This document shows, piece after piece, positions 1 to 64,000 of a DNA stretch of 64,000 nucleotides (positions are counted from its first letter, which is position 1; each line of letters starts with the position of its first letter). Under the pieces are notes generated by a model. It did no database searches and was not told the origin of the DNA. It worked only from the letters and a program-made list of their open reading frames with translations. Origin of the DNA: Clostridiales bacterium (GTDB lineage Bacteria > Bacillota > Clostridia > Oscillospirales > Oscillospiraceae); contig JALFRA010000013.1 in NCBI GenBank assembly GCA_022785125.1, positions 124,001-188,000 of the forward strand, read 5' to 3'. The position numbers and the translations under genes were made by a program.

Positions 1-1
1 C

Positions 2-202
2 GCCGAGGCGGTGGGGCTGGGCTCCTGCTGGATCCACCGGGCCAAGGAGGCGTTTGAGTCCGCCGAGGGCAAGGCACTGCTGGCCAAGTGGGGCATCGAG
101 GGGGACTACGAGGGCATCGGCCACTGCATCCTGGGCTACCGGGCCGGCGAGAAGCCCGCCGCCCCCGCCCGCAAGGACAACTACATCTATTATGTGCGGT
201 AA
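2..202 (+). CDS. Nitroreductase family protein (C-terminal part, cut by window edge)
   Basis: The frame is open from the window edge to the TAA at 200-202, leaving the last 66 codons. The tail carries GLGSCWIHRA and, near the end, GIGHCILGYRAG, the C-terminal signature of FMN-dependent nitroreductase-fold NAD(P)H oxidoreductases. The catalytic and FMN-binding N-terminal part lies outside the window, so the substrate cannot be judged. A strong hairpin terminator follows 15 nt after the stop. Confidence 0.75.
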   Translation, partial: AEAVGLGSCWIHRAKEAFESAEGKALLAKWGIEGDYEGIGHCILGYRAGEKPAAPARKDNYIYYVR

Positions 203-217
203 GAGCCGTAAATAAGC

Positions 218-245
218 AAAAAGCGCGCCGAAAGGCGCGCTTTTT
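218..245. terminator. Bidirectional rho-independent terminator
   Basis: A perfect 12-bp inverted repeat (AAAAAGCGCGCC, loop GAAA, then its complement). It ends in T5 on one strand and A5 on the other, so it can stop both the rightward nitroreductase transcript and the leftward PTS-IIC transcript that converge here. Confidence 0.9.
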
Positions 246-269
246 GTGTTTGGCAGCAAAGATTGCCGG

Positions 270-1358
270 TCAGTCCAGCTTCAGATCTCCCTCTTTGATC
301 CAGCCGATCCTGCGGAAGAACAGGCCGAACAGCCAGGTGAGAACGGCGGGGAGCACAAAGCAGATTAGGATCATGCCCGTCCAGTCCATGGCGGTGATGG
401 CGGCCTTGGCCCCGGTGGCCACGTCGTTGACCCAGCCGGTGTACACCCCGATGGGGCCCACCATGCCGCAGGTGCCCATGCCGGAGGCCACGCCGGAGGC
501 AGGGTCGTTCATCTGGAACCCAAAGACACAGGTGGCCAAAGGCCCGGTAATGGCGGAGGTGAGGATGGCAGGCAGCCAGATTTTCGGGTTTTTCACGATG
601 TTGCCCATCTGGAGCATGGAGGTGCCCAGACCCTGGCTCACCAGGCCGCCCCAGCGGTTCTCCCGGAAGGAGAGCACGGCGAAGCCCACCATGTTGGCGC
701 AGCAGCCCGCCACCGCGGCCCCGCCCGCCAGCCCGGTGAGGCCGATGGCGGCGCAGATGGCCGCCGACGAGATGGGCAGGGTAAGGGCGATACCGATGAC
801 CACCGATACCAGAATGCCCATCCAGAAGGGCTGGAGGACGGTGGCCCACTTGACGAAGTCACCCAGAGCGGAGGCCGCCGTACCGATGGCGGGGGCCCAC
901 AGGGCGGACAGTCCCACACCGGAGAGAATGGTCACCAGAGGGGTAACCAGCAGGTCGATCTTGGTCTCCTTGCTGACCACCTTGCCCAGCTCGGCGGCGA
1001 TGACGGCGATAAAGAGCACCGCCAGAGGTCCGCCTGCTCCCTTGCCGCCGTCCAGGGTGGTGGAGCCCAGGGCGTTGGCGGCATAGCCCACCGTGGCCAG
1101 GGAAAAGAGCACCAGGGGGGGCGACTGGAGGGCGTAGCCAATGGCCACTGCCATGGCAGCGCCGCTCATGGCCGAGCAGTACCCCCCCACCTCCACCAGG
1201 AAGGCCAGCCCCAGCTGCTTGCCCAGGGTGTCCAGAATGGTGCCGATGAGCAGGGAGCAGAACAGGCCCTGAGCCATGGCCCCCAGGGCGTCCACGCCGT
1301 ACCGCTTGGCGGAAATCACAATGTTTTTCTTCTTGAGAAATGCCGAAATCTGTCCCAT
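270..1358 (-). CDS. PTS_EIIC_2-family membrane protein (predicted transporter)
   Basis: A 362-residue, very hydrophobic protein with eight to ten membrane segments, Gly/Ala-rich throughout. It resembles the PTS_EIIC_2 family, IIC-like permeases usually found without IIA/IIB partners; none is encoded nearby. The start ATG at 1356-1358 is preceded by an AGAGGA ribosome-binding site. The open frame continues further upstream but crosses the promoter and a repeat element, so the longer form is not used. A TATAAT box and a 16-bp palindrome lie just upstream, suggesting repression by a dimeric regulator. The substrate is unknown; sugar transport is not shown. If the palindrome is a NiaR site (see the operator entry), niacin or a precursor would be a candidate, but this is speculative. 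Confidence 0.75.
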   Translation of the reverse strand: MGQISAFLKKKNIVISAKRYGVDALGAMAQGLFCSLLIGTILDTLGKQLGLAFLVEVGGYCSAMSGAAMAVAIGYALQSPPLVLFSLATVGYAANALGSTTLDGGKGAGGPLAVLFIAVIAAELGKVVSKETKIDLLVTPLVTILSGVGLSALWAPAIGTAASALGDFVKWATVLQPFWMGILVSVVIGIALTLPISSAAICAAIGLTGLAGGAAVAGCCANMVGFAVLSFRENRWGGLVSQGLGTSMLQMGNIVKNPKIWLPAILTSAITGPLATCVFGFQMNDPASGVASGMGTCGMVGPIGVYTGWVNDVATGAKAAITAMDWTGMILICFVLPAVLTWLFGLFFRRIGWIKEGDLKLD

Positions 1359-1387
1359 AACCAGTTCCTCTGTCAAAAAGTCATTAC

Positions 1388-1403
1388 AGGTGTCATGACA
1401 CCT
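1388..1403 (-). promoter_or_regulatory. Palindromic operator (AGGTGTCATGACACCT) ahead of the PTS-IIC-like gene
   Basis: A perfect 16-bp palindrome about 30 nt before the start codon and 9 nt downstream of a TATAAT box, a typical repressor position. From memory, the TGTC..GACA core inside AGG/CCT arms resembles the NiaR (niacin-responsive, YrxA) operators of Firmicutes. That identification is inference. Confidence 0.6.
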
Positions 1404-1410
1404 TAATGCA

Positions 1411-1650
1411 CTATTATAATGCGTATTGAACAAAGCCTTGGCTTTGTTCAGGTGCAAAGTTTTTGGACAAAATACTTCAAAAACCTTGCACCTTCCGCTG
1501 ATGCGTTGAGACGCACCAGCGGAAATACGCATTGTAACAATGGCTGAATTCCATAAAAGCGGCTTTCTTGAGCCGTTTTTATGGAATTGCGCGGCTACCG
1601 CCGCGCAAATAAACCGATTTGCGGTTTATTCAATAGACATTATTATAACG
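1411..1650. mobile_element. Chained-hairpin MITE-like element with terminal inverted repeats
   Basis: This explains most of the long gap between the PTS gene and pepD. The ends form an imperfect inverted repeat (15/18: ATTATAATGCGTATTGAA at the left, ATAATAATGTCTATTGAA on the complement of the right). Inside is an outer stem 1418-1427/1524-1533 enclosing three hairpins (1428-1449, 1450-1493, 1494-1523). Three more hairpins follow in series (1547-1588, 1587-1608, 1609-1629). No protein is encoded. It looks like a non-autonomous element or a structured RNA. Confidence 0.6.
1413..1418 (-). promoter_or_regulatory. -10 box (TATAAT) for the PTS-IIC-like gene
   Basis: A consensus TATAAT on the minus strand, 54 nt before the start codon. 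No good -35 hexamer stands 17 nt upstream. The box lies at the outer edge of the hairpin element 1411-1650, so the element may have supplied or displaced the promoter. Confidence 0.5.
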
Positions 1651-1727
1651 AGAGAGGAAATTTTGTCAAGGAAAAGATGCCGGGTTTCGTGGAATGTGGT
1701 AAAATAGGGCAGAAAAGCAATTATAAA

Positions 1728-1831
1728 ACCTTCCCCCCTCAGGGGGGAAGGTGGCCCAGAGGGCCGGATGAGGGGGCCCCCTCATCAGTCTCGCTGCGCT
1801 CGATAGCTTCCCCCCTCAGGGGGGAAGCTAT
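1728..1831. repeat. C/G-run palindromic intergenic repeat, copy 1
   Basis: Two hairpins built on CTTCCCCCCTC/AGGGGGGAAG flank a GGCCGGATGAGGGG...CCCCTCATCAG inverted pair. The same arrangement recurs at 8126, 30680, 36047, 40911 and 49806. It ends 5 nt before the pepD ribosome-binding site, so it lies in the pepD leader. Confidence 0.85.
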
Positions 1832-1840
1832 ATAGAAAGG

Positions 1841-3283
1841 ATGAGCTCTGTGACAGTATCCCATCGTCTTGGTCCCCGGGCGGATATTACCGCCGGGGTG
1901 ATTACTACCTTCCGCACCCTGTCCCGCCACCCCCACCCCTCTCACCACGAGGAGGCAGTGGGTCAGGACTACATGGAGTTTCTCCGGGGCCTGGGCCTCT
2001 CCCCCGTCCGGGATGAGGCGGGCAACGTGATGGCGGACTGCCCCGCCACCCCGGGCCGGGAGGGCGAGCCTCTGCTTATCCTCCAGGGCCATATGGACAT
2101 GGTGTGTGCCGTCTCTCCCGGCAGCGGCTTTGATCCCCTCACCGATCCGGTGACCATTCTGGAGCAGGACGGCTATCTGTGTACCGACCGCCATTCCTCT
2201 CTGGGGGCGGACAATAACCTGGGCAATGCCGCCGCCCTGTGGGTGGTACAGCAGGGGGTGAGTCACGGTCCCCTGCGTTTCCTCTTTACCGTAGGCGAAG
2301 AGATGGGCCTGGAGGGGGCCAAGGTGGTGGACCCGGCCTGGCTGGCAGGGGCGGCCTGGCTGCTGAACACCGACGGCTTCCATCTGGGGAGAGCCATCGT
2401 GGGCTCCGCCGGAGGGCGGCGGGAGTGCTGGACCCGTGCTCTGGATACCTGCCCGGCACCCGATGGCGAGGCCTGGCGCATCTCCATCACCGGCGGCGCC
2501 GGCGGCCACTCTGGCGACGACATCCACCTGGGCCGCATCAACCCCATCAAAGTGCTGGCGGCCTGGCTGAAGGATCGGCCCGGCCTGGCGGTGGCCGACT
2601 TTGCCGGCGGCTCCGCCTTCAACGCCATTCCCGCGGCGGCCGAGGTTGTGGTGGTGGGCCAAAAGCCAGATTTGAAAGGGCTGGAGGAGGCCATTCTCCT
2701 CTTCCGGGCCACCGATCCCAACCTGAAGCTGGACCTGTCCCCTGCCTCCCGGCCCGAGACGGTGTGGACGGCAGATTTCCGCCGGGAAGTGCTGGACCTG
2801 CTCACCGCCCTGCGCCACGGGGTGTACGCCATGGACCCCCAGTTCCCCGGCGTGGTGGGGGCCTCGGTCAACCTGGGCGTGGCCCGGCGGGAGGAAAATA
2901 CCTTCGCCGTCCGCCTCTTCCTCCGGGCTGCCCGGCAGGAGGACGAGGGAGCCATGGCGGCGGACAACCGCCGGTTGGCGGAACAGGCCGGCTTCTCCCT
3001 CACCGTCACCGGCTATCCCGGCTGGCCGGGAGATAAAAACAACCCCCTTGCCCAGGTGCTGGACCGGGTGTACCGGGCCCAGACCGGGCGGGGGCTGGAA
3101 ATCAATATGGTCCATGTGGGGCTGGAGCCCTCGGTGTTCCGGGCGAAGGCGCCGGGGCTGGTAATGGCCTCCACGGGGCCGGATATTCTGGACGCACACT
3201 CGGTGGACGAGCGGGCGCCCCTGGCAGGGCTGGCGGATTACGCCCTGCTGCTGGCGGGACTGCTGGAGGAGACCCTCAACTGA
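1841..3283 (+). CDS. pepD: Aminoacyl-histidine dipeptidase (cytosolic non-specific dipeptidase, M20 family)
   Basis: A zinc dipeptidase that hydrolyses dipeptides including Xaa-His in the cytoplasm. The M20 metal motifs are visible: GHMDMV (His84, Asp86), SSLGADNNLG (Asp124) and GEEMGLEGA (Glu153/154), followed by the inserted dimerisation domain and a C-terminal histidine in DAHSVDER. The length of 480 is normal for PepD. ATG 1841 directly abuts GAAAGG. The in-frame GTG at 1850 sits 8 nt behind AAAGGA and is an equally good start. The tail overlaps the convergent rqcP stop by 8 nt. Confidence 0.92.
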   Translation: MSSVTVSHRLGPRADITAGVITTFRTLSRHPHPSHHEEAVGQDYMEFLRGLGLSPVRDEAGNVMADCPATPGREGEPLLILQGHMDMVCAVSPGSGFDPLTDPVTILEQDGYLCTDRHSSLGADNNLGNAAALWVVQQGVSHGPLRFLFTVGEEMGLEGAKVVDPAWLAGAAWLLNTDGFHLGRAIVGSAGGRRECWTRALDTCPAPDGEAWRISITGGAGGHSGDDIHLGRINPIKVLAAWLKDRPGLAVADFAGGSAFNAIPAAAEVVVVGQKPDLKGLEEAILLFRATDPNLKLDLSPASRPETVWTADFRREVLDLLTALRHGVYAMDPQFPGVVGASVNLGVARREENTFAVRLFLRAARQEDEGAMAADNRRLAEQAGFSLTVTGYPGWPGDKNNPLAQVLDRVYRAQTGRGLEINMVHVGLEPSVFRAKAPGLVMASTGPDILDAHSVDERAPLAGLADYALLLAGLLEETLN

Positions 3284-3521
3284 GCAGCTCCTTGTACAGG
3301 GCGGGAGCATCGGCCTTGCCCACGTGCTCGGCCACCGACAGCACCTCCACTTTCACGGTGCGCTCGCCGAAGCGCAGCTCCAGCACGTCGCCTACCTTCA
3401 CGTCATAGCTGGCCTTCACCGGCCGGCCGTTGGCGGTGACCCGCTGGTTGTCGCAGGCCTCGTTGGCCACCGTCCGGCGCTTAATGAGCCGGGAGACCTT
3501 GAGCCATTTATCCAGGCGCAT
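3276..3521 (-). CDS. rqcP: S4-domain RNA-binding protein RqcP (YabO/Hsp15-like)
   Basis: An 81-residue protein made almost entirely of one S4 RNA-binding domain (MRLDKWLKVSRLIKRRT ... VTANGRPVKASYDVKVGD). The family binds 50S subunits carrying peptidyl-tRNA and helps RqcH add alanine tails during ribosome quality control. The start ATG at 3519-3521 follows AAGGAGGACTTCAT, an ideal ribosome-binding site, which fixes it against the longer open frame. It is the last gene of the flippase-mazG-hup-rqcP block, matching the yabM-yabN-yabO order of Bacillus, with hup added. A terminator-duplicating hairpin element lies between hup and this gene. Confidence 0.88.
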   Translation of the reverse strand: MRLDKWLKVSRLIKRRTVANEACDNQRVTANGRPVKASYDVKVGDVLELRFGERTVKVEVLSVAEHVGKADAPALYKELLS

Positions 3522-3563
3522 ATGAAGTCCTCCTTGTTCTATCAAAAAAATCATATTACAAAA

Positions 3564-3822
3564 ATGCCCGTCCTTCCGGACGGGCATCAGTCTGTGAAAA
3601 GATCTCCCCCAAGGGAAGCCTCGCAGAGTTCCGTCGCCCGCAGGCGACGGAATCAAATCAGAATTAGTCCTTTCCCAGGACATATCCTGGGAAAGGACTC
3701 TTCTCATGACGGATGGGGTGACTATTTCACAAGAAATCGAGCCCCATCCGTCATGCAGCCCTTTGCCGGAAAAGACCCGCGGTCTTTTCCGGCAGTCTCA
3801 TGCCCGTCCTTCCGGACGGGCA
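3564..3822. mobile_element. Hairpin element E1, flanked by two copies of the hup terminator stem
   Basis: The 23-bp terminator hairpin (core GCCCGTCCGGAAGGACGGGC) occurs at 3800-3822, next to hup, and again at 3564-3586. Only the distal copy has the T-tract. Between them (3587-3799) are four perfect hairpins: 3629-3652 (10 bp, loop CGCA), 3666-3699 (14 bp), 3707-3753 (12 bp) and 3764-3794 (14 bp). Linkers CGCAGAGTT, TCAGAA, GGACAT and CTTCTCA are shared with element E2 at 13247-13680 while the stems differ. No protein is encoded. Confidence 0.8.
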
Positions 3823-3839
3823 ATTTTTATCAGGTCAGA

Positions 3840-4115
3840 TTACTGAGCCACGACGTCCTTCAGGGCCTTGCCGGGCTTGAACACGGGCACCTTGGAGGCG
3901 GGGATCTTAATGCTCTCCTTGGTCTTGGGGTTGCGGCCGGTGCGCTCGGCACGGCACTTCACCTCAAAGGCGCCAAAGCCCACCAGCTGGACCTTATCGC
4001 CCTCGGCCAGGCACTGGGAAATGACCTCGATGGCGGCGTTGATGGCGGTCTCGGTATCCTTCTTGGACAGGCCGGCCTTCTCGGCGGCCGCATTGATCAG
4101 TTCAGCCTTGTTCAT
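3840..4115 (-). CDS. hup: DNA-binding protein HU
   Basis: A 91-residue HU/IHF-family nucleoid protein that bends and compacts DNA as a dimer. It starts MNKAELINAAAEKAG and contains the HU signature GFGAFEVKCRAERTGRNPKT leading into the DNA-gripping beta arm, then IPASKVPVFKPGKALKDVV, all typical. An AGGAGGAAAGC stretch precedes the ATG. It lies 60 nt downstream of mazG in the same direction. Its terminator has been duplicated by element E1. Confidence 0.97.
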   Translation of the reverse strand: MNKAELINAAAEKAGLSKKDTETAINAAIEVISQCLAEGDKVQLVGFGAFEVKCRAERTGRNPKTKESIKIPASKVPVFKPGKALKDVVAQ

Positions 4116-4175
4116 GTTGCTGCTTTCCTCCTGTTTTGCTCTGTTGTACTTGTTATTTACTTAAGGCGTCTGCCT

Positions 4176-4964
4176 TTAAGTTTCCTTGGCGTGCTCCCAT
4201 AGCTTGTCCAGTTCTTCCAGAGTCATGCCCTCCATGGACTGATTCTGGGCGGCGGCCTGCTCCTCCACCTTGGCGAAGCGGCCGATGAACTTGTCGGTGG
4301 CCTGGCCCAGAGCCTCCTCCGGGTCTACCTTCAGAAAGCGGGAGACGTTGACGGCGGAGAAGAGCAGGTCCCCCAGCTCCTCCTCCACGTTGGTGCCCTC
4401 GGCCACGGCGGTTTTCAGCTCCTCCAGCTCCTCGGACAGCTTGTCCAGGGCGCCGGAGATATCCGGCCAGTCGAAGCCCGCCTTTTTGGCCTTTTTCTGC
4501 ACCTTCTCGGCACGCCACAGGGCGGGCAGAGAGCGGGCCACGGCGTCCAGGGCGTCGGTGTTGGTGGCCTGGCCCTTTTCCCTGCGCTTGAGCTCCTCCC
4601 AGTTGGTGAGCACCTCGCCGGTGCCCGACACGCTCACGTCCCCAAACACATGGGGGTGGCGGTAAATGAGCTTTTTGCACACGCCGTCGGCCACATCGTC
4701 CAGATCGAACCGGCCGGCCTCCTGTTCCATACGGGCGTGGAAGAGCACCTGGAGCAGCACGTCCCCCAGTTCCTCCTTCAGGTGATCGGGGTTTTGCTCG
4801 TCAATGGCCTCCACGGCCTCATAGGCCTCCTCCAGGAAGTTGCGGCGGATGGACTCATGGGTCTGTTCCGCGTCCCAGGGGCAGCCGCCGGGGGCGCGGA
4901 GGATGCGTACGATCTCCTCCAGGTCCCGGACGTCATAGGAATCCTTATACTGAAAATCTACCAT
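4176..4964 (-). CDS. mazG: Nucleoside triphosphate pyrophosphohydrolase MazG
   Basis: A house-cleaning enzyme that hydrolyses NTPs and dNTPs to monophosphates. It has two MazG domains (about residues 10-125 and 145-240). The first carries GGCPWDAEQTHESI, the metal-binding EEAYEAVEAI and EELGDVLLQVLFH; the second carries EELGDLLFSAVNVSRFL. The 262-residue length is that of the bacterial two-domain form. It sits 37 nt downstream of the flippase gene, the conserved yabM-yabN order of Firmicutes. Confidence 0.94.
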   Translation of the reverse strand: MVDFQYKDSYDVRDLEEIVRILRAPGGCPWDAEQTHESIRRNFLEEAYEAVEAIDEQNPDHLKEELGDVLLQVLFHARMEQEAGRFDLDDVADGVCKKLIYRHPHVFGDVSVSGTGEVLTNWEELKRREKGQATNTDALDAVARSLPALWRAEKVQKKAKKAGFDWPDISGALDKLSEELEELKTAVAEGTNVEEELGDLLFSAVNVSRFLKVDPEEALGQATDKFIGRFAKVEEQAAAQNQSMEGMTLEELDKLWEHAKET

Positions 4965-5001
4965 ATTTCAAGGCCTCCTGCAACCTCTTTTTCCAAAAAA
5001 C

Positions 5002-6762
5002 TCAGCGGATGCGCAAGAGTTTCGCGATCTTATCGCCCTTGGGCATCATTTCCAGGTCCTCCCTGGACAGCACCTTCAGCACCACGATGAGGATGACGTA
5101 CACCACCACGCCGGCCAGGATGCCGCCGCCGGTGGCAATGGCGTTCATCAGGAAGGAGCCGGAGAAGAACCGGGCCAGCAGACCCTGGCAGCCCCAGGCC
5201 GCCGCCGCCATAAGGAGGGAGGCGATAAGGGGCTTGACAAAGACGGGGATGAGCCGGGGGGGATGGGGCACCATCCGTTTGATGACGATGAGGTTGAGCA
5301 CCGACACCACCACAAAGCAGGTCAGGGTGCCGATGGGGGCGCCGTAGATCATGAACTTGGGGTTGCCCACCAGGGTGTAGCTGACGATAACCTTGGCCAC
5401 GCCGCCGATCACCATGGTGATGATGGGCAGGTTGATGATGCCGTTGGCCTGGAGGATGGCGGAGGCCACCACCTGGATGCACACAAAGAGGGAGGCGATG
5501 CCCAGGATGGACAGCAGGGGTCCGGCGATGGTCTCATCCACGTTGCCCACGGTGAGCAGCTGGATGATGGGGGTACCCAGGGCGAACAGGCCGAAGCCGC
5601 AGGGCAGGGCGATGAGGGCGGACACCCGCATGGCGGACTCGGTGGTGCGGTGGGCGCCCAGGCCGTCCCGCCGGGCGATGCAGGCGGACACGGCGGGCAC
5701 GATGCAGGCGGTAAAGGGAACCATGAGGTTGAAGGGCAGGTTGTAGATGCTCATGGTCTTGCCGTAGATACCGTACAGTCCCCGGGCGGAGTCCAGCACC
5801 GGGTTGAGCTGGGTGTCCGGATTGGTGAGCACCTCCGCCTGGAAGGCGGCCAGGTTGTCCTGGAAGATGGCCACGGCCTTGGGGAAGATGTCCAGCACGC
5901 TGTTGGAGATGCCGGTGAGGCCGTCCTGAATGGCGGTGAACACGGTTTGCAGCTGGCTCTGCACCAGGTTGGTGTCAATGAGGTTGACGATGGACAGGGT
6001 GCAGGAGCTGAGGGTGATGGGAATGGCCAGCTTGAGCAGGTGGGAGAGGATGCTTCTGCTGCTGTCGGGCACGTCGCTGGAGGGGGTCCGATCCCGCCGG
6101 TTGGTGCGGATGTGGTTAAAGACCAGATAGCACACCGACAGAATGGAGCCGATGGACACGCCCAGCAGAGCGCCGGAGGCGGACAGCCGGCTCTTCAGGT
6201 CCTGGTCGGGGATGGCGGAGTTGAGGATGAGGAAGGCCAGGGCCAGGCCCAGGAACATCTTGGACAGGGCCTCAATGACCTGGGAGACGCCGGTGGGCAC
6301 CATGTTCATGTGGCCCTGGGCGTAGCCCCGGAAGGCGGAGCAGATGCAGGTACACAGCACCGCCGGAGACAGGGCCAGCACGGCAAAGACGGCCTTCTTG
6401 TTCTGCAGCACATATTTGGCCACAATGGGAGAGAACACCGACATACACACGAAGCTGAGCAGGCCCATGAACAAAAAGGCGAAGAAGGCCACCTGGAACA
6501 CCCGGGACTTCTGGTTCCGGCGGCCCAGGGTGTTGCACTCGCTTACCGTCTTGGACAGGGCCACCGGCAGGCCTGCGGTGGAGATGGTGAGAAAGAAAGT
6601 GTAGATGTTGTAGGCCGCGTTGAAGTCGCCGTAGGCCTCGTCGGACAGCAGGGCGGTCAGTGGGATCTTGTAGATGGCGCCGATGACCTTGACGATGATG
6701 GTGGTCATGGCCAGAATGGCCGCCGCGCCGTAAAAGCTATTTTTCTTCTGCTGGTTTGACAA
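5002..6762 (-). CDS. MOP-superfamily lipid/polysaccharide flippase (YabM/SpoVB-like)
   Basis: A 586-residue polytopic membrane protein with about 14 hydrophobic segments, of the MVF/MATE-like polysaccharide-transporter fold used by SpoVB, MurJ and Wzx. It begins with a short polar tail and a first membrane segment GAAAILAMTTIIVKVIGAIY, and has the repeated GLPVALSKTVSE and LPCGFGLFALG turns. Position upstream of mazG and rqcP matches Bacillus YabM. A role in lipid-linked cell-wall or spore-cortex precursor export is inferred from family. A loop of about 60 residues after membrane segment 8 is longer than usual. It starts 12 nt after the deaminase gene, so the two are probably co-transcribed. 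Confidence 0.82.
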   Translation of the reverse strand: MSNQQKKNSFYGAAAILAMTTIIVKVIGAIYKIPLTALLSDEAYGDFNAAYNIYTFFLTISTAGLPVALSKTVSECNTLGRRNQKSRVFQVAFFAFLFMGLLSFVCMSVFSPIVAKYVLQNKKAVFAVLALSPAVLCTCICSAFRGYAQGHMNMVPTGVSQVIEALSKMFLGLALAFLILNSAIPDQDLKSRLSASGALLGVSIGSILSVCYLVFNHIRTNRRDRTPSSDVPDSSRSILSHLLKLAIPITLSSCTLSIVNLIDTNLVQSQLQTVFTAIQDGLTGISNSVLDIFPKAVAIFQDNLAAFQAEVLTNPDTQLNPVLDSARGLYGIYGKTMSIYNLPFNLMVPFTACIVPAVSACIARRDGLGAHRTTESAMRVSALIALPCGFGLFALGTPIIQLLTVGNVDETIAGPLLSILGIASLFVCIQVVASAILQANGIINLPIITMVIGGVAKVIVSYTLVGNPKFMIYGAPIGTLTCFVVVSVLNLIVIKRMVPHPPRLIPVFVKPLIASLLMAAAAWGCQGLLARFFSGSFLMNAIATGGGILAGVVVYVILIVVLKVLSREDLEMMPKGDKIAKLLRIR

Positions 6763-6774
6763 CGGTAGTCCCCC

Positions 6775-8076
6775 TTAATGGTTCTGGAACAGCAGGGGCA
6801 GGGCGTAGTCCGCCACTTCCCGTCGCACCCGCTCCAGGTCGATGGTCAAAAAGTCTCCATCCTTGTATATGACCTTGCCCCGGGCCATATTCATCACCAC
6901 ATCGGAGCCGTGGGCAGCGTAGGCCAGGTTGGAGATCACGCTGTGGCAGGGGGTCAGGTTCAGGTGGGAGAAGTCCACCAGGATCAGGTCGGCCTCATAG
7001 CCCCCCTGAATCACGCCGGTCTGGCGGCCCAGGGCGATGCCGCCGTCCCGGGTGGCCATCTTCAGGGCGTCCAGAGGCAGCAGGGCCAGGGGATCGCAGC
7101 CCGCTCCGTTGTGGAGGATGGCGGCAAACTTCAGGTCGCTGAAGAAGTCGGTGCAGTTGTTGGAGGACACGCCGTCGGTGCCCAGACACACGTTGACCCC
7201 CGCCTTCTTCATGGCGGGCACCGGGGCGATGCCGCTGCCCAGCTTCAGGTTGGAGATGGGGTTGTGGATGGCGGAGATCCCCTTCTCGGCCATGATGGCC
7301 CAGTCCTCCGGGGTGGTCCACACGCAGTGGGCGGCAATGGCACGGCCGTCCCACACGCCGTAGTCGTTGAGGGTCTGGATGGGGGTCTTGCCGTGGCGGG
7401 ACAGGCAGGCCTCATGCTCGGCGCGGGTCTCGGAGATATGGACGTGCATCCCCAGATCGTGCTCCCGGGCGTAGTCGGCCATCCACTGCCACAACTCCTT
7501 CCGGGAGGTGTACTCCCCGTGGATGGAGGCGTCGATGCGGATCTGACCGTCGTTGTAGTTGTGCCACTTCTCGGTCAGTTCCCGCTGGACCACGCAGTCG
7601 TTGTGGGTGGCGGGGTCAAAGGTGTCCCCGAAGAGCACGCCGCCGCAGCACAGGTTGGCGCTGATGCCGGCGGAGGCCACCTCCTGGGCGATGATGTCGG
7701 TGTGCATATACATATCGGCAATGGAAGTGACGCCGGAGGCGATCATCTCCGCCAGACCCAGAGTGGTGCAGGCCCGGACGGCCCGGTCGTCCCAGCGGGC
7801 TTCCACCGGGAAGATGTAGTTGTGCAGCCAGTCCTGCAGGTTGTTGCCGTCGCCGTAGCCCCGCATGGCGGTCATGGGCACATGGGTGTGGGCGTTGACA
7901 AAGCCGGGCATGAGCACGTTGCCGTGGCCGTCGATCTCCTGATCGAAGGGGCCCCAGGGCCGCTCGGTGCCCACCGAGCGGATCTTGGTGCCCTCCACCA
8001 CCACATAGGCGCCCGGCATAACGGTGCCCGCCTCGTCCATCAGCACGGCGGTGCAGTTGTGAATGAGAATAGACAT
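6775..8076 (-). CDS. mtaD: Amidohydrolase: 5-methylthioadenosine/S-adenosylhomocysteine deaminase type
   Basis: A 433-residue metal-dependent amidohydrolase. It has the NAHTHVPM metal motif (His63, His65), a HVHISET segment with the next metal histidine, HCVWTT, and LGTDGVSSNN with the catalytic aspartate. This order and spacing fit the MtaD/Atz-TrzN deaminases that deaminate MTA, SAH or 5'-deoxyadenosine in the cytoplasm. The purine nucleoside phosphorylase gene just upstream on the same strand supports a purine-nucleoside salvage role. The exact substrate cannot be read from sequence. Confidence 0.85.
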   Translation of the reverse strand: MSILIHNCTAVLMDEAGTVMPGAYVVVEGTKIRSVGTERPWGPFDQEIDGHGNVLMPGFVNAHTHVPMTAMRGYGDGNNLQDWLHNYIFPVEARWDDRAVRACTTLGLAEMIASGVTSIADMYMHTDIIAQEVASAGISANLCCGGVLFGDTFDPATHNDCVVQRELTEKWHNYNDGQIRIDASIHGEYTSRKELWQWMADYAREHDLGMHVHISETRAEHEACLSRHGKTPIQTLNDYGVWDGRAIAAHCVWTTPEDWAIMAEKGISAIHNPISNLKLGSGIAPVPAMKKAGVNVCLGTDGVSSNNCTDFFSDLKFAAILHNGAGCDPLALLPLDALKMATRDGGIALGRQTGVIQGGYEADLILVDFSHLNLTPCHSVISNLAYAAHGSDVVMNMARGKVIYKDGDFLTIDLERVRREVADYALPLLFQNH

Positions 8077-8125
8077 GGTTCTTGTCTCCTTTGGTCGTGA
8101 TAAAAGGATATGGGCGGGGGAGACA

Positions 8126-8177
8126 GCCTTCCCCTGGGGGAAGGTGCCCCAGTGTGTACACTGGGGCGGATGAGGGG
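8126..8177. repeat. C/G-run palindromic repeat, copy 2 (half-length)
   Basis: Hairpin CCTTCCCCTGGGGGAAGG followed by a second hairpin TGCCCCAGTGTGTACACTGGGGCG and then GATGAGGGG. It corresponds to one half of the longer copies elsewhere. It fills the gap between punA and the deaminase gene, inside the probable transcript. Confidence 0.75.
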
Positions 8178-8225
8178 AAGAATATCGTCTGCTGCCCGAG
8201 CCGGTCTGTATTTCCCCGCGCCTGA

Positions 8226-9053
8226 TTACCCAATCTGCTTCAGGCAGGAGAGCACCAGCCGGGAGAACTTGTCCCTGCAGGCCTCGGCAGCCTCCAGCAC
8301 CTCCTCCTCGGAGAGGGGCTGGTTCAGGATGCCGGCGGCCATGTTGGAGAGCAGAGTAAAGCCCAGCACCTGCATCCCGCAGTGGCCGGCCACGATGACC
8401 TCGGGGGCGGTGGACATACCCACCGCGTCGGCCCCTGCCATGCGGGCAAAGCGCACCTCGGCGGGGGTCTCATACTGGGGGCCGGGGAAGTACATATACA
8501 CACCCTCCTTCAGGGGAATGCGCAGATCCTTGGCGGTCTTGCGGGCCAGCTCCTGGAGGGCGGGGGTGTACAGGTGGGAGGCGTCGGGGAAGCGGACGCC
8601 GAACTGGGGCAGGTTCTCGCCCCGCAGGGGGGACTCCATGAAGATCTTGATCTGGTCGGTGATGAGCATCAGGTCGCCGGCCTTCCAGTTCATGTTGACG
8701 CAGCCGGCGGCGTTGGTGACGATGAGGGTATCGCAGCCCAGCAGCCGCAGCACCCGGACGGCGTAGGCCACCTCCTCGTAGGAGTAGCCCTCGTAGTGGT
8801 GCATCCGGCCCTGCATGACGGCCACGTTCTGGCCCTCCAGAGTGCCGAACACCAGGCGGCCCTTATGGCCGGGGGCGGTGGAGGCCTTGAAGTGGGGGAT
8901 CTCCCCGTAGGGCACGGCAATGGGGTTTTCCACAATGTCACCCATGTAGCCCAGGCCGGAGCCCAGGATCATGGCCACCTTGGGGGCAAAGGTACCAATC
9001 TTGCCGCGGATGTAGTCGGCGCTCTCCTGATACTGTGCAAAGGTATAGTTCAT
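8226..9053 (-). CDS. punA: Purine-nucleoside phosphorylase (class I, trimeric type)
   Basis: It cleaves purine (deoxy)ribonucleosides with phosphate to the base and (deoxy)ribose-1-phosphate. Phosphate-site GSGLG at residues 31-35, GRMHHYEGYSYEEV with the catalytic-site histidine, TNAAGCVN, and QYETPAEVRFARMAGADAVGMST are the hallmarks of the low-molecular-weight PNP family. The length of 275 is normal. TAAGGAGG precedes the ATG, and a promoter at 9119-9147 drives the gene. With the downstream deaminase it forms a purine salvage pair. Confidence 0.94.
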   Translation of the reverse strand: MNYTFAQYQESADYIRGKIGTFAPKVAMILGSGLGYMGDIVENPIAVPYGEIPHFKASTAPGHKGRLVFGTLEGQNVAVMQGRMHHYEGYSYEEVAYAVRVLRLLGCDTLIVTNAAGCVNMNWKAGDLMLITDQIKIFMESPLRGENLPQFGVRFPDASHLYTPALQELARKTAKDLRIPLKEGVYMYFPGPQYETPAEVRFARMAGADAVGMSTAPEVIVAGHCGMQVLGFTLLSNMAAGILNQPLSEEEVLEAAEACRDKFSRLVLSCLKQIG

Positions 9054-9118
9054 AAAAAATCCTCCTTAACAGCGGATAACATGAATGGTTTCGTTTCTAT
9101 TAAAGGTTAATCTATGCA

Positions 9119-9147
9119 ATTATACACCTTGTAATAGGAAAAAGCAA
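9119..9147 (-). promoter_or_regulatory. SigA-type promoter of punA
   Basis: TTGCTT (9142-9147), a 17-nt spacer and TATAAT (9119-9124) on the minus strand, about 65 nt upstream of the punA start. Confidence 0.75.
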
Positions 9148-9195
9148 TGAGGATTGCAGGGCGGAATGGGGAACAAAAGTTCCAGAACTCCCCTC

Positions 9196-9224
9196 TTGAC
9201 TGGTACGTTTGTTCGATATATAAT
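9196..9224 (+). promoter_or_regulatory. SigA-type promoter of the radical-SAM gene
   Basis: TTGACT, a 17-nt spacer and TATAAT. Transcription would begin near 9231, which rules out any start codon upstream of it and supports the GTG at 9246. Confidence 0.85.
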
Positions 9225-9245
9225 GGAGCCAAAGGGGGGAGCACA

Positions 9246-10496
9246 GTGGATCTGATGGACAAGCTGACCATTCTGGCGGACGCGGCCAAGTATGACGCCG
9301 CCTGCACCTCCAGCGGGTTGGACCGGCGGGGCAGCAAAGGCATGGGGAGCACCATGGCCGCCGGGTGCTGTCACTCCTTCTCCGCCGACGGCCGGTGCAT
9401 TTCCCTGCTAAAGGTGTTATACACCAACCGCTGCATCTACGACTGCGCCTACTGCGTCAATCGCCGGTCCAACGACCTGCCCCGGACGGCCTTTACCCCA
9501 AGGGAGCTGGCGGAGCTGACCATCGGCTTCTACCGGCGCAACTATATCGAGGGCCTCTTCCTCTCCTCGGCGGTGTGGGTCAGCCCCGACCGCACCACCG
9601 AGGAGATGATAGCCGCCCTCTCCCTTTTGCGGGGGGAGTACGGCTTTCACGGCTATATCCACGCCAAAGCCATCCCCGGGGCCGACCCGGCCCTCACCCA
9701 GCGGCTGGGCCAGCTGGCTGACCGCTTGTCCGTCAACATTGAGCTGCCCAGTGAGGACAGCTTGCATAAATTGTGTCCCGACAAGGAGAAAAAGGCCATT
9801 CTGGCCCCCATGGCCCAGATCCGGGACGGCATCACCCAATCCAAAGGGGAGCTGGTGAAGTACAGGCACGCCCCCCGGTTTGCCCCGGCGGGCCAGTCCA
9901 CCCAGATGATCATTGGCGCCACTCCCGAGAGCGACAAGCACATTTTGACCCTGACCCAGGCCTTATATGACCAATATAAGCTGAAGCGGGTGTTTTTCTC
10001 CGCCTATATGCCGGTGTCCGACAGCGCCCTCCTCCCTGCCCGGCGGGACTTCAAGCCCCCCCTGCTGCGGGAGCACCGGCTGTACCAGGCCGACTGGCTG
10101 CTGCGGTTCTATCACTTCCGGGCGGAGGAGCTGCTGGACGAGGCCCACCCCAACTTTGACACCCGGGTGGACCCCAAGTGCGCCTGGGCCCTGGGGCACA
10201 TGGAGCAGTTCCCGGTGGAGGTGAACAAGGCCGACTACGAGACCCTGCTGCGGGTGCCCGGCATCGGGGTGGTGTCCGCCCGGCGGATCCTGACCGCCCG
10301 GCGGGTGGGACCCCTCACCTTCTCAGGCCTGAAAACCCTGGGGGTGGTGCTGAAACGGGCCCAGTATTTCATTACCTGCTCGGGAAAGATGCTGGAGGGG
10401 TTAAGGGTGAACCCCGACGGGGTGCTCCGCCACCTGGTGGCCCTGGAAAAGCCGGCCCTGGCGGGGAATGAGCCGGAGCAGCTGTCCCTGTTTTAA
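9246..10496 (+). CDS. Putative DNA modification/repair radical SAM protein (TIGR03916-like)
   Basis: A 416-residue radical S-adenosylmethionine enzyme. It binds a 4Fe-4S cluster through Cys63, Cys67 and Cys70 (RCIYDCAYC). A C-terminal helix-hairpin-helix (VPGIGVVSARRILTARR, about residues 360-380) suggests DNA binding. The GTG at 9246 is preferred: it lies 4-6 nt behind a GGGGGG stretch and 15 nt after the predicted transcription start, while an ATG at 9255 is possible. The next gene encodes a DUF4130 protein, the partner this family nearly always has. The biochemical reaction of the pair is not established. Confidence 0.88.
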   Translation: MDLMDKLTILADAAKYDAACTSSGLDRRGSKGMGSTMAAGCCHSFSADGRCISLLKVLYTNRCIYDCAYCVNRRSNDLPRTAFTPRELAELTIGFYRRNYIEGLFLSSAVWVSPDRTTEEMIAALSLLRGEYGFHGYIHAKAIPGADPALTQRLGQLADRLSVNIELPSEDSLHKLCPDKEKKAILAPMAQIRDGITQSKGELVKYRHAPRFAPAGQSTQMIIGATPESDKHILTLTQALYDQYKLKRVFFSAYMPVSDSALLPARRDFKPPLLREHRLYQADWLLRFYHFRAEELLDEAHPNFDTRVDPKCAWALGHMEQFPVEVNKADYETLLRVPGIGVVSARRILTARRVGPLTFSGLKTLGVVLKRAQYFITCSGKMLEGLRVNPDGVLRHLVALEKPALAGNEPEQLSLF

Positions 10497-10497
10497 A

Positions 10498-10564
10498 GGG
10501 CGGCGGGCCGTCGGGGACGCCGGCCCCTACGCCAAATCGTAGGGGGCGGCCTCTGGACGCCCCG
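10498..10564. repeat. REP pair (two head-to-head REP sequences)
   Basis: Two inverted copies of the GTAGGGG(C/G)CGGC...CGNCGCCCG-type palindrome (complement at 10500-10530, direct at 10539-10564) separated by 8 nt. They lie between the radical-SAM and DUF4130 genes. Same family as the pairs at 43261 and 51189. Confidence 0.8.
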
Positions 10565-10603
10565 TTGCCTGCCTGTCCTATCCCGGTGTGAAAGGAGGTC
10601 CCT

Positions 10604-11386
10604 ATGGATTGGCCCAGGTTTTCCTATTCCTATGACGGCAGTTTTGCCGGGTTCCTTACCTGTGTGTTTGAGGCCTACGCCAATAAGGAGGAGCCCGCCT
10701 GTTTCCTCACCTACGGGGACGGCCGGGTGACCCTGTGGCCCGAGCGGACGGTGGACACCGACGACCAGAAGGCCCGGCGGGTGTACCGCTCTCTGGACCG
10801 GAGCATGAGCCAGCAGGGCCGCCGCCTGGTGACTTACGGCTTTCTCACCTGCCTGGAGGAGCGGGAGCTCCATCTGTGGGACTTCCTCCGGCTGGGCTAT
10901 GAGCGGGGCCCGTCGGTGGTGCGGGATCTCACCGACCCCCGGGTGGCCGTCCTGGGCAAGGCGGTCCAGCACCTGACCCACGAGGCCCACCTGCTTAAGG
11001 GTTTCACCCGCTTTTCCGACCAGGACGGGGCCCTGGTGGGAGAGATCGAGCCCAAAAACCGGGTACTCCCCCTGCTGCGGCCCCACTTTGCCGCCCGCTA
11101 CCCCGGGGAGAAGCTGGTGCTCTACGACCGCACCCACCGGGAGGCCCTGTTCTGCCAGAGGGGGAAGTGGGCCATCGTGCCTCTGGACCGGTTTGATCTG
11201 GCCCCACCCAGGGCGGGCGAACTGGATTGGCGGGCCCTGTGGCGGCGGTTTTATGATACCATCGCCATTGAGGGCCGCTATAACCCCAAATGCCGCATGA
11301 CCCATATGCCCAAACGGTACTGGGGTACCATGACGGAATTTCAGCGGGAGGAGCCCCCTGCCCCTGGCTCTATCGTACAGATTTGA
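10604..11386 (+). CDS. DUF4130 protein, probable DNA repair/metabolism partner (TIGR03915-like)
   Basis: A 260-residue soluble protein. N-terminal FSYDGSFAGFLTCVFEAY, central RRLVTYGFLTCLEERELHLWDFLRLGYERG and the C-terminal YNPKCRMTHMPKRYWGTMTEF are characteristic of DUF4130. This family is found beside TIGR03916 radical-SAM enzymes and is fused to uracil-DNA glycosylase domains in other bacteria, which points to base damage handling. AAAGGAGG lies 8 nt ahead of the ATG. No catalytic motif can be named. A terminator follows. Confidence 0.85.
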   Translation: MDWPRFSYSYDGSFAGFLTCVFEAYANKEEPACFLTYGDGRVTLWPERTVDTDDQKARRVYRSLDRSMSQQGRRLVTYGFLTCLEERELHLWDFLRLGYERGPSVVRDLTDPRVAVLGKAVQHLTHEAHLLKGFTRFSDQDGALVGEIEPKNRVLPLLRPHFAARYPGEKLVLYDRTHREALFCQRGKWAIVPLDRFDLAPPRAGELDWRALWRRFYDTIAIEGRYNPKCRMTHMPKRYWGTMTEFQREEPPAPGSIVQI

Positions 11387-11399
11387 ACACAGGCTGTCC

Positions 11400-11434
11400 G
11401 ACGCGCTGCAAAATTGCGGCGCGTCCTGTTTTTT
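11400..11434 (+). terminator. Rho-independent terminator after the DUF4130 gene
   Basis: A GACGCGC/GCGCGTC stem (11400-11406 with 11419-11425) followed by CTGTTTTTT. Confidence 0.75.
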
Positions 11435-11479
11435 CCCGGGAAATCAGGCAGGAAGGGATTCTTCCGGAGACGAATTTTC

Positions 11480-11508
11480 TTGACAGAAGAGGCGGACAGC
11501 CTTAAAAT
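11480..11508 (+). promoter_or_regulatory. Strong SigA-type promoter of rny
   Basis: Perfect TTGACA, 17-nt spacer and TAAAAT. It leaves a 5' leader of about 140 nt before rny, which contains a TTTTGAAG...CTTCAAA hairpin near 11525-11556. Confidence 0.85.
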
Positions 11509-11653
11509 AGTTTCGGTGCATTTTTTGAAGGGCAAGGGGTACGCTCTTCAAATTTTTGTGCGGGTCGGACAAATCCGTGCCCGCCGCCCACATGGGAATT
11601 GAACAAAACGATTGAACGAAAAATCCAAACAGATGGAGGTGTGAACCCGGCTC

Positions 11654-13201
11654 ATGTTGCCTATTATATTAGCAGCCGTCATCGCGTTCGTGGTCGCGGC
11701 TGTGGTGTTTTTTGTGCTCGGCATCCAGTACCGCCGCCGCGTGGCGGAGAAGGAGATATCCAGCGCGGAGGAGGAGGCCAAGCGCATCATCAACGAGTCC
11801 ATCAAGAGCGCCGAGAGCAAGAAGCGCGAGGCCCTGGTGGAGGCCAAGGAGGAGATCCTCCAGGCCCGCAACGAGTACGAACGGGAAGTAAAAGAGCGCC
11901 GGGCCGACCTGCAGAAGCAGGAACGGCGCTTGCAGCAGAAAGAAGAGAACCTGGACCGCAAGACCGAGAACATCGAGAAGAAGGAGGACACCCTGCAGCG
12001 CAAGCTGGCCGAGCTGGAAGAGGCCCGGGAAGAGGTGGCCACCGTCAAAAAGACCCAGATGGAAGTGCTGGAGCGCATTTCCGGCTTCACCGCGGAGGAG
12101 GCCAAGGATTACCTGATCAGCCAGCTGGCCGAGGAAGTGACTCACGAGTCGGCCATGAAGGTGCGGGAGATCGAGGCCCAGTTCAAGGAGGAGGCCGACC
12201 AGCGTGCCAAGGAGATCCTGTCCCTGGCCATCCAGCGCTGCGCCGCGGACCATGTGGCGGAAGCCACCGTCTCTGTGGTACCCCTGCCCAACGATGAGAT
12301 GAAGGGCCGCATCATCGGCCGCGAGGGCCGCAACATCCGCACGCTGGAGACCCTGACCGGCGTGGACCTGAACATCGACGACACCCCCGAGGTGATCACC
12401 GTCTCCTGCTTCGATCCTGTCCGCCGGGAGATTGCCCGGCTGGCGCTGGAGAAGCTGATCCAGGACGGCCGCATCCACCCCACCCGTATCGAGGAGATGG
12501 TGGAGAAGGCCAAGCGGGAGGTGGACGCCACCATCAAGGCCGAGGGCGAGCGCGCGGTCTTCGAGACCAACGTCCACGGTCTGCACCCCGAGCTCATCAA
12601 GCTGCTGGGCCGGATGCGCTACCGCACCAGCTACGGCCAGAACGTGCTCAACCACTCCATCGAGGTGTGCCATCTGGCGGGCCTGCTGGCCGCCGAGATC
12701 GGCGCCGACGTCACCGAGGCCAAGCGTGCCGGTCTGCTCCATGACCTGGGCAAGGCCATCGACCACGAGGTGGAGGGCTCCCACGTCCAGATCGGCGTGG
12801 AATTGGCCCGGAAGTACCGGGAGAGCGAGAACGTGATCCACGCCATCCAGGCCCACCACAACGATGTGGAGCCCCAGACGGTGGTGGCCTGCCTGGTTCA
12901 GGCGGCCGACGCCATCTCCGCTGCCCGGCCCGGCGCCCGGCGGGAGAACCTGGAGAACTACATCAAGCGTCTGGAGAAGCTGGAGGAGGTCACCTCCTCC
13001 TTCCCCGGTGTGGAGAAGTCCTACGCCATCCAGGCGGGCCGGGAGGTCCGCATCATGGTGGCGCCCGACAAGGTCAGCGAGGACCAGATGGTGCTGCTGG
13101 CCCGGGACATTGCCAAGAAGATCGAGGAAGAGCTGGAATACCCCGGCCAGATCAAGGTGAATATGATCCGGGAGACCAAAGTGGTGGATTACGCCAAGTA
13201 A
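11654..13201 (+). CDS. rny: Ribonuclease Y
   Basis: A membrane-anchored endoribonuclease that starts mRNA decay. Residues 3-21 form the membrane anchor and about 25-165 a charged coiled coil. A KH RNA-binding domain follows ([19 protein letters not shown]). The HD domain has the metal-binding [15 protein letters not shown]. The 515-residue length and the VDYAK end are standard. The ATG is 14 nt from GGAGG, a long spacing, but no better in-frame start is present. Its terminator is duplicated around element E2. Confidence 0.97.
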
Positions 13202-13213
13202 TCAAAGAGAGTA

Positions 13214-13713
13214 AACCGGCGGGCTGCGTCAGCAGCCCGCCGGTTTAGACTGTCGAAAAAGCCCCCTGGCCAAAGGTTTCGGAGGGAAGGATAGTGTGAA
13301 AGGGACAGACTGTCAAAAAAGGCAGAACTGATACAAGAGAGAAATAAGTTCTTGCACCGCGGAAAAGCCCTCGGCAGAGTTTTGCCGCCCGCAGGCGGCA
13401 AAACAGAGTCAGAAGCTGTTTTTTCCAAGGACATGAGCCTTGGAAAAAACACTTCTCAGCCCGCAAGCGTGCGCGCTTTGCGTGTGCGACGCAGCGGGCT
13501 GCATCCCCTCGAAAAAATGCTTGCATTTTTGAGAAGCGTGTCGAGCTTTCTCGACACGCTGAGGGAACCGTCAGGGTTCCCTTTCGCGTGCAATCAAACA
13601 ACTTTTGAGGACTTATGGAAGGCCTCAAAAGTTTAGCAGACAGTCAAAAAAGTGGCCGCAGCCACTTTTTTGACTGTCTGAACCGGCGGGCTGCGTCAGC
13701 GGCCCGCCGGTTT
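13214..13713. mobile_element. Hairpin element E2, flanked by two copies of the rny terminator
   Basis: A 33-bp terminator (CCGGCGGGCTGC stem, loop GTCA) is present at 13214-13246 and, with one change that keeps pairing as a G-T wobble, at 13681-13713. Only the distal copy ends in T5. Between them are eight hairpins, including 13379-13404 (11 bp, loop CGCA), 13418-13450 (13 bp), 13535-13560, 13600-13633 and 13637-13680 (perfect 20 bp, loop CGCA). Linkers GCAGAGTT, TCAGAA, GGACAT, CTTCTCA and TGCA-CCC match element E1. This accounts for the whole rny-spoIIID gap; no gene was seen in it. Confidence 0.82.
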
Positions 13714-13717
13714 TTGC

Positions 13718-13966
13718 TTAAATGCCTTTGTACTTCCGCCGGGTGGCGATGCCCCCCCGGATGTGGCGCTCGGCCTTGTTCTCCTCCAGCACCCCCTTTA
13801 CCTGAAGGTACAGGGGCCGGTTGAAGGAGGGCAGGCGTTCGCTGAGATCCTTATGTACGGTGGATTTGCTGATGCCGAACTGCCGGGCGGCGGCCCGCAC
13901 CGTGGCACGGTTCTCTATGATGTAAAGCGCCAGCCGGCAGGCGCGTTCCTCGATGTTCCCTTTCAA
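13718..13966 (-). CDS. spoIIID: Stage III sporulation transcriptional regulator SpoIIID
   Basis: A small DNA-binding regulator of mother-cell genes during sporulation. The 82-residue product reads MKGNIEERACRLALYIIEN, then ATVRAAARQFGISKSTVHKDLSERL (helix-turn-helix), then the basic tail RRKYKGI; all match SpoIIID. The start is a TTG at 13964-13966 with GGGGAG 8 nt upstream. The frame is open further upstream, but that part has no family similarity. Its 3' end abuts the distal copy of the rny terminator, which can serve both genes. Confidence 0.92.
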   Translation of the reverse strand: MKGNIEERACRLALYIIENRATVRAAARQFGISKSTVHKDLSERLPSFNRPLYLQVKGVLEENKAERHIRGGIATRRKYKGI

Positions 13967-14099
13967 GCAGCAACACTCCCCGTTTCTTTCACTGGTGGAG
14001 TGTATGCAGGCGTGGGATATATCATGCCTGTGTGGATGCGGTGAAACCGGTGGTATATGCCCTATCGGCAGCACCGGCACCTCTTTATGAAAGGTTCAG

Positions 14100-15002
14100 T
14101 TAAATGGAATCAGACATTTCCCGTACATAGTTGATACAGTGTTCGATAAAAGAAGTATGGGCTGGGGATAAAAACTTATCTTTATGATAAATCAGAGTAA
14201 AGGTTCGTTTGTCATGGATGCCGTCTACCGGAAATTCGCAAAGCGTACCATCCCGCAGTGATTCATACACCAGATGTCTGGGCACATATGTGATTCCGAG
14301 GTTTTGCTTGACAGCCGAAGACAGCGCTGTGTTGCTGATGCTTTCCCACTGGGGGATGATAGGCGCATTGTCGGAAAGTGCATTAAAATGAGAGTCCAAT
14401 AAATACCGGGAAGCACTGCTCTGGTCTCTCAACAGCAACGGCTGTGCCATAAGCTCATCGATGGAAACATTTTTTCGTTTGGCGAAGGGGTGCTGTGGTG
14501 TACAGACAAACACCATATCGTCTTCATAAATCGTCTTTGTGAAGATCTGGCTGTGATCTGCGTTTTGCTCCACGATCCCAATATCCAGTTGATTTTTCAC
14601 AATGGCCTGCACAATGTTTTCCGATGTGTTGATTTGTACAACCACTTTGTTTTTTGGAGAGATTTTGCCGAAAGCGGCCACCAGTTTAGGCAGCAAAATT
14701 GCACCTACGGCAATGCTTCCTCCTACCCGCAGAATACCGCCGGCACTGCTGTCGCGCAAGCTTTGTACAGACTCGTCGCTCAACGCAATAATACGGCTTG
14801 CGTACTCTCGAAGCCGCTCTCCCTGAGGCGTGATGTGAATACGCCTCGCAATACGGTCAAACAGCTTTACGCCATAATATTCTTCCAACTCAGAAACAGC
14901 CAGGCTTACCACGGATTGGGGCAAATAGAGATTCTCTGCCGCTTGGGTGATCTTACCTGTGCTGCACACCTCCAAGAAAATTCGCAATTGCCTGAGTGTC
15001 AT
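14100..15002 (-). CDS. LysR-family transcriptional regulator
   Basis: 300 residues: an N-terminal winged helix-turn-helix (MTLRQLRIFLEVCSTGKITQA, residues 1-60) and a C-terminal periplasmic-binding-fold effector domain (about 90-295). It is transcribed divergently from the MBL hydrolase and NCS1 permease genes, the usual arrangement for a LysR regulator and its targets. The effector is unknown; a nucleobase or related heterocycle is plausible from the permease. Base composition is visibly more AT-rich than the flanking genes, as for the next two genes, suggesting joint acquisition. Confidence 0.9.
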   Translation of the reverse strand: MTLRQLRIFLEVCSTGKITQAAENLYLPQSVVSLAVSELEEYYGVKLFDRIARRIHITPQGERLREYASRIIALSDESVQSLRDSSAGGILRVGGSIAVGAILLPKLVAAFGKISPKNKVVVQINTSENIVQAIVKNQLDIGIVEQNADHSQIFTKTIYEDDMVFVCTPQHPFAKRKNVSIDELMAQPLLLRDQSSASRYLLDSHFNALSDNAPIIPQWESISNTALSSAVKQNLGITYVPRHLVYESLRDGTLCEFPVDGIHDKRTFTLIYHKDKFLSPAHTSFIEHCINYVREMSDSI

Positions 15003-15029
15003 GTTCAGATTCCTTTCATCGCATTTTAT

Positions 15030-15047
15030 ATATGATGTTCATCATAT
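15030..15047. promoter_or_regulatory. LysR-type operator, inverted repeat ATATGATG-TT-CATCATAT
   Basis: A perfect 8-bp inverted repeat with a 2-nt centre between the divergent lysR and hydrolase genes, adjoining the minus-strand TATAAT at 15046-15051 of lysR. The position suits autoregulation and activation of the neighbour. Confidence 0.55.
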
Positions 15048-15056
15048 TATAGTATT

Positions 15057-15084
15057 TTTCAAAAAGGACTACAAGTGATATAAT
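15057..15084 (+). promoter_or_regulatory. Promoter of the MBL hydrolase/permease genes
   Basis: TTTCAA, 16-nt spacer, TATAAT. The weak -35 next to the inverted repeat fits activator dependence. It leaves a leader of about 165 nt. Confidence 0.55.
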
Positions 15085-15256
15085 GAGCCAACAAAAAGGG
15101 GGGCTTTTCGTCAATATGGGCCTGTTTCCGGCTTGAAAGGTGCGGCCGCACAAACGCGCAGGCGGGCAGGACCATTACCGGCAACCCTTTCTGGCGTACA
15201 CATTTCCTGGAGCGGACATCAAACCACTGCCGCTCTATTGTGAAAGGAGTTCTACC

Positions 15257-16180
15257 ATGAAAACGGATGTTGCAGCAAAGCCGAATCCAATTACGATCTA
15301 TTTGCTGGGCACAGGCGGCCCGTCCTATCAGGCAAATCGTTTCGGGCCTGCTACACTGGTAAAAGTCGGCGATTCTCATTTCCTTTTTGACGCCGGCAGA
15401 GGGGTGGGACAAAGAATCTACGAGTGCGGTATTCCCCTTGAGAAAGTAGACAAAGTATTTCTTACCCATCTGCACAGCGACCACACGGAGGGCCTGCCCA
15501 ATCTGTGGATGGCGCCGTGGTTCTTGATCGCACGGCCCAATCTGCATATTTGGGGTCCCCCAAAAACAAAGCCCATGACAGATGGAATTGTCCAAATGTT
15601 TGCAGAGGACTGCAAAATGCGTCCCACCAGCTTTGCAAAAAAAGAATATCTGCCCATGTACGTCCAGGAATTTGAAAAAACGGGTGTTATTTATGATGAT
15701 GGAGAGGTAAAGATCACTGCGTTTGAAGTCATCCATGTCCCCAACTATCCTGCGTTTGGCTTTCGCCTGGAGCATAGAGGGCGGGTAGTGACCCTTACCG
15801 GAGACACCACCTATCACGAAAATATTATTACATACGGAAAAGATTGTGATGTCCTGGTGACCAATGTAAATGTCGTGGACGAGGAACGGCTGAAACATTC
15901 CCCTTGGACCGCCATGATCATGTCGAGACAAACCACACCGGAACAAGTCGCTGACATTGCCAACAAAACAAAGCCCGGAATGACCGTACTGTCCCATGTA
16001 AGCAAAATGGGTTACTCTGGCATCGAGGGGGACAATCGCATTGTAGAGCGCGTAAAAGCCTGCTATGACGGGCCTTTGTGCATGGCTTACGACCGTATGC
16101 GGGTCGAGATTTCTCCCGATGGTGATATAGAGGTATTTGCTCCCAATGACATCACCAATTTGCCCGATCTGCGTGATTAA
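15257..16180 (+). CDS. MBL-fold metallo-hydrolase (RNase Z/arylsulfatase-like)
   Basis: A 307-residue metallo-beta-lactamase-fold enzyme. Zinc motif THLHSDHTEGL (HxHxDH), a downstream GDT in TLTGDTTYHE, and a late histidine in VLSHVSKMG. It resembles RNase Z-like MBL enzymes, but clustering with a LysR regulator and a nucleobase permease suggests a small-molecule ring or ester hydrolase rather than tRNA processing. ATG 15257 follows GAAAGGAG; an upstream in-frame extension lacks family similarity. Lower GC than surrounding genes. Confidence 0.82.
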   Translation: MKTDVAAKPNPITIYLLGTGGPSYQANRFGPATLVKVGDSHFLFDAGRGVGQRIYECGIPLEKVDKVFLTHLHSDHTEGLPNLWMAPWFLIARPNLHIWGPPKTKPMTDGIVQMFAEDCKMRPTSFAKKEYLPMYVQEFEKTGVIYDDGEVKITAFEVIHVPNYPAFGFRLEHRGRVVTLTGDTTYHENIITYGKDCDVLVTNVNVVDEERLKHSPWTAMIMSRQTTPEQVADIANKTKPGMTVLSHVSKMGYSGIEGDNRIVERVKACYDGPLCMAYDRMRVEISPDGDIEVFAPNDITNLPDLRD

Positions 16181-16259
16181 GAAAACTGGATTGAATGGCT
16201 GTTTGGTTTGAGAACTGTTGTCCATAGATATTGATTGCCGCGTAAGGAGGGATTGAACA

Positions 16260-17552
16260 ATGAGCAAATCCAACCAATCCAGCACATATGGCACAGACTC
16301 CATTCGAGCGGATGGAAGAAAGAGCTGGGTAAGCATCTTTGTTATTATGGCGGGCATGATTTTTGCCGTATCCAAGGTGGTCTACGGCGGAAAAGTGGGT
16401 ACATTCCTTCCGTTGAGCCAGGCGTTTTGGGCGATTCTGCTGGGCAATGTACTTTTGACACTGGTTACGATACCGGTCGCCGGCATCGGAGCGGATACCG
16501 GCCTGGGCGTATTTGAGTTGGTAAAGTACAGCTTTGGCCAGGTGGGAGGAAAATTCATTATCGTTTTGCAGCTGCTTGTTCGGCTGGGCTGGGCCGGCAT
16601 CGGAACCATACTGGTGATTGAACTGCTCTCCTTTTATATTCCTTTTTTGGCCACTCCTGTTGGCTTTGCCATTGCCGGCATTTTAATCAACCTGCTGTTT
16701 ATTGTAACGGTGTGGACCGGCTTTGACGGGCTGAGCATCATTTCAAAACTTGCGGTGCCGCTGATCCTTGTCATATTTGTCATTGCGCTGTTTCAGGTGG
16801 AACGGCTGCATGGCATTGCCTCCGTCATTACCAAAGAACCCACTGACCCCAAATCGTTCTTTTTTGTCGTAAATGGAATCTTTTTTTCCTGGATTGGTGC
16901 GGTCATCAACAGCCCCAATACGCACCGCTTTGCACGGTCCAGAAAGGATTCCGCCGTCGCAATCGCTCTGGCGTTTGTTTTGTGTGCGCCAATCGTCTAT
17001 GGCGTGGGAGCCATCACATCGCTGGCCACAGGATATGGAGATGTTCCCAATATCTTTAATGCGTTGGGACTCACCAGCCTTTCCGCCGTTCTTGTGCTGC
17101 TGCTGACATGGACAACAAACTCCGAGTCGTTTTACAGCACCTCGTTGGGCTTTACGTCCCTGCTTCCCATCAAAAACAAGGCAGTGATCCTGCTGTTCCC
17201 ATTTTGTATCTCCACTGTTTTTACGCTGGTGGATCTGTACTCCTCTTTTATGCTTTGGGTAGACTTTACCGGCTTTATTTTCTGCCCTGTCATTGGCGTG
17301 CTGATTGCAGACTATTATGGGTTCAAGCGCAAGTATAAAATGACGGCAGATAAAATTGAGACAAAGATTTCTGTGGCGTCTGTTGTTGGTATTGCGGTGG
17401 GCATTGCCACCAATCTTCTGATTCCGCTTTATGGCGCCATGCTGGGCATCGTAACGTCTGCGCTGGCATACTACGTCATGAACCGCTTTGTTATCCCGGA
17501 CAAGACCTTAAAGAAGGCGCTGGAAACATCCGCCGAGGAAGAAGTCCTGTAA
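16260..17552 (+). CDS. NCS1-family nucleobase/cation symporter (cytosine permease-like)
   Basis: A 430-residue membrane protein with about 12 hydrophobic segments. The first segment VSIFVIMAGMIFAVSKVVYGG and the later GADTGLGVFELVKYSFGQ resemble the purine-cytosine permease branch of NCS1, proton- or sodium-driven importers of cytosine, hydroxymethylpyrimidine, allantoin or similar. It lies 79 nt behind the MBL hydrolase gene with GTAAGGAGG before the ATG. It probably supplies the hydrolase with its substrate. A strong terminator follows. Confidence 0.83.
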   Translation: MSKSNQSSTYGTDSIRADGRKSWVSIFVIMAGMIFAVSKVVYGGKVGTFLPLSQAFWAILLGNVLLTLVTIPVAGIGADTGLGVFELVKYSFGQVGGKFIIVLQLLVRLGWAGIGTILVIELLSFYIPFLATPVGFAIAGILINLLFIVTVWTGFDGLSIISKLAVPLILVIFVIALFQVERLHGIASVITKEPTDPKSFFFVVNGIFFSWIGAVINSPNTHRFARSRKDSAVAIALAFVLCAPIVYGVGAITSLATGYGDVPNIFNALGLTSLSAVLVLLLTWTTNSESFYSTSLGFTSLLPIKNKAVILLFPFCISTVFTLVDLYSSFMLWVDFTGFIFCPVIGVLIADYYGFKRKYKMTADKIETKISVASVVGIAVGIATNLLIPLYGAMLGIVTSALAYYVMNRFVIPDKTLKKALETSAEEEVL

Positions 17553-17585
17553 GTATCCTTTGGAAAAGTGCGAATAAAATGAAAA

Positions 17586-17637
17586 AAGGCGGCATAGGTC
17601 AGCCCGTTTACGGGCACTGACCTATGCCGCCTTTTTG
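17586..17637 (+). terminator. Strong rho-independent terminator after the permease gene
   Basis: AAGGCGGCATAGGTCAG pairs perfectly with its complement around a GCCCGTTTACGGGCA apex, followed by T5. It closes the LysR/MBL/NCS1 island. Confidence 0.92.
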
Positions 17638-17916
17638 TCTGTATGGGCGTTTGCTGTCCTGCCTGGATGGGCCATTCCACGCGTTCCTCCACTGGCGGAG
17701 TATATGAAGGGGGCCCACAGATATTTCTGCCCAGGCAGGAAAGGGACTTGTAATGTAGAGCGGGTTGGTAGATAATAGAGGGGCGTCAGAGCGAAAAATG
17801 GGCCGTCTTATGGAAGAAAAAGGACAAAAAAGGGTATGATACCGTGGAGACGCCGGTCTCCGCCGTTTCAAGCCGGGCGGCCCTTCATCTTAAAAGATTA
17901 CGGAGAACGAGACTCT

Positions 17917-18792
17917 ATGCAATTCAAGCAACTGACACTGAACGAGGTCCCCCTTGTTCAGCCCTGTTTCCGGCAGATGAGATCCAGGACCTGCGACTTT
18001 ACCGTGGGCGGAATGTTCATGTGGCGGAATTACTATAAAATGGAGTATGCCATGGACGGAGGGATCTTTTATTCCCGCCTCCACGACCAGGACGGCCAGG
18101 TATACTACAATCTCCCCCTGGGGGGCGATATGGCCGCCGGCATCGAGGAACTCAAGCAGCTGACGGCGGGCGGCCCGCTGCGGTTCTGCACCGTCCCGGA
18201 GTGTGATCTGGAGGAAATTCAGGCCATCTGTCCGGGGTGTACCGTCAGCGAGCAGACCGATTTCGCCGACTACCTGTATCAGGCCTCCGATCTGGCCCGG
18301 CTGGCGGGCAAGCGGTACAGTGGCCAGCGCAATCAGATCAGCCAGTTTAAGCGGGGCGTGGAGGGGTGGTCCTTTGAACCCCTGACCGCCGGAAACCTGG
18401 GGGCGGTGGAGGCCTTTTTCACCCAGACCTATCTGTCCGGCGCGGGCGCCGGGGACACGGAGCGGGAGGAAAACCGCCGGGTCCTGGAGGTGCTGCAAAA
18501 CCTGGACCGGTACGGCATGGTGGGGGGCGTGCTTACCGCCGACGGGTCCATCGTGGGCTTCTCCCTGGGAGAGATCGTCAACGACACCCTGTTCACCCAC
18601 ATCGAGAAGGCGGACCGAAGCTGCAAGGGCGCCTATCAGATGCTGGTCAATCAATTTGCCGCAGCCTACGCAGGGGAAAACGTGACCTATATTAACCGGG
18701 AAGAGGATATGGGGGACCCGGGCCTGCGGCGGGCCAAGCAGGCCTACCACCCCATAGAACTGCTGAAAAAATATGTGGTTGAGGTAATGTGA
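17917..18792 (+). CDS. DUF2156 protein (phosphatidylglycerol lysyltransferase-like, GNAT fold)
   Basis: A 291-residue soluble protein of the DUF2156 family, two tandem acyltransferase-like lobes as in MprF catalytic domains. Visible family features are QMRSRTCDFTVGGMFMWRNYY near the start, a central GKRYSGQRNQISQFK and the end YINREEDMGDPGLRRAKQAY followed by HPIELLKKYVVE. There is no membrane domain, so aminoacyl-lipid synthesis is uncertain. The ATG is 7 nt behind GGAGAAC; the upstream extension of the frame has no similarity. Confidence 0.82.
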   Translation: MQFKQLTLNEVPLVQPCFRQMRSRTCDFTVGGMFMWRNYYKMEYAMDGGIFYSRLHDQDGQVYYNLPLGGDMAAGIEELKQLTAGGPLRFCTVPECDLEEIQAICPGCTVSEQTDFADYLYQASDLARLAGKRYSGQRNQISQFKRGVEGWSFEPLTAGNLGAVEAFFTQTYLSGAGAGDTEREENRRVLEVLQNLDRYGMVGGVLTADGSIVGFSLGEIVNDTLFTHIEKADRSCKGAYQMLVNQFAAAYAGENVTYINREEDMGDPGLRRAKQAYHPIELLKKYVVEVM

Positions 18793-18804
18793 CTGAACAA
18801 ACTG

Positions 18805-18847
18805 AGCGGGACGCGCCTTTTCAGGGTGCGCCCCGCTTTGTCTTTTT
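18805..18847 (+). terminator. Rho-independent terminator after the DUF2156 gene
   Basis: A GCGGG...CCCGC stem with an inner CGC/GCG pairing, followed by TTTGTCTTTTT. Confidence 0.75.
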
Positions 18848-18861
18848 GTACCAGTCAGATA

Positions 18862-18890
18862 TTTCAAGCAAGAAAAAATGGTGGTACAAT
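18862..18890 (+). promoter_or_regulatory. Possible SigA-type promoter of the sigma-factor gene
   Basis: TTTCAA, 17-nt spacer, TACAAT. It lies upstream of the shared motif at 18923-18958, so the gene may have a basal and an autoregulated promoter. Confidence 0.5.
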
Positions 18891-18922
18891 GGAGTAAAAC
18901 TGAGGTAAAATTTCCGTGAGGA

Positions 18923-18958
18923 TAAAACCGGCGGAGTCTCTTCCGGCACCAACAGACA
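18923..18958 (+). promoter_or_regulatory. Candidate ECF promoter (TAAAACC-N21-AACAGACA), copy 1
   Basis: AAAACC at 18924-18929 and AACAGACA at 18951-18958 are separated by 21 nt. The same two blocks with the same 21-nt spacing precede the RCC1-SLH gene at 20722-20757. CACC/CACT just before the second block would sit at a -10 position 17 nt from AAAACC. Confidence 0.5.
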
Positions 18959-18984
18959 GAAACGTTCCAAAGGGAGGAAGTCAT

Positions 18985-20673
18985 ATGCAGCTTTTGTCCG
19001 ATCTGTCCAACACCGAGGCGGTAGCCCGGCTTCGGGCGGGGGATGAGGAAGTCTTCACCCAACTGTATCAGGCCTGTTACCGCATGGTCTATCTCCAGGC
19101 CATGAAGATCCTGGGGCAGGCTGATCAGGCTGAGCAGGTAGTACAGGATGTGTTTATCACCGTGTTCCGCTCCATCGACAAGCTGAAGGACCCGGAGGCT
19201 CTGCGGTCCTGGATCGGCGGTATTGCGGTCCGGCTGGCCCTCCATCAGCGGAAGATGCTGACCGACTCCCGTGAGTTCGCTCTGGAGGAGGAGGCTATGT
19301 TTGACCTTCTGGATTCCGGCCCGCCTGTGTCCTCGCCGGAGGATACCCTGTGTGAGCGGGACACGGGCCTGATTTTGGGAGAGCTGGTGGACCAACTCCC
19401 CGATGAGCAGCGCACCGCCGTCATGCTCTACTACTATGACCAGTGCCCTGTTAAACACATTGCGTCTATTCTGGAATGCGCCGAGGGCACGGTAAAGAGC
19501 CGCCTGAACTATGCCCGTAAGGCGCTGGAGAAACTGATCCTTCAGCGGGAGCAGCGGGACGGGGTGCGGCTCCATGCCCTCAACCCGGGCCTGCTCTTCC
19601 TGGCTCTGCTGCTCCAGGAGCAGAATCTGGCGGTGGACCAGCAGGCCATGGAGCGGGGGCTGCTGGCCGTCAAGGGGGCCCTGGGCCTCACCGCGGCGGC
19701 AGCGGCGGGCTCTGCCGCGGGGGTTTCCGCCGCAACTGCCGCTGCCACCACCGCCTCCACGGCCGGCGGCGGTCTGACCCTGGGCAGCAAGCTGGCCATC
19801 CTGCTGGTGGCGGGGGCTGTTGCCACGGGGGGCGGCGTGTTTCTGGCCACCCGGCCCCAGCAGGAGCCTCAGCCCAGCGTTCCGGTGATGGCTGTGGTCT
19901 CCCCCACCCCGTCCCCCTCTGCTGTGCCCTCCCCTGACGCCACAGCCACGCCGTCGGCCACCCCCAGTCCTACTCCCTCGGTCACGCCCACAGCCACGCC
20001 CAGTCCCACGCCCACAGCCACCCCATCCGCCACCCCCAGCCCTACCCCGTCGCCCTCTCCCACGCCTGCCGCTACTCCAAGGCCCACGGCCACGCCCAGG
20101 CCAACCTCCACACCTACGCCCACCCCGGTGGTGGAGAACCGGAGCATGAGCGCTGAGCTGGGGCGCGGCTACAGCTTTGGAGGACAGTGGGGAAATCTGA
20201 ACCCCTCTGACGCCGGTCTGCCGGCGGGGTTGAGCTACAGCTCTTCCAATCCCAGTGTGGCGCCCATTGACAGTTCCGGCTGGTTTACCATCCTGTCCCC
20301 CGGCACGGTGGTGCTGACGGCTGTCAGCCCCCGGGAACCCGACGTCCACTATACCATTACGGTGCAGGCCAAGGATGAAGTGCCCTGGGACTACCAGTTG
20401 GACGGCATCACCCTCAATGTGGGGCAGAGCCGGTATCACGGATTTTCTTCCTATTCCCTGTATACCAACTTTACCATTGCCTCTACCGCATGGAGCAGCA
20501 GCGATCCGTCGGTGGTGACGGTGGGCAACCAGGAGCCCACAATCTGTCAGCTCACTGCCAACGCCCCGGGCACAGCCACCATCAGCGGCGTAGTCACCTT
20601 GCGCGTGGATAGTCAGGAGGGCGTGCTGACTTTTACCGACAACGTGTCCTTCCAGGTCACCGTAAACGCATAA
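18985..20673 (+). CDS. Membrane-anchored ECF sigma factor with extracellular Pro/Thr stalk and Ig-like domains
   Basis: 562 residues. Sigma region 2 occupies about 15-85 (EEVFTQLYQACYRMVYLQAM, QVVQDVFITVFRSI) and region 4 about 125-187 (LDQLP-type VDQLPDEQRTAVMLYYYD, CAEGTVKSRLNYARKAL). A short linker leads to one membrane segment at 268-288 (SKLAILLVAGAVATGGGVFL). Then comes an 80-residue TP/SP repeat stalk (305-381) and two BIG2-like Ig folds (385-562). The sigma would face the cytoplasm and the Ig part the cell surface, making one-protein signalling possible. No anti-sigma gene adjoins it. The ATG has AGGGAGGAAG ahead of it. Confidence 0.88.
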   Translation: MQLLSDLSNTEAVARLRAGDEEVFTQLYQACYRMVYLQAMKILGQADQAEQVVQDVFITVFRSIDKLKDPEALRSWIGGIAVRLALHQRKMLTDSREFALEEEAMFDLLDSGPPVSSPEDTLCERDTGLILGELVDQLPDEQRTAVMLYYYDQCPVKHIASILECAEGTVKSRLNYARKALEKLILQREQRDGVRLHALNPGLLFLALLLQEQNLAVDQQAMERGLLAVKGALGLTAAAAAGSAAGVSAATAAATTASTAGGGLTLGSKLAILLVAGAVATGGGVFLATRPQQEPQPSVPVMAVVSPTPSPSAVPSPDATATPSATPSPTPSVTPTATPSPTPTATPSATPSPTPSPSPTPAATPRPTATPRPTSTPTPTPVVENRSMSAELGRGYSFGGQWGNLNPSDAGLPAGLSYSSSNPSVAPIDSSGWFTILSPGTVVLTAVSPREPDVHYTITVQAKDEVPWDYQLDGITLNVGQSRYHGFSSYSLYTNFTIASTAWSSSDPSVVTVGNQEPTICQLTANAPGTATISGVVTLRVDSQEGVLTFTDNVSFQVTVNA

Positions 20674-20721
20674 TGACCGGGACGCGGTCGTTGGAAAAAA
20701 GTTAAAAAATTTGTCCGGCCT

Positions 20722-20757
20722 TAAAACCAGTCTGCCGGTTCAGAACACTAACAGACA
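20722..20757 (+). promoter_or_regulatory. Candidate ECF promoter (TAAAACC-N21-AACAGACA), copy 2
   Basis: AAAACC at 20723-20728 and AACAGACA at 20750-20757, 21 nt apart as in the copy upstream of the sigma gene. It stands 42 nt before the RCC1-SLH start codon. The intervening 21 nt differ mostly, so the blocks rather than overall descent are conserved. Confidence 0.5.
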
Positions 20758-20799
20758 AAGCCCCTGCAACATCCCAAATCAAGAGAAGGAGAATGCCCG

Positions 20800-23700
20800 A
20801 TGAAAAAACGATCTTTACGACTGCTTTCCTGTCTGTGTGTTCTGGCTATGGTCATCTCCATGCTGCCGGCGGCCTGGGCCGCGGAGCTGACGCCCCTGAG
20901 ATCCAACATTGCCGGCGGTACCTACAACGGCAACTGGGCGGTGCCCATTGACGCCTACCTGTACCAGGACGGCGACAACCTGGTGCGGGTGGAAAATTTC
21001 AAGGGTGTCAAAATCGTCGATGCCCAGGGAAATTTCATCAAGTGGAGCGCCTATCCCAGGCTGGTGGCTGAGACCTACGACAGCAGCTTCCGGCTGATCT
21101 CCTCGGTGGATCTGGAGATGGAGCTGGACCTGTGGGGCGGCTTCTATGCCGGTGAGGACTACAACTTCCTGATCTTCGGCCAGGAGAACCCCAGTGAGGA
21201 CGACAACGCCGAGGTCATCCGGGTGGTGAAGTACGACAAGGACTTCAACCGCCTGGGCCAGGCCAGCCTGCGGGGGGCCAACACCACCATCCCCTTTGAC
21301 GCCGGCAGCCTGCGGTGCGACGAGTACAACGGCTACCTCTATGTGCGCACCAGCCATGAGATGTACCGGTCGGGCGGCGGGTTGAACCACCAGGCCAACC
21401 TGACCTTCTCGGTGCGCCAGTCCGATATGACCATCACCGACGGCTATCACGACGTGGTGGCCAACAAGGGCTATGTGTCCCACTCCTTCAACCAGTTCAT
21501 CCTGGTGGACAGCCAGGGCCGTCTGGTGGCCCTGGACCACGGCGACGCCTACCCCAGAGGGGCCTGCCTGTCCCTTTACGACAACAAGGCGGGGAGCGAC
21601 ACCTTCGCCAACGGCTGCAAGACCTTCAACCTGACCACATGGTCCGGCAGGGTGGGCGAGAATACCACCGGCGCCAATGTGACCGACCTGGCGGAGACCG
21701 CCTCCGGCTACCTGGCGGCCTACAGCAGCACCGGCAAGGGCTCGGCCTCCACCATCGGACAAGACCCCATGAACATCTTCCTGAGCTATACCAGCAAGGA
21801 CGATATTTCCCCCAGCGGCACCACCGTGCGCCAGATCACCTCCTGGCCCAGCGGCTCCGACCTGTACGGCTCCCAGCCTGTGCTGGTCCCCACCGGTCCG
21901 GAGGGCGGCTACATCCTGTGGCAGCTGGCTGAAAAATGGGATAACGGCTACTATTACAATAAAGAAAGCGTTCAGTATGCCGCCTATTCCGCCGACGGCA
22001 CCGTCTCCGACATTAAGACCGCCGACGGCGTGCGGCTGTCCCGCTGCCATCCCATCAGCTGGGACGGCAAGGTGGTGTGGTACTCCACCTTCGATTCCAC
22101 GCCCGTGTTTTATGTACTGGACGGCTCCGGGATCCACTCCTATCCCGTTGGGGAAAGCGGCGGGCAGCAGCCTGATCCCGACCCCACCCCCGACCCGGAG
22201 CCTACCCCCGACCCCGGCGATGCCCACTCAGTGGGCGTGGAGCGGATGCTGGCCGCCCCCACCATTGACTCCGAGGCCGCCCTTAAGACCGACGGCTCTG
22301 TGTGGATGTGGAGCGCCTCGGCGGCCGACCTGGGCAAGTACAATCAGGAGGACCAGTACGGAAACCGTTACCAGGACACCCCTGTCAAGGTGATGGACGA
22401 CTGCCTGTCCGTTGGGAACTTCTGGTGCGTCAAAAAGGACCATTCCCTGTGGATGTGGGGCAATGCGAGCGCCATCTCCGGAAATTACAGGGACCAGGGC
22501 AAACAGAGCCAGCCTATCAAGGTGATGGACGATGTGTCCTATTTTGACGGCAACTACCTGTGCTATGTGGCCCTCAAGACCGACGGTACCCTGTGGGGCT
22601 GGGGAGATATGAGCTGCATCACCGGCGACAACAGCCGGCAGGACATGACCTCGGTGTACGAGGCGGTAAAGCTGATGGACAATGTGAAGCAGGCCCAGTG
22701 TACCGGCTGGGGCTGGATGGCCCTGAAGGAGGACGGCACCCTGTGGTCCTGCGGCATCAGCAACCTGTCCAACCTAAACGCCCAGGACTATGTTTTTGGC
22801 AACCAGCTGATTCCCCTCACCCACATCATGAACGACGTGGCCGCCTTTGACCTGGGCTGGCAGAACACCATGGTCATTAAGAACGACGGTTCCCTGTGGA
22901 CCTGGGGAGACAGCTCCTGCGGCCAGATCGGCAACGGCGGAGACTATGGCGAACAGCAGGGCAACAGCTATTGGTACGACACTCCCTACAAGGTCATGGA
23001 CGACGTGGTGTATGCCAGCGCCGGCAGCACCGCCTACGCCATCACCAGTGACGGAACCCTCTACGGCTGGGGCCGCAACGAAAATAACCAGCTCAACCGT
23101 GCCGGCGGAAACTACACCAGCCTGGGTAATCCCTACGACGAAGTGACGTGTCAGTCCACCCCCGTGGTGGTGGCCAAGGACGTGTATGCCGTGTCGCACA
23201 GCGATGACTACGGCGTGCTGTTCCTGAAGAAGGACGGCTCTTTGTGGGTGTGCGGGCCCAACATCAGCGGCGACCTGGGGATTCCCGGAGTAGACCGGGT
23301 GGATACCCTGACCAAGCTGATGGACGGCGTGGCTCTGCCCGGCGGCGGTGAGAGCGGCAGCATCTCCTTCCGCGACGTGCCCGCCGGCCAGTGGTACGCC
23401 GACTATGTAGCGAAGGCCGCCCAGGCCGGCCTGATGAAGGGTACCGGCGGCGACAAGTTCAGCCCCAACGGCACCCTCACCGTGGCCGAGGTGGTCACCC
23501 TTACCGCCCGGCTCCATGCCGATCGCCAGGGGGAGAGCGTTCCCGCCTCTGACGGCGTATGGTACCTGGGCGCCTACAACTACTGCGTGGATCAGGGCCT
23601 GTTTACCACCAGCGAGGTGCCCCTGTCCACCATGCTGAACAAGGCCACCCGCTTCCAGATGGTGGACCTGCTGGACCGGGCGGTGCCCCAGGAGGAGAAG

Positions 23701-23901
23701 CAGGTCATCAAAGTGGTGTTCAACGGTGAGGTACCCGACGTACACGAGACCGATCCCTACGGCCCCGTGGTCTACCTGTGGTACCGGGCCGGCATCGTGG
23801 AGGGAGACAGCAATGGAAACTTCCACGGTGATACCAATATCAGCCGGGCGGAGACGGCAGCCATTCTTTGCCGCCTGGCTGGACTGACCCCTCGGGTATG
23901 A
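20800..23901 (+). CDS. Secreted RCC1-repeat protein with C-terminal S-layer homology domains
   Basis: 1033 residues. A signal peptide (1-27, ending PAAWA) is followed by a 400-residue N-terminal domain of unknown type and a DPDPTPDPEPTPDPGD linker (about 455-470). Six or seven RCC1-like propeller blades follow (recurring KxDGSLWxWG and VALKTDGTLWGWG, about 475-845). Two to three SLH motifs (FRDVPAGQWYADYVAKAAQAG; YLWYRAGIVEGDSNGNF, about 855-1030) bind secondary cell-wall polymer. It is likely displayed on the cell surface. It follows the membrane sigma factor gene and shares its upstream motif, so it may be that sigma factor's target. Confidence 0.88.
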   Translation: MKKRSLRLLSCLCVLAMVISMLPAAWAAELTPLRSNIAGGTYNGNWAVPIDAYLYQDGDNLVRVENFKGVKIVDAQGNFIKWSAYPRLVAETYDSSFRLISSVDLEMELDLWGGFYAGEDYNFLIFGQENPSEDDNAEVIRVVKYDKDFNRLGQASLRGANTTIPFDAGSLRCDEYNGYLYVRTSHEMYRSGGGLNHQANLTFSVRQSDMTITDGYHDVVANKGYVSHSFNQFILVDSQGRLVALDHGDAYPRGACLSLYDNKAGSDTFANGCKTFNLTTWSGRVGENTTGANVTDLAETASGYLAAYSSTGKGSASTIGQDPMNIFLSYTSKDDISPSGTTVRQITSWPSGSDLYGSQPVLVPTGPEGGYILWQLAEKWDNGYYYNKESVQYAAYSADGTVSDIKTADGVRLSRCHPISWDGKVVWYSTFDSTPVFYVLDGSGIHSYPVGESGGQQPDPDPTPDPEPTPDPGDAHSVGVERMLAAPTIDSEAALKTDGSVWMWSASAADLGKYNQEDQYGNRYQDTPVKVMDDCLSVGNFWCVKKDHSLWMWGNASAISGNYRDQGKQSQPIKVMDDVSYFDGNYLCYVALKTDGTLWGWGDMSCITGDNSRQDMTSVYEAVKLMDNVKQAQCTGWGWMALKEDGTLWSCGISNLSNLNAQDYVFGNQLIPLTHIMNDVAAFDLGWQNTMVIKNDGSLWTWGDSSCGQIGNGGDYGEQQGNSYWYDTPYKVMDDVVYASAGSTAYAITSDGTLYGWGRNENNQLNRAGGNYTSLGNPYDEVTCQSTPVVVAKDVYAVSHSDDYGVLFLKKDGSLWVCGPNISGDLGIPGVDRVDTLTKLMDGVALPGGGESGSISFRDVPAGQWYADYVAKAAQAGLMKGTGGDKFSPNGTLTVAEVVTLTARLHADRQGESVPASDGVWYLGAYNYCVDQGLFTTSEVPLSTMLNKATRFQMVDLLDRAVPQEEKQVIKVVFNGEVPDVHETDPYGPVVYLWYRAGIVEGDSNGNFHGDTNISRAETAAILCRLAGLTPRV

Positions 23902-24018
23902 CACGGCACCTGCCTTTATTTGGACAACAATTTTATGGAATTTAACCTAGGATAATGTAGAAACCACGCAAAATATGATAAAATAAAGTACTCATATTTT
24001 GTACTGGGGGGATGAGAG

Positions 24019-24618
24019 ATGGATCTGCCGGAGTTATACCATCACCTGTTTGGACTGTCGGACCAGGCTCTCATCCAGCGGCTCACGGAGTGGAGCGAGC
24101 TGCGGAGTGTGAAAAAGGGCCACCTGCTCTACCGGGAGGGCGAGGTTCCGGCAAAGCTGACCTTTTTGGTCCAGGGGCTGCTGCGGGGCTACTTCCTGGA
24201 CGCTGGCGGCCGGGATATCACCGACTGCTTTGCCTTTGAGCCGGGATCTCCCGCTACCGCCTGCATTGCTCTGGGGGAGCCGGCCACCATCAACATTGAG
24301 GCCCTTACCGACAGCCTGGTGCTGGAGCTGCCCATGAGCCTGGTGCTGGAACTGCTGGAGGAACACCCCCAGCTCTACCGCCTGTACAGCGGTTTTCTGC
24401 TGGATGCCCTCAAGCGCCACTGGGAGGTGAAGGCCGCCATGTACCAGTATGACGCCATGGAGCGCTATCAGTGGTTTCTGCGGGCCTATCCGGACCTGCA
24501 CCGCCATGTCAGCGGCAAGCACGTGGCCTCCTTCCTGGGCATGACCCAGGTGACGCTCAGCCGCCTGCGCCGCACCCTGCGGGAGGCGGGCCAGCTCCAG
24601 ACCAACGAAGAAGATTAA
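24019..24618 (+). CDS. Crp/Fnr-family transcriptional regulator
   Basis: 199 residues: a cyclic-nucleotide-binding-like beta barrel (about 25-120, KGHLLYREGEVPAKLTFLVQGLLRGYF) and a C-terminal helix-turn-helix (GKHVASFLGMTQVTLSRLRRTLRE, 165-190). No Fnr-type cysteine cluster is present at the N-terminus, so oxygen sensing by an Fe-S cluster is unlikely; the ligand is unknown. The ATG is preceded by GGGGGGATGAGAG. The gene is monocistronic, closed by a strong terminator. Confidence 0.88.
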   Translation: MDLPELYHHLFGLSDQALIQRLTEWSELRSVKKGHLLYREGEVPAKLTFLVQGLLRGYFLDAGGRDITDCFAFEPGSPATACIALGEPATINIEALTDSLVLELPMSLVLELLEEHPQLYRLYSGFLLDALKRHWEVKAAMYQYDAMERYQWFLRAYPDLHRHVSGKHVASFLGMTQVTLSRLRRTLREAGQLQTNEED

Positions 24619-24622
24619 CGAA

Positions 24623-24660
24623 AAAAGGAGGTATCGCCTTGGCGATACCTCCTTTTTTGT
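24623..24660. terminator. Bidirectional terminator between the Crp/Fnr and MATE genes
   Basis: AAAAAAGGAGGTATCGCC pairs perfectly with its complement around a 2-nt apex, with A and T runs on both sides. It serves both converging genes. Confidence 0.9.
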
Positions 24661-24666
24661 TTGGGT

Positions 24667-26049
24667 TCAGGCGTGTTTGTGCTCCAACTCCTCCTGCCGG
24701 CGGGCCAGGATACGGGGAAACCGCCACAGGAAAATCGACCCGGTGGTGATAGCGGCCAGGATGTCGGCGGCAGGCTCAGAGAGAAAGACTGCCATTACCT
24801 TGTCCTGGAACAGGAGGGGCAGGATAAAAATCAGAGGGATGAGCAGGATCACCTTACGCAGCAGAGCCAGGAAAAGAGAGACTTTGGCCTGCCCCAGGGC
24901 CACAAAGGTCTGCTGACAGGCGTTTTGAATGCCCAGCATGAACATACCGGCGGCGTAGATCCGCAGAGACCAGACGGCGATGGATACCAGCTCCGGCTTG
25001 TCGTTGAACATGGCCACAAAAACGCCGGGGAACAGTTCAATGGCGAGACAGGCGGTGCAGCTGAAGGTCAGGGCGCAGGTAATGAGCAGGCGGAAGGTCT
25101 TTTTGACGCGGTCCAGGTTGCCTGCGCCGTAGTTGAAGCCGATGATGGGCTGTGCGCCCTGGCTCAGGCCCTGGAAGAGCAGATAAAACACCTGCATAAT
25201 GCTGGAGCAGATGGTCATGGCGCCCACGGCAGGGGTGCCGCCATAGGCCTTCAGGGAGGAGTTAAAGGCGATATTGACCAGACTTTCGGTGGACTGCATG
25301 ATGAAGGGGGAGATTCCAAGGGCCAGCACAGGGGCCAGCACCTTAAAGTTCAAACGGAAGAAGCGCTTTTGCAGTCTCAGCTTGGTGCGGCTGCCCGACA
25401 GGAAGCGCACCACCCAGACGGCGGAGACGATCTGTGCGGTAATGGTAGCCAGGGCGGCGCCCTGTACGCCCATTCCAAACCCGAAAATAAAAATGGGGTC
25501 CAGTACAATGTTGATCACAGCGCCGATGAGCACGGTGGCCATGCCGATGGTGGAAAAGCCCTGGGCGGTAATAAAGAAGTTGAGGCCCAGGGAGAGCTCC
25601 ACCGCAATGGTGCCCCACAGATAGATAGAAAGATATTCCACTGCATAGCCAATGGTCTCCTGAGTAGCGCCGAAGAGGAGAAGCATGGGCTGTTTGATCA
25701 GCTGAAAGACTGTAGTGACCACCAGGCTGAGCACCACCAGCAGGGTAAAGCAGCCGCCCAGGATGGCGTTGGCCTGTTCCACTTTTCCTTCGCCCATCCG
25801 TACCACTGCCCGGGAGCCGCCGCCCATGCCCACCAGGGCGGAGATGGCGGAGACGAACATCAGCACCGGGAAGCAGACCCCCAGACCGGTGAGGGCCAGA
25901 TCCCCCACCCCTTCAATATGACCGATGTACATCCGGTCCACAATGTTGTAAAGAGCATTGACCAGCTGGGCGGTGACGGTGGGAATGGCCAGCCGCAGCA
26001 GCAGCTTGCCTACCGGGTCCCGTCCTAAATCGTTTTCTCGCTTTGCCAA
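24667..26049 (-). CDS. MATE-family efflux transporter
   Basis: A 460-residue integral membrane protein of the MatE family with 12 predicted segments in two repeats. Each repeat begins with the family pattern (LLRLAIPTVTAQLVNALYNIVD near the N-terminus; the second half near FFRLNFKVLAPVLALGISPF). It exports cationic or toxic small molecules using proton or sodium gradients. The stop is shared with the terminator of the Crp/Fnr gene; the start lies 5 nt behind the HD hydrolase gene, so the two are one transcript. The substrate is unknown. Confidence 0.92.
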   Translation of the reverse strand: MAKRENDLGRDPVGKLLLRLAIPTVTAQLVNALYNIVDRMYIGHIEGVGDLALTGLGVCFPVLMFVSAISALVGMGGGSRAVVRMGEGKVEQANAILGGCFTLLVVLSLVVTTVFQLIKQPMLLLFGATQETIGYAVEYLSIYLWGTIAVELSLGLNFFITAQGFSTIGMATVLIGAVINIVLDPIFIFGFGMGVQGAALATITAQIVSAVWVVRFLSGSRTKLRLQKRFFRLNFKVLAPVLALGISPFIMQSTESLVNIAFNSSLKAYGGTPAVGAMTICSSIMQVFYLLFQGLSQGAQPIIGFNYGAGNLDRVKKTFRLLITCALTFSCTACLAIELFPGVFVAMFNDKPELVSIAVWSLRIYAAGMFMLGIQNACQQTFVALGQAKVSLFLALLRKVILLIPLIFILPLLFQDKVMAVFLSEPAADILAAITTGSIFLWRFPRILARRQEELEHKHA

Positions 26050-26054
26050 AATGA

Positions 26055-26639
26055 TTACGCCTCGTCTTTCTCCAGAAAATAGGTGGCCTCCATGTCCGCC
26101 ACGCTGAGGGCGAAGGCCAGAGGGTACTGCTGGAAGGCCTGACCCACCAGCCGCTTGTCCTCATCGCCGGAGAAGCCCATGTGCCAGCGGATGGCCATGG
26201 CCTCCTCCCGGGTGAGGCGCAAAAAGCCGGAAAGGATGTACACGCTCTTCTCCCCGTGGCCGTAGGGCAGAGTATCTTCGTAGAAGAAGGTGGGCACGCT
26301 CTGCCACTTGCCGTCGGGGCCCTTTACATTGCGGGTGCCGCCCCGGTAGCAGCCGATCTTGCATACGTCATGGAGGAGGGAGACCAGGGCAACCGTCTCC
26401 GGGGCGTAGTCCAGGCCGTACAGCTCCCGCACCCGTTCCCGCTCCAGGTAGGCCTCCAGGCAGCGGTAGACGTTGACGCTGTGCTCGCACAGACCGCCGG
26501 GGTAGGAGCCGTGGAATCGGGCCGAGGCGGGAGAGGTGAAAAAGTCGCTCTTGTGTTCCAGATAGTCCAGCAGAGCGTCGGAGCCCTCCCGGTGGATGTT
26601 GTCCCGGTAGATCTGAAGAAATACTTCCTTACTGTCCAT
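26055..26639 (-). CDS. HD-domain protein (metal-dependent phosphohydrolase)
   Basis: A 194-residue HD-superfamily protein. Metal motif: His in GGLCEHSVNVYRCL, the HD pair in VSLLHDVCKIGCYRGG and a late Asp in LSVADMEATY. An HGEKSVYIL motif matches small clostridial HD hydrolases. The substrate is not known; nucleotide or nucleic-acid phosphodiester hydrolysis is the family theme. ATG 26637-26639 has AGGAGGTCTGTC before it; the longer frame upstream is unlikely. Confidence 0.82.
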   Translation of the reverse strand: MDSKEVFLQIYRDNIHREGSDALLDYLEHKSDFFTSPASARFHGSYPGGLCEHSVNVYRCLEAYLERERVRELYGLDYAPETVALVSLLHDVCKIGCYRGGTRNVKGPDGKWQSVPTFFYEDTLPYGHGEKSVYILSGFLRLTREEAMAIRWHMGFSGDEDKRLVGQAFQQYPLAFALSVADMEATYFLEKDEA

Positions 26640-26755
26640 GACAGACCTCCTCGTGATTCGCTTAAAACTCAGTATAGCACAGCACCCCGCAAAAAACCAC
26701 CCCATGCACCACTGATTCGTACCCCGAATAGAATGGGCGGAACAGGAGGTGCTCC

Positions 26756-27325
26756 ATGGAGTGGTTTTCCATGCTGGCGGCGGCGGTCCTGTTTGCCGCC
26801 GCCTGTAATTTTGATACGGTCATCCTGGCCATGGGCTGGGCTGTGCGGGGGGTGCGCCCCTCCCCTGCTCATACCCTGGTCATCGGGGTGCTGACCACCC
26901 TCATCACCTGGCTGTCCCTGGTGCTGGGCGAGGGAGCTGCTGCCACTCTGGGCCGCAGCTTTGCCGGAGCCCTGGGGGGCCTGGTGCTGGCGGGGATCGG
27001 GCTGTGGTTTGTGCTGGACTGGCTGCGGGGCCTGGGCGATCCCGGACAGGAGGATACTCCCGCCGCCGGGAAAAGCCTGCTGGGCTGGGTGGCTCTGGCC
27101 GCCGCCCTGGCGGTGAACAACGCCGGGGTGGGTGTGGCCGCCGGCGCCTCCGGCGTAGGCCCAGGCTTGGCCTCTCTGGCCAATTTCGTACTTACCCTGG
27201 CCGCCCTGCCCCTGGGCCGGGTACTGGCCGACAAGGTGGCCGGGCGGCTGCTGGGCCGGTTTGCCCTCCCGCTGTCCGGCTTGCTCCTCATCGCCCTGGG
27301 GGTGTGGCAGGTGCTGGGGGGATAA
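26756..27325 (+). CDS. MntP/YtaF-like small membrane protein
   Basis: A 189-residue protein with six hydrophobic segments in two threefold repeats. CNFDTVILAMGWAVRG in segment 1 and AALAVNNAGVGVAAG in segment 4 are the paired Asn/Asp motifs of the MntP-YtaF-type (DUF204) family, which includes manganese exporters and the sporulation membrane protein YtaF. The Asp of the second motif is Asn here, so ion transport is less certain; YtaF-like function is the better guess. AACAGGAGGTGCTCC precedes the ATG. Confidence 0.7.
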   Translation: MEWFSMLAAAVLFAAACNFDTVILAMGWAVRGVRPSPAHTLVIGVLTTLITWLSLVLGEGAAATLGRSFAGALGGLVLAGIGLWFVLDWLRGLGDPGQEDTPAAGKSLLGWVALAAALAVNNAGVGVAAGASGVGPGLASLANFVLTLAALPLGRVLADKVAGRLLGRFALPLSGLLLIALGVWQVLGG

Positions 27326-27326
27326 G

Positions 27327-27361
27327 AAAAAGACCTGCTGCACAGGTGCAGCAGGTCTTTT
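27327..27361. terminator. Bidirectional terminator between the MntP/YtaF-like gene and yabR
   Basis: A perfect 16-bp hairpin, AAAAGACCTGCTGCAC with a 2-nt apex, ending in T4 on either strand. Confidence 0.88.
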
Positions 27362-27378
27362 GTGATGTACGGATGGAA

Positions 27379-27822
27379 TTACTTCCGGCCGCCGCGGCGG
27401 GAGCTGCGGCGCTCAGCCTGGCGCAGCTCGGACAGCTTGCTGTCGGAAGAGGCCATAAACTGCTTCAGCCGGTCCTCAAAGGTGGTGGGCTCGGCGGGAG
27501 CGGGCTTGCCCCGGAAACCGCCGTTGAAGCCGCCGGGACGTCCGCCGGGCCGGCCCTGACCGCCGTGACCGACGGGACGGGGGGGCGGATCCATAGCCTT
27601 CTTAATGGAGAGGTTGATACGGCCGTTCTCGTCGATGCCGATGACCTTGACCTTGACCTCCTGCCCTTCCTTCAGATGATCCTTTACATCGTTCACATAG
27701 GAATAGGCGATCTCAGAGATATGCACCAGCCCCGATTTGCCCTCGGGCAGCGAGACGAAAGCGCCGAACTTCGTGATGCCTGTGACCTTTCCTTCCACAA
27801 TCGTACCAACACCAAACTCCAT
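27379..27822 (-). CDS. yabR: S1 RNA-binding domain protein (YabR-like)
   Basis: 147 residues. An S1 domain fills residues 1-75 (VGTIVEGKVTGITKFGAFVSLPEG then KSGLVHISEIAYSYVNDV). It is followed by a low-complexity Arg/Gly/Pro-rich region and the basic end RRSSRRGGRK. It is the last gene of the yabP-yabQ-divIC-yabR cluster, conserved in spore formers between mfd/rqcP and spoIIE. The family is thought to bind RNA or ribosomes; a precise role is not established. Confidence 0.9.
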   Translation of the reverse strand: MEFGVGTIVEGKVTGITKFGAFVSLPEGKSGLVHISEIAYSYVNDVKDHLKEGQEVKVKVIGIDENGRINLSIKKAMDPPPRPVGHGGQGRPGGRPGGFNGGFRGKPAPAEPTTFEDRLKQFMASSDSKLSELRQAERRSSRRGGRK

Positions 27823-27850
27823 TTGCCTGAAAAATCCTCTCTTTCAAAAT

Positions 27851-28126
27851 TCAATCGGTGAACTGGAAGACGTATTCGCCCGGTTCCACCAGGCCCAGCT
27901 TCTCCCGGGCCAGGTCAGCCTGCCGGTCAGGATCGCCGCTGTTTTCCACGGCGTCCGCCAGGTCGGCGTTGACCTGCTTCTGCTCCTCCACCTGTTTTTG
28001 GGCGGCGGCCAGATCGGCCTGGGCGGCCTGAAGCTGACCGCGCATGGTCAGCAGGCCGGTGGCCGTGCCGATGAGCAGCGCCAGGATGACGAGTTTGGTC
28101 AGAAGGGATGCTTTCTTGAGTTTCAT
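27851..28126 (-). CDS. divIC: Septum formation initiator family protein (DivIC/FtsB-like)
   Basis: A 91-residue single-pass membrane protein: a short basic N-terminus, one membrane segment (LLTKLVILALLIGTATGLL), then a coiled coil (RGQLQAAQADLAAAQKQVEEQ) and the family end REKLGLVEPGEYVFQF. It acts with FtsL/DivIB to trigger septal wall synthesis. ATG 28124-28126 lies behind GGAAGGAGTCACCC. The gene is embedded in the 3' part of the long yabQ frame. Confidence 0.9.
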   Translation of the reverse strand: MKLKKASLLTKLVILALLIGTATGLLTMRGQLQAAQADLAAAQKQVEEQKQVNADLADAVENSGDPDRQADLAREKLGLVEPGEYVFQFTD

Positions 28127-28619
28127 GGGTGACTCCTTCCCCGTCGGCGGCCTGGTCTGACCGGAGGGTATCTTCCGTTTCATCGGATATTGCATTTATT
28201 TTATACCACTTCGGCTCATAATGGAAGGCTTTTTTTGCGGATTTTCCGATTTTTTTACAGACCTTCCCCACCACCACAAGGGGTAGTGTGACGATGTGCC
28301 AAACCGCCCCAATAAAATCTGCCAGCCGGTAGCCCAGCCACAAAAAGCCCCGGCTCAGGGCCCAGAAATAAGTTGCGCCGCCGGCCAGCACCCCGGCCAG
28401 CAGATAGCCCCGCACCTCTCCCCGGCCGGCCACTGTGGTGTACACGAAGAGGGATACCGTGACCATCAGCCAAAATGCCAGGTCCAGCAGCCCGCCGATG
28501 AGGGGGAGGGGCAGGCGTACCCGCAGGATGCGCAGCAGGTCATATACCAGCCCCGCCGCCGCTCCCAGGCCCACCGCCCCCAGCAGAAAGAGGGCCTGCT
28601 CCCATACCCAGATCTCCAT
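27927..28619 (-). CDS. yabQ: Spore cortex biosynthesis protein YabQ, with an unusually long C-terminal extension
   Basis: The first 130 residues are a typical YabQ: FLLGAVGLGAAAGLVYDLLR followed by four to five membrane segments and the basic KVCKKIGKSAKKAFHYEPKWYKI. YabQ is needed for spore cortex formation and localises to the forespore membrane. The frame does not stop there but runs on for about 100 residues to 27927, overlapping divIC by 200 nt in another frame. The extension is Arg/Gly-rich and looks like a shadow of divIC. Either the stop was lost or there is a frameshift. It starts 1 nt after yabP. Confidence 0.75.
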   Translation of the reverse strand: MEIWVWEQALFLLGAVGLGAAAGLVYDLLRILRVRLPLPLIGGLLDLAFWLMVTVSLFVYTTVAGRGEVRGYLLAGVLAGGATYFWALSRGFLWLGYRLADFIGAVWHIVTLPLVVVGKVCKKIGKSAKKAFHYEPKWYKINAISDETEDTLRSDQAADGEGVTHETQESIPSDQTRHPGAAHRHGHRPADHARSASGRPGRSGRRPKTGGGAEAGQRRPGGRRGKQRRS

Positions 28620-28620
28620 C

Positions 28621-28911
28621 TCAGCGGAACAGACGGCCGAAGAAGCCGCCGGATTTATCCCCCCGGCCGTCCTCGTAGGTCAGGGAGTCCACATCCCCCT
28701 CCACCTTCAGGTCCCCGCCGTCCAGACTCAGCTTTTCAATGTGCAGGTTCTCCCCCCGGATGATCAGGGTACCCTGGGAGGTGTGCATGACGATGGTATT
28801 TTCGTCAAAGCTCTCCACCTCCTCCACCCCGGACACTGACAGGCGCTCCCGGTCCTCCAGGATCAGATGGTGGGCCGCCTCCGGCCGGCCCCGTTCACTT
28901 TCATACGGCAT
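28621..28911 (-). CDS. yabP: Sporulation protein YabP
   Basis: 96 residues of the YabP/YqfC family: HHLILEDRERLSVSGVEEVESFDENTI then GTLIIRGENLHIEKLSLDGGDLKVEG. It is produced in the mother cell and needed for spore cortex assembly together with YabQ, which follows immediately. ATG 28909-28911 is preceded by AAAGGGG. That ribosome-binding site lies in the 3' arm of a strong hairpin, so translation may be controlled. Confidence 0.92.
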   Translation of the reverse strand: MPYESERGRPEAAHHLILEDRERLSVSGVEEVESFDENTIVMHTSQGTLIIRGENLHIEKLSLDGGDLKVEGDVDSLTYEDGRGDKSGGFFGRLFR

Positions 28912-28915
28912 GACA

Positions 28916-28964
28916 ATGCCCCTTTCCCACATAGTCTTGTCTCTACTATATGGGACAGGGGCAT
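28916..28964 (-). promoter_or_regulatory. Leader hairpin masking the yabP ribosome-binding site
   Basis: ATGCCCCT-TCCCA-ATAGT pairs with ACTAT-TGGGA-AGGGGCAT around a 9-nt loop, 18 pairs with three single mismatches. On the yabP strand the AAAGGGG Shine-Dalgarno lies in the 3' arm, 4 nt before the ATG. There is no T-tract, so it is not a classic terminator for bioY. Confidence 0.55.
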
Positions 28965-28974
28965 GGGATATGAG

Positions 28975-29514
28975 TCACGCCATGGTCTTTGCCATCACAG
29001 GGGCCAGACGCCGGCTGAGAACCAGCGCCAGAGCCAGCTTGAGGCCGTCGGGGATCAGGAAGGGGATGACGCAGGTCCACAGGGCAGACACCACCCCAAT
29101 GGGACCGCTGGTGGCGGCGTACATCAGCACGAACCAGGCGGTGCCGAAGGCGTAGCACACCGCCAGCCCTACAATACCGGACAGCGCAAAGACCACCGGG
29201 CCCTTGCCAAAGAGGACCTGAGCCCCCCACATCACCAGGGGGATGAGCAGAAAGCCCATAAGATAGCCGCCGGTGACCCCGGCAAAACGACCGATGCCGC
29301 CGGCAAAGCCGGAGAACACCGGCAGGCCCACCGCCCCCAGCAGCAGGTAGACCAGCACGGACAGGGAGCCCAGCTTGCCCCCCAGTATGCCTACCGCCAC
29401 AAAAATGGCAAAGGTCTGCAAGGTAAAGGGCACCACCGTGGGGATGGTGATCCAGGCGCACAGGGTAATGAGAGCCGCCATCACGGCGACGTGGACCAGA
29501 GACTTGACTTTCAT
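28975..29514 (-). CDS. bioY: Biotin transporter BioY
   Basis: A 179-residue S component of the energy-coupling-factor biotin transporter, with six membrane segments. VMAALITLCAWITIPTVVPF near the start and GGKLGSLSVLVYLLLGAVGLPVFSGFAGG are the BioY signature. It binds biotin in the membrane and works with EcfA/EcfT or alone. A SigA promoter and a BirA operator stand upstream and birA is divergent, so the gene is repressed when biotin is ample. Confidence 0.96.
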   Translation of the reverse strand: MKVKSLVHVAVMAALITLCAWITIPTVVPFTLQTFAIFVAVGILGGKLGSLSVLVYLLLGAVGLPVFSGFAGGIGRFAGVTGGYLMGFLLIPLVMWGAQVLFGKGPVVFALSGIVGLAVCYAFGTAWFVLMYAATSGPIGVVSALWTCVIPFLIPDGLKLALALVLSRRLAPVMAKTMA

Positions 29515-29529
29515 GGTGGTACCTCCGAA

Positions 29530-29575
29530 TTGTAAACTTGATAATGATTATAGTTTACAATACAAAGAATGTCAA
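29530..29575 (-). promoter_or_regulatory. bioY promoter overlapped by a BirA operator
   Basis: On the minus strand TTGACA (29570-29575), 17-nt spacer, TATAAT (29547-29552). The palindrome TTGTAAAC-N15-GTTTACAA (29530-29537 and 29553-29560) covers the -10 and the spacer, as expected for biotinoyl-AMP-BirA repression. Confidence 0.9.
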
Positions 29576-29592
29576 CCATAAAATCAAATTGG

Positions 29593-29622
29593 TTGACAAA
29601 AAGAGCTGAGACAGGCTACAAT
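29593..29622 (+). promoter_or_regulatory. birA promoter
   Basis: TTGACA, 18-nt spacer, TACAAT on the plus strand, divergent from bioY. Confidence 0.75.
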
Positions 29623-29638
29623 ATACCATAGAAAAAAC

Positions 29639-29665
29639 GCAGGGGCGGCCTTTATGGCCGCCCGC
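29639..29665. repeat. REP-like palindrome in the birA leader
   Basis: GCAGGGGCGGCC-TTTAT-GGCCGCCCGC resembles the GTAGGGG-type REP family. It lies in the transcribed leader, 19 nt before the birA start. Confidence 0.6.
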
Positions 29666-29683
29666 TGAAAGCAGAGAGGATGG

Positions 29684-30673
29684 ATGACCATGCTGCGGGA
29701 CGAGGTGCTGGCACTGCTGAAGGCCCAGCAGGGCACTCCCCTGTCGGGGGAGGCCATGAGTCAGAAGCTGGGGGTAAGCCGGGCGGCGGTGTGGAAGGCC
29801 ATGGAGGGCCTGCGGCAGGAGGGGTATGTGATCTCCTCCGCCCCCCGCCGGGGCTATGCTCTGGAGGACTCCCCCGATCTCCTCTCTCCCGGGGAGCTGA
29901 TGGACCCGGGCCGGAAGATCGGTTCCAACCTGGTGTGCCTGGACACGGTGGACTCCACCAACAACGAGGTCAAGCGCCGGGCGGTGGATCAGGCGCCCGA
30001 GGGGCTGGTGGTGGTGTCGGCCACCCAGACCGGAGGCCGGGGCCGCCGGGGCCGCAGCTTTGTGTCCCCGCCGGGGGGACTCTACCTGTCCGCCCTGCTG
30101 CGGCCCGACTGCCCTCTGGAGCAGGTCAGCGCCCTCACCGCCTGGTCGGCGGTGGCGGTGTGCGACGCGGTGGAGCAGGTGTGCGGCCTACGACCGGGCA
30201 TCAAGTGGCCCAACGACGTGATTCTGGAGGGGCGCAAGCTGTGCGGCATCCTCACTGAGCTGGAGCTGGAGGGAGAGACCGCCGCCCTGCGCTATGTGGT
30301 GGCGGGTATCGGCGTCAATCTCAGCCAAACCGAGGAGGATTTCGGTCCTGAGGTGGCTCCCGTGGCCATCTCTCTGGCCCAGGCGCTGGGAAAGGCCCCC
30401 AGGCGGGCGGAGATGGCCGCCGCCCTGCTGGACGCGTTGGACAGGCTGGACCGGGACTTTCCCGGGCAATGGGACAGCTGGCTGGAGCGGTACCGGGCGG
30501 ACTGCATCACTGTGGGCCGTCAGATCAAGGTGCTGCGGGGCCAGGAGGAGCGCATCGGCACGGCGGTGGGGGTGGACGACACCTTCGCCCTGGTGGTACG
30601 CTGGGCCGACGGCAGCGAGGAGGCCCTGTCCTCCGGCGAAGTATCCGTCCGGGGCCTGCTGGGTTATGTGTAA
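29684..30673 (+). CDS. birA: Bifunctional biotin-[acetyl-CoA-carboxylase] ligase / biotin repressor BirA
   Basis: 329 residues. An N-terminal winged helix (LSGEAMSQKLGVSRAAVWKAMEGL, 18-50) binds the operator. The ligase domain has the biotin loop GGRGRRGRSFVSPPGGLYLS and the IKWPNDV active-site motif with catalytic lysine. A C-terminal SH3-like domain (270-329) closes it. It activates biotin to biotinoyl-AMP, attaches it to carboxylase carrier proteins, and represses bioY in the holo form. ATG 29690, 9 nt behind GAGAGGA, is an equally likely start. Confidence 0.96.
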   Translation: MTMLRDEVLALLKAQQGTPLSGEAMSQKLGVSRAAVWKAMEGLRQEGYVISSAPRRGYALEDSPDLLSPGELMDPGRKIGSNLVCLDTVDSTNNEVKRRAVDQAPEGLVVVSATQTGGRGRRGRSFVSPPGGLYLSALLRPDCPLEQVSALTAWSAVAVCDAVEQVCGLRPGIKWPNDVILEGRKLCGILTELELEGETAALRYVVAGIGVNLSQTEEDFGPEVAPVAISLAQALGKAPRRAEMAAALLDALDRLDRDFPGQWDSWLERYRADCITVGRQIKVLRGQEERIGTAVGVDDTFALVVRWADGSEEALSSGEVSVRGLLGYV

Positions 30674-30679
30674 GAAGAG

Positions 30680-30793
30680 GCTTCCCCCCTCTGGGGGGAA
30701 GCTGGCGAGCGCAGCGAGACTGATGAGGGGCTCCTCCGGTAAGCCCCCCTCATCCGGCCCTGGGGCCCACCTTCCCCCCTCTGGGGGGAAGGT
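30680..30793. repeat. C/G-run palindromic repeat, copy 3
   Basis: Full-length copy between birA and the convergent HAD gene, with the GCGAGCGCAGCGAGAC arm also seen in copy 1. It begins 7 nt after the birA stop. Confidence 0.85.
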
Positions 30794-30800
30794 CAGAAAG

Positions 30801-30836
30801 AAAAAGGGACCGCACCTCTTGGGTGCAGTCCCTTTT
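30801..30836 (-). terminator. Rho-independent terminator of the HAD hydrolase gene
   Basis: On the minus strand AAAAGGGACTGCACC pairs with GGTGCGGTCCCTTTTT around a short loop and ends in T5. Confidence 0.85.
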
Positions 30837-30842
30837 GGTGTT

Positions 30843-31649
30843 TTAATAAATCGAGTCCAGAATCTCCACGATCTGGGCCACGCAGCCCTCCTCGCAGGAG
30901 CACAGGATGCGGGCCCCCCAGTCCTTGACCTCCTGGGCGCAGTTGGAGGGGGCAAAGGGGATGGCCGAGATGGCCAGCATGGGGATGTCGTTCTGGTTGT
31001 CCCCCACGCAGTAGATCTTCTTGGGGTCCAAGCCCAGATAGTTGGCCAGATAGGCCACCATGCCACCCTTGTTGCTCCCCTTCCGGGTGAGCTCCAGCAG
31101 CACGGCGTTGGAGAAAATGACCTCGTAGTGCTTTGCCCACCGATCCAGCATATACCGCTGGGTCTCCAGCAATACCTCGTTGCGCTGCTGCAAAATAACC
31201 TTGCTCCAGGGCAGAGGCATCTGGGCAATGGGAACCTCCGACGCAGTGGCCCCAGCCCGGGTCAGATGCCGGTGGGTGACCTCGTTGGGCTGGTAGACGT
31301 AGATATCGTCGTGGTGGTAGGCTTCAAAGCCAATCTCCGGGATGTCCCGTGCCACCTGCTGCAGGTCCTCCTGCACCCGCAGGGGCAGGAAGGTCTCGTA
31401 CACCATCCGGTCCTCGTCAAAGTCGTACAGGGCCGAGCCGTTGGACAGCACCACCGGCGCGTTGATGGGGGCGCAGTGGGCATGAGGGGCAAAGGTGGGG
31501 TGGGCCCGTCCGGTGGCCACCGTGAAGATGCCTCCCTCCCGGGTAAAGTACTCCAGGGCGGTCAGGTTGGCGGGCGCCACCTGCATATTCTCACCATAGA
31601 GGGTATCGTCAAAATCGCTGACCAGCAGAACACCGTCAAACTTTCCGAT
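30843..31649 (-). CDS. HAD-superfamily (Cof-type) phosphatase with a probable AUC start codon
   Basis: 268 residues. Motif I is FDGVLLVSDFDDTLYGEN at the N-terminus, motif II lies in VVLSNGSALYDF, motif III Lys in RKGSNKGGMVAYL and motif IV GDNQNDIPML, with a type-IIB cap. Such enzymes dephosphorylate sugar phosphates or flavin intermediates. No ATG, GTG or TTG precedes motif I in frame; the first ATG (31586) would delete the catalytic Asp pair. An ATC codon at 31647-31649 lies 8 nt behind GGGAGG and gives the expected MGKFDGVLLVSDFDDT start. Confidence 0.83.
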   Translation of the reverse strand: MGKFDGVLLVSDFDDTLYGENMQVAPANLTALEYFTREGGIFTVATGRAHPTFAPHAHCAPINAPVVLSNGSALYDFDEDRMVYETFLPLRVQEDLQQVARDIPEIGFEAYHHDDIYVYQPNEVTHRHLTRAGATASEVPIAQMPLPWSKVILQQRNEVLLETQRYMLDRWAKHYEVIFSNAVLLELTRKGSNKGGMVAYLANYLGLDPKKIYCVGDNQNDIPMLAISAIPFAPSNCAQEVKDWGARILCSCEEGCVAQIVEILDSIY

Positions 31650-31693
31650 GGCAGCCGCCTCCCTTCTGAATAAAGTGATTTTATCAATAAAGT

Positions 31694-32608
31694 TTATCCC
31701 ATGGAGCGCAGCCTTGTCAACACCGCCTCAAACCAGCGGGGCAGCGGGCACTCCAGAGTCACCCGTTCCCCGATACGGGGGTGGATAAAGGACAGCCGCC
31801 GGGCGTGGAGGCACTGCCCCGCCAGCCCCGGCCAGGGCTTTTTGGACCCGTAGACCACGTCTCCCAGCAGGGGGTGGCCCATGTAGGCCATGTGGACCCG
31901 GATCTGGTGGGTGCGTCCGGTCTCCAGGCGGCACTGGATGTGGGTATAACCGTTCAAATGCTCCAGCACCGACCAGTGGGTCACCGCCCGCCGGCCCTGG
32001 AGCTTGTTCACCGCCATCTTCTTCCGGTCGGTGGGGTGGCGGAAGATGGGGGCGTCCACGGTGCCCGATTTGTCCTTTAAATTGCCCACGCACACCGCCT
32101 CGTATTCCCGGTACAGGGAGTGGTCCTGAAGCTGCTCCGCCAGAGACAGGTGGGCAAAGTCGTTCTTGGCGGCAATGATGAGCCCCGAGGTGTCCCGGTC
32201 AATGCGGTGCACAATGCCGGGGCGCAGTTCTCCGTTGATTCCAGAAAGTGAATTACCGCAGTGATATAACAGTGCGTTGACCAAAGTGCCGTCGGGATGC
32301 CCGGCGGCGGGGTGGACCACCAGGCCCACCGGCTTGTTGACGGCGATGACGTCGTCGTCCTCGTAGATCACGTCCAGGGGGATATCCTGGGGCAGAACGT
32401 CGATGGGGGCGGGGTCGGGCAGGGCCAGCACCAGCTCGTCCCCGGCATTGGTCTTGTAGTTCTTCTTTACCGGCAGGCCGTTCAGGGTGACGGCTCCCTC
32501 CTCCAGCAGCCGCTGGGCCGCTGAGCGGGTCAGCTCGGGCAGCATCCGGGCCAGAAACTGGTCGGCCCGCTCCCCCGCCCGGTCGGCGGTCAGATGCAGA
32601 GGGGTCAT
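31694..32608 (-). CDS. RluA-family pseudouridine synthase (RluD-like)
   Basis: 304 residues. An N-terminal S4 domain ([26 protein letters not shown]) is followed by the catalytic domain with the [16 protein letters not shown] active-site motif (catalytic Asp in RxD), and [22 protein letters not shown]. It isomerises uridines, probably in 23S rRNA. The start ATG overlaps the lspA stop (ATGA), the classic lspA-rluD order, indicating translational coupling. The 3' end lies close to the HAD gene on the same strand. Confidence 0.93.
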
Positions 32609-33060
32609 GCCTTGTCCTCCTCTTTGCAAAACAGCAGGAAGTAGACACAGAAGGCAATGCCGCCGCACACGATGCAGATATCCGCCACATTGAAGATGGG
32701 GAAGTTCATAAACAGAGTCTGGAACATGTCGGTGACATAGCCCAGGAAGAGCCGGTCAATGAGGTTGCCCACCGCACCCGCCAGCACCAGGGCCAGGGAG
32801 ACCATGCCGAAGGGGTGGTTGAAGGTTTTTCTGACCATCAGCACGATGATGAGGATGGAGGCAGCCGTCGAGATCAGGGTGAGAATCCAGGTGTGTTCTT
32901 CAAAGATGGAGAAGGCCGCGCCGGTGTTCTGGTAGTAGGTCAGCTGGAGGATGTGGGGCAGAAAAGGGACCCCCTCCCCCAGGGGGATGTTGGCCCGGAC
33001 CAGGAATTTCACCAGCTGGTCCAGCACCACCAGAGCGGCGGCCAAAATGGCGTAGAGCAT
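32605..33060 (-). CDS. lspA: Lipoprotein signal peptidase (signal peptidase II)
   Basis: 151 residues, four membrane segments. The catalytic aspartates are in AGAVGNLIDRLFLGYVTD and FNVADICIVCGG, the family's conserved boxes. It cleaves the signal peptide of prolipoproteins after lipid attachment. ATG 33058-33060 is 9 nt behind AAAGGAG and is preferred over the longer in-frame ATG 33081. It is coupled to the downstream pseudouridine synthase. Confidence 0.95.
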   Translation of the reverse strand: MLYAILAAALVVLDQLVKFLVRANIPLGEGVPFLPHILQLTYYQNTGAAFSIFEEHTWILTLISTAASILIIVLMVRKTFNHPFGMVSLALVLAGAVGNLIDRLFLGYVTDMFQTLFMNFPIFNVADICIVCGGIAFCVYFLLFCKEEDKA

Positions 33061-33155
33061 AGTTTTAGGCTCCTTTGACAAATCGTTCTCTTCATTGTAA
33101 CATGGACGGCCCCGATGGGCAAGCCTTTGGTGGAGGTGCAGAAAGGACCCAACTG

Positions 33156-33190
33156 CAAAAAAGGACGCCGCAGAAGCGGCGTCCTTTTTG
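33156..33190 (-). terminator. Rho-independent terminator after ileS
   Basis: AAAAAGGACGCCGC pairs with GCGGCGTCCTTTTT around a short loop, 17 nt after the ileS stop. Confidence 0.9.
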
Positions 33191-33206
33191 ATGTTTCAGG
33201 TTACAA

Positions 33207-36002
33207 TTATTCCCCAACAACAGCGGCGCAGCGGGGGCACAGCTCGGCGTGATGGCCGTCGGTGCCGATGGCGTCGTTGTGGTTCCAGCAGCGGGGGCAC
33301 TTGGGGGCCTCGGACAGCTTGACGGCGATGGTGCAGGGGATGAGGCACTCCTGGTTCTTCTCCCCCTCCACACTGTCGGTGGTGACGGTGACCTTGGACA
33401 CGATGCACAGGGAGGCCAGGTCCACGTCCTTCAGGAAGGCGGCGTCCTCAGCAGACACGGAGACAGTCACCTCGGTGTCCTGGGCCTTCTTGAACACGCC
33501 GGCGTTGCGGGCGTTCTCCAGGGCCTTGTTGACGGCGTCACGGAGAGCCACCAGCTTGGCCCAGCGGTCCTTGGAGCCCTCGTCCAGAGCGAAGGCGGCG
33601 TTGTCCTCGGGCATATCATTGAGCAGCACGCTCTCGGCGTCCACGCCCTTGGCGTGCTTCATGGCGTGCCAGATCTCGTCGGAGGTGAAGGCCAGGATGG
33701 GGGCCACCAGGCGGGTCATGCCGTCCAGGATATAGTAGAGGGCGGTCTGGGCGGAGCGGCGCTCGGCCTCGCTGCCGCAGTACAGGCGGTCCTTGATGAT
33801 GTCCAGGTAGAAGTTGGACATATCCACCACGCAGAAGTTGTAGATGGCGCGGTACACACCGTGGAACTCGTAGCGGTCGTAGGCGGCCCGGACGTTCTTC
33901 ACCAGCTCGTTGAGGCAGTGGAGGGCGTAGCGGTCCAGGTCCATCAGTCTCTCAACCGGCACCAGGTTGGCGTCAGGATCGAAGTCGCACAGGTTGCCCA
34001 GCATATAGCGGGCGGTGTTGCGGATCTTCAGGTAGGCCTGGGAGAGCTGCTTCATGATGTCCTTGGAGATACGCATATCCTGGGTGTAGTCGGCGGAAGC
34101 CACCCACAGGCGGAGCATATCGGCGCCGTACTCCTTGATGACCTCATCGGGGGACACGGCGTTGCCCAGGGACTTGTGCATGGCCTTGCCCTCGCCGTCC
34201 ACGGTCCAGCCGTGGGTGGCGATCTGCTTGTAGGGGGCCACGCCGTTGACGGCGATGGAGGTGAGCATGGAGGACTGGAACCAGCCGCGGTACTGGTCGC
34301 CGCCCTCCAGGTACAGGTCGGCGGGATACTTCAGGTAGGGACGCTCTGCGGCCACGGCAGCCCAGGTGGAGCCGGAGTCGAACCACACGTCCATGATGTC
34401 GGACTCCTTGGAGAAGTGAGTCTTACCGCACTTGGGACATACGAAGCCCTGGGGCAGCAGATCCTTGGGCTCACGGTCGAACCACACGTTGGAGCCGTGC
34501 TGGCGGAAGAGGTCGGCCACATGGGCGATGGTCTCGGGGGTGACGATGTCCTCACCGCAGTCATCGCAGTAGAAGATGGGGATGGGCACGCCCCACACGC
34601 GCTGGCGGGAAATACACCAGTCGTTGCGCTCGGAGATCATGGAGATCATGCGCTCCTTGCCCCACTCAGGCTTCCACTGGATGTCGTCGCAGGACTTGAC
34701 GGCGGCGTCCTTGATGGCGTCCACGGAGCAGAACCACTGCTCGGTGGCACGGTAGATGATGGGGTTCTTGCAGCGCCAGCAGTGGGGGTAGGAGTGGGTG
34801 ATCTGCTCCTTGGCCACCAGGAAGCCTTCCTTCTCCAGGTCCTCCACCACCATGTCGTTGCCCTTGGCGTAGAACTGGCCGTTGTAGCGCTCGTCGGTCA
34901 TGACACCCTTGGCGTTGACGGGCACGGGCACGCCGATGTTGGTGAGGCCAGCCTTGTCGTACTGCTGGCAGATCTGGAAGTCCTCGGCGCCGAAGCCGGG
35001 GGCGGTGTGGACGCAGCCAGAACCGGCGTCCAGGGTGACGTGCTCGCCGTTGAGGATGACGGACTCCCGGTCAAACAGGGGGTGCTTGGCGGTCATCAGC
35101 TCAAACTCAGAGCCCTTCAGCTCGGCCAGCACCTTGCAGGCCTCATAGTCGATGTGGGCGGCCTTGCACACGCTCTCGGCCAGGTCCTTGGCCAGCACGT
35201 ACACGTCGCCGCTCGGCACCTGGAGCAGCACGTAGTCGAACTCGGCGTTCAGGCAGATGGCGAAGTTGCCGGGGATGGTCCAGGGGGTGGTGGTCCAGAT
35301 CACGAAGTAGGTGCGGCTCAGGTCGGCGTACTGGCCCAGCTTGCCCTTGTCGTCCTTGACAGGGAACTTGACGAAGATGGTGGTACAGGGGTCGTCGGCG
35401 TACTCGATCTCGGCCTCGGCCAGAGCGGTCTGGTCGGCGGGGCACCAGTACACGGGCTTCATGCCCTTGTAGATCAGGCCCTTCTCAGCCATCTTGCCAA
35501 AGACCTCGATCTGCTTGGCCTCAAACTCGGGCAGCAGGGTGATATAGGGGTTGTCCCACTCGCCCAGCACGCCCAGGCGCTTAAACTGCTCGGTCATCTT
35601 GGCGATGTAGCCCTCGGCGTACTCCCGGCACTTGGTGCGGAACTGGGCGGTGGTCATCTCGTCCCGCTTGACCTTCTTGTCCTTGAGGACGGCGGACTCG
35701 ATGGGCAGGCCGTGGGTGTCCCAGCCGGGGACGTAGGGGGCGTAATGGCCGGTCATGTTCTTCTCTTTGACGATGATGTCCTTGAGGATCTTGTTCAGGG
35801 CGGTGCCGATGTGGATGTTGCCGTTGGCGTAGGGCGGGCCGTCGTGGAGGACGAAGGTGGGCTTGCCGTCGTTACGCCCCACCATCTTGTTGTAGAGGTC
35901 GTGGTCGTACATCTCCTGGAGCATATCGGGCTCGCGCTTGGGCAGGCCTGCCCGCATGGGGAAGTCGGTCTGGGGCAGGTGGACAGTCTGGTTGTAGTCC
36001 AT
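33207..36002 (-). CDS. ileS: Isoleucyl-tRNA synthetase
   Basis: 931 residues, class I synthetase. PYANGNIHIGTALNKILKD (HIGH motif), the long editing domain with TTPWTIPGNFAICLN, the KMSKS-like loop written GKAMHKSLGNAVSP (KSLGN), an anticodon-binding domain, and the C-terminal zinc knuckle CPRCWNHNDAIG...CPRC. It charges tRNA-Ile. An Ile-specific T-box riboswitch lies upstream. The ATG has AAAGGAGAACCATC just ahead. Confidence 0.98.
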   Translation of the reverse strand: MDYNQTVHLPQTDFPMRAGLPKREPDMLQEMYDHDLYNKMVGRNDGKPTFVLHDGPPYANGNIHIGTALNKILKDIIVKEKNMTGHYAPYVPGWDTHGLPIESAVLKDKKVKRDEMTTAQFRTKCREYAEGYIAKMTEQFKRLGVLGEWDNPYITLLPEFEAKQIEVFGKMAEKGLIYKGMKPVYWCPADQTALAEAEIEYADDPCTTIFVKFPVKDDKGKLGQYADLSRTYFVIWTTTPWTIPGNFAICLNAEFDYVLLQVPSGDVYVLAKDLAESVCKAAHIDYEACKVLAELKGSEFELMTAKHPLFDRESVILNGEHVTLDAGSGCVHTAPGFGAEDFQICQQYDKAGLTNIGVPVPVNAKGVMTDERYNGQFYAKGNDMVVEDLEKEGFLVAKEQITHSYPHCWRCKNPIIYRATEQWFCSVDAIKDAAVKSCDDIQWKPEWGKERMISMISERNDWCISRQRVWGVPIPIFYCDDCGEDIVTPETIAHVADLFRQHGSNVWFDREPKDLLPQGFVCPKCGKTHFSKESDIMDVWFDSGSTWAAVAAERPYLKYPADLYLEGGDQYRGWFQSSMLTSIAVNGVAPYKQIATHGWTVDGEGKAMHKSLGNAVSPDEVIKEYGADMLRLWVASADYTQDMRISKDIMKQLSQAYLKIRNTARYMLGNLCDFDPDANLVPVERLMDLDRYALHCLNELVKNVRAAYDRYEFHGVYRAIYNFCVVDMSNFYLDIIKDRLYCGSEAERRSAQTALYYILDGMTRLVAPILAFTSDEIWHAMKHAKGVDAESVLLNDMPEDNAAFALDEGSKDRWAKLVALRDAVNKALENARNAGVFKKAQDTEVTVSVSAEDAAFLKDVDLASLCIVSKVTVTTDSVEGEKNQECLIPCTIAVKLSEAPKCPRCWNHNDAIGTDGHHAELCPRCAAVVGE

Positions 36003-36046
36003 GATGGTTCTCCTTTATGTTGAAATTAAAATAACGCATGGGGAAA

Positions 36047-36163
36047 ACCTTCTCCCCCCAGGGGAGAAGGTGGGCCAGGGGGCCGGATGAGGGGGCGCAG
36101 GCAAGGGGGAACCCCTCATCAGTCAGCCTGCGGCTGCCAGCTTCCCCCCACAGGGGGGAAGCC
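36047..36163. repeat. C/G-run palindromic repeat, copy 4, inside the ileS leader
   Basis: Full-length copy between the T-box terminator and the ileS start codon, on the ileS transcript. Contains the TCAGCCTGCGGCTG arm seen in copy 5. Confidence 0.85.
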
Positions 36164-36177
36164 AGAGACAGGCAAAC

Positions 36178-36412
36178 AAAAAGCGCCTTCGTCTCTTAAG
36201 AGACAAAGGCGCACACCTCTGCGGTACCACTCTCATTGTTCCGGGCATACCGGAACCACTCGACAGCCTGTAACGGGGCCAGCCGGGGCCGCTTACTCAG
36301 TTCGGCGGCCATGCTCAGAGGTGATTTTCCCGGCCCGTCCTGTCCGCCTTGCACCAAAATGGCGGCTCTCTGCGCAGGGTTGGGGGCGGTACTCGTCCTC
36401 GTCACAGCATGT
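36178..36412 (-). ncRNA. T-box riboswitch (isoleucine specific) controlling ileS
   Basis: On the minus strand Stem I is closed by ATGCT/AGCAT (36406-36410 with 36311-36315). The 3' side of the specifier loop reads GGAAAATCACC, putting the Ile codon ATC at 36323-36325. The T-box ATGAGAGTGGTACCGCAG (36219-36236) includes the UGG bases that pair with the uncharged tRNA end. The terminator GCGCCTTTGTCTC with T5 (36178-36212) follows. Uncharged tRNA-Ile would stabilise the antiterminator and allow ileS expression. Confidence 0.93.
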
Positions 36413-36428
36413 TACAGATGAAAATCAC

Positions 36429-36458
36429 TGGGAGACGCCCTTTTTCGGCGTCTCCCAG
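36429..36458. other. Hairpin between the ileS promoter and the T-box
   Basis: CTGGGAGACGCC pairs perfectly with GGCGTCTCCCAG around a 6-nt loop. It begins at about the predicted transcription start and is followed by GATTTTCATC, not a clear T-tract. It may stabilise the 5' end or stop read-through from the upstream VOC gene. Confidence 0.6.
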
Positions 36459-36459
36459 T

Positions 36460-36488
36460 ATCTTACCCGTTTGCAGGGCTTCTGTCAA
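36460..36488 (-). promoter_or_regulatory. ileS promoter
   Basis: TTGACA (36483-36488), 17-nt spacer, TAAGAT (36460-36465) on the minus strand, immediately behind the VOC gene. Confidence 0.85.
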
Positions 36489-36494
36489 GGGGTT

Positions 36495-36854
36495 TTACCC
36501 CTTTTGCATCAGCTGAACGGTAAGTCCGTCCGGACCGGTGAGGAAACAGAAGCGGACCCCCGGATGGGGCTCACGGATGGGGCTGGGGTTCAGTCCGGCG
36601 ACCTCCGCCCGGGCCCGCTCCCCGTCCAGGTCGGCCACGGCGAAGCCCAGGGACAGGCCGGCATAGCGGACGTCAGAGCGGCCGGCGCCCTGGATCAGCT
36701 CCACGGCGGTCTCCCCCTCCCCGCCGGAGAGGAAGGCAAAGTGGGCGTCGCCCATGGAAAACCGGCGAAGGACCTTCAGCCCGGTCCAGTTTTCCAGAAA
36801 GGAGACGGAAGCCTCCAGATCGGTGACGTAAAGGGTGGTGTGCAGATAGTGCAT
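36495..36854 (-). CDS. VOC-superfamily (glyoxalase/bleomycin-resistance fold) protein
   Basis: 119 residues, two beta-alpha-beta-beta-beta modules. MHYLHTTLYVTDLEASVSFLEN at the start, FLSGGEGETAVELIQ in the middle, GVRFCFLTGPDGLTVQLMQ at the end. The arrangement resembles lactoylglutathione lyase-like proteins, with possible metal ligands His5, Glu in VELIQ and Gln at the end. The substrate is unknown. ATG 36852-36854 follows GGAGGTATGACC. Confidence 0.82.
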   Translation of the reverse strand: MHYLHTTLYVTDLEASVSFLENWTGLKVLRRFSMGDAHFAFLSGGEGETAVELIQGAGRSDVRYAGLSLGFAVADLDGERARAEVAGLNPSPIREPHPGVRFCFLTGPDGLTVQLMQKG

Positions 36855-36867
36855 GGTCATACCTCCA

Positions 36868-36905
36868 GATAAAAAAGAGGCGCCGTGGAAAACCGCGGCG
36901 CCTTC
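36868..36905 (-). terminator. Rho-independent terminator after divIVA
   Basis: On the minus strand GGCGCCGCGG and CaCGGCGCC pair around TTTTC, followed by TCTTTTTT. Confidence 0.85.
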
Positions 36906-36925
36906 CGTCATGGTTTGTGAGTGGT

Positions 36926-37654
36926 TCAGCGGATCTCGTAGTCCTTGCCGAACTGCAGGTTATCAAAGTCGATACGGCGGGTGGGCTCCTCCACCACGTC
37001 ATCCTCGTCCTCCTCCGCAGGGGCGGCGGGGGCCTTCCGGCCGCTGAGTTCCATCAGCTCATCGTACAGGCTGCTCTCCTTGGCGCCCTCGGGGGCGGAC
37101 AGGTCGGTGGTGTCCTCCTCCTGCTCCTTCTGGATGATCCGCTCCACATTCTCCTCAATGTCCCGGGCGGTGTCCCCCACCGGGTCCACGGATACAGGGG
37201 CGGCGGCGGTCACTTTAGACAGGCCGCTGAGGAAGTCCATCTCGTGCTGGTGGAGCTCCTTGAGCTTGCCCACATAGGCGGCGGTGGACTGCTGGGCGGC
37301 CACCAGGCGCATCTGCTCGTCCCGGATGGACTGCTGCAGCTCGGCAATGCGGGCCTTTGCGTCGGCCTCGGCGTTCTGCATCAGCTGGCTGCGCTTGGTC
37401 TCGGCCTCGGCCACCAGATCGTCCGCCATCTTCTGGGCGGTCATCAGGGCCTTGCGCATGGCGTCCTCGGTGGAGCGGTACTCCTCCACCTTCTCCACCA
37501 GCACCTTCATCTTGGCCTTCAGGGTGGCGTTTTCCTTGTAGAGGGTGGTGTAATCCGCCGTCAGGATATCCAGAAATTCGTCCACCATCGACATATTATA
37601 TCCGTTAAACGCCTTGGTAAAGGCGTGTTCCGAAACTTCCTGCGGCGTAAGCAT
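36926..37654 (-). CDS. divIVA: DivIVA-domain cell division / polarity protein
   Basis: 242 residues. The N-terminal membrane-curvature-binding segment reads MLTPQEVSEHAFTKAFNGYN, followed by YNMSMVDEFLDILTADY, the conserved DivIVA lead. A coiled coil spans about 35-140 and an acidic, disordered tail (DEDDVVEEPTRRIDFD) follows. It localises to septum and poles and recruits division and sporulation partners. Position next to sepF and yggS matches the ylm cluster of Firmicutes. Confidence 0.94.
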   Translation of the reverse strand: MLTPQEVSEHAFTKAFNGYNMSMVDEFLDILTADYTTLYKENATLKAKMKVLVEKVEEYRSTEDAMRKALMTAQKMADDLVAEAETKRSQLMQNAEADAKARIAELQQSIRDEQMRLVAAQQSTAAYVGKLKELHQHEMDFLSGLSKVTAAAPVSVDPVGDTARDIEENVERIIQKEQEEDTTDLSAPEGAKESSLYDELMELSGRKAPAAPAEEDEDDVVEEPTRRIDFDNLQFGKDYEIR

Positions 37655-37731
37655 AGGTTGATTCCCCCTGATTTTTTGTGTCTTATACAGATTTTTGAAG
37701 GGGCGGGTCTGGGACCCGCCCGGCGGCTATG

Positions 37732-37786
37732 TTAGAAATACAGCCCGTTGTTCTCCAGCTCGTCGATGAGATCGCCCAGAATGTCC
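37732..37786 (-). pseudogene. Duplicated 3' end of sepF (55 bp, downstream copy)
   Basis: It encodes the same last 17 residues and TAA as sepF (DILGDLIDELENNGLYF), with four base changes, all synonymous (ATC/ATT, ATT/ATC, GAT/GAC, TTG/CTG). The codons here are the GC-rich ones typical of this genome, so this is probably the original gene end, displaced by element E3. Confidence 0.9.
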
Positions 37787-37942
37787 GCCCCACCCGATGC
37801 TGCGTATCGTGCGGGGACCCCGTTTTTAAATCTGCTCGGGCGAAATGAATTCGCCCGGCATCAAGGTTTTTGCTGCGCAAAAACGCTTGGGACGCCGGAC
37901 TCCCGGCGGGACAACGTGGACGTTGTTCTCCAGAGACCGGGT
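37787..37942 (-). mobile_element. Hairpin element E3 behind sepF
   Basis: 156 bp between the sepF stop and the duplicated sepF tail. Read in the gene direction it has GTTTTTGC-GCA-GCAAAAAC, then GGGCGAA-TTCAT-TTCGCCC followed by GAGCAGAT, then CGGGGTCCCCG, and ends GGGTGGGGC. These blocks are shared in order with E4 and E5. It encodes no protein. Confidence 0.8.
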
Positions 37943-38452
37943 TTAGAAATACAGCCCGTTGTTCTCCAACTCATCAATGAGATCGCCCAGGATGTCCACG
38001 TTGTAGGGCGTGATGATGTAAGTGGAGATGGCCACCTTCTTGATCTTGCCCTCGTTGGCGTAGGCCACGCCGGACAGGAAGTCCAGCAGGCGGCGGGCAA
38101 TGTCCTTGTTGGTGGACTCCAGGTTGAGGACCACGGTGCGCTTTTCGCGCAGATGGTCGGCGATCTCGCTGGCGTTCTCAAAGCGCTCGGGCTTCACCAG
38201 CACCACCTGCAGCTGGGTGGTGGTGTGGATGTTGACCACCTTGTTGCTGCGGCGCTCGTTATCCAGGGAATAGAGGCTGCCGGTGGACTCGGAAACGGCC
38301 TGGCTCTTGGCGCTCTTGCGCTCCAGACGGTCGCCGCCGGTGCGGTCCATCCGCTCACTGCGGGAGACAGGCTCGAAGTCGTCCTCGTAGTCGTCCTCCG
38401 GCTCGTCCTCATAGGGGCGGGCCAGCCGCCGCAGCTCATCAAACAATCCCAT
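37943..38452 (-). CDS. sepF: Cell division protein SepF
   Basis: 169 residues. An N-terminal amphipathic membrane helix (MGLFDELRRLARPYEDE), an acidic linker, and the C-terminal SepF domain (VVNIHTTTQLQVVLVKPERF then DHLREKRTVVLNLESTNKDIARRLLDFLSG). It links FtsZ to the membrane at the septum. The last 17 codons are duplicated downstream of the stop. The copy in the gene uses slightly more AT-rich codons than its duplicate. Confidence 0.96.
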   Translation of the reverse strand: MGLFDELRRLARPYEDEPEDDYEDDFEPVSRSERMDRTGGDRLERKSAKSQAVSESTGSLYSLDNERRSNKVVNIHTTTQLQVVLVKPERFENASEIADHLREKRTVVLNLESTNKDIARRLLDFLSGVAYANEGKIKKVAISTYIITPYNVDILGDLIDELENNGLYF

Positions 38453-38476
38453 ATTCGGTTACCTCCTGAATCATAA

Positions 38477-39184
38477 TCAAGCTTTATGCATGGGAGGGCG
38501 GGGGCCGAACAGGGCGGTGCCTACGCGCACCAGGGTAGCGCCCTCGCGGACGGCGTCCTCATAATCGCCGCTCATTCCCATAGAAAGACAGTCGATTGTG
38601 GTTCCATTATCCGACATCTTGTCTCTTATGTCAACAAAAAGCTGACGCATTTTTGCAAAAAAGGGCCGGTTTCCGTCCGGTCCCTCCGCCACCGGAGGGA
38701 TGGCCATCAGTCCCCGCAGATTCACATGGGGGCAGGCGGCCGCTTTCTGGGCCAGAGCGGGCAGCTGGTCGGGGGAAATGCCGCTTTTGGACTCCTCCCC
38801 GCCGATGTTGATCTCCAGCAGGATGTCCTGCACCAGGTCCAGCTTGGCGGCCTGAGCCTCGATGGCGTCCAGCAGGTGCTCCGAGCCTACCGACTCAATG
38901 AGATCCACCCGGCCCACCACCTGTTTGACCTTGTTGGTCTGGAGATGGCCGATGAAGTGAAGGGCGGCCCCGGCATAGGCGTCGTCATCCAGATGGGCGG
39001 TCATCTCCTGGACCCGGTTCTCTCCGCAGATGGTGACGCCGGCGGCGATGGCCTGCCGGATGGTATCCGAGGTCTGAACCTTGGTGGCGGCCACCAGGGT
39101 GATCTCGGACGGGTCCCGGCCCACCTCACGGGCCGCGGCGGCGATGTTGGCCTTGACCTGCGCTACTTTCTCTTCCAGGGACAT
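38477..39184 (-). CDS. yggS: YggS-family pyridoxal-phosphate homeostasis protein
   Basis: 235 residues, PLP-binding TIM barrel. The PLP lysine is in LVAATKVQTSD; GENRVQEM, LHFIGHLQTNKVKQV and the phosphate-binding MGMSGDYEDAVREGATLVRVGTALFG complete the signature. It has no catalytic partner domain and buffers the PLP pool. Within the sepF cluster, as in most Firmicutes. ATG 39182-39184 has GGAGGTGCCTATC ahead. Confidence 0.95.
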   Translation of the reverse strand: MSLEEKVAQVKANIAAAAREVGRDPSEITLVAATKVQTSDTIRQAIAAGVTICGENRVQEMTAHLDDDAYAGAALHFIGHLQTNKVKQVVGRVDLIESVGSEHLLDAIEAQAAKLDLVQDILLEINIGGEESKSGISPDQLPALAQKAAACPHVNLRGLMAIPPVAEGPDGNRPFFAKMRQLFVDIRDKMSDNGTTIDCLSMGMSGDYEDAVREGATLVRVGTALFGPRPPMHKA

Positions 39185-39261
39185 GATAGGCACCTCCAAA
39201 AAATACACACATAATAAGGCAAAACCGCCTGCGCGTCTTGGGCGCAGAGGGATCGTCCAAA

Positions 39262-40548
39262 CTAATCAATGACCTTGCCGTCATACAGCTGGCCGGAGGA
39301 GATGATGATCTGGTCGCCCGCCCGCAGGGCCTTTTTGGCCTGAGAGGGGGCGGAGTCGGTGACAGGGGTCACCAAAAGGTAGTTTTCCTCCTCGGCCACC
39401 ACCTGTACCTGCTTGCGTTCAGCCCGCTGGCCCACCAGAGCGTAAACGCAGGTCATGTTGACCTGCTTTTCTTCCCCGGTCTCGCTGTCGGTGACGGTCT
39501 GCTGCTCCACCCGCAGGGCCTCCTTGGGCAGGCGGATACCCGAGGTGGTGTCAAAGACCAGTTCCACGGTCTGCCGCCGCAGCAGGGTGGTGTCGGACAG
39601 GAACTTGTCGGTGGACAGCACCGCCACCACCTGCCCGTCGGCCGGGTCGCCCAGCCGCTCCACCTTCATGTACACCTCTCCCGACCAGTCCCGGGAAAAG
39701 CGGACGGTGATGCTCCGCCCCTCCACCAGCCGGGCGGCGTCCGCCTCCGGCAGGGTGCAGGCAAAGTACCAGGTGGAGTTGGTGATGAGCTTACCGATGG
39801 CGGAGGTGTCCTCCGCCGGCTTCTGGCTGGACAGGTCCTTCAGCTGGGCGGGGGTGAGGGTCTCCAGCATGGCCGGAGTAATCAGGCTTTCATATCCGTC
39901 CACCAGACCGGAAAAGGTGCCCGACTGGGCGGCAGTCACCCGGCTGGTGCTCTGGGAGGCCTGGGCCGTAAGGGAAGCGATCTGGGCATTGACGCTGTCC
40001 AGAGAGGCCTGGAGGGCGGCGGTGGAATCCTCTCCCTCCGTACCAAAGGTGTAACTGCGCTTGTAAACCAGGCTCTTCAGGTCCATGGTCTGGCTCTCCA
40101 GCCCGGTAAGGTCGCCGGAGGCGGCCGCTCCCCGCAGGTTGGCGATGGAATCGGCCACCCGGTCGCTGAGCTGGGCGGAGTCGCCGCTGCCGCCGGTCTG
40201 AGCCAGGGCATATTCCAGCTGCTCCTGCTCCAGCATCAGCTGCTGGAGGGTGGACCGCTGGGCAAGGCCGGCGTCGCTCTGGTAGAGCAGGGCCACCGTC
40301 TCGCCCCGGCTCACCTTCTCTCCCTCCTGGGGCAGGACCTCCACCGTGCCCCCCTGGCCGGGCAGGACGGTCTCCTGCCGGACCAGAAAGCCGGTGGTCT
40401 CCACACTGTCGCTGACGGTATAGGTATAGGCCAGCACCGTGGGATAGAGTTCCCGCAGGCTGCGCAGGGCGGAGACCCCGATGGAAATAAGTACCGCGGC
40501 CAGTACCAGCAGCATCACGATGCGGGCATTCAAAGAACCTTGCTTCAT
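39262..40548 (-). CDS. HlyD-family membrane-fusion/periplasmic adaptor-like protein
   Basis: 428 residues. One N-terminal membrane segment (MLLVLAAVLISIGVSAL), then a biotinyl-lipoyl-like domain split by a long helical hairpin (LAQRSTLQQLMLEQEQLEYAL, about 95-270), and a beta-barrel C-terminus. It belongs to the HlyD_D23-type proteins commonly found beside sepF/yggS in clostridia. A role in envelope export or division is inferred; no ABC partner is adjacent. Confidence 0.82.
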   Translation of the reverse strand: MKQGSLNARIVMLLVLAAVLISIGVSALRSLRELYPTVLAYTYTVSDSVETTGFLVRQETVLPGQGGTVEVLPQEGEKVSRGETVALLYQSDAGLAQRSTLQQLMLEQEQLEYALAQTGGSGDSAQLSDRVADSIANLRGAAASGDLTGLESQTMDLKSLVYKRSYTFGTEGEDSTAALQASLDSVNAQIASLTAQASQSTSRVTAAQSGTFSGLVDGYESLITPAMLETLTPAQLKDLSSQKPAEDTSAIGKLITNSTWYFACTLPEADAARLVEGRSITVRFSRDWSGEVYMKVERLGDPADGQVVAVLSTDKFLSDTTLLRRQTVELVFDTTSGIRLPKEALRVEQQTVTDSETGEEKQVNMTCVYALVGQRAERKQVQVVAEEENYLLVTPVTDSAPSQAKKALRAGDQIIISSGQLYDGKVID

Positions 40549-40562
40549 AGGCGCTCCTTTGG

Positions 40563-40799
40563 TCAGTCGCCACGCTCCTCCCGCTCCAGAGAGACGGCCC
40601 GTTCGGGCACAATGGTGGAGATGGCGTGCTTGTAGATCACCTGCTGCTTGTCCCCCGTCATAAGTACCACCACAAAGGCGTCATAGCCCACGATCTGGCC
40701 TTTCAGCTGATAGCCGTTCATCAAAAAGGTGGTGACGTTGGCATGGGTCCGCCGGGCGCGGAGCAGGAACAGGTCTTGCAGGTTGGGTGTCTTTTGCAT
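40563..40799 (-). CDS. hfq: RNA chaperone Hfq
   Basis: 78 residues. Sm1 motif (NVTTFLMNGYQLKGQIVGYDAFVVVL) and Sm2 motif (QVIYKHAISTIVP) with the YKH RNA-binding signature. It forms a hexamer that helps sRNA-mRNA pairing. ATG 40797-40799 follows AAAGGAGTGCATCCAT, which excludes the longer frame. It stands next to mutL without the miaA gene that usually separates them. Confidence 0.95.
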   Translation of the reverse strand: MQKTPNLQDLFLLRARRTHANVTTFLMNGYQLKGQIVGYDAFVVVLMTGDKQQVIYKHAISTIVPERAVSLEREERGD

Positions 40800-40910
40800 A
40801 TGGATGCACTCCTTTTTCTCTGAGATACATCCAATATATACCAATTGCTGGAAATGTTTTGTCGGATGTTGGGGAAGGGAGCACATTTCCCGGGACGAGT
40901 TTACATACCT

Positions 40911-41024
40911 GCCTTCCCCCTCGGGAGGAAGGTGGCCCGCAGGGCCGGATGAGGGGGCGTGGGTAAGAAGGAACCCCTCATCAGTCAGCCTATGGCTGCC
41001 AGCTTCCCCCCACCGGGGGGAAGC
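40911..41024. repeat. C/G-run palindromic repeat, copy 5
   Basis: Full-length copy between hfq and the duplicated mutL tail, abutting the latter (its last base is next to the displaced TAA). Confidence 0.85.
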
Positions 41025-41103
41025 TTACGCCCGTCCGAATCGCTTCTCAATCTGCTGGCGGGTCAATTCTATCGCAACCGGCCTGCCATGGGGGCAATAC
41101 TTG
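41025..41103 (-). pseudogene. Duplicated 3' end of mutL (79 bp, downstream copy)
   Basis: It encodes KYCPHGRPVAIELTRQQIEK then RFGRA and TAA exactly as the end of mutL, including the CPHGRP motif. The first 48 nt are identical to mutL; eight changes in seven codons cluster in the last 31 nt and all are synonymous (CAG for CAA, GAG for GAA, AAG for AAA, CGG for AGA, GCG for GCA and others). These are the codons typical of this genome. Confidence 0.92.
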
Positions 41104-41232
41104 TGCCCCAGCGGGCAGGCCCGCCGGGGACCCCCGATGATTTTACATCCTCGGGCGAAGTGAATTCGCCCTGCGGCAAGGTTTTGCTGCGCAAAACGCT
41201 TGGACGCGCCGACGGCGCGCACAAGGTCAAGT
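41104..41232 (-). mobile_element. Hairpin element E4 behind mutL
   Basis: 129 bp from the mutL stop to its duplicated tail. In the gene direction: GCGCGCC/GGCGCG hairpin, GTCC, GTTTTGC-GCA-GCAAAAC, GCAGGGCGAA-TTCAC-TTCGCCC, GAGGAT, CGGGGGTCCCCGG and a final GCTGGGGC. The same blocks occur in E3 and E5. Confidence 0.82.
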
Positions 41233-43230
41233 TTATGCTCTGCCGAACCGTTTTTCAATCTGTTGGCGGGTCAATTCTATCGCAACCGGCCTGCCATGGG
41301 GGCAATACTTGACCGTGCCCGCCATGACGGCACGGGCTACCTTGAGCAGTTCGGCCTCCCCGTTTTTCTGGCCCCCCTTGATGGCCGCCTTGCAGGCCAT
41401 GGTGTGGAGGAGGGCGTCCCGGGCGCTGTCCGGGTCGGCGGTGCCGCAGGTAATGAGCCTGCCCGCCAGCTCCAGCAGCACGTCGGGAATGGCGGCGGCG
41501 TCCACGTCGTCGGGGGCGGCGCGCACGATGATGGCCCCGCCGCCAAAGTCCTCCGCCTCAAAGCCAAAGCGCTCCAGCAGGGGCAGCTGAGCCAGCAGCG
41601 CGGCCCCCTCCTCCGCCGGAGGGGTAAAGACCACCGGGGTCAGGAGGGTCTGGACCATGGGGGTGTACCCCGCCGCCTTCAGGCGGTCAAAGTTCATCCG
41701 CTCATGGGCGGCGTGCTTATCGATGAGGAGCACCTTGTCCCCCTGCTCCACGATGATGTAGGTGTTTAAGACCTCCCCCGCCATGCGCCAAGGTGTTTCT
41801 TCCGGCTCAGGTTGGATGGGAGTCTGGGGCTCCACAGGGGGGACGGTGGGAGTGGGTTCCTTCTCGACCGTAGGGGCGACCCTTGTGGTCGCCCGCGGAG
41901 CCTCGGGAGATACCTCCACAGGCGGGGTGGTTTTGGCCGGGATGGGCCGCTCCGGGACCGTAGGGGCGCACAGTGTGCGCCCGCCGTCGGACAGGGCGGT
42001 GGAGGGACTCCCGGGCGCGCGCTGCGCGCCCATACAGGCGGGGGCCGCCTGCACAGGCTGAGCGGTTTGGGCAGGCCGGGCGGTAAAATCATGGAGGGCC
42101 AGGGACGACGCGGGCTTGCTTGCCGTCTTGCGGAACTGCTCCGCCGTCATGGTGCGGAAGGTGGTCTGGTGGGGGGGCACCGTGTCCTGGGCCGCCTTGG
42201 GAGCCAGCCGGGGGCTGTCCCCCAGGGCGGAGGGCCGGGACCGGTCAGCCTCCAGGGTGGATTTTACGGCGTAATACACCGCGTCAAACACCTTTTTATC
42301 GCTGCCGAACTTGACCTCCTGCTTGGTGGGGTGGACGTTCACGTCCACGGCGTTGAGCTTGGTGGTGAGATGGAGGACGCAGCCGGGGAACTTGCCCACC
42401 ATCTTCTGGTTGGCGTAGGCCTCCTCCAGGGCGGCCATCATGGTGCGGCTCTTTACATACCGGCCGTTGACGAAGAAGTGCTGATAGCCCCGGGTGCCCC
42501 GGCAGCAGGTGGGCAGGGACACAAAGCCGGTGACCGTCATATCCTCCCCGGAGCCCTTCACCGGGGTAAAGCCCAGAGCCAGGTCACGGCCCAGCACGGC
42601 GTACAGGGCGGACTGGAGCTTGCCGTCGCCGGGGGTGAGCAGGTCCTGCTTGCCGTCCCGGAGGAACTTGATGCTCACCTCCGGGTGGGACAGGGCCAGC
42701 CGCTGGATCATGGCAAAGCAGGCGGCGCTCTCGGCGGAGTCCTTCTTCATGAACTTGAGCCGGGCGGGGGTGTTGTAAAACAGGTCCTTCACCACCATGG
42801 TGGTGCCCTGGGGACAGCCCGCCTCCTCCTGACTCACCACCACGCCTGCCTCCAGAGAGAGGGCGGTGCCCAGGGGGGCATCAGCGGGGCGGGTGAGCAG
42901 CTCCATCCGGGACACGGCGGAGATGGCGGCCAGAGCCTCGCCCCGGAAGCCCAGGGTGCCGATGGCCTCCAGGTCGTATTCGGTGCGCAGCTTGCTGGTG
43001 GCGTGGCGGAGGAAGGCGGTGGGGGCCTCGTCGGCGGCAATGCCGCAGCCGTTGTCGGTGACCCGGATCAGGGTCATGCCCCCGTGCTGGATCTCCACCG
43101 TCAGCTTGTCGGCCCCGGCGTCAATGGCGTTTTCCATCAGTTCCTTTACCACGGAGGCGGGCCGCTCCACCACCTCGCCGGCGGCAATCAGATCGGCCAC
43201 ATGGGAGTCAAGTTGTTGGATGTGAGGCAT
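41233..43230 (-). CDS. mutL: DNA mismatch repair protein MutL
   Basis: 665 residues. The GHKL ATPase part has MENAIDAGADKLTVEI, DNGCGI, TLGFRGEALAAISAV and GTTMVVKDLFYNTPAR. The C-terminal dimer/endonuclease part has DKHAAHERMNFD (the usual last Glu of the metal motif is Asp) and CPHGRP. A Pro/Thr-rich linker (about 380-470) contains two in-frame REP palindromes, read as PRATTRVAPTV and GGRTLCAPTV. The final 25 codons are more AT-rich than the rest and are duplicated downstream. Confidence 0.95.
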   Translation of the reverse strand: MPHIQQLDSHVADLIAAGEVVERPASVVKELMENAIDAGADKLTVEIQHGGMTLIRVTDNGCGIAADEAPTAFLRHATSKLRTEYDLEAIGTLGFRGEALAAISAVSRMELLTRPADAPLGTALSLEAGVVVSQEEAGCPQGTTMVVKDLFYNTPARLKFMKKDSAESAACFAMIQRLALSHPEVSIKFLRDGKQDLLTPGDGKLQSALYAVLGRDLALGFTPVKGSGEDMTVTGFVSLPTCCRGTRGYQHFFVNGRYVKSRTMMAALEEAYANQKMVGKFPGCVLHLTTKLNAVDVNVHPTKQEVKFGSDKKVFDAVYYAVKSTLEADRSRPSALGDSPRLAPKAAQDTVPPHQTTFRTMTAEQFRKTASKPASSLALHDFTARPAQTAQPVQAAPACMGAQRAPGSPSTALSDGGRTLCAPTVPERPIPAKTTPPVEVSPEAPRATTRVAPTVEKEPTPTVPPVEPQTPIQPEPEETPWRMAGEVLNTYIIVEQGDKVLLIDKHAAHERMNFDRLKAAGYTPMVQTLLTPVVFTPPAEEGAALLAQLPLLERFGFEAEDFGGGAIIVRAAPDDVDAAAIPDVLLELAGRLITCGTADPDSARDALLHTMACKAAIKGGQKNGEAELLKVARAVMAGTVKYCPHGRPVAIELTRQQIEKRFGRA
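41867..41899. repeat. REP sequence inside mutL (first)
   Basis: CGTAGGGGCGACC-CTTGT-GGTCGCCCGC, read through in frame in the MutL linker. Confidence 0.8.
41957..41985. repeat. REP sequence inside mutL (second)
   Basis: CGTAGGGGCGCAC-AGT-GTGCGCCCGC, 90 bp from the first copy, same orientation, in frame. Confidence 0.8.
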
Positions 43231-43260
43231 AGGATACCTGCTTTCTGAATGGAGAGATAA

Positions 43261-43324
43261 CGGGCGGTCCGGGAGGCCCGCCCCTACATCGTTGGAAGTA
43301 GGGGGCGGCGTCCCCGACGCCCCG
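43261..43324. repeat. REP pair between the CPBP protease and mutL genes
   Basis: Two head-to-head REP copies (complement 43261-43287, direct 43299-43324) with the GTAGGGGGCGGCGTCC core. Confidence 0.8.
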
Positions 43325-43329
43325 TGGGA

Positions 43330-44031
43330 TCAGTGCAGCGCCCCCAGCAGCGTAAAAGCGTTGAGGGCCATATGGAGGGCGATGGCACTCCAGATGGAGC
43401 CGCCCCGGTCGTAGCACCAGGCCAGCGCCAGAGCCATGGGGGCATACTGGATCATCAACAGCAGATACCGCAGGTCCACCACCCCAAAGGCATACACAAA
43501 GGGGATGGCACAGTAGAAGGCGTAGAGGACCGCCGACAGCACATAGCCCAGAGGCCGGCTGTAATTGCGGACCGAGCCGAAGAGCAGTCCCCGGAACAGG
43601 GGCTCCTCCACCAGGGGCATGAGCACCACCAGGATAAAGACGGTGGCGGCGGGGGCGAAGTAGTATTGCTCGGGGTAGCTCATCAGGTTGGGGTTCTGCA
43701 CCGGCAGGGGGATGAGGCCCACCAGGAAGGAGAGCACCTCGGCTCCCACCAGGCCGGTGACAAAGGCGAACAGGTTCTCCGGCAGCCAGTCCAGCAGCAG
43801 CCGGAAGCCGGTTTTCAGGAAGGACCAAAACACCAGGAAGATGAGGGAGGCAATGATGAGGTAGTACACCACGTTGGCCTCGGCCACCGGGAACTCCCCC
43901 TGATAGGAGCGCTGGACCCAGCCCATCAGCCAGGGAAAGAGAAACACATACAGGGCGAAAAAGACCCAGCCCCGGTAACATTCCGCCCGGGTGATCTGGG
44001 GCCGCCAGGGGCGGCGCCGTCCGGTGAGCAT
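43330..44031 (-). CDS. CPBP-family intramembrane metalloprotease
   Basis: 233 residues, seven to eight membrane segments. The CAAX-protease/Abi motif is complete: LVEEPLFRGLLFGSVRN (EExxxR), a histidine-bearing ALHMALNAFTLL near the end and an intervening VLYAFYCAIPFVYAF. Such proteins process prenylated or membrane-bound peptides and can give bacteriocin immunity; the substrate here is unknown. It lies between mutS and mutL, an unusual guest in the mismatch repair operon. Confidence 0.85.
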   Translation of the reverse strand: MLTGRRRPWRPQITRAECYRGWVFFALYVFLFPWLMGWVQRSYQGEFPVAEANVVYYLIIASLIFLVFWSFLKTGFRLLLDWLPENLFAFVTGLVGAEVLSFLVGLIPLPVQNPNLMSYPEQYYFAPAATVFILVVLMPLVEEPLFRGLLFGSVRNYSRPLGYVLSAVLYAFYCAIPFVYAFGVVDLRYLLLMIQYAPMALALAWCYDRGGSIWSAIALHMALNAFTLLGALH

Positions 44032-44060
44032 GGTGTGTTCCTCCTTTTTTGTGGTTGGTT

Positions 44061-46658
44061 TTATACCAGCTGCTTCAATTCAAAGAGCAGGTTCATGGCC
44101 TCAATGGGGGTGAGGGTGTTCAAGTCCACCGCCTGGAGCCGCCGGGCCACCTCGCCGCCCCCCATGTCCAGCAGGGACATCTGGTCGGTGGTCTGCGCCG
44201 CCGGGGCCTGGGGGGTCTGGATGCCTCCGGCCTCCAGCTCCTTCAGGATGTGGCGGGCCCGGGTGATGACCTTGTCGGGCACCCCGGCCAGCTTGGCCAC
44301 CTCGATGCCGTAGCTCTGGTCGGCCCCGCCGGGGACGATCTTCCGCAGGAAGAGGATGTCGTCCCCCTTCTTCTTGGCGGCGATGTTGTAGTTCTTCACC
44401 CCGGGGATGACCCCCTCCAGGGCGGTGATCTCATGGTAGTGGGTGGCAAAGAGGGTCTTGGCCCCTAACCGCTTTTTGTCGGCGCAGTACTCCAGCACCG
44501 CACGGGCGATGGACATACCGTCGTAGGTGGAGGTGCCCCGGCCGATCTCGTCCAGGATGAGCAGGCTCTTGCTGGTGGCGTTTTTTAAGAGCTCCGCCAC
44601 CTCGGTCATCTCCACCATAAAGGTGGACTGACCGGCGGACAGGTCGTCGCTGGCTCCAATGCGGGTGAATACCCGGTCCACGATGCCGATGCGGGCCGAG
44701 CGGGCGGGGACGAAGGAGCCCATCTGGGCCATCAGGACAATGAGGGCCACCTGGCGCATATAGGTGGACTTACCCGCCATATTGGGGCCGGTGATGATGG
44801 CCACCGTGTTGTCTTTCCCGTCCATCCGGGTGTCGTTGGGGACAAAGAGGGCATTTTTCAGCATCTTTTCCACCACCGGGTGGCGGCCCTCGGAGATGTC
44901 GATGGTGTCGGACAGGTCCACCTCGGGGCGGCAGTAGCCGTTCTCGGCGGCCACGGCGGCAAAGGAGGCCAGCACGTCCACCTGGGCCACGGCGGCGGCG
45001 GAGCGCTGGATGTCCCCCACCCGGGCGGCGGCCTGCTGCCGCAGGTCGCAGAAGAGCTGGTACTCCAGAGCGGTGACTCGGTCCTGGGCGGACAGGATCT
45101 CGTGCTCCAGGTCCTTCAGCTCCTGGGTGATGAACCGCTCGCAGTTGGCCAGGGTCTGCTTGCGGATGTAGTGCTCGGGCACCTGGTCGTAGTAGGACTT
45201 GGATACCTCGATGTAGTAGCCGAACACCTTGTTGAAGCCCACCTTCAGGCTCTTGATGCCGGTCTTTTCCTTCTCCCGGGCCTCCACAGCGGCCACCAGG
45301 TCCTTGCCGCCCGTGAGGATGTCCCGCAGCCGGTCCACCTCGGCGTTGTAGCCCGCCCGGATGAAGCCGCCCTCCCGGACGGAGAAGGGGGGCTCGTCCA
45401 CAATGGCGGAGCAGATCAGCTCCCGCAGGTCGGGCAGGTCGTCCAGACTGGCGGACAGGGAGGTGAGCAGGGCGCCGGAGTAGGGGGAGAGCAGCTCCCG
45501 CAGCCGGGGCAGCTTGCCCAGGCCGGTGGCCAGGGCCATCAGATCCCGGCCTCCTGCGGTACCATACACGATGCGGCCGATGAGCCGCTCCAGGTCGGTG
45601 ACCTCCCGGAGGGTGTTTTTCAGCTCGTCCCGGCCGATGGGGTCGCCCACCAGCTCCTCCACCGCGCCCAGACGGCGGCTGATGGCGCCGGGGGAGAGCA
45701 GGGGCCGCTCCATCCAGGTACGGATGAGCCGGTGGCCCATGGCGGTGCGGGTCTTGTCCAGCACCCACAGCAGGCTCCCCTTCTTCTCCTTGGAGCGGAG
45801 GGTCTCGGTGAGCTCCAGATTGCGCCGGGCGGTGAGGTCCAGCTCCATAAACTGGCCGGAGGTGTACCAGCTGAGGCTGGTGATGTGGGAGAGGTCGGTT
45901 TTCTGAGTTTCGTAGAGGTAGCTCAACAGGCCCCCCACCGCCTGGAGGGCGTGGTCGTCCCCCTGGGGCAGCTGGTCCAGACCGCTGGTGAACTGCTCCT
46001 CCACCAGGGAGCGGGCGGAATCAGGCCGGAAGCGGGCCTCCCCGCCGTTCTCGCACCGGCAGTCCAGCTTGCCCGTGAGAAAGTCCAGCAGGGCGGCGTC
46101 GCTGTAGGCCCCGTCGGACAGCATGGCCTCCCGGGGGGAGAAGCGGCCCAGCTCGTTGCACAGGTGCTCGGCGGCGTCGGGGCCGGTAAAGGAGGTGACG
46201 GAGATCTCGCCGGTGGAGATGTCGCAGAAGCACAGCCCCGATCCGGCAGAGTCCTCATAGATGGCGCAAATAAAGTTGTTGCGGCCCTCCTCCAGCATGG
46301 AGGAGGCGATGACGGTGCCGGGGGTGACGATGCGGATGATGTCCCGGTCCACCAGCCCCTTGGCGGTGGCGGGGTCCTCCATCTGCTCGCAGATGGCCAC
46401 CTTGTAGCCCTTGGCGATGAGCCGGGCGATGTAGGCGTCGGCGCTGTGGTAGGGCACGCCGCACATGGGGGTGCGCTGATCCTCCGGCTTGCCCCGGTCC
46501 CGGGTGGTGAGGGTGAGATCCAGCTCCTTGGAGGCCAGCTTGGCGTCCTCCTGGAACATCTCGTAGAAGTCACCCAGCCGGAAAAAGAGGATGCAGTCCG
46601 GGTGGAGTTCTTTCATTTTGAGATATTGTTTCATCATGGGGGTCAGCTCGGACGGCAT
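44061..46658 (-). CDS. mutS: DNA mismatch repair protein MutS
   Basis: 865 residues. The mismatch-binding domain has CILFFRLGDFYEMFQEDA (Phe-x-Glu wedge). The ATPase has GPNMAGKSTYMRQVALIVLM (Walker A), LLILDEIGRGTSTYDGMSIA (Walker B/signature) and ATHYHEITAL. ATG 46656-46658 has AAAAGGAGCGCC 5 nt upstream. The start overlaps the end of the RAYT gene by 16 nt, so RAYT now sits directly upstream in the miaB-mutS-mutL operon. Confidence 0.98.
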   Translation of the reverse strand: MPSELTPMMKQYLKMKELHPDCILFFRLGDFYEMFQEDAKLASKELDLTLTTRDRGKPEDQRTPMCGVPYHSADAYIARLIAKGYKVAICEQMEDPATAKGLVDRDIIRIVTPGTVIASSMLEEGRNNFICAIYEDSAGSGLCFCDISTGEISVTSFTGPDAAEHLCNELGRFSPREAMLSDGAYSDAALLDFLTGKLDCRCENGGEARFRPDSARSLVEEQFTSGLDQLPQGDDHALQAVGGLLSYLYETQKTDLSHITSLSWYTSGQFMELDLTARRNLELTETLRSKEKKGSLLWVLDKTRTAMGHRLIRTWMERPLLSPGAISRRLGAVEELVGDPIGRDELKNTLREVTDLERLIGRIVYGTAGGRDLMALATGLGKLPRLRELLSPYSGALLTSLSASLDDLPDLRELICSAIVDEPPFSVREGGFIRAGYNAEVDRLRDILTGGKDLVAAVEAREKEKTGIKSLKVGFNKVFGYYIEVSKSYYDQVPEHYIRKQTLANCERFITQELKDLEHEILSAQDRVTALEYQLFCDLRQQAAARVGDIQRSAAAVAQVDVLASFAAVAAENGYCRPEVDLSDTIDISEGRHPVVEKMLKNALFVPNDTRMDGKDNTVAIITGPNMAGKSTYMRQVALIVLMAQMGSFVPARSARIGIVDRVFTRIGASDDLSAGQSTFMVEMTEVAELLKNATSKSLLILDEIGRGTSTYDGMSIARAVLEYCADKKRLGAKTLFATHYHEITALEGVIPGVKNYNIAAKKKGDDILFLRKIVPGGADQSYGIEVAKLAGVPDKVITRARHILKELEAGGIQTPQAPAAQTTDQMSLLDMGGGEVARRLQAVDLNTLTPIEAMNLLFELKQLV

Positions 46659-47140
46659 GGCGGGCGCTCCTTTTCTGTGACGGTATAGTAGCGATCCAGC
46701 TCCCATTTCTGGGGGTTCTGGTCGATATAGGTCCAAATGGTTTGAAAATCGTCGGTATTGCGGATAAGGTGGTCGTGGTAGCCCCGCTGCCAGACCGGTG
46801 CACCCCATGCTTTGGTCACCAAAGTCTTAAAGGAACGCACCACATTCGTCAGAGTAGGGGCCGATGCCCTCATCGGCCCGCTCTCCAGGGTTACCAAAAA
46901 ATGAACGTGGTTGGGCATGACCACAAACTTGATCATACCGGGGATGGAGGACAGATGGCGCTCTGCCAGCTGTCCCAGCGGGGTGAGCCTGACCTGCGGG
47001 GCGATGTAGGCATCGCCCCCTACGATGGTAGATAGCGTGTGGCGGCGGTCCCTGGTGCAGATGGTAATGAAATAAGTACCGCCGGAGGTGTAATCCCAGG
47101 TTTTTAAACGGAGATTCTTACGGACAGGATAATCCGCCAT
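46643..47140 (-). CDS. REP-associated tyrosine transposase (RAYT, Y1/HUH family)
   Basis: 165 residues of the IS200-like Y1 transposase fold. The HUH metal motif is MPNHVHFLVTLE and the catalytic tyrosine lies in WQRGYHDHLIRN. GGTYFITICTRDRRH at the start is typical of RAYTs. Such enzymes cut single-stranded REP hairpins. Two REP palindromes lie inside its own coding sequence (46854-46881, 46996-47023) and one 16 nt upstream of its start. It appears intact. Its 3' end overlaps mutS. Confidence 0.92.
   Translation of the reverse strand: MADYPVRKNLRLKTWDYTSGGTYFITICTRDRRHTLSTIVGGDAYIAPQVRLTPLGQLAERHLSSIPGMIKFVVMPNHVHFLVTLESGPMRASAPTLTNVVRSFKTLVTKAWGAPVWQRGYHDHLIRNTDDFQTIWTYIDQNPQKWELDRYYTVTEKERPPCRPS
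46854..46881. repeat. REP sequence inside the RAYT gene (1)
   Basis: GTAGGGGCCGATG-CCCT-CATCGGCCCGC, translated in frame as part of SGPMRASAPT just after the HUH motif. Confidence 0.8.
46996..47023. repeat. REP sequence inside the RAYT gene (2)
   Basis: Complement of GTAGGGGGCGATG-CCTA-CATCGCCCCGC, translated in frame as part of VGGDAYIAPQ. Confidence 0.8.
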
Positions 47141-47155
47141 CTAACCCACCTCCCT

Positions 47156-47183
47156 GCGGGCCGATGTGGGCATCGGCCCCTAC
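47156..47183. repeat. REP sequence between miaB and RAYT
   Basis: Complement of GTAGGGGCCGATG-CCCA-CATCGGCCCGC; it overlaps the last codons of miaB. Confidence 0.8.
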
Positions 47184-48583
47184 GCCCTCTCCCCCATCAG
47201 GGACCACTTATTGGCTCCGGTAATCTTCACGTCCACAAACTGTCCGATGAGAGACTCCTCCCCGGTGAGGCGCACCAGTCGGTTGCCGGGGGTGCGGGCG
47301 GTGAGGCCCTTGTCGTCGGTGCCGTCCACCAGGCAGCGCACCGTCTTGCCGATATAGGCCGCGTGCTTTTCCTCGGAGATCTGGTCCTGCCGCTCCACCA
47401 GATGCTGGAACCAGGCCGCCTTCTCCTCCTTGGAGACGGGGTCCTCCATCTTGGCGGCGGGGGTGCCCACACGGGGGGAATAAATGAAGGTAAAGAGGGC
47501 GTCAAACCGCACCTCGTCCAGTAGAGTCATGGTCTGCTCAAATTCCTCGGCGGTTTCCCCGGGAAATCCCACGATGACGTCGGAGGTGATGACCACGTCG
47601 GGGATGGCCTCGCGCAGCCGGCGCACCTTGTCCAGGTAGCCCGCCCGGTCGTACACCCGGTTCATGGCCTTGAGTACCCGGTCGCTGCCCGCCTGGAAGG
47701 GCAGGTGGAAGCAGGGGGCGATCTTGGGGGAGGAGGCCATGGTGTCAAAGAGTTTCTGGGAGGCATCCTTGGGGTGGCTGGTCATAAAGCGCAGCAGGAA
47801 GTCCCCCTCAATCTCGGAGGCCGCCTTCAGGAGGTCGGCGAAGTCCATGGGATTGTCCAGATCCTTGCCGTAGGAGTTGACGTTCTGGCCCAGCAGGGTG
47901 ATGTCCTTGTACCCCTCGGCCACCAGGCCCCGGATCTCCTCCAGAATGACCTCCGGCTGGCGGGAGCGCTCCCGGCCCCGGACGTAGGGCACGATGCAGT
48001 AGGTGCAGAAGTTGTTGCAGCCATACATGATGGACACCCAGGCCTTTACCTTGTCCTGGCGCACCACCGGGATGCCCTCGGCGATGGAGCCGGGCTCGTC
48101 GGTGATGTCGAAGATGCGGCCCCGGCGGGTCACCAGCCGGTAGAGCAGCTCCGGGAACCGCCACAGGGCGTGGGGCCCGAACACCAGGTCCACCTGCCGG
48201 TAGCTCTCTTTGATCTTCTGGGCACGGTGGGGCTCCTGAGCCATGCAGCCGCACACGCAGATGAGCTGGTTGGGCTTCTGGCGCTTGGTGTGGACCAGTG
48301 CGCCCACATTGCCCAGCACCCGCATCTCGGCGTGCTCCCGGATGGCGCAGGTGTTGATGAGGATCAGGTCGGCCTCGGCCTCGCTGTCGGTAAAGTTGTA
48401 GCCCATCTCCCGCAGGTAGCCCCGCAGCCGCTCGGAGTCGGCCTCGTTCTGCTGGCAGCCGTAGGTGTCCACGAAGGCCAGGGGGGCGGTGGGACGGGCG
48501 GCGTTGCGCTCATGAAGTTTCTGGCAGAAGTCCCGCTGACGCGCCACGTCGGCGGGGGAAATTTTGGTGGTCTGTCGGTTCAA
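47180..48583 (-). CDS. miaB: tRNA-2-methylthio-N6-dimethylallyladenosine synthase MiaB
   Basis: 467 residues, radical-SAM methylthiotransferase. The N-terminal UPF0004 domain has DTYGCQQNEADSERLRGYL plus further cluster cysteines (INTCAIREHAE, CVCGCMAQE). The radical-SAM CxxxCxxC is MYGCNNFCTYCIVPYVRG, and a TRAM domain ends the protein. It thiomethylates i6A37 of tRNAs. TTG 48581-48583, 7 nt behind GGGAGG and downstream of the predicted transcription start, is the likely start; the longer TTG frame begins too close to the promoter. Confidence 0.95.
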   Translation of the reverse strand: MNRQTTKISPADVARQRDFCQKLHERNAARPTAPLAFVDTYGCQQNEADSERLRGYLREMGYNFTDSEAEADLILINTCAIREHAEMRVLGNVGALVHTKRQKPNQLICVCGCMAQEPHRAQKIKESYRQVDLVFGPHALWRFPELLYRLVTRRGRIFDITDEPGSIAEGIPVVRQDKVKAWVSIMYGCNNFCTYCIVPYVRGRERSRQPEVILEEIRGLVAEGYKDITLLGQNVNSYGKDLDNPMDFADLLKAASEIEGDFLLRFMTSHPKDASQKLFDTMASSPKIAPCFHLPFQAGSDRVLKAMNRVYDRAGYLDKVRRLREAIPDVVITSDVIVGFPGETAEEFEQTMTLLDEVRFDALFTFIYSPRVGTPAAKMEDPVSKEEKAAWFQHLVERQDQISEEKHAAYIGKTVRCLVDGTDDKGLTARTPGNRLVRLTGEESLIGQFVDVKITGANKWSLMGERA

Positions 48584-48618
48584 AACGGTTCCTCCCGAAA
48601 AGTCTGTATCAATACTCA

Positions 48619-48647
48619 ATCATAGCACTTTTTGCACTCAAACACAA
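48619..48647 (-). promoter_or_regulatory. miaB promoter
   Basis: TTGTGT (48642-48647), 17-nt spacer, TATGAT (48619-48624) on the minus strand. Initiation near 48612 supports the TTG start at 48583. Confidence 0.7.
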
Positions 48648-48664
48648 GGCCTGTCCCCTTTTCA

Positions 48665-48693
48665 TTGACTCAAATCGGCAGGGAGTATATAAT
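48665..48693 (+). promoter_or_regulatory. Promoter of the Alr-like gene
   Basis: TTGACT, 17-nt spacer, TATAAT on the plus strand, divergent from the miaB promoter. Confidence 0.85.
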
Positions 48694-48726
48694 GGAAAGG
48701 ACTACCCACGGAAAGGCGGCTGAGCC

Positions 48727-49794
48727 ATGAAAACCCTGGTCATCGAGCGGGACGCACTGAAACATAATATCTCCGTGGTCAAGGAGCGGGCGGGGAGCGC
48801 CGTGATCTACGGCGTGGTCACCGGAGACGGACAGGGGGCCGGTCTGGTGGAGCTGGCAAAGGCCCTGCGGGCCGAGGGCATCGGCCGCTTCGCCGTGTCC
48901 GAGGTGGCGGAGGCCGCCGCCCTGCGGAAGGCGGGCTTTGTGGAGGAGGAGATCCTCATGCTCCGTTGCACCACCGACCGGGAGGAGCTGGAACAGCTGC
49001 TGGACCTGAACGTGATCTGCACTGTGGGCTCCCACGACAGCGGCATGGCCCTCAACGGGGTGGCGGAGGCCCGGTCCACCATTGCCGAGGCCCATATCCA
49101 GATCGACACCGGCATGGGCTTCGGGGGCTTTCTCTCCAGCGAGCCGGAGAAGATTTTGTCCACCTTCCGGGACCTGTCCAGCATCGCTGTGTCCGGGGTG
49201 TGTACCCAGCTGTACACCAAGAGCCGCAAGGGCAAGGCCCTGGCGGCCCAGGTGGAGGAGTTTACCAAAACGGTGGAGGCCATCCACGCCGCCGGATTTG
49301 AGACGGGCACCGTCCACGCCGCCGGGTCCTATGTGCTGATGCACCACCCCGCCGCCCGGCTGGGGGGCGTCCGGGCGGGTACCGTCCTCATGGGCCGGTG
49401 CCGCCGGGCCAGAGGAGACGGCCTGCGCCGGGTGGGCTACGGCGAGGTCAAGGTGGAGGAGACCCGCTGGGTGCCCAAGGGCCACATTGTGGGGGGCAAC
49501 ACCCCCGCGCCCCTGAAGAAGAACACCCGGGTGGCGGTGCTCCCCGTGGGCTATCAGAACGGCTTCGGCATGGGCCGCCCCTGGGCGGGAGGCCTGCTGG
49601 ACGCCATCCGCCGCTGGCTCACCCAGCGGCAGATCACCGTCCGGGTCAACGGCCAGAAGGCCAGAGTTATCGGGGGCATCGGCGCCATCGAGACCATCGT
49701 GGACGTGACCGACCTGAAATGTACCGCCGGAGACAAGGCGGTGTTTGATATCGACCCCATTTTTGCCAAGGGGTTTGTCCGGGAGTACCGGTAA
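48727..49794 (+). CDS. Alanine racemase-like protein lacking the PLP lysine
   Basis: 355 residues with the alanine racemase layout: N-terminal TIM barrel, C-terminal beta domain. The position of the PLP-binding lysine motif (AVVKANAYGHG in Alr) reads YGVVTGDGQGAG, with Thr for Lys. Other barrel landmarks remain: IQIDTGMGFGGF and the C-terminal VAVLPVGYQNGFGMGRP. It probably cannot form the internal aldimine, so racemase activity is doubtful; a regulatory or non-catalytic role is possible. Relatives may exist in Oscillospiraceae. GAAAGGCGGCTGAGCC precedes the ATG. Confidence 0.8.
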   Translation: MKTLVIERDALKHNISVVKERAGSAVIYGVVTGDGQGAGLVELAKALRAEGIGRFAVSEVAEAAALRKAGFVEEEILMLRCTTDREELEQLLDLNVICTVGSHDSGMALNGVAEARSTIAEAHIQIDTGMGFGGFLSSEPEKILSTFRDLSSIAVSGVCTQLYTKSRKGKALAAQVEEFTKTVEAIHAAGFETGTVHAAGSYVLMHHPAARLGGVRAGTVLMGRCRRARGDGLRRVGYGEVKVEETRWVPKGHIVGGNTPAPLKKNTRVAVLPVGYQNGFGMGRPWAGGLLDAIRRWLTQRQITVRVNGQKARVIGGIGAIETIVDVTDLKCTAGDKAVFDIDPIFAKGFVREYR

Positions 49795-49805
49795 GGGGAC
49801 CCGGC

Positions 49806-49863
49806 ACCCCCTCATCCGTCATTTGCTTTGCAAATGCCACCTTCCCCCCTGAGGGGGGAAGGT
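49806..49863. repeat. C/G-run palindromic repeat, copy 6 (half-length)
   Basis: CCCCCTCATCC, a GTCATTTGC/GCAAATGCC hairpin and CCTTCCCCCCTGAGGGGGGAAGG, between the Alr-like gene and dtd. Confidence 0.75.
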
Positions 49864-49892
49864 CTTACCCCAAAAAGAAAGGAATTTAAACT

Positions 49893-50336
49893 ATGCGCGC
49901 AGTTGTGACAAGAGTGAAAAACGCCTCCGTCACCATCGACGGCAAGGTGAACGGCGAGATCGGCCAGGGCTTTCTGGTGCTGCTGGGGGTAGCCCCCGGC
50001 GATACCAAGGCCCAGGCCGTCAAGATGGCCGACAAGGTGTGCGGTCTGCGCATCTTTGAGGACGAGAATGAGAAGATGAACCTGAATCTGGAGGCGGTGG
50101 GGGGGTCCCTGCTGGTGGTGAGCCAGTTCACCCTGTACGCCGACACCAAGTCCCGCCGCCCCGGCTTCTCCGGGGCCGCCAAGCCGGATATCGCCATTCC
50201 CCTGTACGAGAAGTTCATGGCCGAGTGCGCCGGCCGGGGTTTTGAGGTCCAGCACGGCGAATTCGGCGCCGATATGCAGGTTTATTCTCAAAATGACGGT
50301 CCTGTGACCATCCTGCTGGACACCGACCAGATGTAA
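49893..50336 (+). CDS. dtd: D-aminoacyl-tRNA deacylase
   Basis: 147 residues. MRAVVTRVKNASVTIDGKV at the start; the substrate-gating SQFTLYAD and the cross-subunit GP dipeptide in NDGPVTILLD near the end are the DTD signature (family SQFTLY...NxGPxT). It removes D-amino acids and glycine from mischarged tRNAs. AAAGGAATTTAAACT precedes the ATG. The last 24 codons and the stop are duplicated 133 bp downstream. Confidence 0.95.
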   Translation: MRAVVTRVKNASVTIDGKVNGEIGQGFLVLLGVAPGDTKAQAVKMADKVCGLRIFEDENEKMNLNLEAVGGSLLVVSQFTLYADTKSRRPGFSGAAKPDIAIPLYEKFMAECAGRGFEVQHGEFGADMQVYSQNDGPVTILLDTDQM

Positions 50337-50469
50337 GGCTGAATTCGCCCCCGCGCTTTGCGCGTCCGAGCGTTTTGCCACAGGCAAAACCTCGATGCCG
50401 GGCGGATTCACTCCGCCCGAGCAGATCAAAAGATGCGGGGTCCCCGCAGGGCCGTGGCCCTGTGGGGGA
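50337..50469 (+). mobile_element. Hairpin element E5 behind dtd
   Basis: 133 bp between the dtd stop and its duplicated tail. CGCGC/GCGCG hairpin, GTCC, GTTTTGCC-ACA-GGCAAAAC, CCTCGATGCC, GGGCGGA-TTCAC-TCCGCCC, GAGCAGAT, CGGGGTCCCCG, a GGGCC-GT-GGCCC hairpin and TGTGGGGG. The block order equals E3 and E4, with stem bases changed on both sides (GGGCGGA/TCCGCCC against GGGCGAA/TTCGCCC). Confidence 0.82.
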
Positions 50470-50544
50470 TTTGGCGCTGATATGCAGGTTTATTCTCAAA
50501 ATGACGGTCCTGTGACCATCCTGCTGGACACCGATACCATGTAA
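50470..50544 (+). pseudogene. Duplicated 3' end of dtd (75 bp, downstream copy)
   Basis: It encodes FGADMQVYSQNDGPVTILLD then TDTM and TAA. Against dtd, TTC/TTT, GCC/GCT and GAC/GAT are synonymous and one codon changes Gln to Thr (CAG/ACC). The 51 nt in the middle are identical. Confidence 0.9.
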
Positions 50545-50563
50545 AGAAGGGGGCAGACAACCC

Positions 50564-51169
50564 ATGAAAATTCGCGTTTTACAGGTGGGGCCCATCGGCA
50601 CCAACTGCTATCTGCTGGAGGACGAGGACACCCACACCGCCGCCGTGGTGGACCCCGGCGACGAGGCCGACCGCATCCTGGCCCAGGCCAGGGAGGACGG
50701 GGTGGAGATCCAGTCCATCCTGCTGACCCACGCCCACTACGACCACACCACCGGCGTGGCCGGACTGCTCAAGGCCCTGCCCGGCATCCCGGTGTACCTC
50801 CACCCCGCCGACATCGCCCGGCTGGGCACCCCCGTGTTCCCCGCCCTGGGCGCCGACCCCACCCCCTATAACGACGGCGACGTGGTGAAGGTGGGGGGCA
50901 TCGATGTGCAGGTGCTCCACACCCCCGGCCACACTCCCGGCGGAGTGTGCCTGATGGCGGGCGAAGCCCTCTTCACCGGCGACACCCTGTTCCGGGGCTC
51001 CATGGGCCGCACCGACCTGCCCGGCGGCAGCTATGAGGAGATCATGGCCTCCCTGGCCCGGCTGACCAAGCTGCCCGGGGACTTCCACGTCCTCCCTGGC
51101 CACATGGATCTGTCTACCCTGGAGGCCGAGCGGAAGAGCAACTACTATATGCAGCAGGCCATGGGGTAA
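50564..51169 (+). CDS. MBL-fold hydrolase (glyoxalase II-like, YqgX type)
   Basis: 201 residues. Metal-binding THAHYDHTTGVAGL (HxHxDH), HTPGHTPGGVCLM and FTGDTLFRGSMGRTDLPGG, and the last ligand in VLPGHMDLST. This is the short single-domain glyoxalase-II-like family common in Firmicutes, probably a thioester hydrolase. It follows the displaced dtd tail by 19 nt and has AGAAGGGGGCAGACAACCC before the ATG. Confidence 0.9.
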   Translation: MKIRVLQVGPIGTNCYLLEDEDTHTAAVVDPGDEADRILAQAREDGVEIQSILLTHAHYDHTTGVAGLLKALPGIPVYLHPADIARLGTPVFPALGADPTPYNDGDVVKVGGIDVQVLHTPGHTPGGVCLMAGEALFTGDTLFRGSMGRTDLPGGSYEEIMASLARLTKLPGDFHVLPGHMDLSTLEAERKSNYYMQQAMG

Positions 51170-51188
51170 TCTGGGCTGGGACGGTGAC

Positions 51189-51264
51189 CGGAAGGGCCGT
51201 CGAGGACGCCGGCCCCTACCCGTAATCTGTAAAACCTTGTAGGGGGCGGCCTCTGGACGCCCCG
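51189..51264. repeat. REP pair between the MBL hydrolase gene and hemZ
   Basis: Head-to-head REPs (complement 51190-51219, direct 51239-51264), near identical to those at 10498-10564, including GTAGGGGGCGGCCTCTGGAC. Confidence 0.8.
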
Positions 51265-51308
51265 TATCTCCTGTCCTCGCCTATTTCCCTGGAAAGGATT
51301 CTTCCTTC

Positions 51309-52787
51309 ATGAAACTATACTTCAAGGGCCACGATTACAAATATGCCGCTGAGCAAATGTTATTGACCCTCTTCCCTGACCAGCGGCCGGACTACGACGA
51401 CCAGCCCCCCGCTGCCGGAGAGGACCATCTGGTGCTCTCCCTGAGCCGGGGGAAGCTGTGGGCCACCGCCACCGCCAGGCTGACTTACCACGGTCAGTCA
51501 TATGGGGCAAGCCGCCGGTGTAAACTGGAAGAGCTCACCGACGACCTCTCCACCAGCCGGGCCCTCCAGCGGATCTTGAAGCTGGCCTTCTACGACGCCG
51601 GGGTGGCCGCCCGGGGGAACGAGCCCCCCTGGGGAGCCCTTACCGGCGTGCGGCCGGTGAAGATCCCCACCAAGGCCATGCTGGCCGGGGCCACCCCCGC
51701 CCAGGCGGAGCGGGTGCTGAAGGATACCTACCGGGTGTCCTCCCTTCGGCGGCAGCTGGCAATGGACTGCGCTCAGGCCAGTCTGGACGCCCAGCGGAGC
51801 CTGAAACCGGAGGAGGTGTCCCTCTATGTGGGCATCCCCTTCTGCCCCACCCGGTGCGCCTACTGCTCCTTTGTGTCCGCCGACGTGGGCCGGGCCCTCA
51901 AGCTCATCGACCCCTTCCTGGACTGCCTTTCCCGGGAAATCAAGGCCACCGGTGAGATGCTTTCGGGGGCGGGCCTGAAGGTACGCACCGTCTACTTCGG
52001 CGGCGGCACCCCCACCACACTGTCCGCCCCTCAGCTGGACCGGCTCATGGGGGAGATCGCCCACTCCATTGATCTGTCCGCCTGCACCGAGTACACCGTG
52101 GAGGCCGGACGGCCCGACACCATTACCCGGGAAAAGCTGGAGGTATTGGCCCGCCGGGGCTGCGGCCGGGTGTCGGTGAATCCCCAGACCATGCAGGACC
52201 ACGTTCTGGCCGCCATGGGCCGGGCCCACCGGGCTGAGGATATTTTAAAGGCCTATGCCCTGGCTCGTGACAGCGGCATCCCCTGCGTCAACATGGATCT
52301 GATCGCCGGTCTGCCCGCCGACAGCGTGGACGGCTTCCGGTCCACCCTGGACCAGGTGCTGGCCCTGGCGCCGGAGAACATCACCGTCCACACCCTGGCT
52401 ATGAAGAAGGGCTCCCGGCTGATGGAGGAAGGAAGTGCGGTCCCCTCCAATGACGACGTGGCCGCCATGCTGGAGTACGCCTGGTCCGCCCTGCGTGGGG
52501 CGGGGCAGATCCCCTACTACCTCTACCGTCAGAAATATATGTCCGGCTCCTTTGAGAACGTGGGCTGGTGCCTGCCGGGCCATGAGAGCCTCTATAACAT
52601 CTGCATGATGGAGGAGCTGCACACCATCGTCTCCCTGGGAGGCGGCGGGGTGACCAAGCTGGTCAATCCGGCCACCGGGCGTATCGAGCGCTTGGCCAAC
52701 CCCAAGTATCCCAAGGAGTATATTGAGAAGATCGACGCCGTCTGCGCCGGAAAGGAGCGGGTCGCCCGCTTCCAAGGCGCCCTGTAA
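51309..52787 (+). CDS. hemZ: Coproporphyrinogen dehydrogenase HemZ (oxygen-independent, radical SAM)
   Basis: 492 residues. An N-terminal domain of about 165 residues unique to HemZ is followed by the radical-SAM core YVGIPFCPTRCAYCSFVS (CxxxCxxC), TVYFGGGTPTTLSAPQLDRL, RVSVNPQTMQDHVL and the HemN-type end. The family catalyses decarboxylation of coproporphyrinogen III or heme-related chemistry. ATG 51309 is 11 nt behind AAAGGATT. It is followed 11 nt later by the nucleoside kinase gene. Confidence 0.92.
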   Translation: MKLYFKGHDYKYAAEQMLLTLFPDQRPDYDDQPPAAGEDHLVLSLSRGKLWATATARLTYHGQSYGASRRCKLEELTDDLSTSRALQRILKLAFYDAGVAARGNEPPWGALTGVRPVKIPTKAMLAGATPAQAERVLKDTYRVSSLRRQLAMDCAQASLDAQRSLKPEEVSLYVGIPFCPTRCAYCSFVSADVGRALKLIDPFLDCLSREIKATGEMLSGAGLKVRTVYFGGGTPTTLSAPQLDRLMGEIAHSIDLSACTEYTVEAGRPDTITREKLEVLARRGCGRVSVNPQTMQDHVLAAMGRAHRAEDILKAYALARDSGIPCVNMDLIAGLPADSVDGFRSTLDQVLALAPENITVHTLAMKKGSRLMEEGSAVPSNDDVAAMLEYAWSALRGAGQIPYYLYRQKYMSGSFENVGWCLPGHESLYNICMMEELHTIVSLGGGGVTKLVNPATGRIERLANPKYPKEYIEKIDAVCAGKERVARFQGAL

Positions 52788-52798
52788 GGAGGTCCGTT

Positions 52799-53743
52799 AT
52801 GCCCTATCAGCTGCAAGAGATCAACCAGAGCATCCGCACCGACCCCAAGGGATTTCTGGAGGCCTGCGACGCCGCCTATCAGAGCCGCATTGAAGGGGCG
52901 GTGGACCGCATTTTGGAGCGGATGAAGGAGAGCCCCATCGTGCTGCTGTCCGGCCCCTCCGGCTCGGGCAAGACCACCACTGCCCTCAAGCTGGAGCAGG
53001 AGCTGGAGCGCCGGGGTGTGAACACCCACACCATCTCCATGGACAACTACTACAAGACCCTCAACCGCAAGACCGCCCCCCGTACCCCCGAGGGGGACAT
53101 CGACTACGAGTCCCCGGTGCTGCTGGACCTGGATCTGCTGGACGAGACCTTCTCCCGGCTGTCCCGGGGCGAGTGGGTGGTGGTGCCCAAGTACGAGTTT
53201 GCCCGGCAGATGCGCAACGACAGCAGGGGCACCTTCCTGAAGCTGGACAAAAACGAGATCGCCATCTTTGAGGGTATCCACGCCCTCAACGACGATATCT
53301 TCGGCCGCCACCCCGAGGCCACCGGCCTGTACATCTCCGCCCGCTCCAACGTGCTGGAGGGGGAGGAGCTGCGGTTCAAGGGCACCTGGATGCGCATTTC
53401 CCGCCGGGGCGTCCGTGACTATAATTTCCGGGGCACAGACCTTTTAGAGACGCTTTTGATGTGGTATAATGTGCGCCGGGGCGAGAAGAAGTACATCTCC
53501 CCCTTCAAGAACCGGGCCAATATCATCATCGACTCCTCCCTGCCCTACGAGGTGTCGGTGTTTGCCAACTACGCCCATGCGCTGAAAGAGGCGGTGGAGC
53601 AGATCCCCGCCGACAACCCCCGCTATCACGAGTTCCACGATCTGGTGGACGCCTTCCGGTATTTTGAGCCGGTGGACCCGGCCCTGGTCCCCCCCGAGTC
53701 CCTCATCCGGGAGTTCATCGGCGGCGGCAGCTATCACTACTAA
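52799..53743 (+). CDS. Nucleoside kinase (uridine kinase / phosphoribulokinase family)
   Basis: 314 residues. P-loop GPSGSGKTTTALKLEQEL, then HTISMDNYYKTLNR, a Walker-B-like IFEGIHALND and the lid RRGVRDYNFRGTDLLETLLMW followed by YNVRRGEKKYI. It phosphorylates a nucleoside with NTP. It is co-transcribed with hemZ (AAGGAGGTCCGTT ahead of the ATG). A hairpin region follows. Confidence 0.88.
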   Translation: MPYQLQEINQSIRTDPKGFLEACDAAYQSRIEGAVDRILERMKESPIVLLSGPSGSGKTTTALKLEQELERRGVNTHTISMDNYYKTLNRKTAPRTPEGDIDYESPVLLDLDLLDETFSRLSRGEWVVVPKYEFARQMRNDSRGTFLKLDKNEIAIFEGIHALNDDIFGRHPEATGLYISARSNVLEGEELRFKGTWMRISRRGVRDYNFRGTDLLETLLMWYNVRRGEKKYISPFKNRANIIIDSSLPYEVSVFANYAHALKEAVEQIPADNPRYHEFHDLVDAFRYFEPVDPALVPPESLIREFIGGGSYHY

Positions 53744-53746
53744 TAA

Positions 53747-53920
53747 AAGTCCAGGGGGGACTTTGTCCCCCCTGGATACAGCCCCGCCGCGCCGTAAGCG
53801 GCACAGTGGGGCTGATACCCCCCTCACCCGCGCCCACGCGGGTGGTTGCCCGCCAGTGGCGGAGCAAGCAGCAGTGTCCTGCGGCGAAGTGAATTCGCCT
53901 GCGGACTTATTTCTATCCCA
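53747..53920. other. Terminator and chained-hairpin stretch E6 between the nucleoside kinase and mrp genes
   Basis: First a terminator-like hairpin TCCAGGGGGGAC-TTT-GTCCCCCCTGGA (53748-53774). Then CAGCCCC...GGGGCTG (53778-53815), CACCCGC/GCGGGTG, and GTCC-TGC-GGCGAA-GTGAA-TTCGCC-TGC-GGAC (53876-53906). Outer AAAAGTCC and GGACTTATTT pair across the whole stretch. The complement contains GGCGAATTCACTTCGCC, the core of E3-E5. No duplicated gene end was found here. Confidence 0.6.
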
Positions 53921-53957
53921 ATATCCGGTAACAACATAGGAAAGAAGGAAAAATACC

Positions 53958-54779
53958 ATGTCTGAATGTACCCACAACTGTTCCTCCTGCGGCGAGAGCT
54001 GCGGCGAGCGCACCGCCCCCCAGGATCTCCACGTTCCCGCCAACGGCCTGTCCCACATCGGCAAGGTCATCGCCGTGGTCAGCGGCAAGGGGGGCGTGGG
54101 CAAGAGCCTGGTGACCTCCTCCCTGGCGGTAGCCATGCGCCGCATGGGCAAGAAGGTGGCCGTGCTGGACGCCGACATCACCGGCCCCTCCATCCCCGCC
54201 GCCTTTGGCATCCACACCCGGGCCGAGGGCAGTGAGCTGGGCATCTACCCCGCCGAGACCAAGACCGGCATCGGCATTATGAGCCTCAACCTGCTCACCG
54301 AGCATGAGACCGACCCCGTCATCTGGCGCGGCCCCGTCATTGCCGGCACCGTCAAGCAGTTCTGGTCCGACGTGATCTGGGGGGACGTGGACTATATGTT
54401 TGTGGATATGCCTCCCGGAACCGGTGACGTGCCCCTGACCGTGTTCCAGTCCCTGCCCATCGACGGCATCGTGGTGGTCACCTCTCCCCAGGATCTGGTG
54501 AGCATGATCGTCACCAAAGCCGTAAAGATGGCCGAGATGATGCACATTCCCGTGCTGGGCCTGGTGGAGAACTACTCCTACTTCCAGTGCCCCGACTGCG
54601 GCAAGCGCCACGCCATCTTCGGCGAGAGCCACATCGACCAGGTGGCCGCCGGCCTGGGCCTGAAGGTGCTGGCCCGTCTGCCCATGGACCCCGCTGTGGC
54701 CGCCGCCTGCGACGCCGGCAAGATCGAGGATCTGGAGCAGAACTATCTGGCCGACGTGTCCAAGACTCTGGCGGAATAA
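53958..54779 (+). CDS. Mrp/NBP35-family P-loop ATPase (iron-sulfur carrier)
   Basis: 273 residues. A Cys-rich N-terminus (CTHNCSSCGESCGE) leads to VVSGKGGVGKSLVTSSLAVA (deviant Walker A), DADITGPSIPAAFG and VDMPPGTGDVPLTVFQSL. A CPDCGKRH motif near the C-terminus supplies the CxxC that binds a bridging 4Fe-4S cluster. It carries clusters to apo-proteins. GGAAAGAAGGAAAA precedes the ATG. Confidence 0.92.
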   Translation: MSECTHNCSSCGESCGERTAPQDLHVPANGLSHIGKVIAVVSGKGGVGKSLVTSSLAVAMRRMGKKVAVLDADITGPSIPAAFGIHTRAEGSELGIYPAETKTGIGIMSLNLLTEHETDPVIWRGPVIAGTVKQFWSDVIWGDVDYMFVDMPPGTGDVPLTVFQSLPIDGIVVVTSPQDLVSMIVTKAVKMAEMMHIPVLGLVENYSYFQCPDCGKRHAIFGESHIDQVAAGLGLKVLARLPMDPAVAAACDAGKIEDLEQNYLADVSKTLAE

Positions 54780-54901
54780 CCAATATCAGCCTTTACAAAA
54801 CGTTCATATCCGGTTCAAAACGGGTTCACAGGGAGAGGTTAGGATAAGAACCGTGGTTGAGACACACCACTCCTCTCTTTCCTCTCTTTTTCAGATCTTG
54901 G

Positions 54902-54940
54902 AAACACAGGCCCGCAACAGGCGGCGGGCCTGTGTTTCTG
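54902..54940 (+). terminator. Terminator-like hairpin upstream of the amidase gene
   Basis: ACACAGGCCCGC pairs with GCGGGCCTGTGT around an 8-nt loop and is followed by TTC. It lies 120 nt past the mrp stop and 30 nt before the amidase start, so it could be a terminator or an attenuator. Confidence 0.65.
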
Positions 54941-54970
54941 CGTTTCAGCCTCAAAAAGGAGGGACAAGCC

Positions 54971-55582
54971 ATGCCCACCCGTGTGAAAAAACGCCGCCGT
55001 TCCCCTCTGCTGCCCATCATCGCTCTCCTTGTGCTGATTGGGGCGGCCTTCCTGGTCTGGCGGCTGGTATTCTCCGCCCCCCGGCCCTCGGGCAACCTGC
55101 CCGACTGGATCACCGAGGAGCTGCTCCCCATCAACCCCTACTCCCGGCCCGGCGAGGCACTGGAGGAGGTCAACGGCGTGGTGGTCCACTATGTGGGCAA
55201 TCCGGGCACCACGGCGGAGCAGAACAACAGCTACTTTAGAAACCTGGCTACCACCGGGGAGACTTACGCCTCCAGCCACTTCCTCATCGGTCTGGACGGG
55301 GAGATCCTATGCAACGTCCCTCTGGACGAGATCGCCTACTGCACCGGCCCCCGGAATGTGGACACCATCTCCATCGAGTGCTGCCACCCCGACGACACCG
55401 GGGCCTTCACCCAGGCCACCTATGACTCCCTCATCAAGCTGGTGCGCTGGCTCATGGAGGAGTACCACCTGGACACCGACCAGGTCATCCGCCACTACGA
55501 CGTCACCGGCAAGGAATGTCCCCGGTATTTTGTCCAAAACCCGGAGGCGTGGGAACAATTTAAGGCTGACCTGCAAGAATAG
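54971..55582 (+). CDS. Membrane-anchored N-acetylmuramoyl-L-alanine amidase (Amidase_2/PGRP fold)
   Basis: 203 residues. A basic N-terminus and one membrane anchor (PLLPIIALLVLIGAAFLVWRL, 12-33) hold the enzyme on the outer face. The catalytic domain has zinc ligands in VVVHYVGNPGTT (His), IRHYDVTGKECP (His and Cys) and a SSHFLIGLDGEI strand. It cleaves the MurNAc-L-Ala bond of peptidoglycan. AAAGGAGGGACAAGCC precedes the ATG; the frame extends upstream through a hairpin and is not used. Confidence 0.92.
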   Translation: MPTRVKKRRRSPLLPIIALLVLIGAAFLVWRLVFSAPRPSGNLPDWITEELLPINPYSRPGEALEEVNGVVVHYVGNPGTTAEQNNSYFRNLATTGETYASSHFLIGLDGEILCNVPLDEIAYCTGPRNVDTISIECCHPDDTGAFTQATYDSLIKLVRWLMEEYHLDTDQVIRHYDVTGKECPRYFVQNPEAWEQFKADLQE

Positions 55583-55647
55583 TCCGTTTTATTGGACAGC
55601 TGCTCTGGTATCCTGTACCCAACGATACAGGAAAGGAGCGCTGACTC

Positions 55648-55770
55648 ATGGAATTTGAACTTCGCTATGTAAACGGACACATTGAGGTATACGACGCCGC
55701 CGGACGCTTCCGGTTTTCCGCTGACTCCCAGGGGGAGGCGCTGGCAGAACTGGAGGATATGGCTGCATGA
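55648..55770 (+). CDS. Small protein of 40 residues, function unknown
   Basis: ATG behind GAAAGGAGCGCTGACTC, an excellent ribosome-binding site, TGA at 55768. Sequence MEFELRYVNGHIEVYDAAGR then FRFSADSQGEALAELEDMAA: a beta-hairpin-like front and a helical end, acidic. It stands between the amidase and the topoisomerase gene and is followed at once by a terminator. Coding is supported by start signal, length and sound codon use. No family recognised. Confidence 0.6.
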   Translation: MEFELRYVNGHIEVYDAAGRFRFSADSQGEALAELEDMAA

Positions 55771-55774
55771 GCAA

Positions 55775-55812
55775 CAGGGCCGGACCGCAGAACCTGCGGT
55801 CCGGCCTTTCTT
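55775..55812 (+). terminator. Rho-independent terminator after the 40-residue ORF
   Basis: AGGGCCGGACCGCAG-AAC-CTGCGGTCCGGCC followed by TTTCTT. Confidence 0.9.
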
Positions 55813-55840
55813 GACACTTTGGGCGGGAATGGGGTAATAT
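55811..55840 (+). promoter_or_regulatory. Promoter of the topoisomerase B gene
   Basis: TTGACA, 18-nt spacer, TAATAT (or TATAAT three bases later), directly behind the terminator. Confidence 0.75.
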
Positions 55841-55908
55841 AATGCTGTATGCGCACATTTGGCGCCGGCCCGGAAGGGCCGGCAGTTTTACGATATGAGG
55901 AGAGGCCC

Positions 55909-57900
55909 ATGGCAAGAAGTTCTTCCCCAAAAAGTTACGGCAATGACTCCATTTCCTCCCTGAAGGGGGCGGATCGAGTCCGCAAGCGCCCGGCCGTCAT
56001 CTTCGGCTCCGACGGGCTGGAGGGCTGCGAGCACGCGGTGTTTGAGATCCTGTCCAACGCCATCGACGAGGCCAGAGAGGGCCACGGCAATCTCATTACC
56101 CTTACCCGGTATGAGGACAAGTCCATCGAGGTGGAGGACTTTGGCCGGGGCTGCCCGGTGGACTGGAACGAGAAGGAGCAGAAGTACAACTGGGAGCTGG
56201 TGTTCTGCGAGCTGTACGCCGGCGGCAAGTACAACAACAACTCCGGCGACAACTACGAGTACTCCCTGGGCCTCAACGGCCTGGGCTCCTGCGCCACCCA
56301 GTACGCCAGCCGGTACTTTGACGCGGTGATCCACCGGGACGGCTTCGAGTACACCCTCCATTTTGAGAAGGGTGAAAACGTGGGCGGCCTGAAAAAGGAG
56401 CCCTACAGCGGCAAAAAGACCGGCTCCAGGTTCCGCTGGCTGCCCGATCTGGACGTATTCACCGATATCGACATTCCGGTGGAGTACTACCTGGACGTGC
56501 TCAAGCGGCAGGCGGTGGTCAACGCCGGCATCACCTTCCGGTTCCGCAACCAGGTGGGGGGCAAGTTTGAGACCACCGACTTCAAGTATGAAAACGGCAT
56601 CGAGGACTATGTGAAGGAGCTGGCGGGGGACAACCCCCTGACTCAGCCGGTATTCTGGCAGACCGAGCGGAAGGGCCGGGACCGGGCGGACAAGGACGAG
56701 TACAAGGTGAAGCTGTCCGTGTCCTTCTGCTTCTCCAACACGGTGCAGGTCATCGAGCATTACCACAACTCCTCCTGGCTGGAGCACGGCGGCTCCCCGG
56801 AGAAGGCGGTGAAGTCCGCCTTTGTGGGCGGCATCGACGCCTGGCTCAAGACCCAGGGCAAGTACCAGAAGAACGAGAGCAAGCTGACCTGGGCCGACGT
56901 GGAGGACTGCCTGGTGCTGGTGAGCAACAACTTCTCCACCCAGACCTCCTACGAGAACCAGACCAAGAAGGCCATCACCAACAAGTTTGTTCAGGAGGCC
57001 ATGACCGAGTTTTTGCGCGCCCAGTTGGAGGTCTACTTCATCGAGAACCCCTTCGACGCCGCCAAGATCGGCGAGCAGGTGCTCATCAACAAGCGCTCCC
57101 GGGAGAACGCCGAGCGTACCCGGCTGAACATCAAGAAGAAGCTGTCCGGCAATGTGGATATCTCCAACCGGGTGCAGAAGTTTGTGGACTGCCGCACCAA
57201 GGATACCACCCGCCGGGAGCTGTATATCGTGGAGGGCGATTCCGCTCTGGGCAGCGTCAAGCTGAGCCGGGACGCGGAGTTCCAGGGTATCATGCCCGTC
57301 CGGGGCAAGATTTTGAACTGCCTGAAGGCCGACTACGCCAAGATCTTCAAGAGCGAGATCATCACCGACCTTCTGAAGGTGCTGGGCTGCGGCGTGGAGG
57401 TCCACGACAAGCACGCCAAGGACCTGGCGGCCTTCGACCTCATGAACCTGCGGTGGAATAAGATCGTCATCTGTACCGATGCCGACGTGGACGGCTTCCA
57501 GATCCGCACCCTGATTTTGACCATGCTCTACCGCCTCACCCCCACCCTCATCCAGCGGGGCTATGTGTATATCGCGGAATCCCCCCTGTACGAGATCAAC
57601 TATAAGGAAAAGACCTGGTTCGCCTACTCCGACGCCGAGAAGAACGACATCGTGAGCGGCGAGCTGGCGGGCAAAAAGTGCTCCATCAACCGCTCCAAGG
57701 GTCTGGGCGAGAACGAGCCGGACATGATGTGGCTCACCACCATGAATCCCGCCACACGGCGGCTCATCAAGGTCATGCCCGAGGATGTGGAAAACACCGC
57801 CCGGGTCTTTGATCTGCTGCTGGGGGACAACCTCCAGGGAAGAAAAGACCACATTGCAGAAAATGGATACAAATATCTGGAACTGGCGGATATTTCGTAA
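55909..57900 (+). CDS. Type IIA DNA topoisomerase subunit B (GyrB/ParE family paralogue)
   Basis: 663 residues. The GHKL ATPase part has EILSNAIDEAREGHG, DFGRGCPVDW and YSLGLNGLGSCATQYAS. The TOPRIM domain has YIVEGDSALGS (about 440) and VICTDADVDGFQIRTL (about 522), and the end is GLGENEPDMMW...NPATRRL. It is shorter and more divergent than housekeeping GyrB, so probably a second type IIA enzyme. It pairs with the subunit A gene at 62727, but two secreted-protein genes lie between. GGAGAGGCCC precedes the ATG. Confidence 0.88.
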   Translation: MARSSSPKSYGNDSISSLKGADRVRKRPAVIFGSDGLEGCEHAVFEILSNAIDEAREGHGNLITLTRYEDKSIEVEDFGRGCPVDWNEKEQKYNWELVFCELYAGGKYNNNSGDNYEYSLGLNGLGSCATQYASRYFDAVIHRDGFEYTLHFEKGENVGGLKKEPYSGKKTGSRFRWLPDLDVFTDIDIPVEYYLDVLKRQAVVNAGITFRFRNQVGGKFETTDFKYENGIEDYVKELAGDNPLTQPVFWQTERKGRDRADKDEYKVKLSVSFCFSNTVQVIEHYHNSSWLEHGGSPEKAVKSAFVGGIDAWLKTQGKYQKNESKLTWADVEDCLVLVSNNFSTQTSYENQTKKAITNKFVQEAMTEFLRAQLEVYFIENPFDAAKIGEQVLINKRSRENAERTRLNIKKKLSGNVDISNRVQKFVDCRTKDTTRRELYIVEGDSALGSVKLSRDAEFQGIMPVRGKILNCLKADYAKIFKSEIITDLLKVLGCGVEVHDKHAKDLAAFDLMNLRWNKIVICTDADVDGFQIRTLILTMLYRLTPTLIQRGYVYIAESPLYEINYKEKTWFAYSDAEKNDIVSGELAGKKCSINRSKGLGENEPDMMWLTTMNPATRRLIKVMPEDVENTARVFDLLLGDNLQGRKDHIAENGYKYLELADIS

Positions 57901-57906
57901 CGGATA

Positions 57907-57938
57907 CAGGCCGGGATCTGAAAAGATCCCGGCCTGTA
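57907..57938 (+). terminator. Terminator after the topoisomerase B gene
   Basis: AGGCCGGGATC-TGAAAA-GATCCCGGCCT followed by GTATATTCTT; a strong stem with a weak T-tract. Confidence 0.75.
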
Positions 57939-57943
57939 TATTC

Positions 57944-57972
57944 TTGCAAACATAACCATCGCTTGGTATAAT
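57944..57972 (+). promoter_or_regulatory. Promoter of the S15 peptidase gene
   Basis: TTGCAA, 17-nt spacer, TATAAT. Confidence 0.8.
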
Positions 57973-58023
57973 CTATCTGCATCGTATTCGACAGAATACA
58001 AATCTGGATCAGGAGGGATCATC

Positions 58024-60453
58024 TTGAGGAAATTGCTTTCTTGTGGTCTTACCCTGGCGCTCTGCGGGAGCCTGCTCACCCCCGCTTTGGCCGCTGACCA
58101 GGGGCTGACCCGGGGGGAGCTGGCACAGCAGCTGGTGGAGCTGTGCGGCTACACCCAGGAGCTGGAGACCTACGAGGCCCAGCCCAGCGTCTATACCGAC
58201 GTGGCGGATGACGCGGCCTGTCAGGGCGCCGCCAATCTGCTCCAGGACAAGGGCCTGATGCAGGGGGGCGGCGGCGGAGCCTTCCAGCCCCAGCGTACCG
58301 CCACCCCGCTGGAGGCGGCCACCGCCCTGATGCGCTGGGCGGGCCTGAGCGACCAGCAGATCGGCGCCTGGCCCAACGATTACAGCGCCCTGGCCCACAG
58401 CCTGACTCTGGCCGGAGGGGACGTACTGACCGAAAGCTCCCTGAAGGAGATGGCGGAGCTGGCCGCTCAGTACCGGGATACCATCCAGGCCGAGACTCCC
58501 GCGCCCCTTTTCGTCAACGGCGAGGCCCAGCCCATCTTCCCCTATGACACCATCATCCGGGAAGTGGTGTATGTGGAGACCCCCGTGGACACCGACAGCG
58601 ACGGCAAGGCCGACCTGGTCAAGGTGCTCATTCAGCGCCCCGCCGCCACCGACAAGGGCATGAAGGCCGCTACCATTTTTGAGGCCCGGCCCTACTCCGC
58701 CGGCTGCACCGACGCCTATGACCTGGACACCTGGAACGCCCACATCGTGGACGCCAAGCTCACCCAGGCCCAGCAGTCCACCACCACTACCAAGGAGGAC
58801 TGGGACTGGACTGCCGGTAAGAGCGAGGATGCCAAACTGACCCGGCAGACCGTGACCGGCACCGGCAAGGCCGGGGACGGCGGCGATGTGTGGGCCACCA
58901 CCGAGAACGTGGATTCCTATGACTACTGGCTGGTGCGGGGCTACGCCTATGTGTCCTGCGCCGGACCGGGCACCCTGGGCTCCGACGGCTTTGAGACCTG
59001 CGCCAGCGCCGACGAGACCGCCGCCTTTGCCGCGGTGGTGCAGTGGCTGGCCGGCGACGAGAGCGTGAAGGCCTACACCGACAAGACCTCCGGCATTGAG
59101 GTAAAGGCCGACTGGTCCAACGGCAATGTGGCCATGAGCGGCCAGTCCTATGCCGGTTCCACCGCCTTCGCCGTGGCCTCCACCGGCGTGGAGGGCCTTA
59201 AGACCATCGTGCCCCGGGCGGGCATCGCCAGCTGGTACGACTACTACCGCTCCCAGGGCACCGCGGCGGGCGGACTGTACTACCCCGGCGACGACTGCAA
59301 CATCCTGGCCGACTACTGTATGTCCCGCCAGCTGGATGAGGGGGATTACGCCGCCATCCAGGGGGACTATGAGGCCTATCAGGCCCAGATGATCCAGGAT
59401 CAGGACGCCCTCTCCGGCGACTACAACTTCTTCTGGGACGAGCGCAACTACACCAACGGCGCGGAGAAGCTGAACTGCTCCGCCCTCATCATCCACGGCC
59501 TCAACGACTTCAACGTGCGGCCCAAGCAGTTTGACCTGATGTACGACGCCTTCCAGTCTGCCGGTCAGGAGGCCAAGCTGGTCCTCCACCAGGGCGCCCA
59601 CATGACCCCCGACCAGATCGACGGCCTGGACCTGAACGGCATCCTGGGCCGCTGGTATGCCCACTACCTGTACGGGGTGGACAACGGCGCCGAGGACGAG
59701 GCCAACGTCCGCATCCAGAGCAACACCGACCTGAGCTGGGCCAGCTATGACAGCTGGGGCAGCGACACCACCGTGCGCTTTGACGCCGGGGAGGGCCAGG
59801 CGGCCTTTTCCAGCGACCTGTCCGCCACCAGCTTTGACACCTCTCTGGCGGACACCGGCGACGGCTGGATCGAGTACTGCACCGACATGGCCTACGCCTG
59901 GGAGAAGGATGTGATCTCCGGCACCACCGACGCCAGCCTGGTGTTCGCCTTTGACGTGGAGGAGGACCTGCACATCAACGGCACCCCCACCGTCACCATC
60001 AAGGCCAGCGCCGACCAGCCCACCGGTATCCTCAGCGCCATGCTGGTGGATCTGGCCCCCGAGGGCGGCATGAAGGCCGTCATGCTGGAGCAGTACGGCG
60101 AGGCTGTGGCAGCCGAGACGCTGAAGAGCGGCGCGGTGTGGCAGGGCGGCGGCCTGACGGCCAAGGACCTGCAGCAGTTCGCCCTGACCCAGACCGACCA
60201 CAAGATCATCACCCGGGGCTGGATGGATATCCAGAACCGCACCTCCATCTACCATGTGGACACAGTGACCCCCGGCGAGTGCTACACCTTCCAGCTGGAG
60301 CTCCAGCCCATGGACTACACCGTGGAGGCCGGCCACCAGCTGGCCCTGGTGCTCTACTCCGTGGACCCGGAGGTTACCTACTGGCCCGAGACTGTCACCG
60401 CCTTTACGGTGGACCGCACCGGCACCTACGTCACCATTCCCGTCATGAAGTAA
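58024..60453 (+). CDS. Secreted Xaa-Pro dipeptidyl-peptidase (S15 family)
   Basis: 809 residues. A signal peptide (1-23, ending ALAA), an SLH-like helical domain (about 27-110: TRGELAQQLVELCGY, VYTDVADDAACQGAANLLQDKG), then the alpha/beta-hydrolase with nucleophile Ser375 in GQSYAGST, Asp in HGLNDFNVRP and His in HQGAHM, and a jelly-roll C-terminus. It removes Xaa-Pro dipeptides from proline-rich peptides outside the cell. The start is TTG at 58024 with AGGAGGGATCATC ahead. It separates the two topoisomerase genes. Confidence 0.9.
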   Translation: MRKLLSCGLTLALCGSLLTPALAADQGLTRGELAQQLVELCGYTQELETYEAQPSVYTDVADDAACQGAANLLQDKGLMQGGGGGAFQPQRTATPLEAATALMRWAGLSDQQIGAWPNDYSALAHSLTLAGGDVLTESSLKEMAELAAQYRDTIQAETPAPLFVNGEAQPIFPYDTIIREVVYVETPVDTDSDGKADLVKVLIQRPAATDKGMKAATIFEARPYSAGCTDAYDLDTWNAHIVDAKLTQAQQSTTTTKEDWDWTAGKSEDAKLTRQTVTGTGKAGDGGDVWATTENVDSYDYWLVRGYAYVSCAGPGTLGSDGFETCASADETAAFAAVVQWLAGDESVKAYTDKTSGIEVKADWSNGNVAMSGQSYAGSTAFAVASTGVEGLKTIVPRAGIASWYDYYRSQGTAAGGLYYPGDDCNILADYCMSRQLDEGDYAAIQGDYEAYQAQMIQDQDALSGDYNFFWDERNYTNGAEKLNCSALIIHGLNDFNVRPKQFDLMYDAFQSAGQEAKLVLHQGAHMTPDQIDGLDLNGILGRWYAHYLYGVDNGAEDEANVRIQSNTDLSWASYDSWGSDTTVRFDAGEGQAAFSSDLSATSFDTSLADTGDGWIEYCTDMAYAWEKDVISGTTDASLVFAFDVEEDLHINGTPTVTIKASADQPTGILSAMLVDLAPEGGMKAVMLEQYGEAVAAETLKSGAVWQGGGLTAKDLQQFALTQTDHKIITRGWMDIQNRTSIYHVDTVTPGECYTFQLELQPMDYTVEAGHQLALVLYSVDPEVTYWPETVTAFTVDRTGTYVTIPVMK

Positions 60454-60454
60454 A

Positions 60455-60498
60455 CCCTTCCGGCGGCCTGCGCGTTGCGCGGGCCGCCGGTCTTTGTT
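60455..60498 (+). terminator. Terminator after the S15 peptidase gene
   Basis: CCGGCGGCC-TGCGCGTTGCGCG-GGCCGCCGG followed by TCTTTGTTTT. Confidence 0.88.
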
Positions 60499-60519
60499 TT
60501 GACGCTTTACGGCGATGAA

Positions 60520-60548
60520 TTGCGTTTTTTTGAAAGGAATGATATAAT
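60520..60548 (+). promoter_or_regulatory. Promoter of the stalk-domain protein gene
   Basis: TTGCGT, 17-nt spacer, TATAAT. It gives a leader of about 215 nt that holds only a REP-like hairpin; no ORF with a ribosome-binding site was seen there. Confidence 0.75.
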
Positions 60549-60640
60549 TCTAACCACTGAGCAGGGGCGGTCCGGACTGCCGGAGCAGTCTGTGATCCAG
60601 GCCTGGAAGCGCTTGCACACCGTGCAGCGGTTCCCCTGCC

Positions 60641-60664
60641 GGGGGCGGCCTCTGCGCCGCCCCG
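60641..60664. repeat. REP-like hairpin in the leader at 60.6 kb
   Basis: GGGGGCGGCC-TCTGC-GCCGCCCCG, related to the direct member of the REP pairs but without the leading GTA. Confidence 0.55.
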
Positions 60665-60771
60665 TGTCCCGTCTGAACCTGTGTCTGAGCGACCCCCGCC
60701 TTTTTCCGTCTCATGCCGCCCGCAGGGGCGTTTGGTACCATCCACCACTGTGAAAGGAAAAGGAGGTTCCC

Positions 60772-62694
60772 ATGAAGAAGCTGCTTACGATCCTGTTGAC
60801 GCTGGCGCTGAGCCTGTCCCTTTCCCTGCCTGCCCTGGCCGCCCCGGCGGAGGAGGCATACCCCCTGGATGAGAAGGCGGCCGCCTGGATGGCCGCCCAT
60901 CCCGAGGAGACCGCCCAGATGGAGGCCGGTCTGGACGCCTATGTCCGGGAGATCTGGATCTACGGAAGCGTGGCGGAGATGGCGGAGGACTGGGGGATGT
61001 CGGAGGAGTATGTCCGCACCATGCTGCTGGAGGAACAGGTCCTCCAGATCGTCTATGAGGAGGAAAGGGCCGCCTTCCTGGAGGAATACAAGGCCGCCCA
61101 TCCCGGAGTGCTGGAGCAGTTCGACGCCGACGCCTGGTTCCAGCGGATGTATGGGACCCAATACCGTCCGCCGGTGGAGGCCTTTATGGAGGATTACGGC
61201 CTGACCACCCGGCAGGAATTTGAGGCGTATATGCTCCAGAACTTTGTGGACCATCAGATCCATATCATGGAGATGCAGGACGAGATCGACCAGGCCCTGG
61301 CGGAGGACCCCCTCGTTCTGGACGGCTTTGACGTGGACGGGTATTTTGCCCGGGAGTATTCCTATTACCAGACGGCCGATGAGTTTATGAACGATTACGA
61401 CCTGCTGGACCGGCAGGAGTTTGAGACCTATCTGACCTGGGAATATATCTTCTATTACGACGGTTCGGAGGGGTGGCAGAGCACCGACAGCTGGAAGCAG
61501 TCCATGGGCTGGGTCCCCGGTCAGATGGGGATCATGGTCAACGGCGCTTATCTGGCCTTTGAGGGCGACGCCCTGCCCTATGCCGAGCGGGGAGTCACCT
61601 ATGTGCCCGCCGATGTGCTGGGAGAGACTCTGGGCCTTACCCTGACGGGGGACTACGTCCCTCTGCGGGAGACAGCGGAGGCGGCGGGCTGCCTGGTGTG
61701 GTGGGACCCCGTCTATGAGACCGCCGTGCTCATGGACCCGGCCGCTCTGGCAGAGACGGTGGACAGCCGCTTTACCATCTTCAACCAGATTCTGAATGTC
61801 CAGGCCGGGCAGCGGGAACGCTGGAAGAGCAGGGAACAGGGGGAGATCACCCTCACCCTGTTCGACAGCCTCAACGGCGACCAGACCTACAAGGCCACCT
61901 ATACCGCCGACGGCCTGTTCGGCCCGGAGGGCGCCCAAATTGGGGTAAACTATGACCTCTCCCAGATGCTGAGCCAGATGCTGAGTACCATGGACCCGAC
62001 CTACGGAATGGACCCGGAGATCGTGGAAGCGCTGGAGGAGCTGGAACGGGGAGACATTGAGCTGCGGTACGACAGCGCCACCGGCTCCACCGCCTTTACC
62101 GCTTCCTTCCTGCCCGCGCTGCTCACCGCCGCAGGCGTGCCAGACCTGGGACAGAACAGCTGGATCGTCCTGCCCGAAGGGTCGGTCCAGGAGATAGACA
62201 CGATTCTGACCTTCCGGGCCGGCGGCATTACCGTGGGCAGTCTGCTGGCTGACAGCTATGCAGCACAGACCGGCCTGTACAACGACCCCGCCCTCTACTG
62301 GGAGGAGGCCCTGGCCGGGGCGGATCAACTGGCAATCTATCTGGGAGACGACGCCTTTACCCGGCAGGGGAATGCCTGGGTGCTGGAGATGGACCCCGCC
62401 GCCATGGGCTGGTACATGGGCTCGGAGGAGTTCAAGCTGGAGTGCGCCTTTCAGGACAGCGGCGCCGTTTCGGGCGCTCTGTGGGTCCAGACCCCGGACG
62501 GGGGCAGCTGGTCCCCCGCCACCCGCCTTGCCCTGGAGTGGACTGTAACGGCCAGCCGGGGCACCATGGAGCTGGAATATCACATCAAAAATCAGATGAA
62601 ACTGGTGGTGAACATCACCTCCACCATAACGGAAACCACGGCGCGGCCCGAGACGCTGCCGCCGGAGGACGCCGTTGTCCCGCCCGCCGCCTGA
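60772..62694 (+). CDS. Secreted protein with internal helical repeats and a copper-amine-oxidase-N-like (stalk) domain
   Basis: 640 residues, function unknown. A signal peptide (1-23, ending ALAAPA) is followed by three related helical segments of about 50 residues, best seen as FDADAWFQRMYG...TTRQEFEAYML and FDVDGYFAREYS...LDRQEFETYLT (to about residue 225). A stalk domain follows (IMVNGAYLAFEGDALPYAE, VTYVPADVLGETLG, YVPLRETAEAAGCLVWWD). The rest is a beta-rich C-terminal region. AAAGGAGGTTCCC precedes the ATG. Probably cell-surface associated. Confidence 0.8.
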   Translation: MKKLLTILLTLALSLSLSLPALAAPAEEAYPLDEKAAAWMAAHPEETAQMEAGLDAYVREIWIYGSVAEMAEDWGMSEEYVRTMLLEEQVLQIVYEEERAAFLEEYKAAHPGVLEQFDADAWFQRMYGTQYRPPVEAFMEDYGLTTRQEFEAYMLQNFVDHQIHIMEMQDEIDQALAEDPLVLDGFDVDGYFAREYSYYQTADEFMNDYDLLDRQEFETYLTWEYIFYYDGSEGWQSTDSWKQSMGWVPGQMGIMVNGAYLAFEGDALPYAERGVTYVPADVLGETLGLTLTGDYVPLRETAEAAGCLVWWDPVYETAVLMDPAALAETVDSRFTIFNQILNVQAGQRERWKSREQGEITLTLFDSLNGDQTYKATYTADGLFGPEGAQIGVNYDLSQMLSQMLSTMDPTYGMDPEIVEALEELERGDIELRYDSATGSTAFTASFLPALLTAAGVPDLGQNSWIVLPEGSVQEIDTILTFRAGGITVGSLLADSYAAQTGLYNDPALYWEEALAGADQLAIYLGDDAFTRQGNAWVLEMDPAAMGWYMGSEEFKLECAFQDSGAVSGALWVQTPDGGSWSPATRLALEWTVTASRGTMELEYHIKNQMKLVVNITSTITETTARPETLPPEDAVVPPAA

Positions 62695-62726
62695 CGGGCC
62701 CCACCTGACAAGAAGGACTGATACCA

Positions 62727-64000
62727 TTGGCAAAGAAAAAGGACCCCCAGGAGGGGGCGAAGAAGGTCAACAACCCCAACGTTATGGGCCTGCGGCCCGA
62801 GGTGCTGGAGCAGCCCATCACCGAGACGCTGGAGCTCAACTATATGCCCTACGCCATGAGCGTTATCGTCTCCCGGGCCATCCCGGAGATCGACGGGTTC
62901 AAGCCCTCCCACCGCAAGCTGCTGTACACCATGTACCAGATGCACCTGCTGGGCGGCAGCCGCACCAAGAGCGCCAACGTGGTGGGCCAGACCATGAAAC
63001 TCAACCCCCACGGCGACGCTGCCATCTACGACACCATGGTGCGCCTCTCCCGGGGCTACGGCGCCCTGCTCCACCCCCTGGTGGACTCCAAGGGCAACTT
63101 CGGTAAGGTGTACTCCCGGGACATGGCCTGGGCGGCCAGCCGTTACACCGAGGTGCGGCTGGACCCCATCTGCGCCGAGCTCTTCCGGGACATCGACCAG
63201 GATACGGTGGACTTTGTGGACAACTACGACGGCTCCATGAAGGAGCCCACCCTGCTGCCCACCACCTTCCCCAACGTGCTGGTGAGCGCCAACCAGGGCA
63301 TTGCCGTGGGCATGGCCTCCAACCTGTGCGGCTTCAACCTGGGGGAGGTATGCGACGCCGCGGCGGCCTTTTTGAAAAATCCACAGGTCAACCTGATGGA
63401 GCATCTGAAAGCTCCCGATTTCCCCACCGGCGGCGAGCTTTTGTACGATGAGGCCGCTTTAAAGCAGATCTACGCCACCGGCCGGGGCTCCTTCCAGGTG
63501 CGGGCCCGGTGGCGCTACCTCAAGAGTGAAAATCTCATTGAGGTGTATGAGATCCCCTACACCACCACGGTGGAGGCCATCATGGACAAGGTGGCCGAGC
63601 TCATCAAGGCGGGCAAGATCAAAGAGATCGCCGATATGCGGGACGAGACCGACCTGAACGGCCTGAAAATCACCATCGACCTGAAGCGGGGCACCGACCC
63701 GGACAAGCTGATGGCCAAGCTGTTCAAGTCCACCACCCTCCAGGACGCCTGCTCCTGCAACTTCAATATCCTCATTGCCGGGATGCCCCGTGTGATGGGT
63801 GTGGGCGAGATTCTGGAGGAGTGGACCGGCTGGCGGATGGACGGCGTGCGCCGCCGGACCTACTATGTGATGAAGAAGAAGCAGGAGAAGCTCCACCTGC
63901 TCAAGGGCCTGAAAAAGATCCTGCTGGACATCGACCGGGCCATCAAGATCATCCGGGAGACCGAGGAGGACGCCGAGGTGGTGCCCAACCTGATGATCGG
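62727..64000 (+). CDS. Type IIA DNA topoisomerase subunit A (GyrA/ParC family), 5' part, runs off the window
   Basis: The frame is open to the window end (424 codons). TTG 62727 is 9 nt behind AGAAGGA and follows the preceding stop by 32 nt. Landmarks are YMPYAMSVIVSRAIPEIDGF, KPSHRKLLYTMYQMHLLGGS, VGQTMKLNPHGDAAIYDTMV and the catalytic tyrosine at residue 140 in AASRYTEVRL, then LVSANQGIAVGMASN. It cleaves and rejoins DNA as partner of the B subunit at 55909. The quinolone-region SRTKSANVVGQTMKLNP differs from housekeeping GyrA, supporting a second, specialised topoisomerase. Confidence 0.9.
   Translation, partial: MAKKKDPQEGAKKVNNPNVMGLRPEVLEQPITETLELNYMPYAMSVIVSRAIPEIDGFKPSHRKLLYTMYQMHLLGGSRTKSANVVGQTMKLNPHGDAAIYDTMVRLSRGYGALLHPLVDSKGNFGKVYSRDMAWAASRYTEVRLDPICAELFRDIDQDTVDFVDNYDGSMKEPTLLPTTFPNVLVSANQGIAVGMASNLCGFNLGEVCDAAAAFLKNPQVNLMEHLKAPDFPTGGELLYDEAALKQIYATGRGSFQVRARWRYLKSENLIEVYEIPYTTTVEAIMDKVAELIKAGKIKEIADMRDETDLNGLKITIDLKRGTDPDKLMAKLFKSTTLQDACSCNFNILIAGMPRVMGVGEILEEWTGWRMDGVRRRTYYVMKKKQEKLHLLKGLKKILLDIDRAIKIIRETEEDAEVVPNLMI

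What the first reader, a model, noticed from the sequence alone, without database searches (positions are those of the whole stretch)
3564..50544. Synthesis: a possible undescribed gene-end-replacing mobile element system
Five of five loci combine (i) position directly behind a gene, (ii) a protein-less hairpin element, (iii) direct repeats of that gene's own end, (iv) the native-looking end on the far side. A single crossover between a circle carrying element plus gene tail from a related strain and the chromosomal gene would give this layout, including synonymous allele differences. Site-specific insertion with a gene-restoring tail is the alternative. No recombinase is adjacent to any copy, so a trans-acting enzyme is needed. 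The only candidate nuclease in the window is RAYT at 46643, and its link to these elements is unproven.
Basis: inference. Interest (0 to 1): 0.9.

Follow-up and report, generated by a model that had tools for sequence, protein, structure and literature searches.

The report
Protein-free elements that replace gene ends
Gut bacteria of the Flavonifractor group carry dozens of tiny hairpin elements with no protein of their own that sit inside the end of a different gene each, bring along a spare copy of exactly that gene end, and usually carry a short stretch complementary to that gene, which looks like a natural, self-repairing, gene-targeting mobile element of a kind I could not match to any described in bacteria.

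Summary
Three of the five loci (mutL, dtd, sepF) carry one structured ~115-nt family, "E": 491 matches in 20/20 genomes of the genus, matches in 109/300 genomes of the family. Of 169 copies examined, 153 have a flanking direct repeat, nearly all of a gene end or start (mismatched control 10/2474). Layout: gene body | T1, b1, a', E | T2, native flank. T1 completes the gene; T1/T2 codon differences are mostly synonymous (418 versus 105). New here: a', just 5' of E, is the reverse complement of the gene across the insertion point x (101/153 at or above the null 99th percentile) and covaries with it between species. Relatives have clean empty sites. At truB, E is 96% identical between genera whose gene body is 70% identical; at other sites horizontal movement is not shown. 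hup and rny belong to a second family that duplicates terminator-like hairpins. RAYT is not required. Best reading: a guide-bearing, gene-restoring, homing-like element without its own protein; enzyme unknown. Nearest analogue: fungal mitochondrial mORF elements.

The parts
41312..43230 (-). mutL body up to insertion point x (whole ORF as it now stands: 41233-43230)
   Evidence: Pfam DNA_mis_repair, MutL_C, HATPase
41229..41311 (-). mutL T1: tail copy now attached to the gene
   Evidence: direct repeat, 89% to 41021-41103; 7 synonymous, 0 nonsynonymous of 26 codons
41225..41232 (-). mutL a': 8 nt, reverse complement of the gene sequence spanning x (read by eye; automatic score 13, below the threshold of 20)
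   Evidence: sequence; score
41106..41221 (-). E element, mutL copy
   Evidence: cmsearch 111.8 bits; fold z = -3.06
41021..41103 (-). mutL T2: displaced tail next to the native downstream flank
   Evidence: same flank in E-free G007
49893..50336 (+). dtd (D-Tyr-tRNA deacylase) including T1 (about 50261-50336)
   Evidence: Pfam Tyr_Deacylase; repeat; 3 synonymous, 1 nonsynonymous of 25 codons
50341..50349 (+). dtd a': complement of gene sequence spanning x (automatic score 19, just below the threshold of 20)
   Evidence: sequence
50348..50467 (+). E element, dtd copy
   Evidence: cmsearch 124.9 bits; fold z = -6.72
50469..50544 (+). dtd T2: displaced tail beside the native flank
   Evidence: single-piece match of the reconstructed empty site in G016, G007, G018
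37943..38452 (-). sepF including T1 (37943-37997)
   Evidence: Pfam SepF; repeat 93%; 4 synonymous, 0 nonsynonymous of 18 codons
37911..37921 (-). sepF a': complement of gene sequence spanning x
   Evidence: score 22, null 99th percentile 20
37788..37908 (-). E element, sepF copy
   Evidence: cmsearch 108.9 bits; fold z = -3.95
37732..37786 (-). sepF T2: displaced tail
   Evidence: direct repeat
3564..3586 (-). hup terminator-like hairpin, outer copy (second family)
   Evidence: 100% identical to 3800-3822
3587..3799 (-). second-family hairpin element at hup
   Evidence: blast 3619-3706 (C12:127619-127706)
3800..3822 (-). hup terminator-like hairpin, copy next to hup
13214..13246 (+). rny terminator-like hairpin, copy next to rny (second family)
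   Evidence: 97% to 13681-13713
13247..13680 (+). second-family hairpin element at rny
13681..13713 (+). rny terminator-like hairpin, far copy

Best explanation
E is a small, gene-targeting mobile element without a protein of its own that behaves like a homing element carrying its own repair. SHOWN: compared with empty relatives, the extra unit is T1-b1-a'-E, placed at point x inside a coding sequence, typically 36-99 nt before the CDS boundary (stop codon, or start codon when E points the other way). T1 re-supplies the gene end so the gene stays intact. E is a structured module whose last hairpin abuts x. In most copies a' is complementary to the gene sequence across x, and it tends to change with it. 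The displaced tail T2 stays next to its native flank. E lineages are mostly site-specific and patchily present; at truB, E is shared between genera whose gene bodies have diverged. INFERRED: a', placed 5' of the hairpins like a guide, pairs with one strand of an empty allele at x in a related strain. A trans-acting enzyme cuts or opens DNA there. The allele that carries E is then copied in, with homology left of x (gene body) and right of x (T2). T1 makes insertion into a conserved gene harmless. Recombination between T1 and T2 deletes E again and leaves mosaic tails, giving gain and loss. Not decided: whether the guide acts as RNA or single-stranded DNA, and which enzyme is used.
For: Flanking repeat 153/169 versus 10/2474 mismatched pairs. 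At 102 gene-end copies the repeat ends within 5 nt of the stop codon in 59 (58%; shuffled 15%). 418 synonymous versus 105 nonsynonymous codon differences in 137 copies (neutral synonymous share 0.23). a' >= null 99th percentile in 101/153; the match extends upstream of x in 106/109 of the stronger ones. Covariation between orthologous insertions: where a differs, a' changed in 72/110 positions, 49 of them keeping the pair; where a is the same, a' differs in 200/1624. Structure: 18 of 29 pairs with two-sided changes, covariation 0.410 versus 0.137 shuffled, 0/500. Copy 2 starts 0-5 nt (median 2) after E. Empty sites in one piece: L113 (recF by its C-terminus, recalled) in G004 348/348 at 97%, dtd in G016 326/326 at 94%, mutL in G007 344/344 at 92%; the model finds E in 5 of 36 fetched orthologous loci, 31 are empty. 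L113 versus G004: gene body 1.7% different, T2 5.9%, T1 20%. truB-site E 96% between G000 and G110 with gene body 70%. T1-like codons in an E-free allele: L110 site in G004.
Against: No enzyme was found. T1 and T2 within a genome are closer (0.070) than orthologous tails between genomes (0.131, 0.137), which suits local duplication or gene conversion better than import of a foreign T1. Against 29 E-free loci T2 is closer in 12, T1 in 9, ties 8 (tally), so which copy is native is not uniform. a' is below the 99% threshold in 52/153 copies, among them mutL and dtd of the window. Where T1 and T2 differ inside the a' span, a' matches T1 in 22, T2 in 11, neither in 11, so a' fits the occupied allele better than T2. 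In 38 of 110 positions a changed and a' did not. Outside truB only 8 of 19 distinct cross-genus same-site pairs have E more alike than the gene body (recounted), so horizontal movement rests mainly on truB. Reverse transcriptase is present in 7 of 9 near-complete genus genomes. No transcript data.
Confidence: 0.55

Rival explanations
1. Ordinary MITE with a long target-site duplication. An unknown transposase makes cuts 40-100 nt apart; T1 and T2 are the duplicated target. Only insertions near a CDS boundary survive because elsewhere the gene would be broken.
For: T1 and T2 are closest to each other within a genome; a second hairpin family in the same genome duplicates whole terminator-like hairpins, 7 of 14 scorable copies; copy 2 starts right behind E.
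Against: Neutral intergenic insertions should be common, yet 142 of 149 copies with a close repeat could be framed as a gene end or start by a permissive test (3 not, 4 too short), and the 150 nt left of x are coding-like in 138 of 149. T1 can be 20% different from the tail of an E-free relative whose gene body is 98% identical (L113/G004). a' and its covariation are unexplained. E lineages follow the target site: nearest neighbour same site in 107/138.
Confidence: 0.2
2. Passive spread by host recombination: circles or imported DNA carrying tail plus E recombine into the gene tail; E itself does nothing.
For: Mosaic T1/T2 tails and an E-free allele with T1-like codons; tandem (T-E)n arrays; outside truB, E and gene body diverge at about the same rate between genera.
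Against: Does not create new sites or the gene-specific a'; right junction is set at the last hairpin; at truB, E is shared between genera with 70% gene-body identity; strong covariation of structure and of a/a'.
Confidence: 0.12
3. Old, host-useful RNA or UTR elements inherited vertically, with T1/T2 homogenised by gene conversion and frequent loss.
For: Conserved structure, T1/T2 closer within than between genomes, housekeeping targets, E as diverged as the gene body at most non-truB cross-genus pairs.
Against: Sense at gene ends and antisense at gene starts (102 end, 40 start); absent from relatives with about 98% identical gene bodies; E hardly tracks gene-body divergence within the genus, Spearman 0.20.
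Confidence: 0.08
4. Retrohoming: an RNA of the E strand is reverse-transcribed at the target, the tail being part of the template.
For: Layout T1-b1-a'-E-T2 would fit a template with a primer-binding end; RVT_1 matches in 7 of 9 near-complete genus genomes.
Against: Near-complete G006 (99%, 25 E matches) and G012 (92%, 11 matches) have no RVT_1 match at E <= 0.001; matches in the others range widely in score and length, so no single shared enzyme is evident.
Confidence: 0.04
5. IS200/IS605- or REP-type single-strand transposition by a Y1 (RAYT) enzyme with an extended guide.
For: a' lies 5' of the hairpin foot and pairs with the left flank, as the IS608 guide does (passages of PMC6006769; PMC5934647); 12/17-nt target sites were engineered for IS608.
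Against: No Y1 family match in 23 of 42 E-rich genomes, 13 of them at least 90% complete, including G018; copies on both strands of one 64-kb window; the tail duplication is not an IS200/IS605 product (recalled).
Confidence: 0.04

Closest known systems
mORF (mobile ORF endonuclease) elements of fungal mitochondria: Allomyces atp6, Glomus atp6/atp9/cox2/nad3 (PMC3630166, passages read)
   Same: Same layout: gene body, inserted gene end in phase, element, displaced native gene end; there the native copy matches relatives and horizontal transfer is inferred.
   Different: mORFs encode a LAGLIDADG or GIY-YIG endonuclease; E is ~115 nt, carries a gene-specific complementary stretch, also replaces gene starts, and sits at about 70 site clusters in the 169 copies sampled. 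In E the displaced copy is not always the more native-like one.
IS200/IS605 and REP elements with Y1 transposases
   Same: Guide sequence 5' of a hairpin pairs with the target flank.
   Different: Complementary stretch 13 nt median (stronger copies), not 4; no Y1 gene in many E-rich genomes; tail duplicated; target is a specific gene.
OMEGA/CRISPR guide RNAs (IscB, TnpB, Cas9)
   Same: 5' guide plus structured scaffold resembles an IscB or Cas9 guide RNA (recalled).
   Different: No TnpB over cut-off in the own genome; IscB N-domain 0/20 but no control rang; Cas9 not searched; no Rfam match at gathering score on E.
Integrases that enter gene or tRNA 3' ends and restore them (recalled)
   Same: Gene end is restored by the element.
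   Different: Those carry an integrase and one attachment site; E is too short for one and is adapted to many different genes.

Membership tests
mORF / homing endonuclease gene-end replacer | gene body + inserted gene end + element + displaced native end | tested here: met
   153/169 copies have the repeat; empty sites; which tail is native is mixed
mORF / homing endonuclease gene-end replacer | element encodes a homing endonuclease | tested here: not met
   E is ~115 nt of hairpins
mORF / homing endonuclease gene-end replacer | horizontal spread to the orthologous site | tested here: inconclusive
   clear at truB (21 of 22 distinct cross-genus pairs, recounted); 8 of 19 distinct pairs at other sites
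IS200/IS605, REP/RAYT | Y1 transposase present in the host | tested here: not met
   no match in 23 of 42 E-rich genomes
IS200/IS605, REP/RAYT | guide 5' of hairpin foot pairs with target flank | tested here: met
Retroelement / group II intron / retron / DGR | reverse transcriptase in the host | tested here: inconclusive
   RVT_1 in 7 of 20 genus genomes, but 7 of the 9 near-complete ones; G006 and G012 lack it and carry E
Known structured RNA family | Rfam match at gathering score | tested here: not met
   whole window: only a T-box elsewhere; E and 20 loci: nothing at gathering score on E
OMEGA: IscB | RRXRR protein in the host | tested here: inconclusive
   0/20, but no control genome rang
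OMEGA: TnpB | TnpB in the host | tested here: not met
   own genome only; one sub-cut-off hit
Ordinary MITE | short fixed-length target-site duplication | tested here: not met
   repeat 36-113 nt (5-95%), tied to the CDS boundary
IS110 bridge RNA | DEDD transposase in the host | not tested

The most novel reading that the evidence does not exclude
E is a natural home-and-rescue drive without a protein of its own: each copy is a guide (a') plus scaffold (E) plus rescue end (T1) that directs a shared cellular or helper nuclease to the matching conserved gene in empty relatives and is copied in while keeping that gene working; dozens of site-specific lineages run in parallel in one genome.
Probability: 0.4. 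Interest if true: 0.97.

Novelty: categorically new. Interest (0 to 1): 0.9.

Why it matters
If true it is a new kind of mobile element: about 200 nt in all, no protein, addressed by base pairing to one gene, and harmless because it carries the missing gene end. It makes testable how a protein-less element finds and enters conserved genes, and points to an unidentified guide-using enzyme in common gut bacteria. It also means that gene ends in these genomes can be mosaic, which affects gene trees and annotation (a spare, unattached gene end beside many genes).

Tried and rejected
RAYT/Y1 as the enzyme: rejected by genomes without a match. Reverse transcriptase: not cleanly rejected; 7 of 9 near-complete genus genomes have one, G006 and G012 do not. 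TnpB: none over cut-off in the own genome. IscB: 0/20 but uninformative. Known Rfam family: none at gathering score (a weak sbcD hit, 18 bits against 40, did not recur). 'T1 is strongly recoded': weakened; GC3 is low in T1 (0.730) and T2 (0.762) against the gene body (0.887), but E-free native tails are low too (0.775; T1 of the same 12 sites 0.707, p = 0.04), so most of it looks like an ordinary gene-end effect. Phage or plasmid vehicle: exact pattern 0 hits in viral contigs, no phage match, one partial match on a Pusillibacter faecalis plasmid. Lagging-strand bias: not pursued. Literature: nine answered searches showed no title or abstract start that describes this family; passages of four papers were read.

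Rows dropped before counts, and weak points of the tests: L039 (no H4) and L041 (long H4) were left out of the 21-row model alignment; model hits under about 45 bits and two contig-end fragments were not carried into the 169, and repeats of one copy were removed when the list was typed; of the 153 copies with repeat, 4 with a distant repeat, 4 with short flank and 3 unframed were left out of the codon counts; copies with more than 40% nonsynonymous codons or fewer than 8 codons were dropped. Genome scans scored at most 150 candidates per genome and 12. In one search the CDS boundary was chosen as the one nearest the repeat end, which favours agreement; one search repeats the test on 102 gene-end copies with the stop fixed by the reading frame. 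Searches looked for gene bodies only on the a' side; one search checks both sides. The covariation test used copies with an a' score of at least 14. In one search a motif test called mutL of G018 and G004 occupied; searches show them empty. In one search the G194 row is mis-anchored and ignored. One search failed with a script error and was redone. One search lists 51 pairs, 8 of them twice and 2 within one genus; I recounted 41 distinct cross-genus pairs.
Full report
What was checked. The five loci of the finding are real. Pfam identifies the genes as mutL, dtd, sepF, hup (HU) and rny. In mutL, dtd and sepF the repeat is coding sequence up to the stop codon; in hup and rny it is a terminator-like hairpin.

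The E family. BLAST with the mutL element found 22 copies in the own genome. Twenty-one copies were aligned. The RNAalifold consensus has three helices (H2, H3, H4); an outer H1 is seen by eye and in the single folds. Eighteen of 29 pairs show two-sided compensatory changes. Against controls the covariation score is 0.410 versus 0.137 shuffled (0/500) and at most 0.097 when slid. A covariance model finds 50 matches in the own genome at E <= 0.01, 491 in 20 of 20 genus genomes at 1e-4 (my sum of its table, 150 candidates scored per genome) and hits in 109 of 300 family genomes, 55 of 106 genera (12 scored per genome). E reaches no Rfam gathering score.

Most copies are flanked by a gene end. 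I fetched loci, located E and kept 169 copies. The 220 nt upstream and 160 nt downstream share a direct repeat of score >= 30 in 153 of 169; in mismatched pairs from different sites 10 of 2474, at random window positions 8 of 600; in the own genome 38 of 45. Repeats are 36-113 nt (5-95%), median 62, median identity 94%; copy 2 starts 0-5 nt after E. With the stop codon fixed by reading frame alone, the repeat of 102 gene-end copies ends within 5 nt of the stop in 59 (58%; shuffled 15%), runs more than 10 nt past it in 21 and stops more than 10 nt short in 5. After re-framing, 102 are gene ends and 40 gene starts. Of 149 copies with a close repeat, the 150 nt left of x alone are coding-like in 107, both sides in 31, the far side of T2 alone in 1, neither (or too short) in 10: E points from the gene body outward, hence sense at gene ends and antisense at gene starts. 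Codon differences between copies are 418 synonymous and 105 nonsynonymous in 2476 codons from 137 copies, against a neutral synonymous share of 0.23.

The complementary stretch a'. Just 5' of the hairpins lies a stretch that is the reverse complement of the gene at x. In 101 of 153 copies its score reaches the 99th percentile of mismatched pairs, in 52 it does not; 106 of 109 stronger matches cross x to the upstream side, at the median from -5 to +9. The window's sepF copy passes (22); dtd (19) and mutL (13) do not, though both show it by eye. Between orthologous insertions, where the gene base differs a' changed too in 72 of 110 positions, keeping the pair in 49 (31 distinct site-position labels); where the gene base is the same, a' differs in 200 of 1624. 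The sequence around x reads roughly C-R-R-G-G-R|G in 94 distinct targets.

Empty sites and polarity. I joined gene body, T2 and flank of 13 own sites and searched seven relatives. Many match in one piece, e.g. L113 in G004 348/348 at 97%, L110 in G002 340 nt at 94%, dtd in G016 326/326 at 94%, mutL in G007 344/344 at 92%. Occupied relatives give two pieces, e.g. dtd in G004. Of 36 fetched orthologous loci the E model finds E in 5 and none in 31. Among the 29 scored empty, T2 is closer to the native tail in 12, T1 in 9, equal in 8. In the clearest case, L113 versus G004, the gene body differs by 1.7%, T2 by 5.9%, T1 by 20%. L110 in E-free G004 carries T1-like codons next to the native flank, as expected after T1/T2 recombination. 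At mutL, three of 21 loci are occupied (G000, G014, G017).

Inheritance. E at one site is closest to E at the same site in another genome in 107 of 138 cases; the 169 copies form 70 site clusters, 39 in two or more genomes. Within the genus E divergence hardly follows gene-body divergence (Spearman 0.20, 201 pairs). At truB, E is 96% identical between G000 and G110 (another genus) while the 200 nt of gene beside it are 70% identical. Recounted without doubles and same-genus pairs, E is more alike than the gene body in 21 of 22 cross-genus truB pairs but in only 8 of 19 pairs at other sites, so horizontal movement is clear at truB and not shown elsewhere. Within a genome T1 and T2 differ by 0.070, orthologous T1 by 0.131, T2 by 0.137, gene bodies by 0.098 (133 genome pairs): the two tails recombine or are copied locally. 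This is the main result against a simple import of a foreign tail.

Targets. By their C- or N-terminal sequence (names recalled, not searched) the own-genome targets look like Dtd, Upp, TruB, AlaS, MutL, SepF, RecF, AsnS, InfB, PrfC, NusA, PolC, Smc, PheT, GlyS, UvrC, Pgi, GpmI and others; many are conserved housekeeping genes, as expected of homing elements.

Enzyme. E is too short to encode a known enzyme. Y1 transposases are missing from 23 of 42 genomes with nine or more scored E copies, 13 of the 23 at least 90% complete (my tally; both scans used the same 300 genomes by their handles). Reverse transcriptase occurs in 7 of 20 genus genomes, but in 7 of the 9 near-complete ones; G006 and G012 lack a match. 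No TnpB over cut-off in the own genome. The IscB search was silent also in controls. Cas9 and IS110 were not searched.

Second family. The hup/rny element has 24 distinct places in the own genome by my count. Of 14 distinct copies with enough flank, 7 carry the same hairpin on both sides, 23-34 nt, with 0 to 3 mismatches by score (null 99th percentile 38, observed 46-68). It is a separate, terminator-duplicating element; whether it shares machinery with E is open.

Comparison. The layout matches mORF elements of fungal mitochondria, which insert a foreign gene end plus an endonuclease gene and displace the native end (PMC3630166, passages). E differs by having no protein, by its gene-specific complement and by also serving gene starts. 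The placement of a' resembles the IS200/IS605 guide (PMC6006769 and PMC5934647, passages). I found no description in nine answered searches of the held library, which holds open-licence papers only and of which I saw listings.

Limits. One genome per species, many fragmentary; relatives' copies are the best-scoring part of 491; no transcript data; the enzyme and the molecule type of the guide are inferred.

Noticed in passing
window 40915-41024, 36053-36162, 1726-1830, 30677-30794, 49837-49864: A separate REP-like family (CTTCCCCC..GGGGGAAG, GGCCGGATGAGGGGGC) lies at several places of the window, one directly behind mutL T2; one search shows matches in many genus genomes. It is not part of the tail duplications.
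   Followed up: partly
window 36196-36414 (-): T-box leader, 121.9 bits.
   Followed up: no
window 46643-47140 (-): Weak Y1_Tnp (RAYT-like) gene, 24.6 bits; one of three Y1 matches in the genome, another one has an internal stop.
   Followed up: partly
L147, L148, L149, L150, L153, L223: Tandem arrays: two E copies 187-254 nt apart on the same strand; in the ones I read a tail copy lies between them.
   Followed up: partly
L128 (1501-1677), L143 (620-804), L179 (332-510): E copies with a similar ~60-nt insertion in the loop of hairpin H3.
   Followed up: no
L301-L320: Second hairpin family, often with the same terminator-like hairpin on both sides; several copies sit at contig ends, suggesting a longer repeated relative.
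   Followed up: partly
NZ_AP023421.1 5046-5124: E-like match (82%, 64% of the query) on a 504-kb plasmid of Pusillibacter faecalis predicted conjugative, a possible vehicle.
   Followed up: no
137 framed E sites and 12 own sites with E-free relatives: Third-position GC is lower near gene ends than in the gene body, also in native tails without E.
   Followed up: partly
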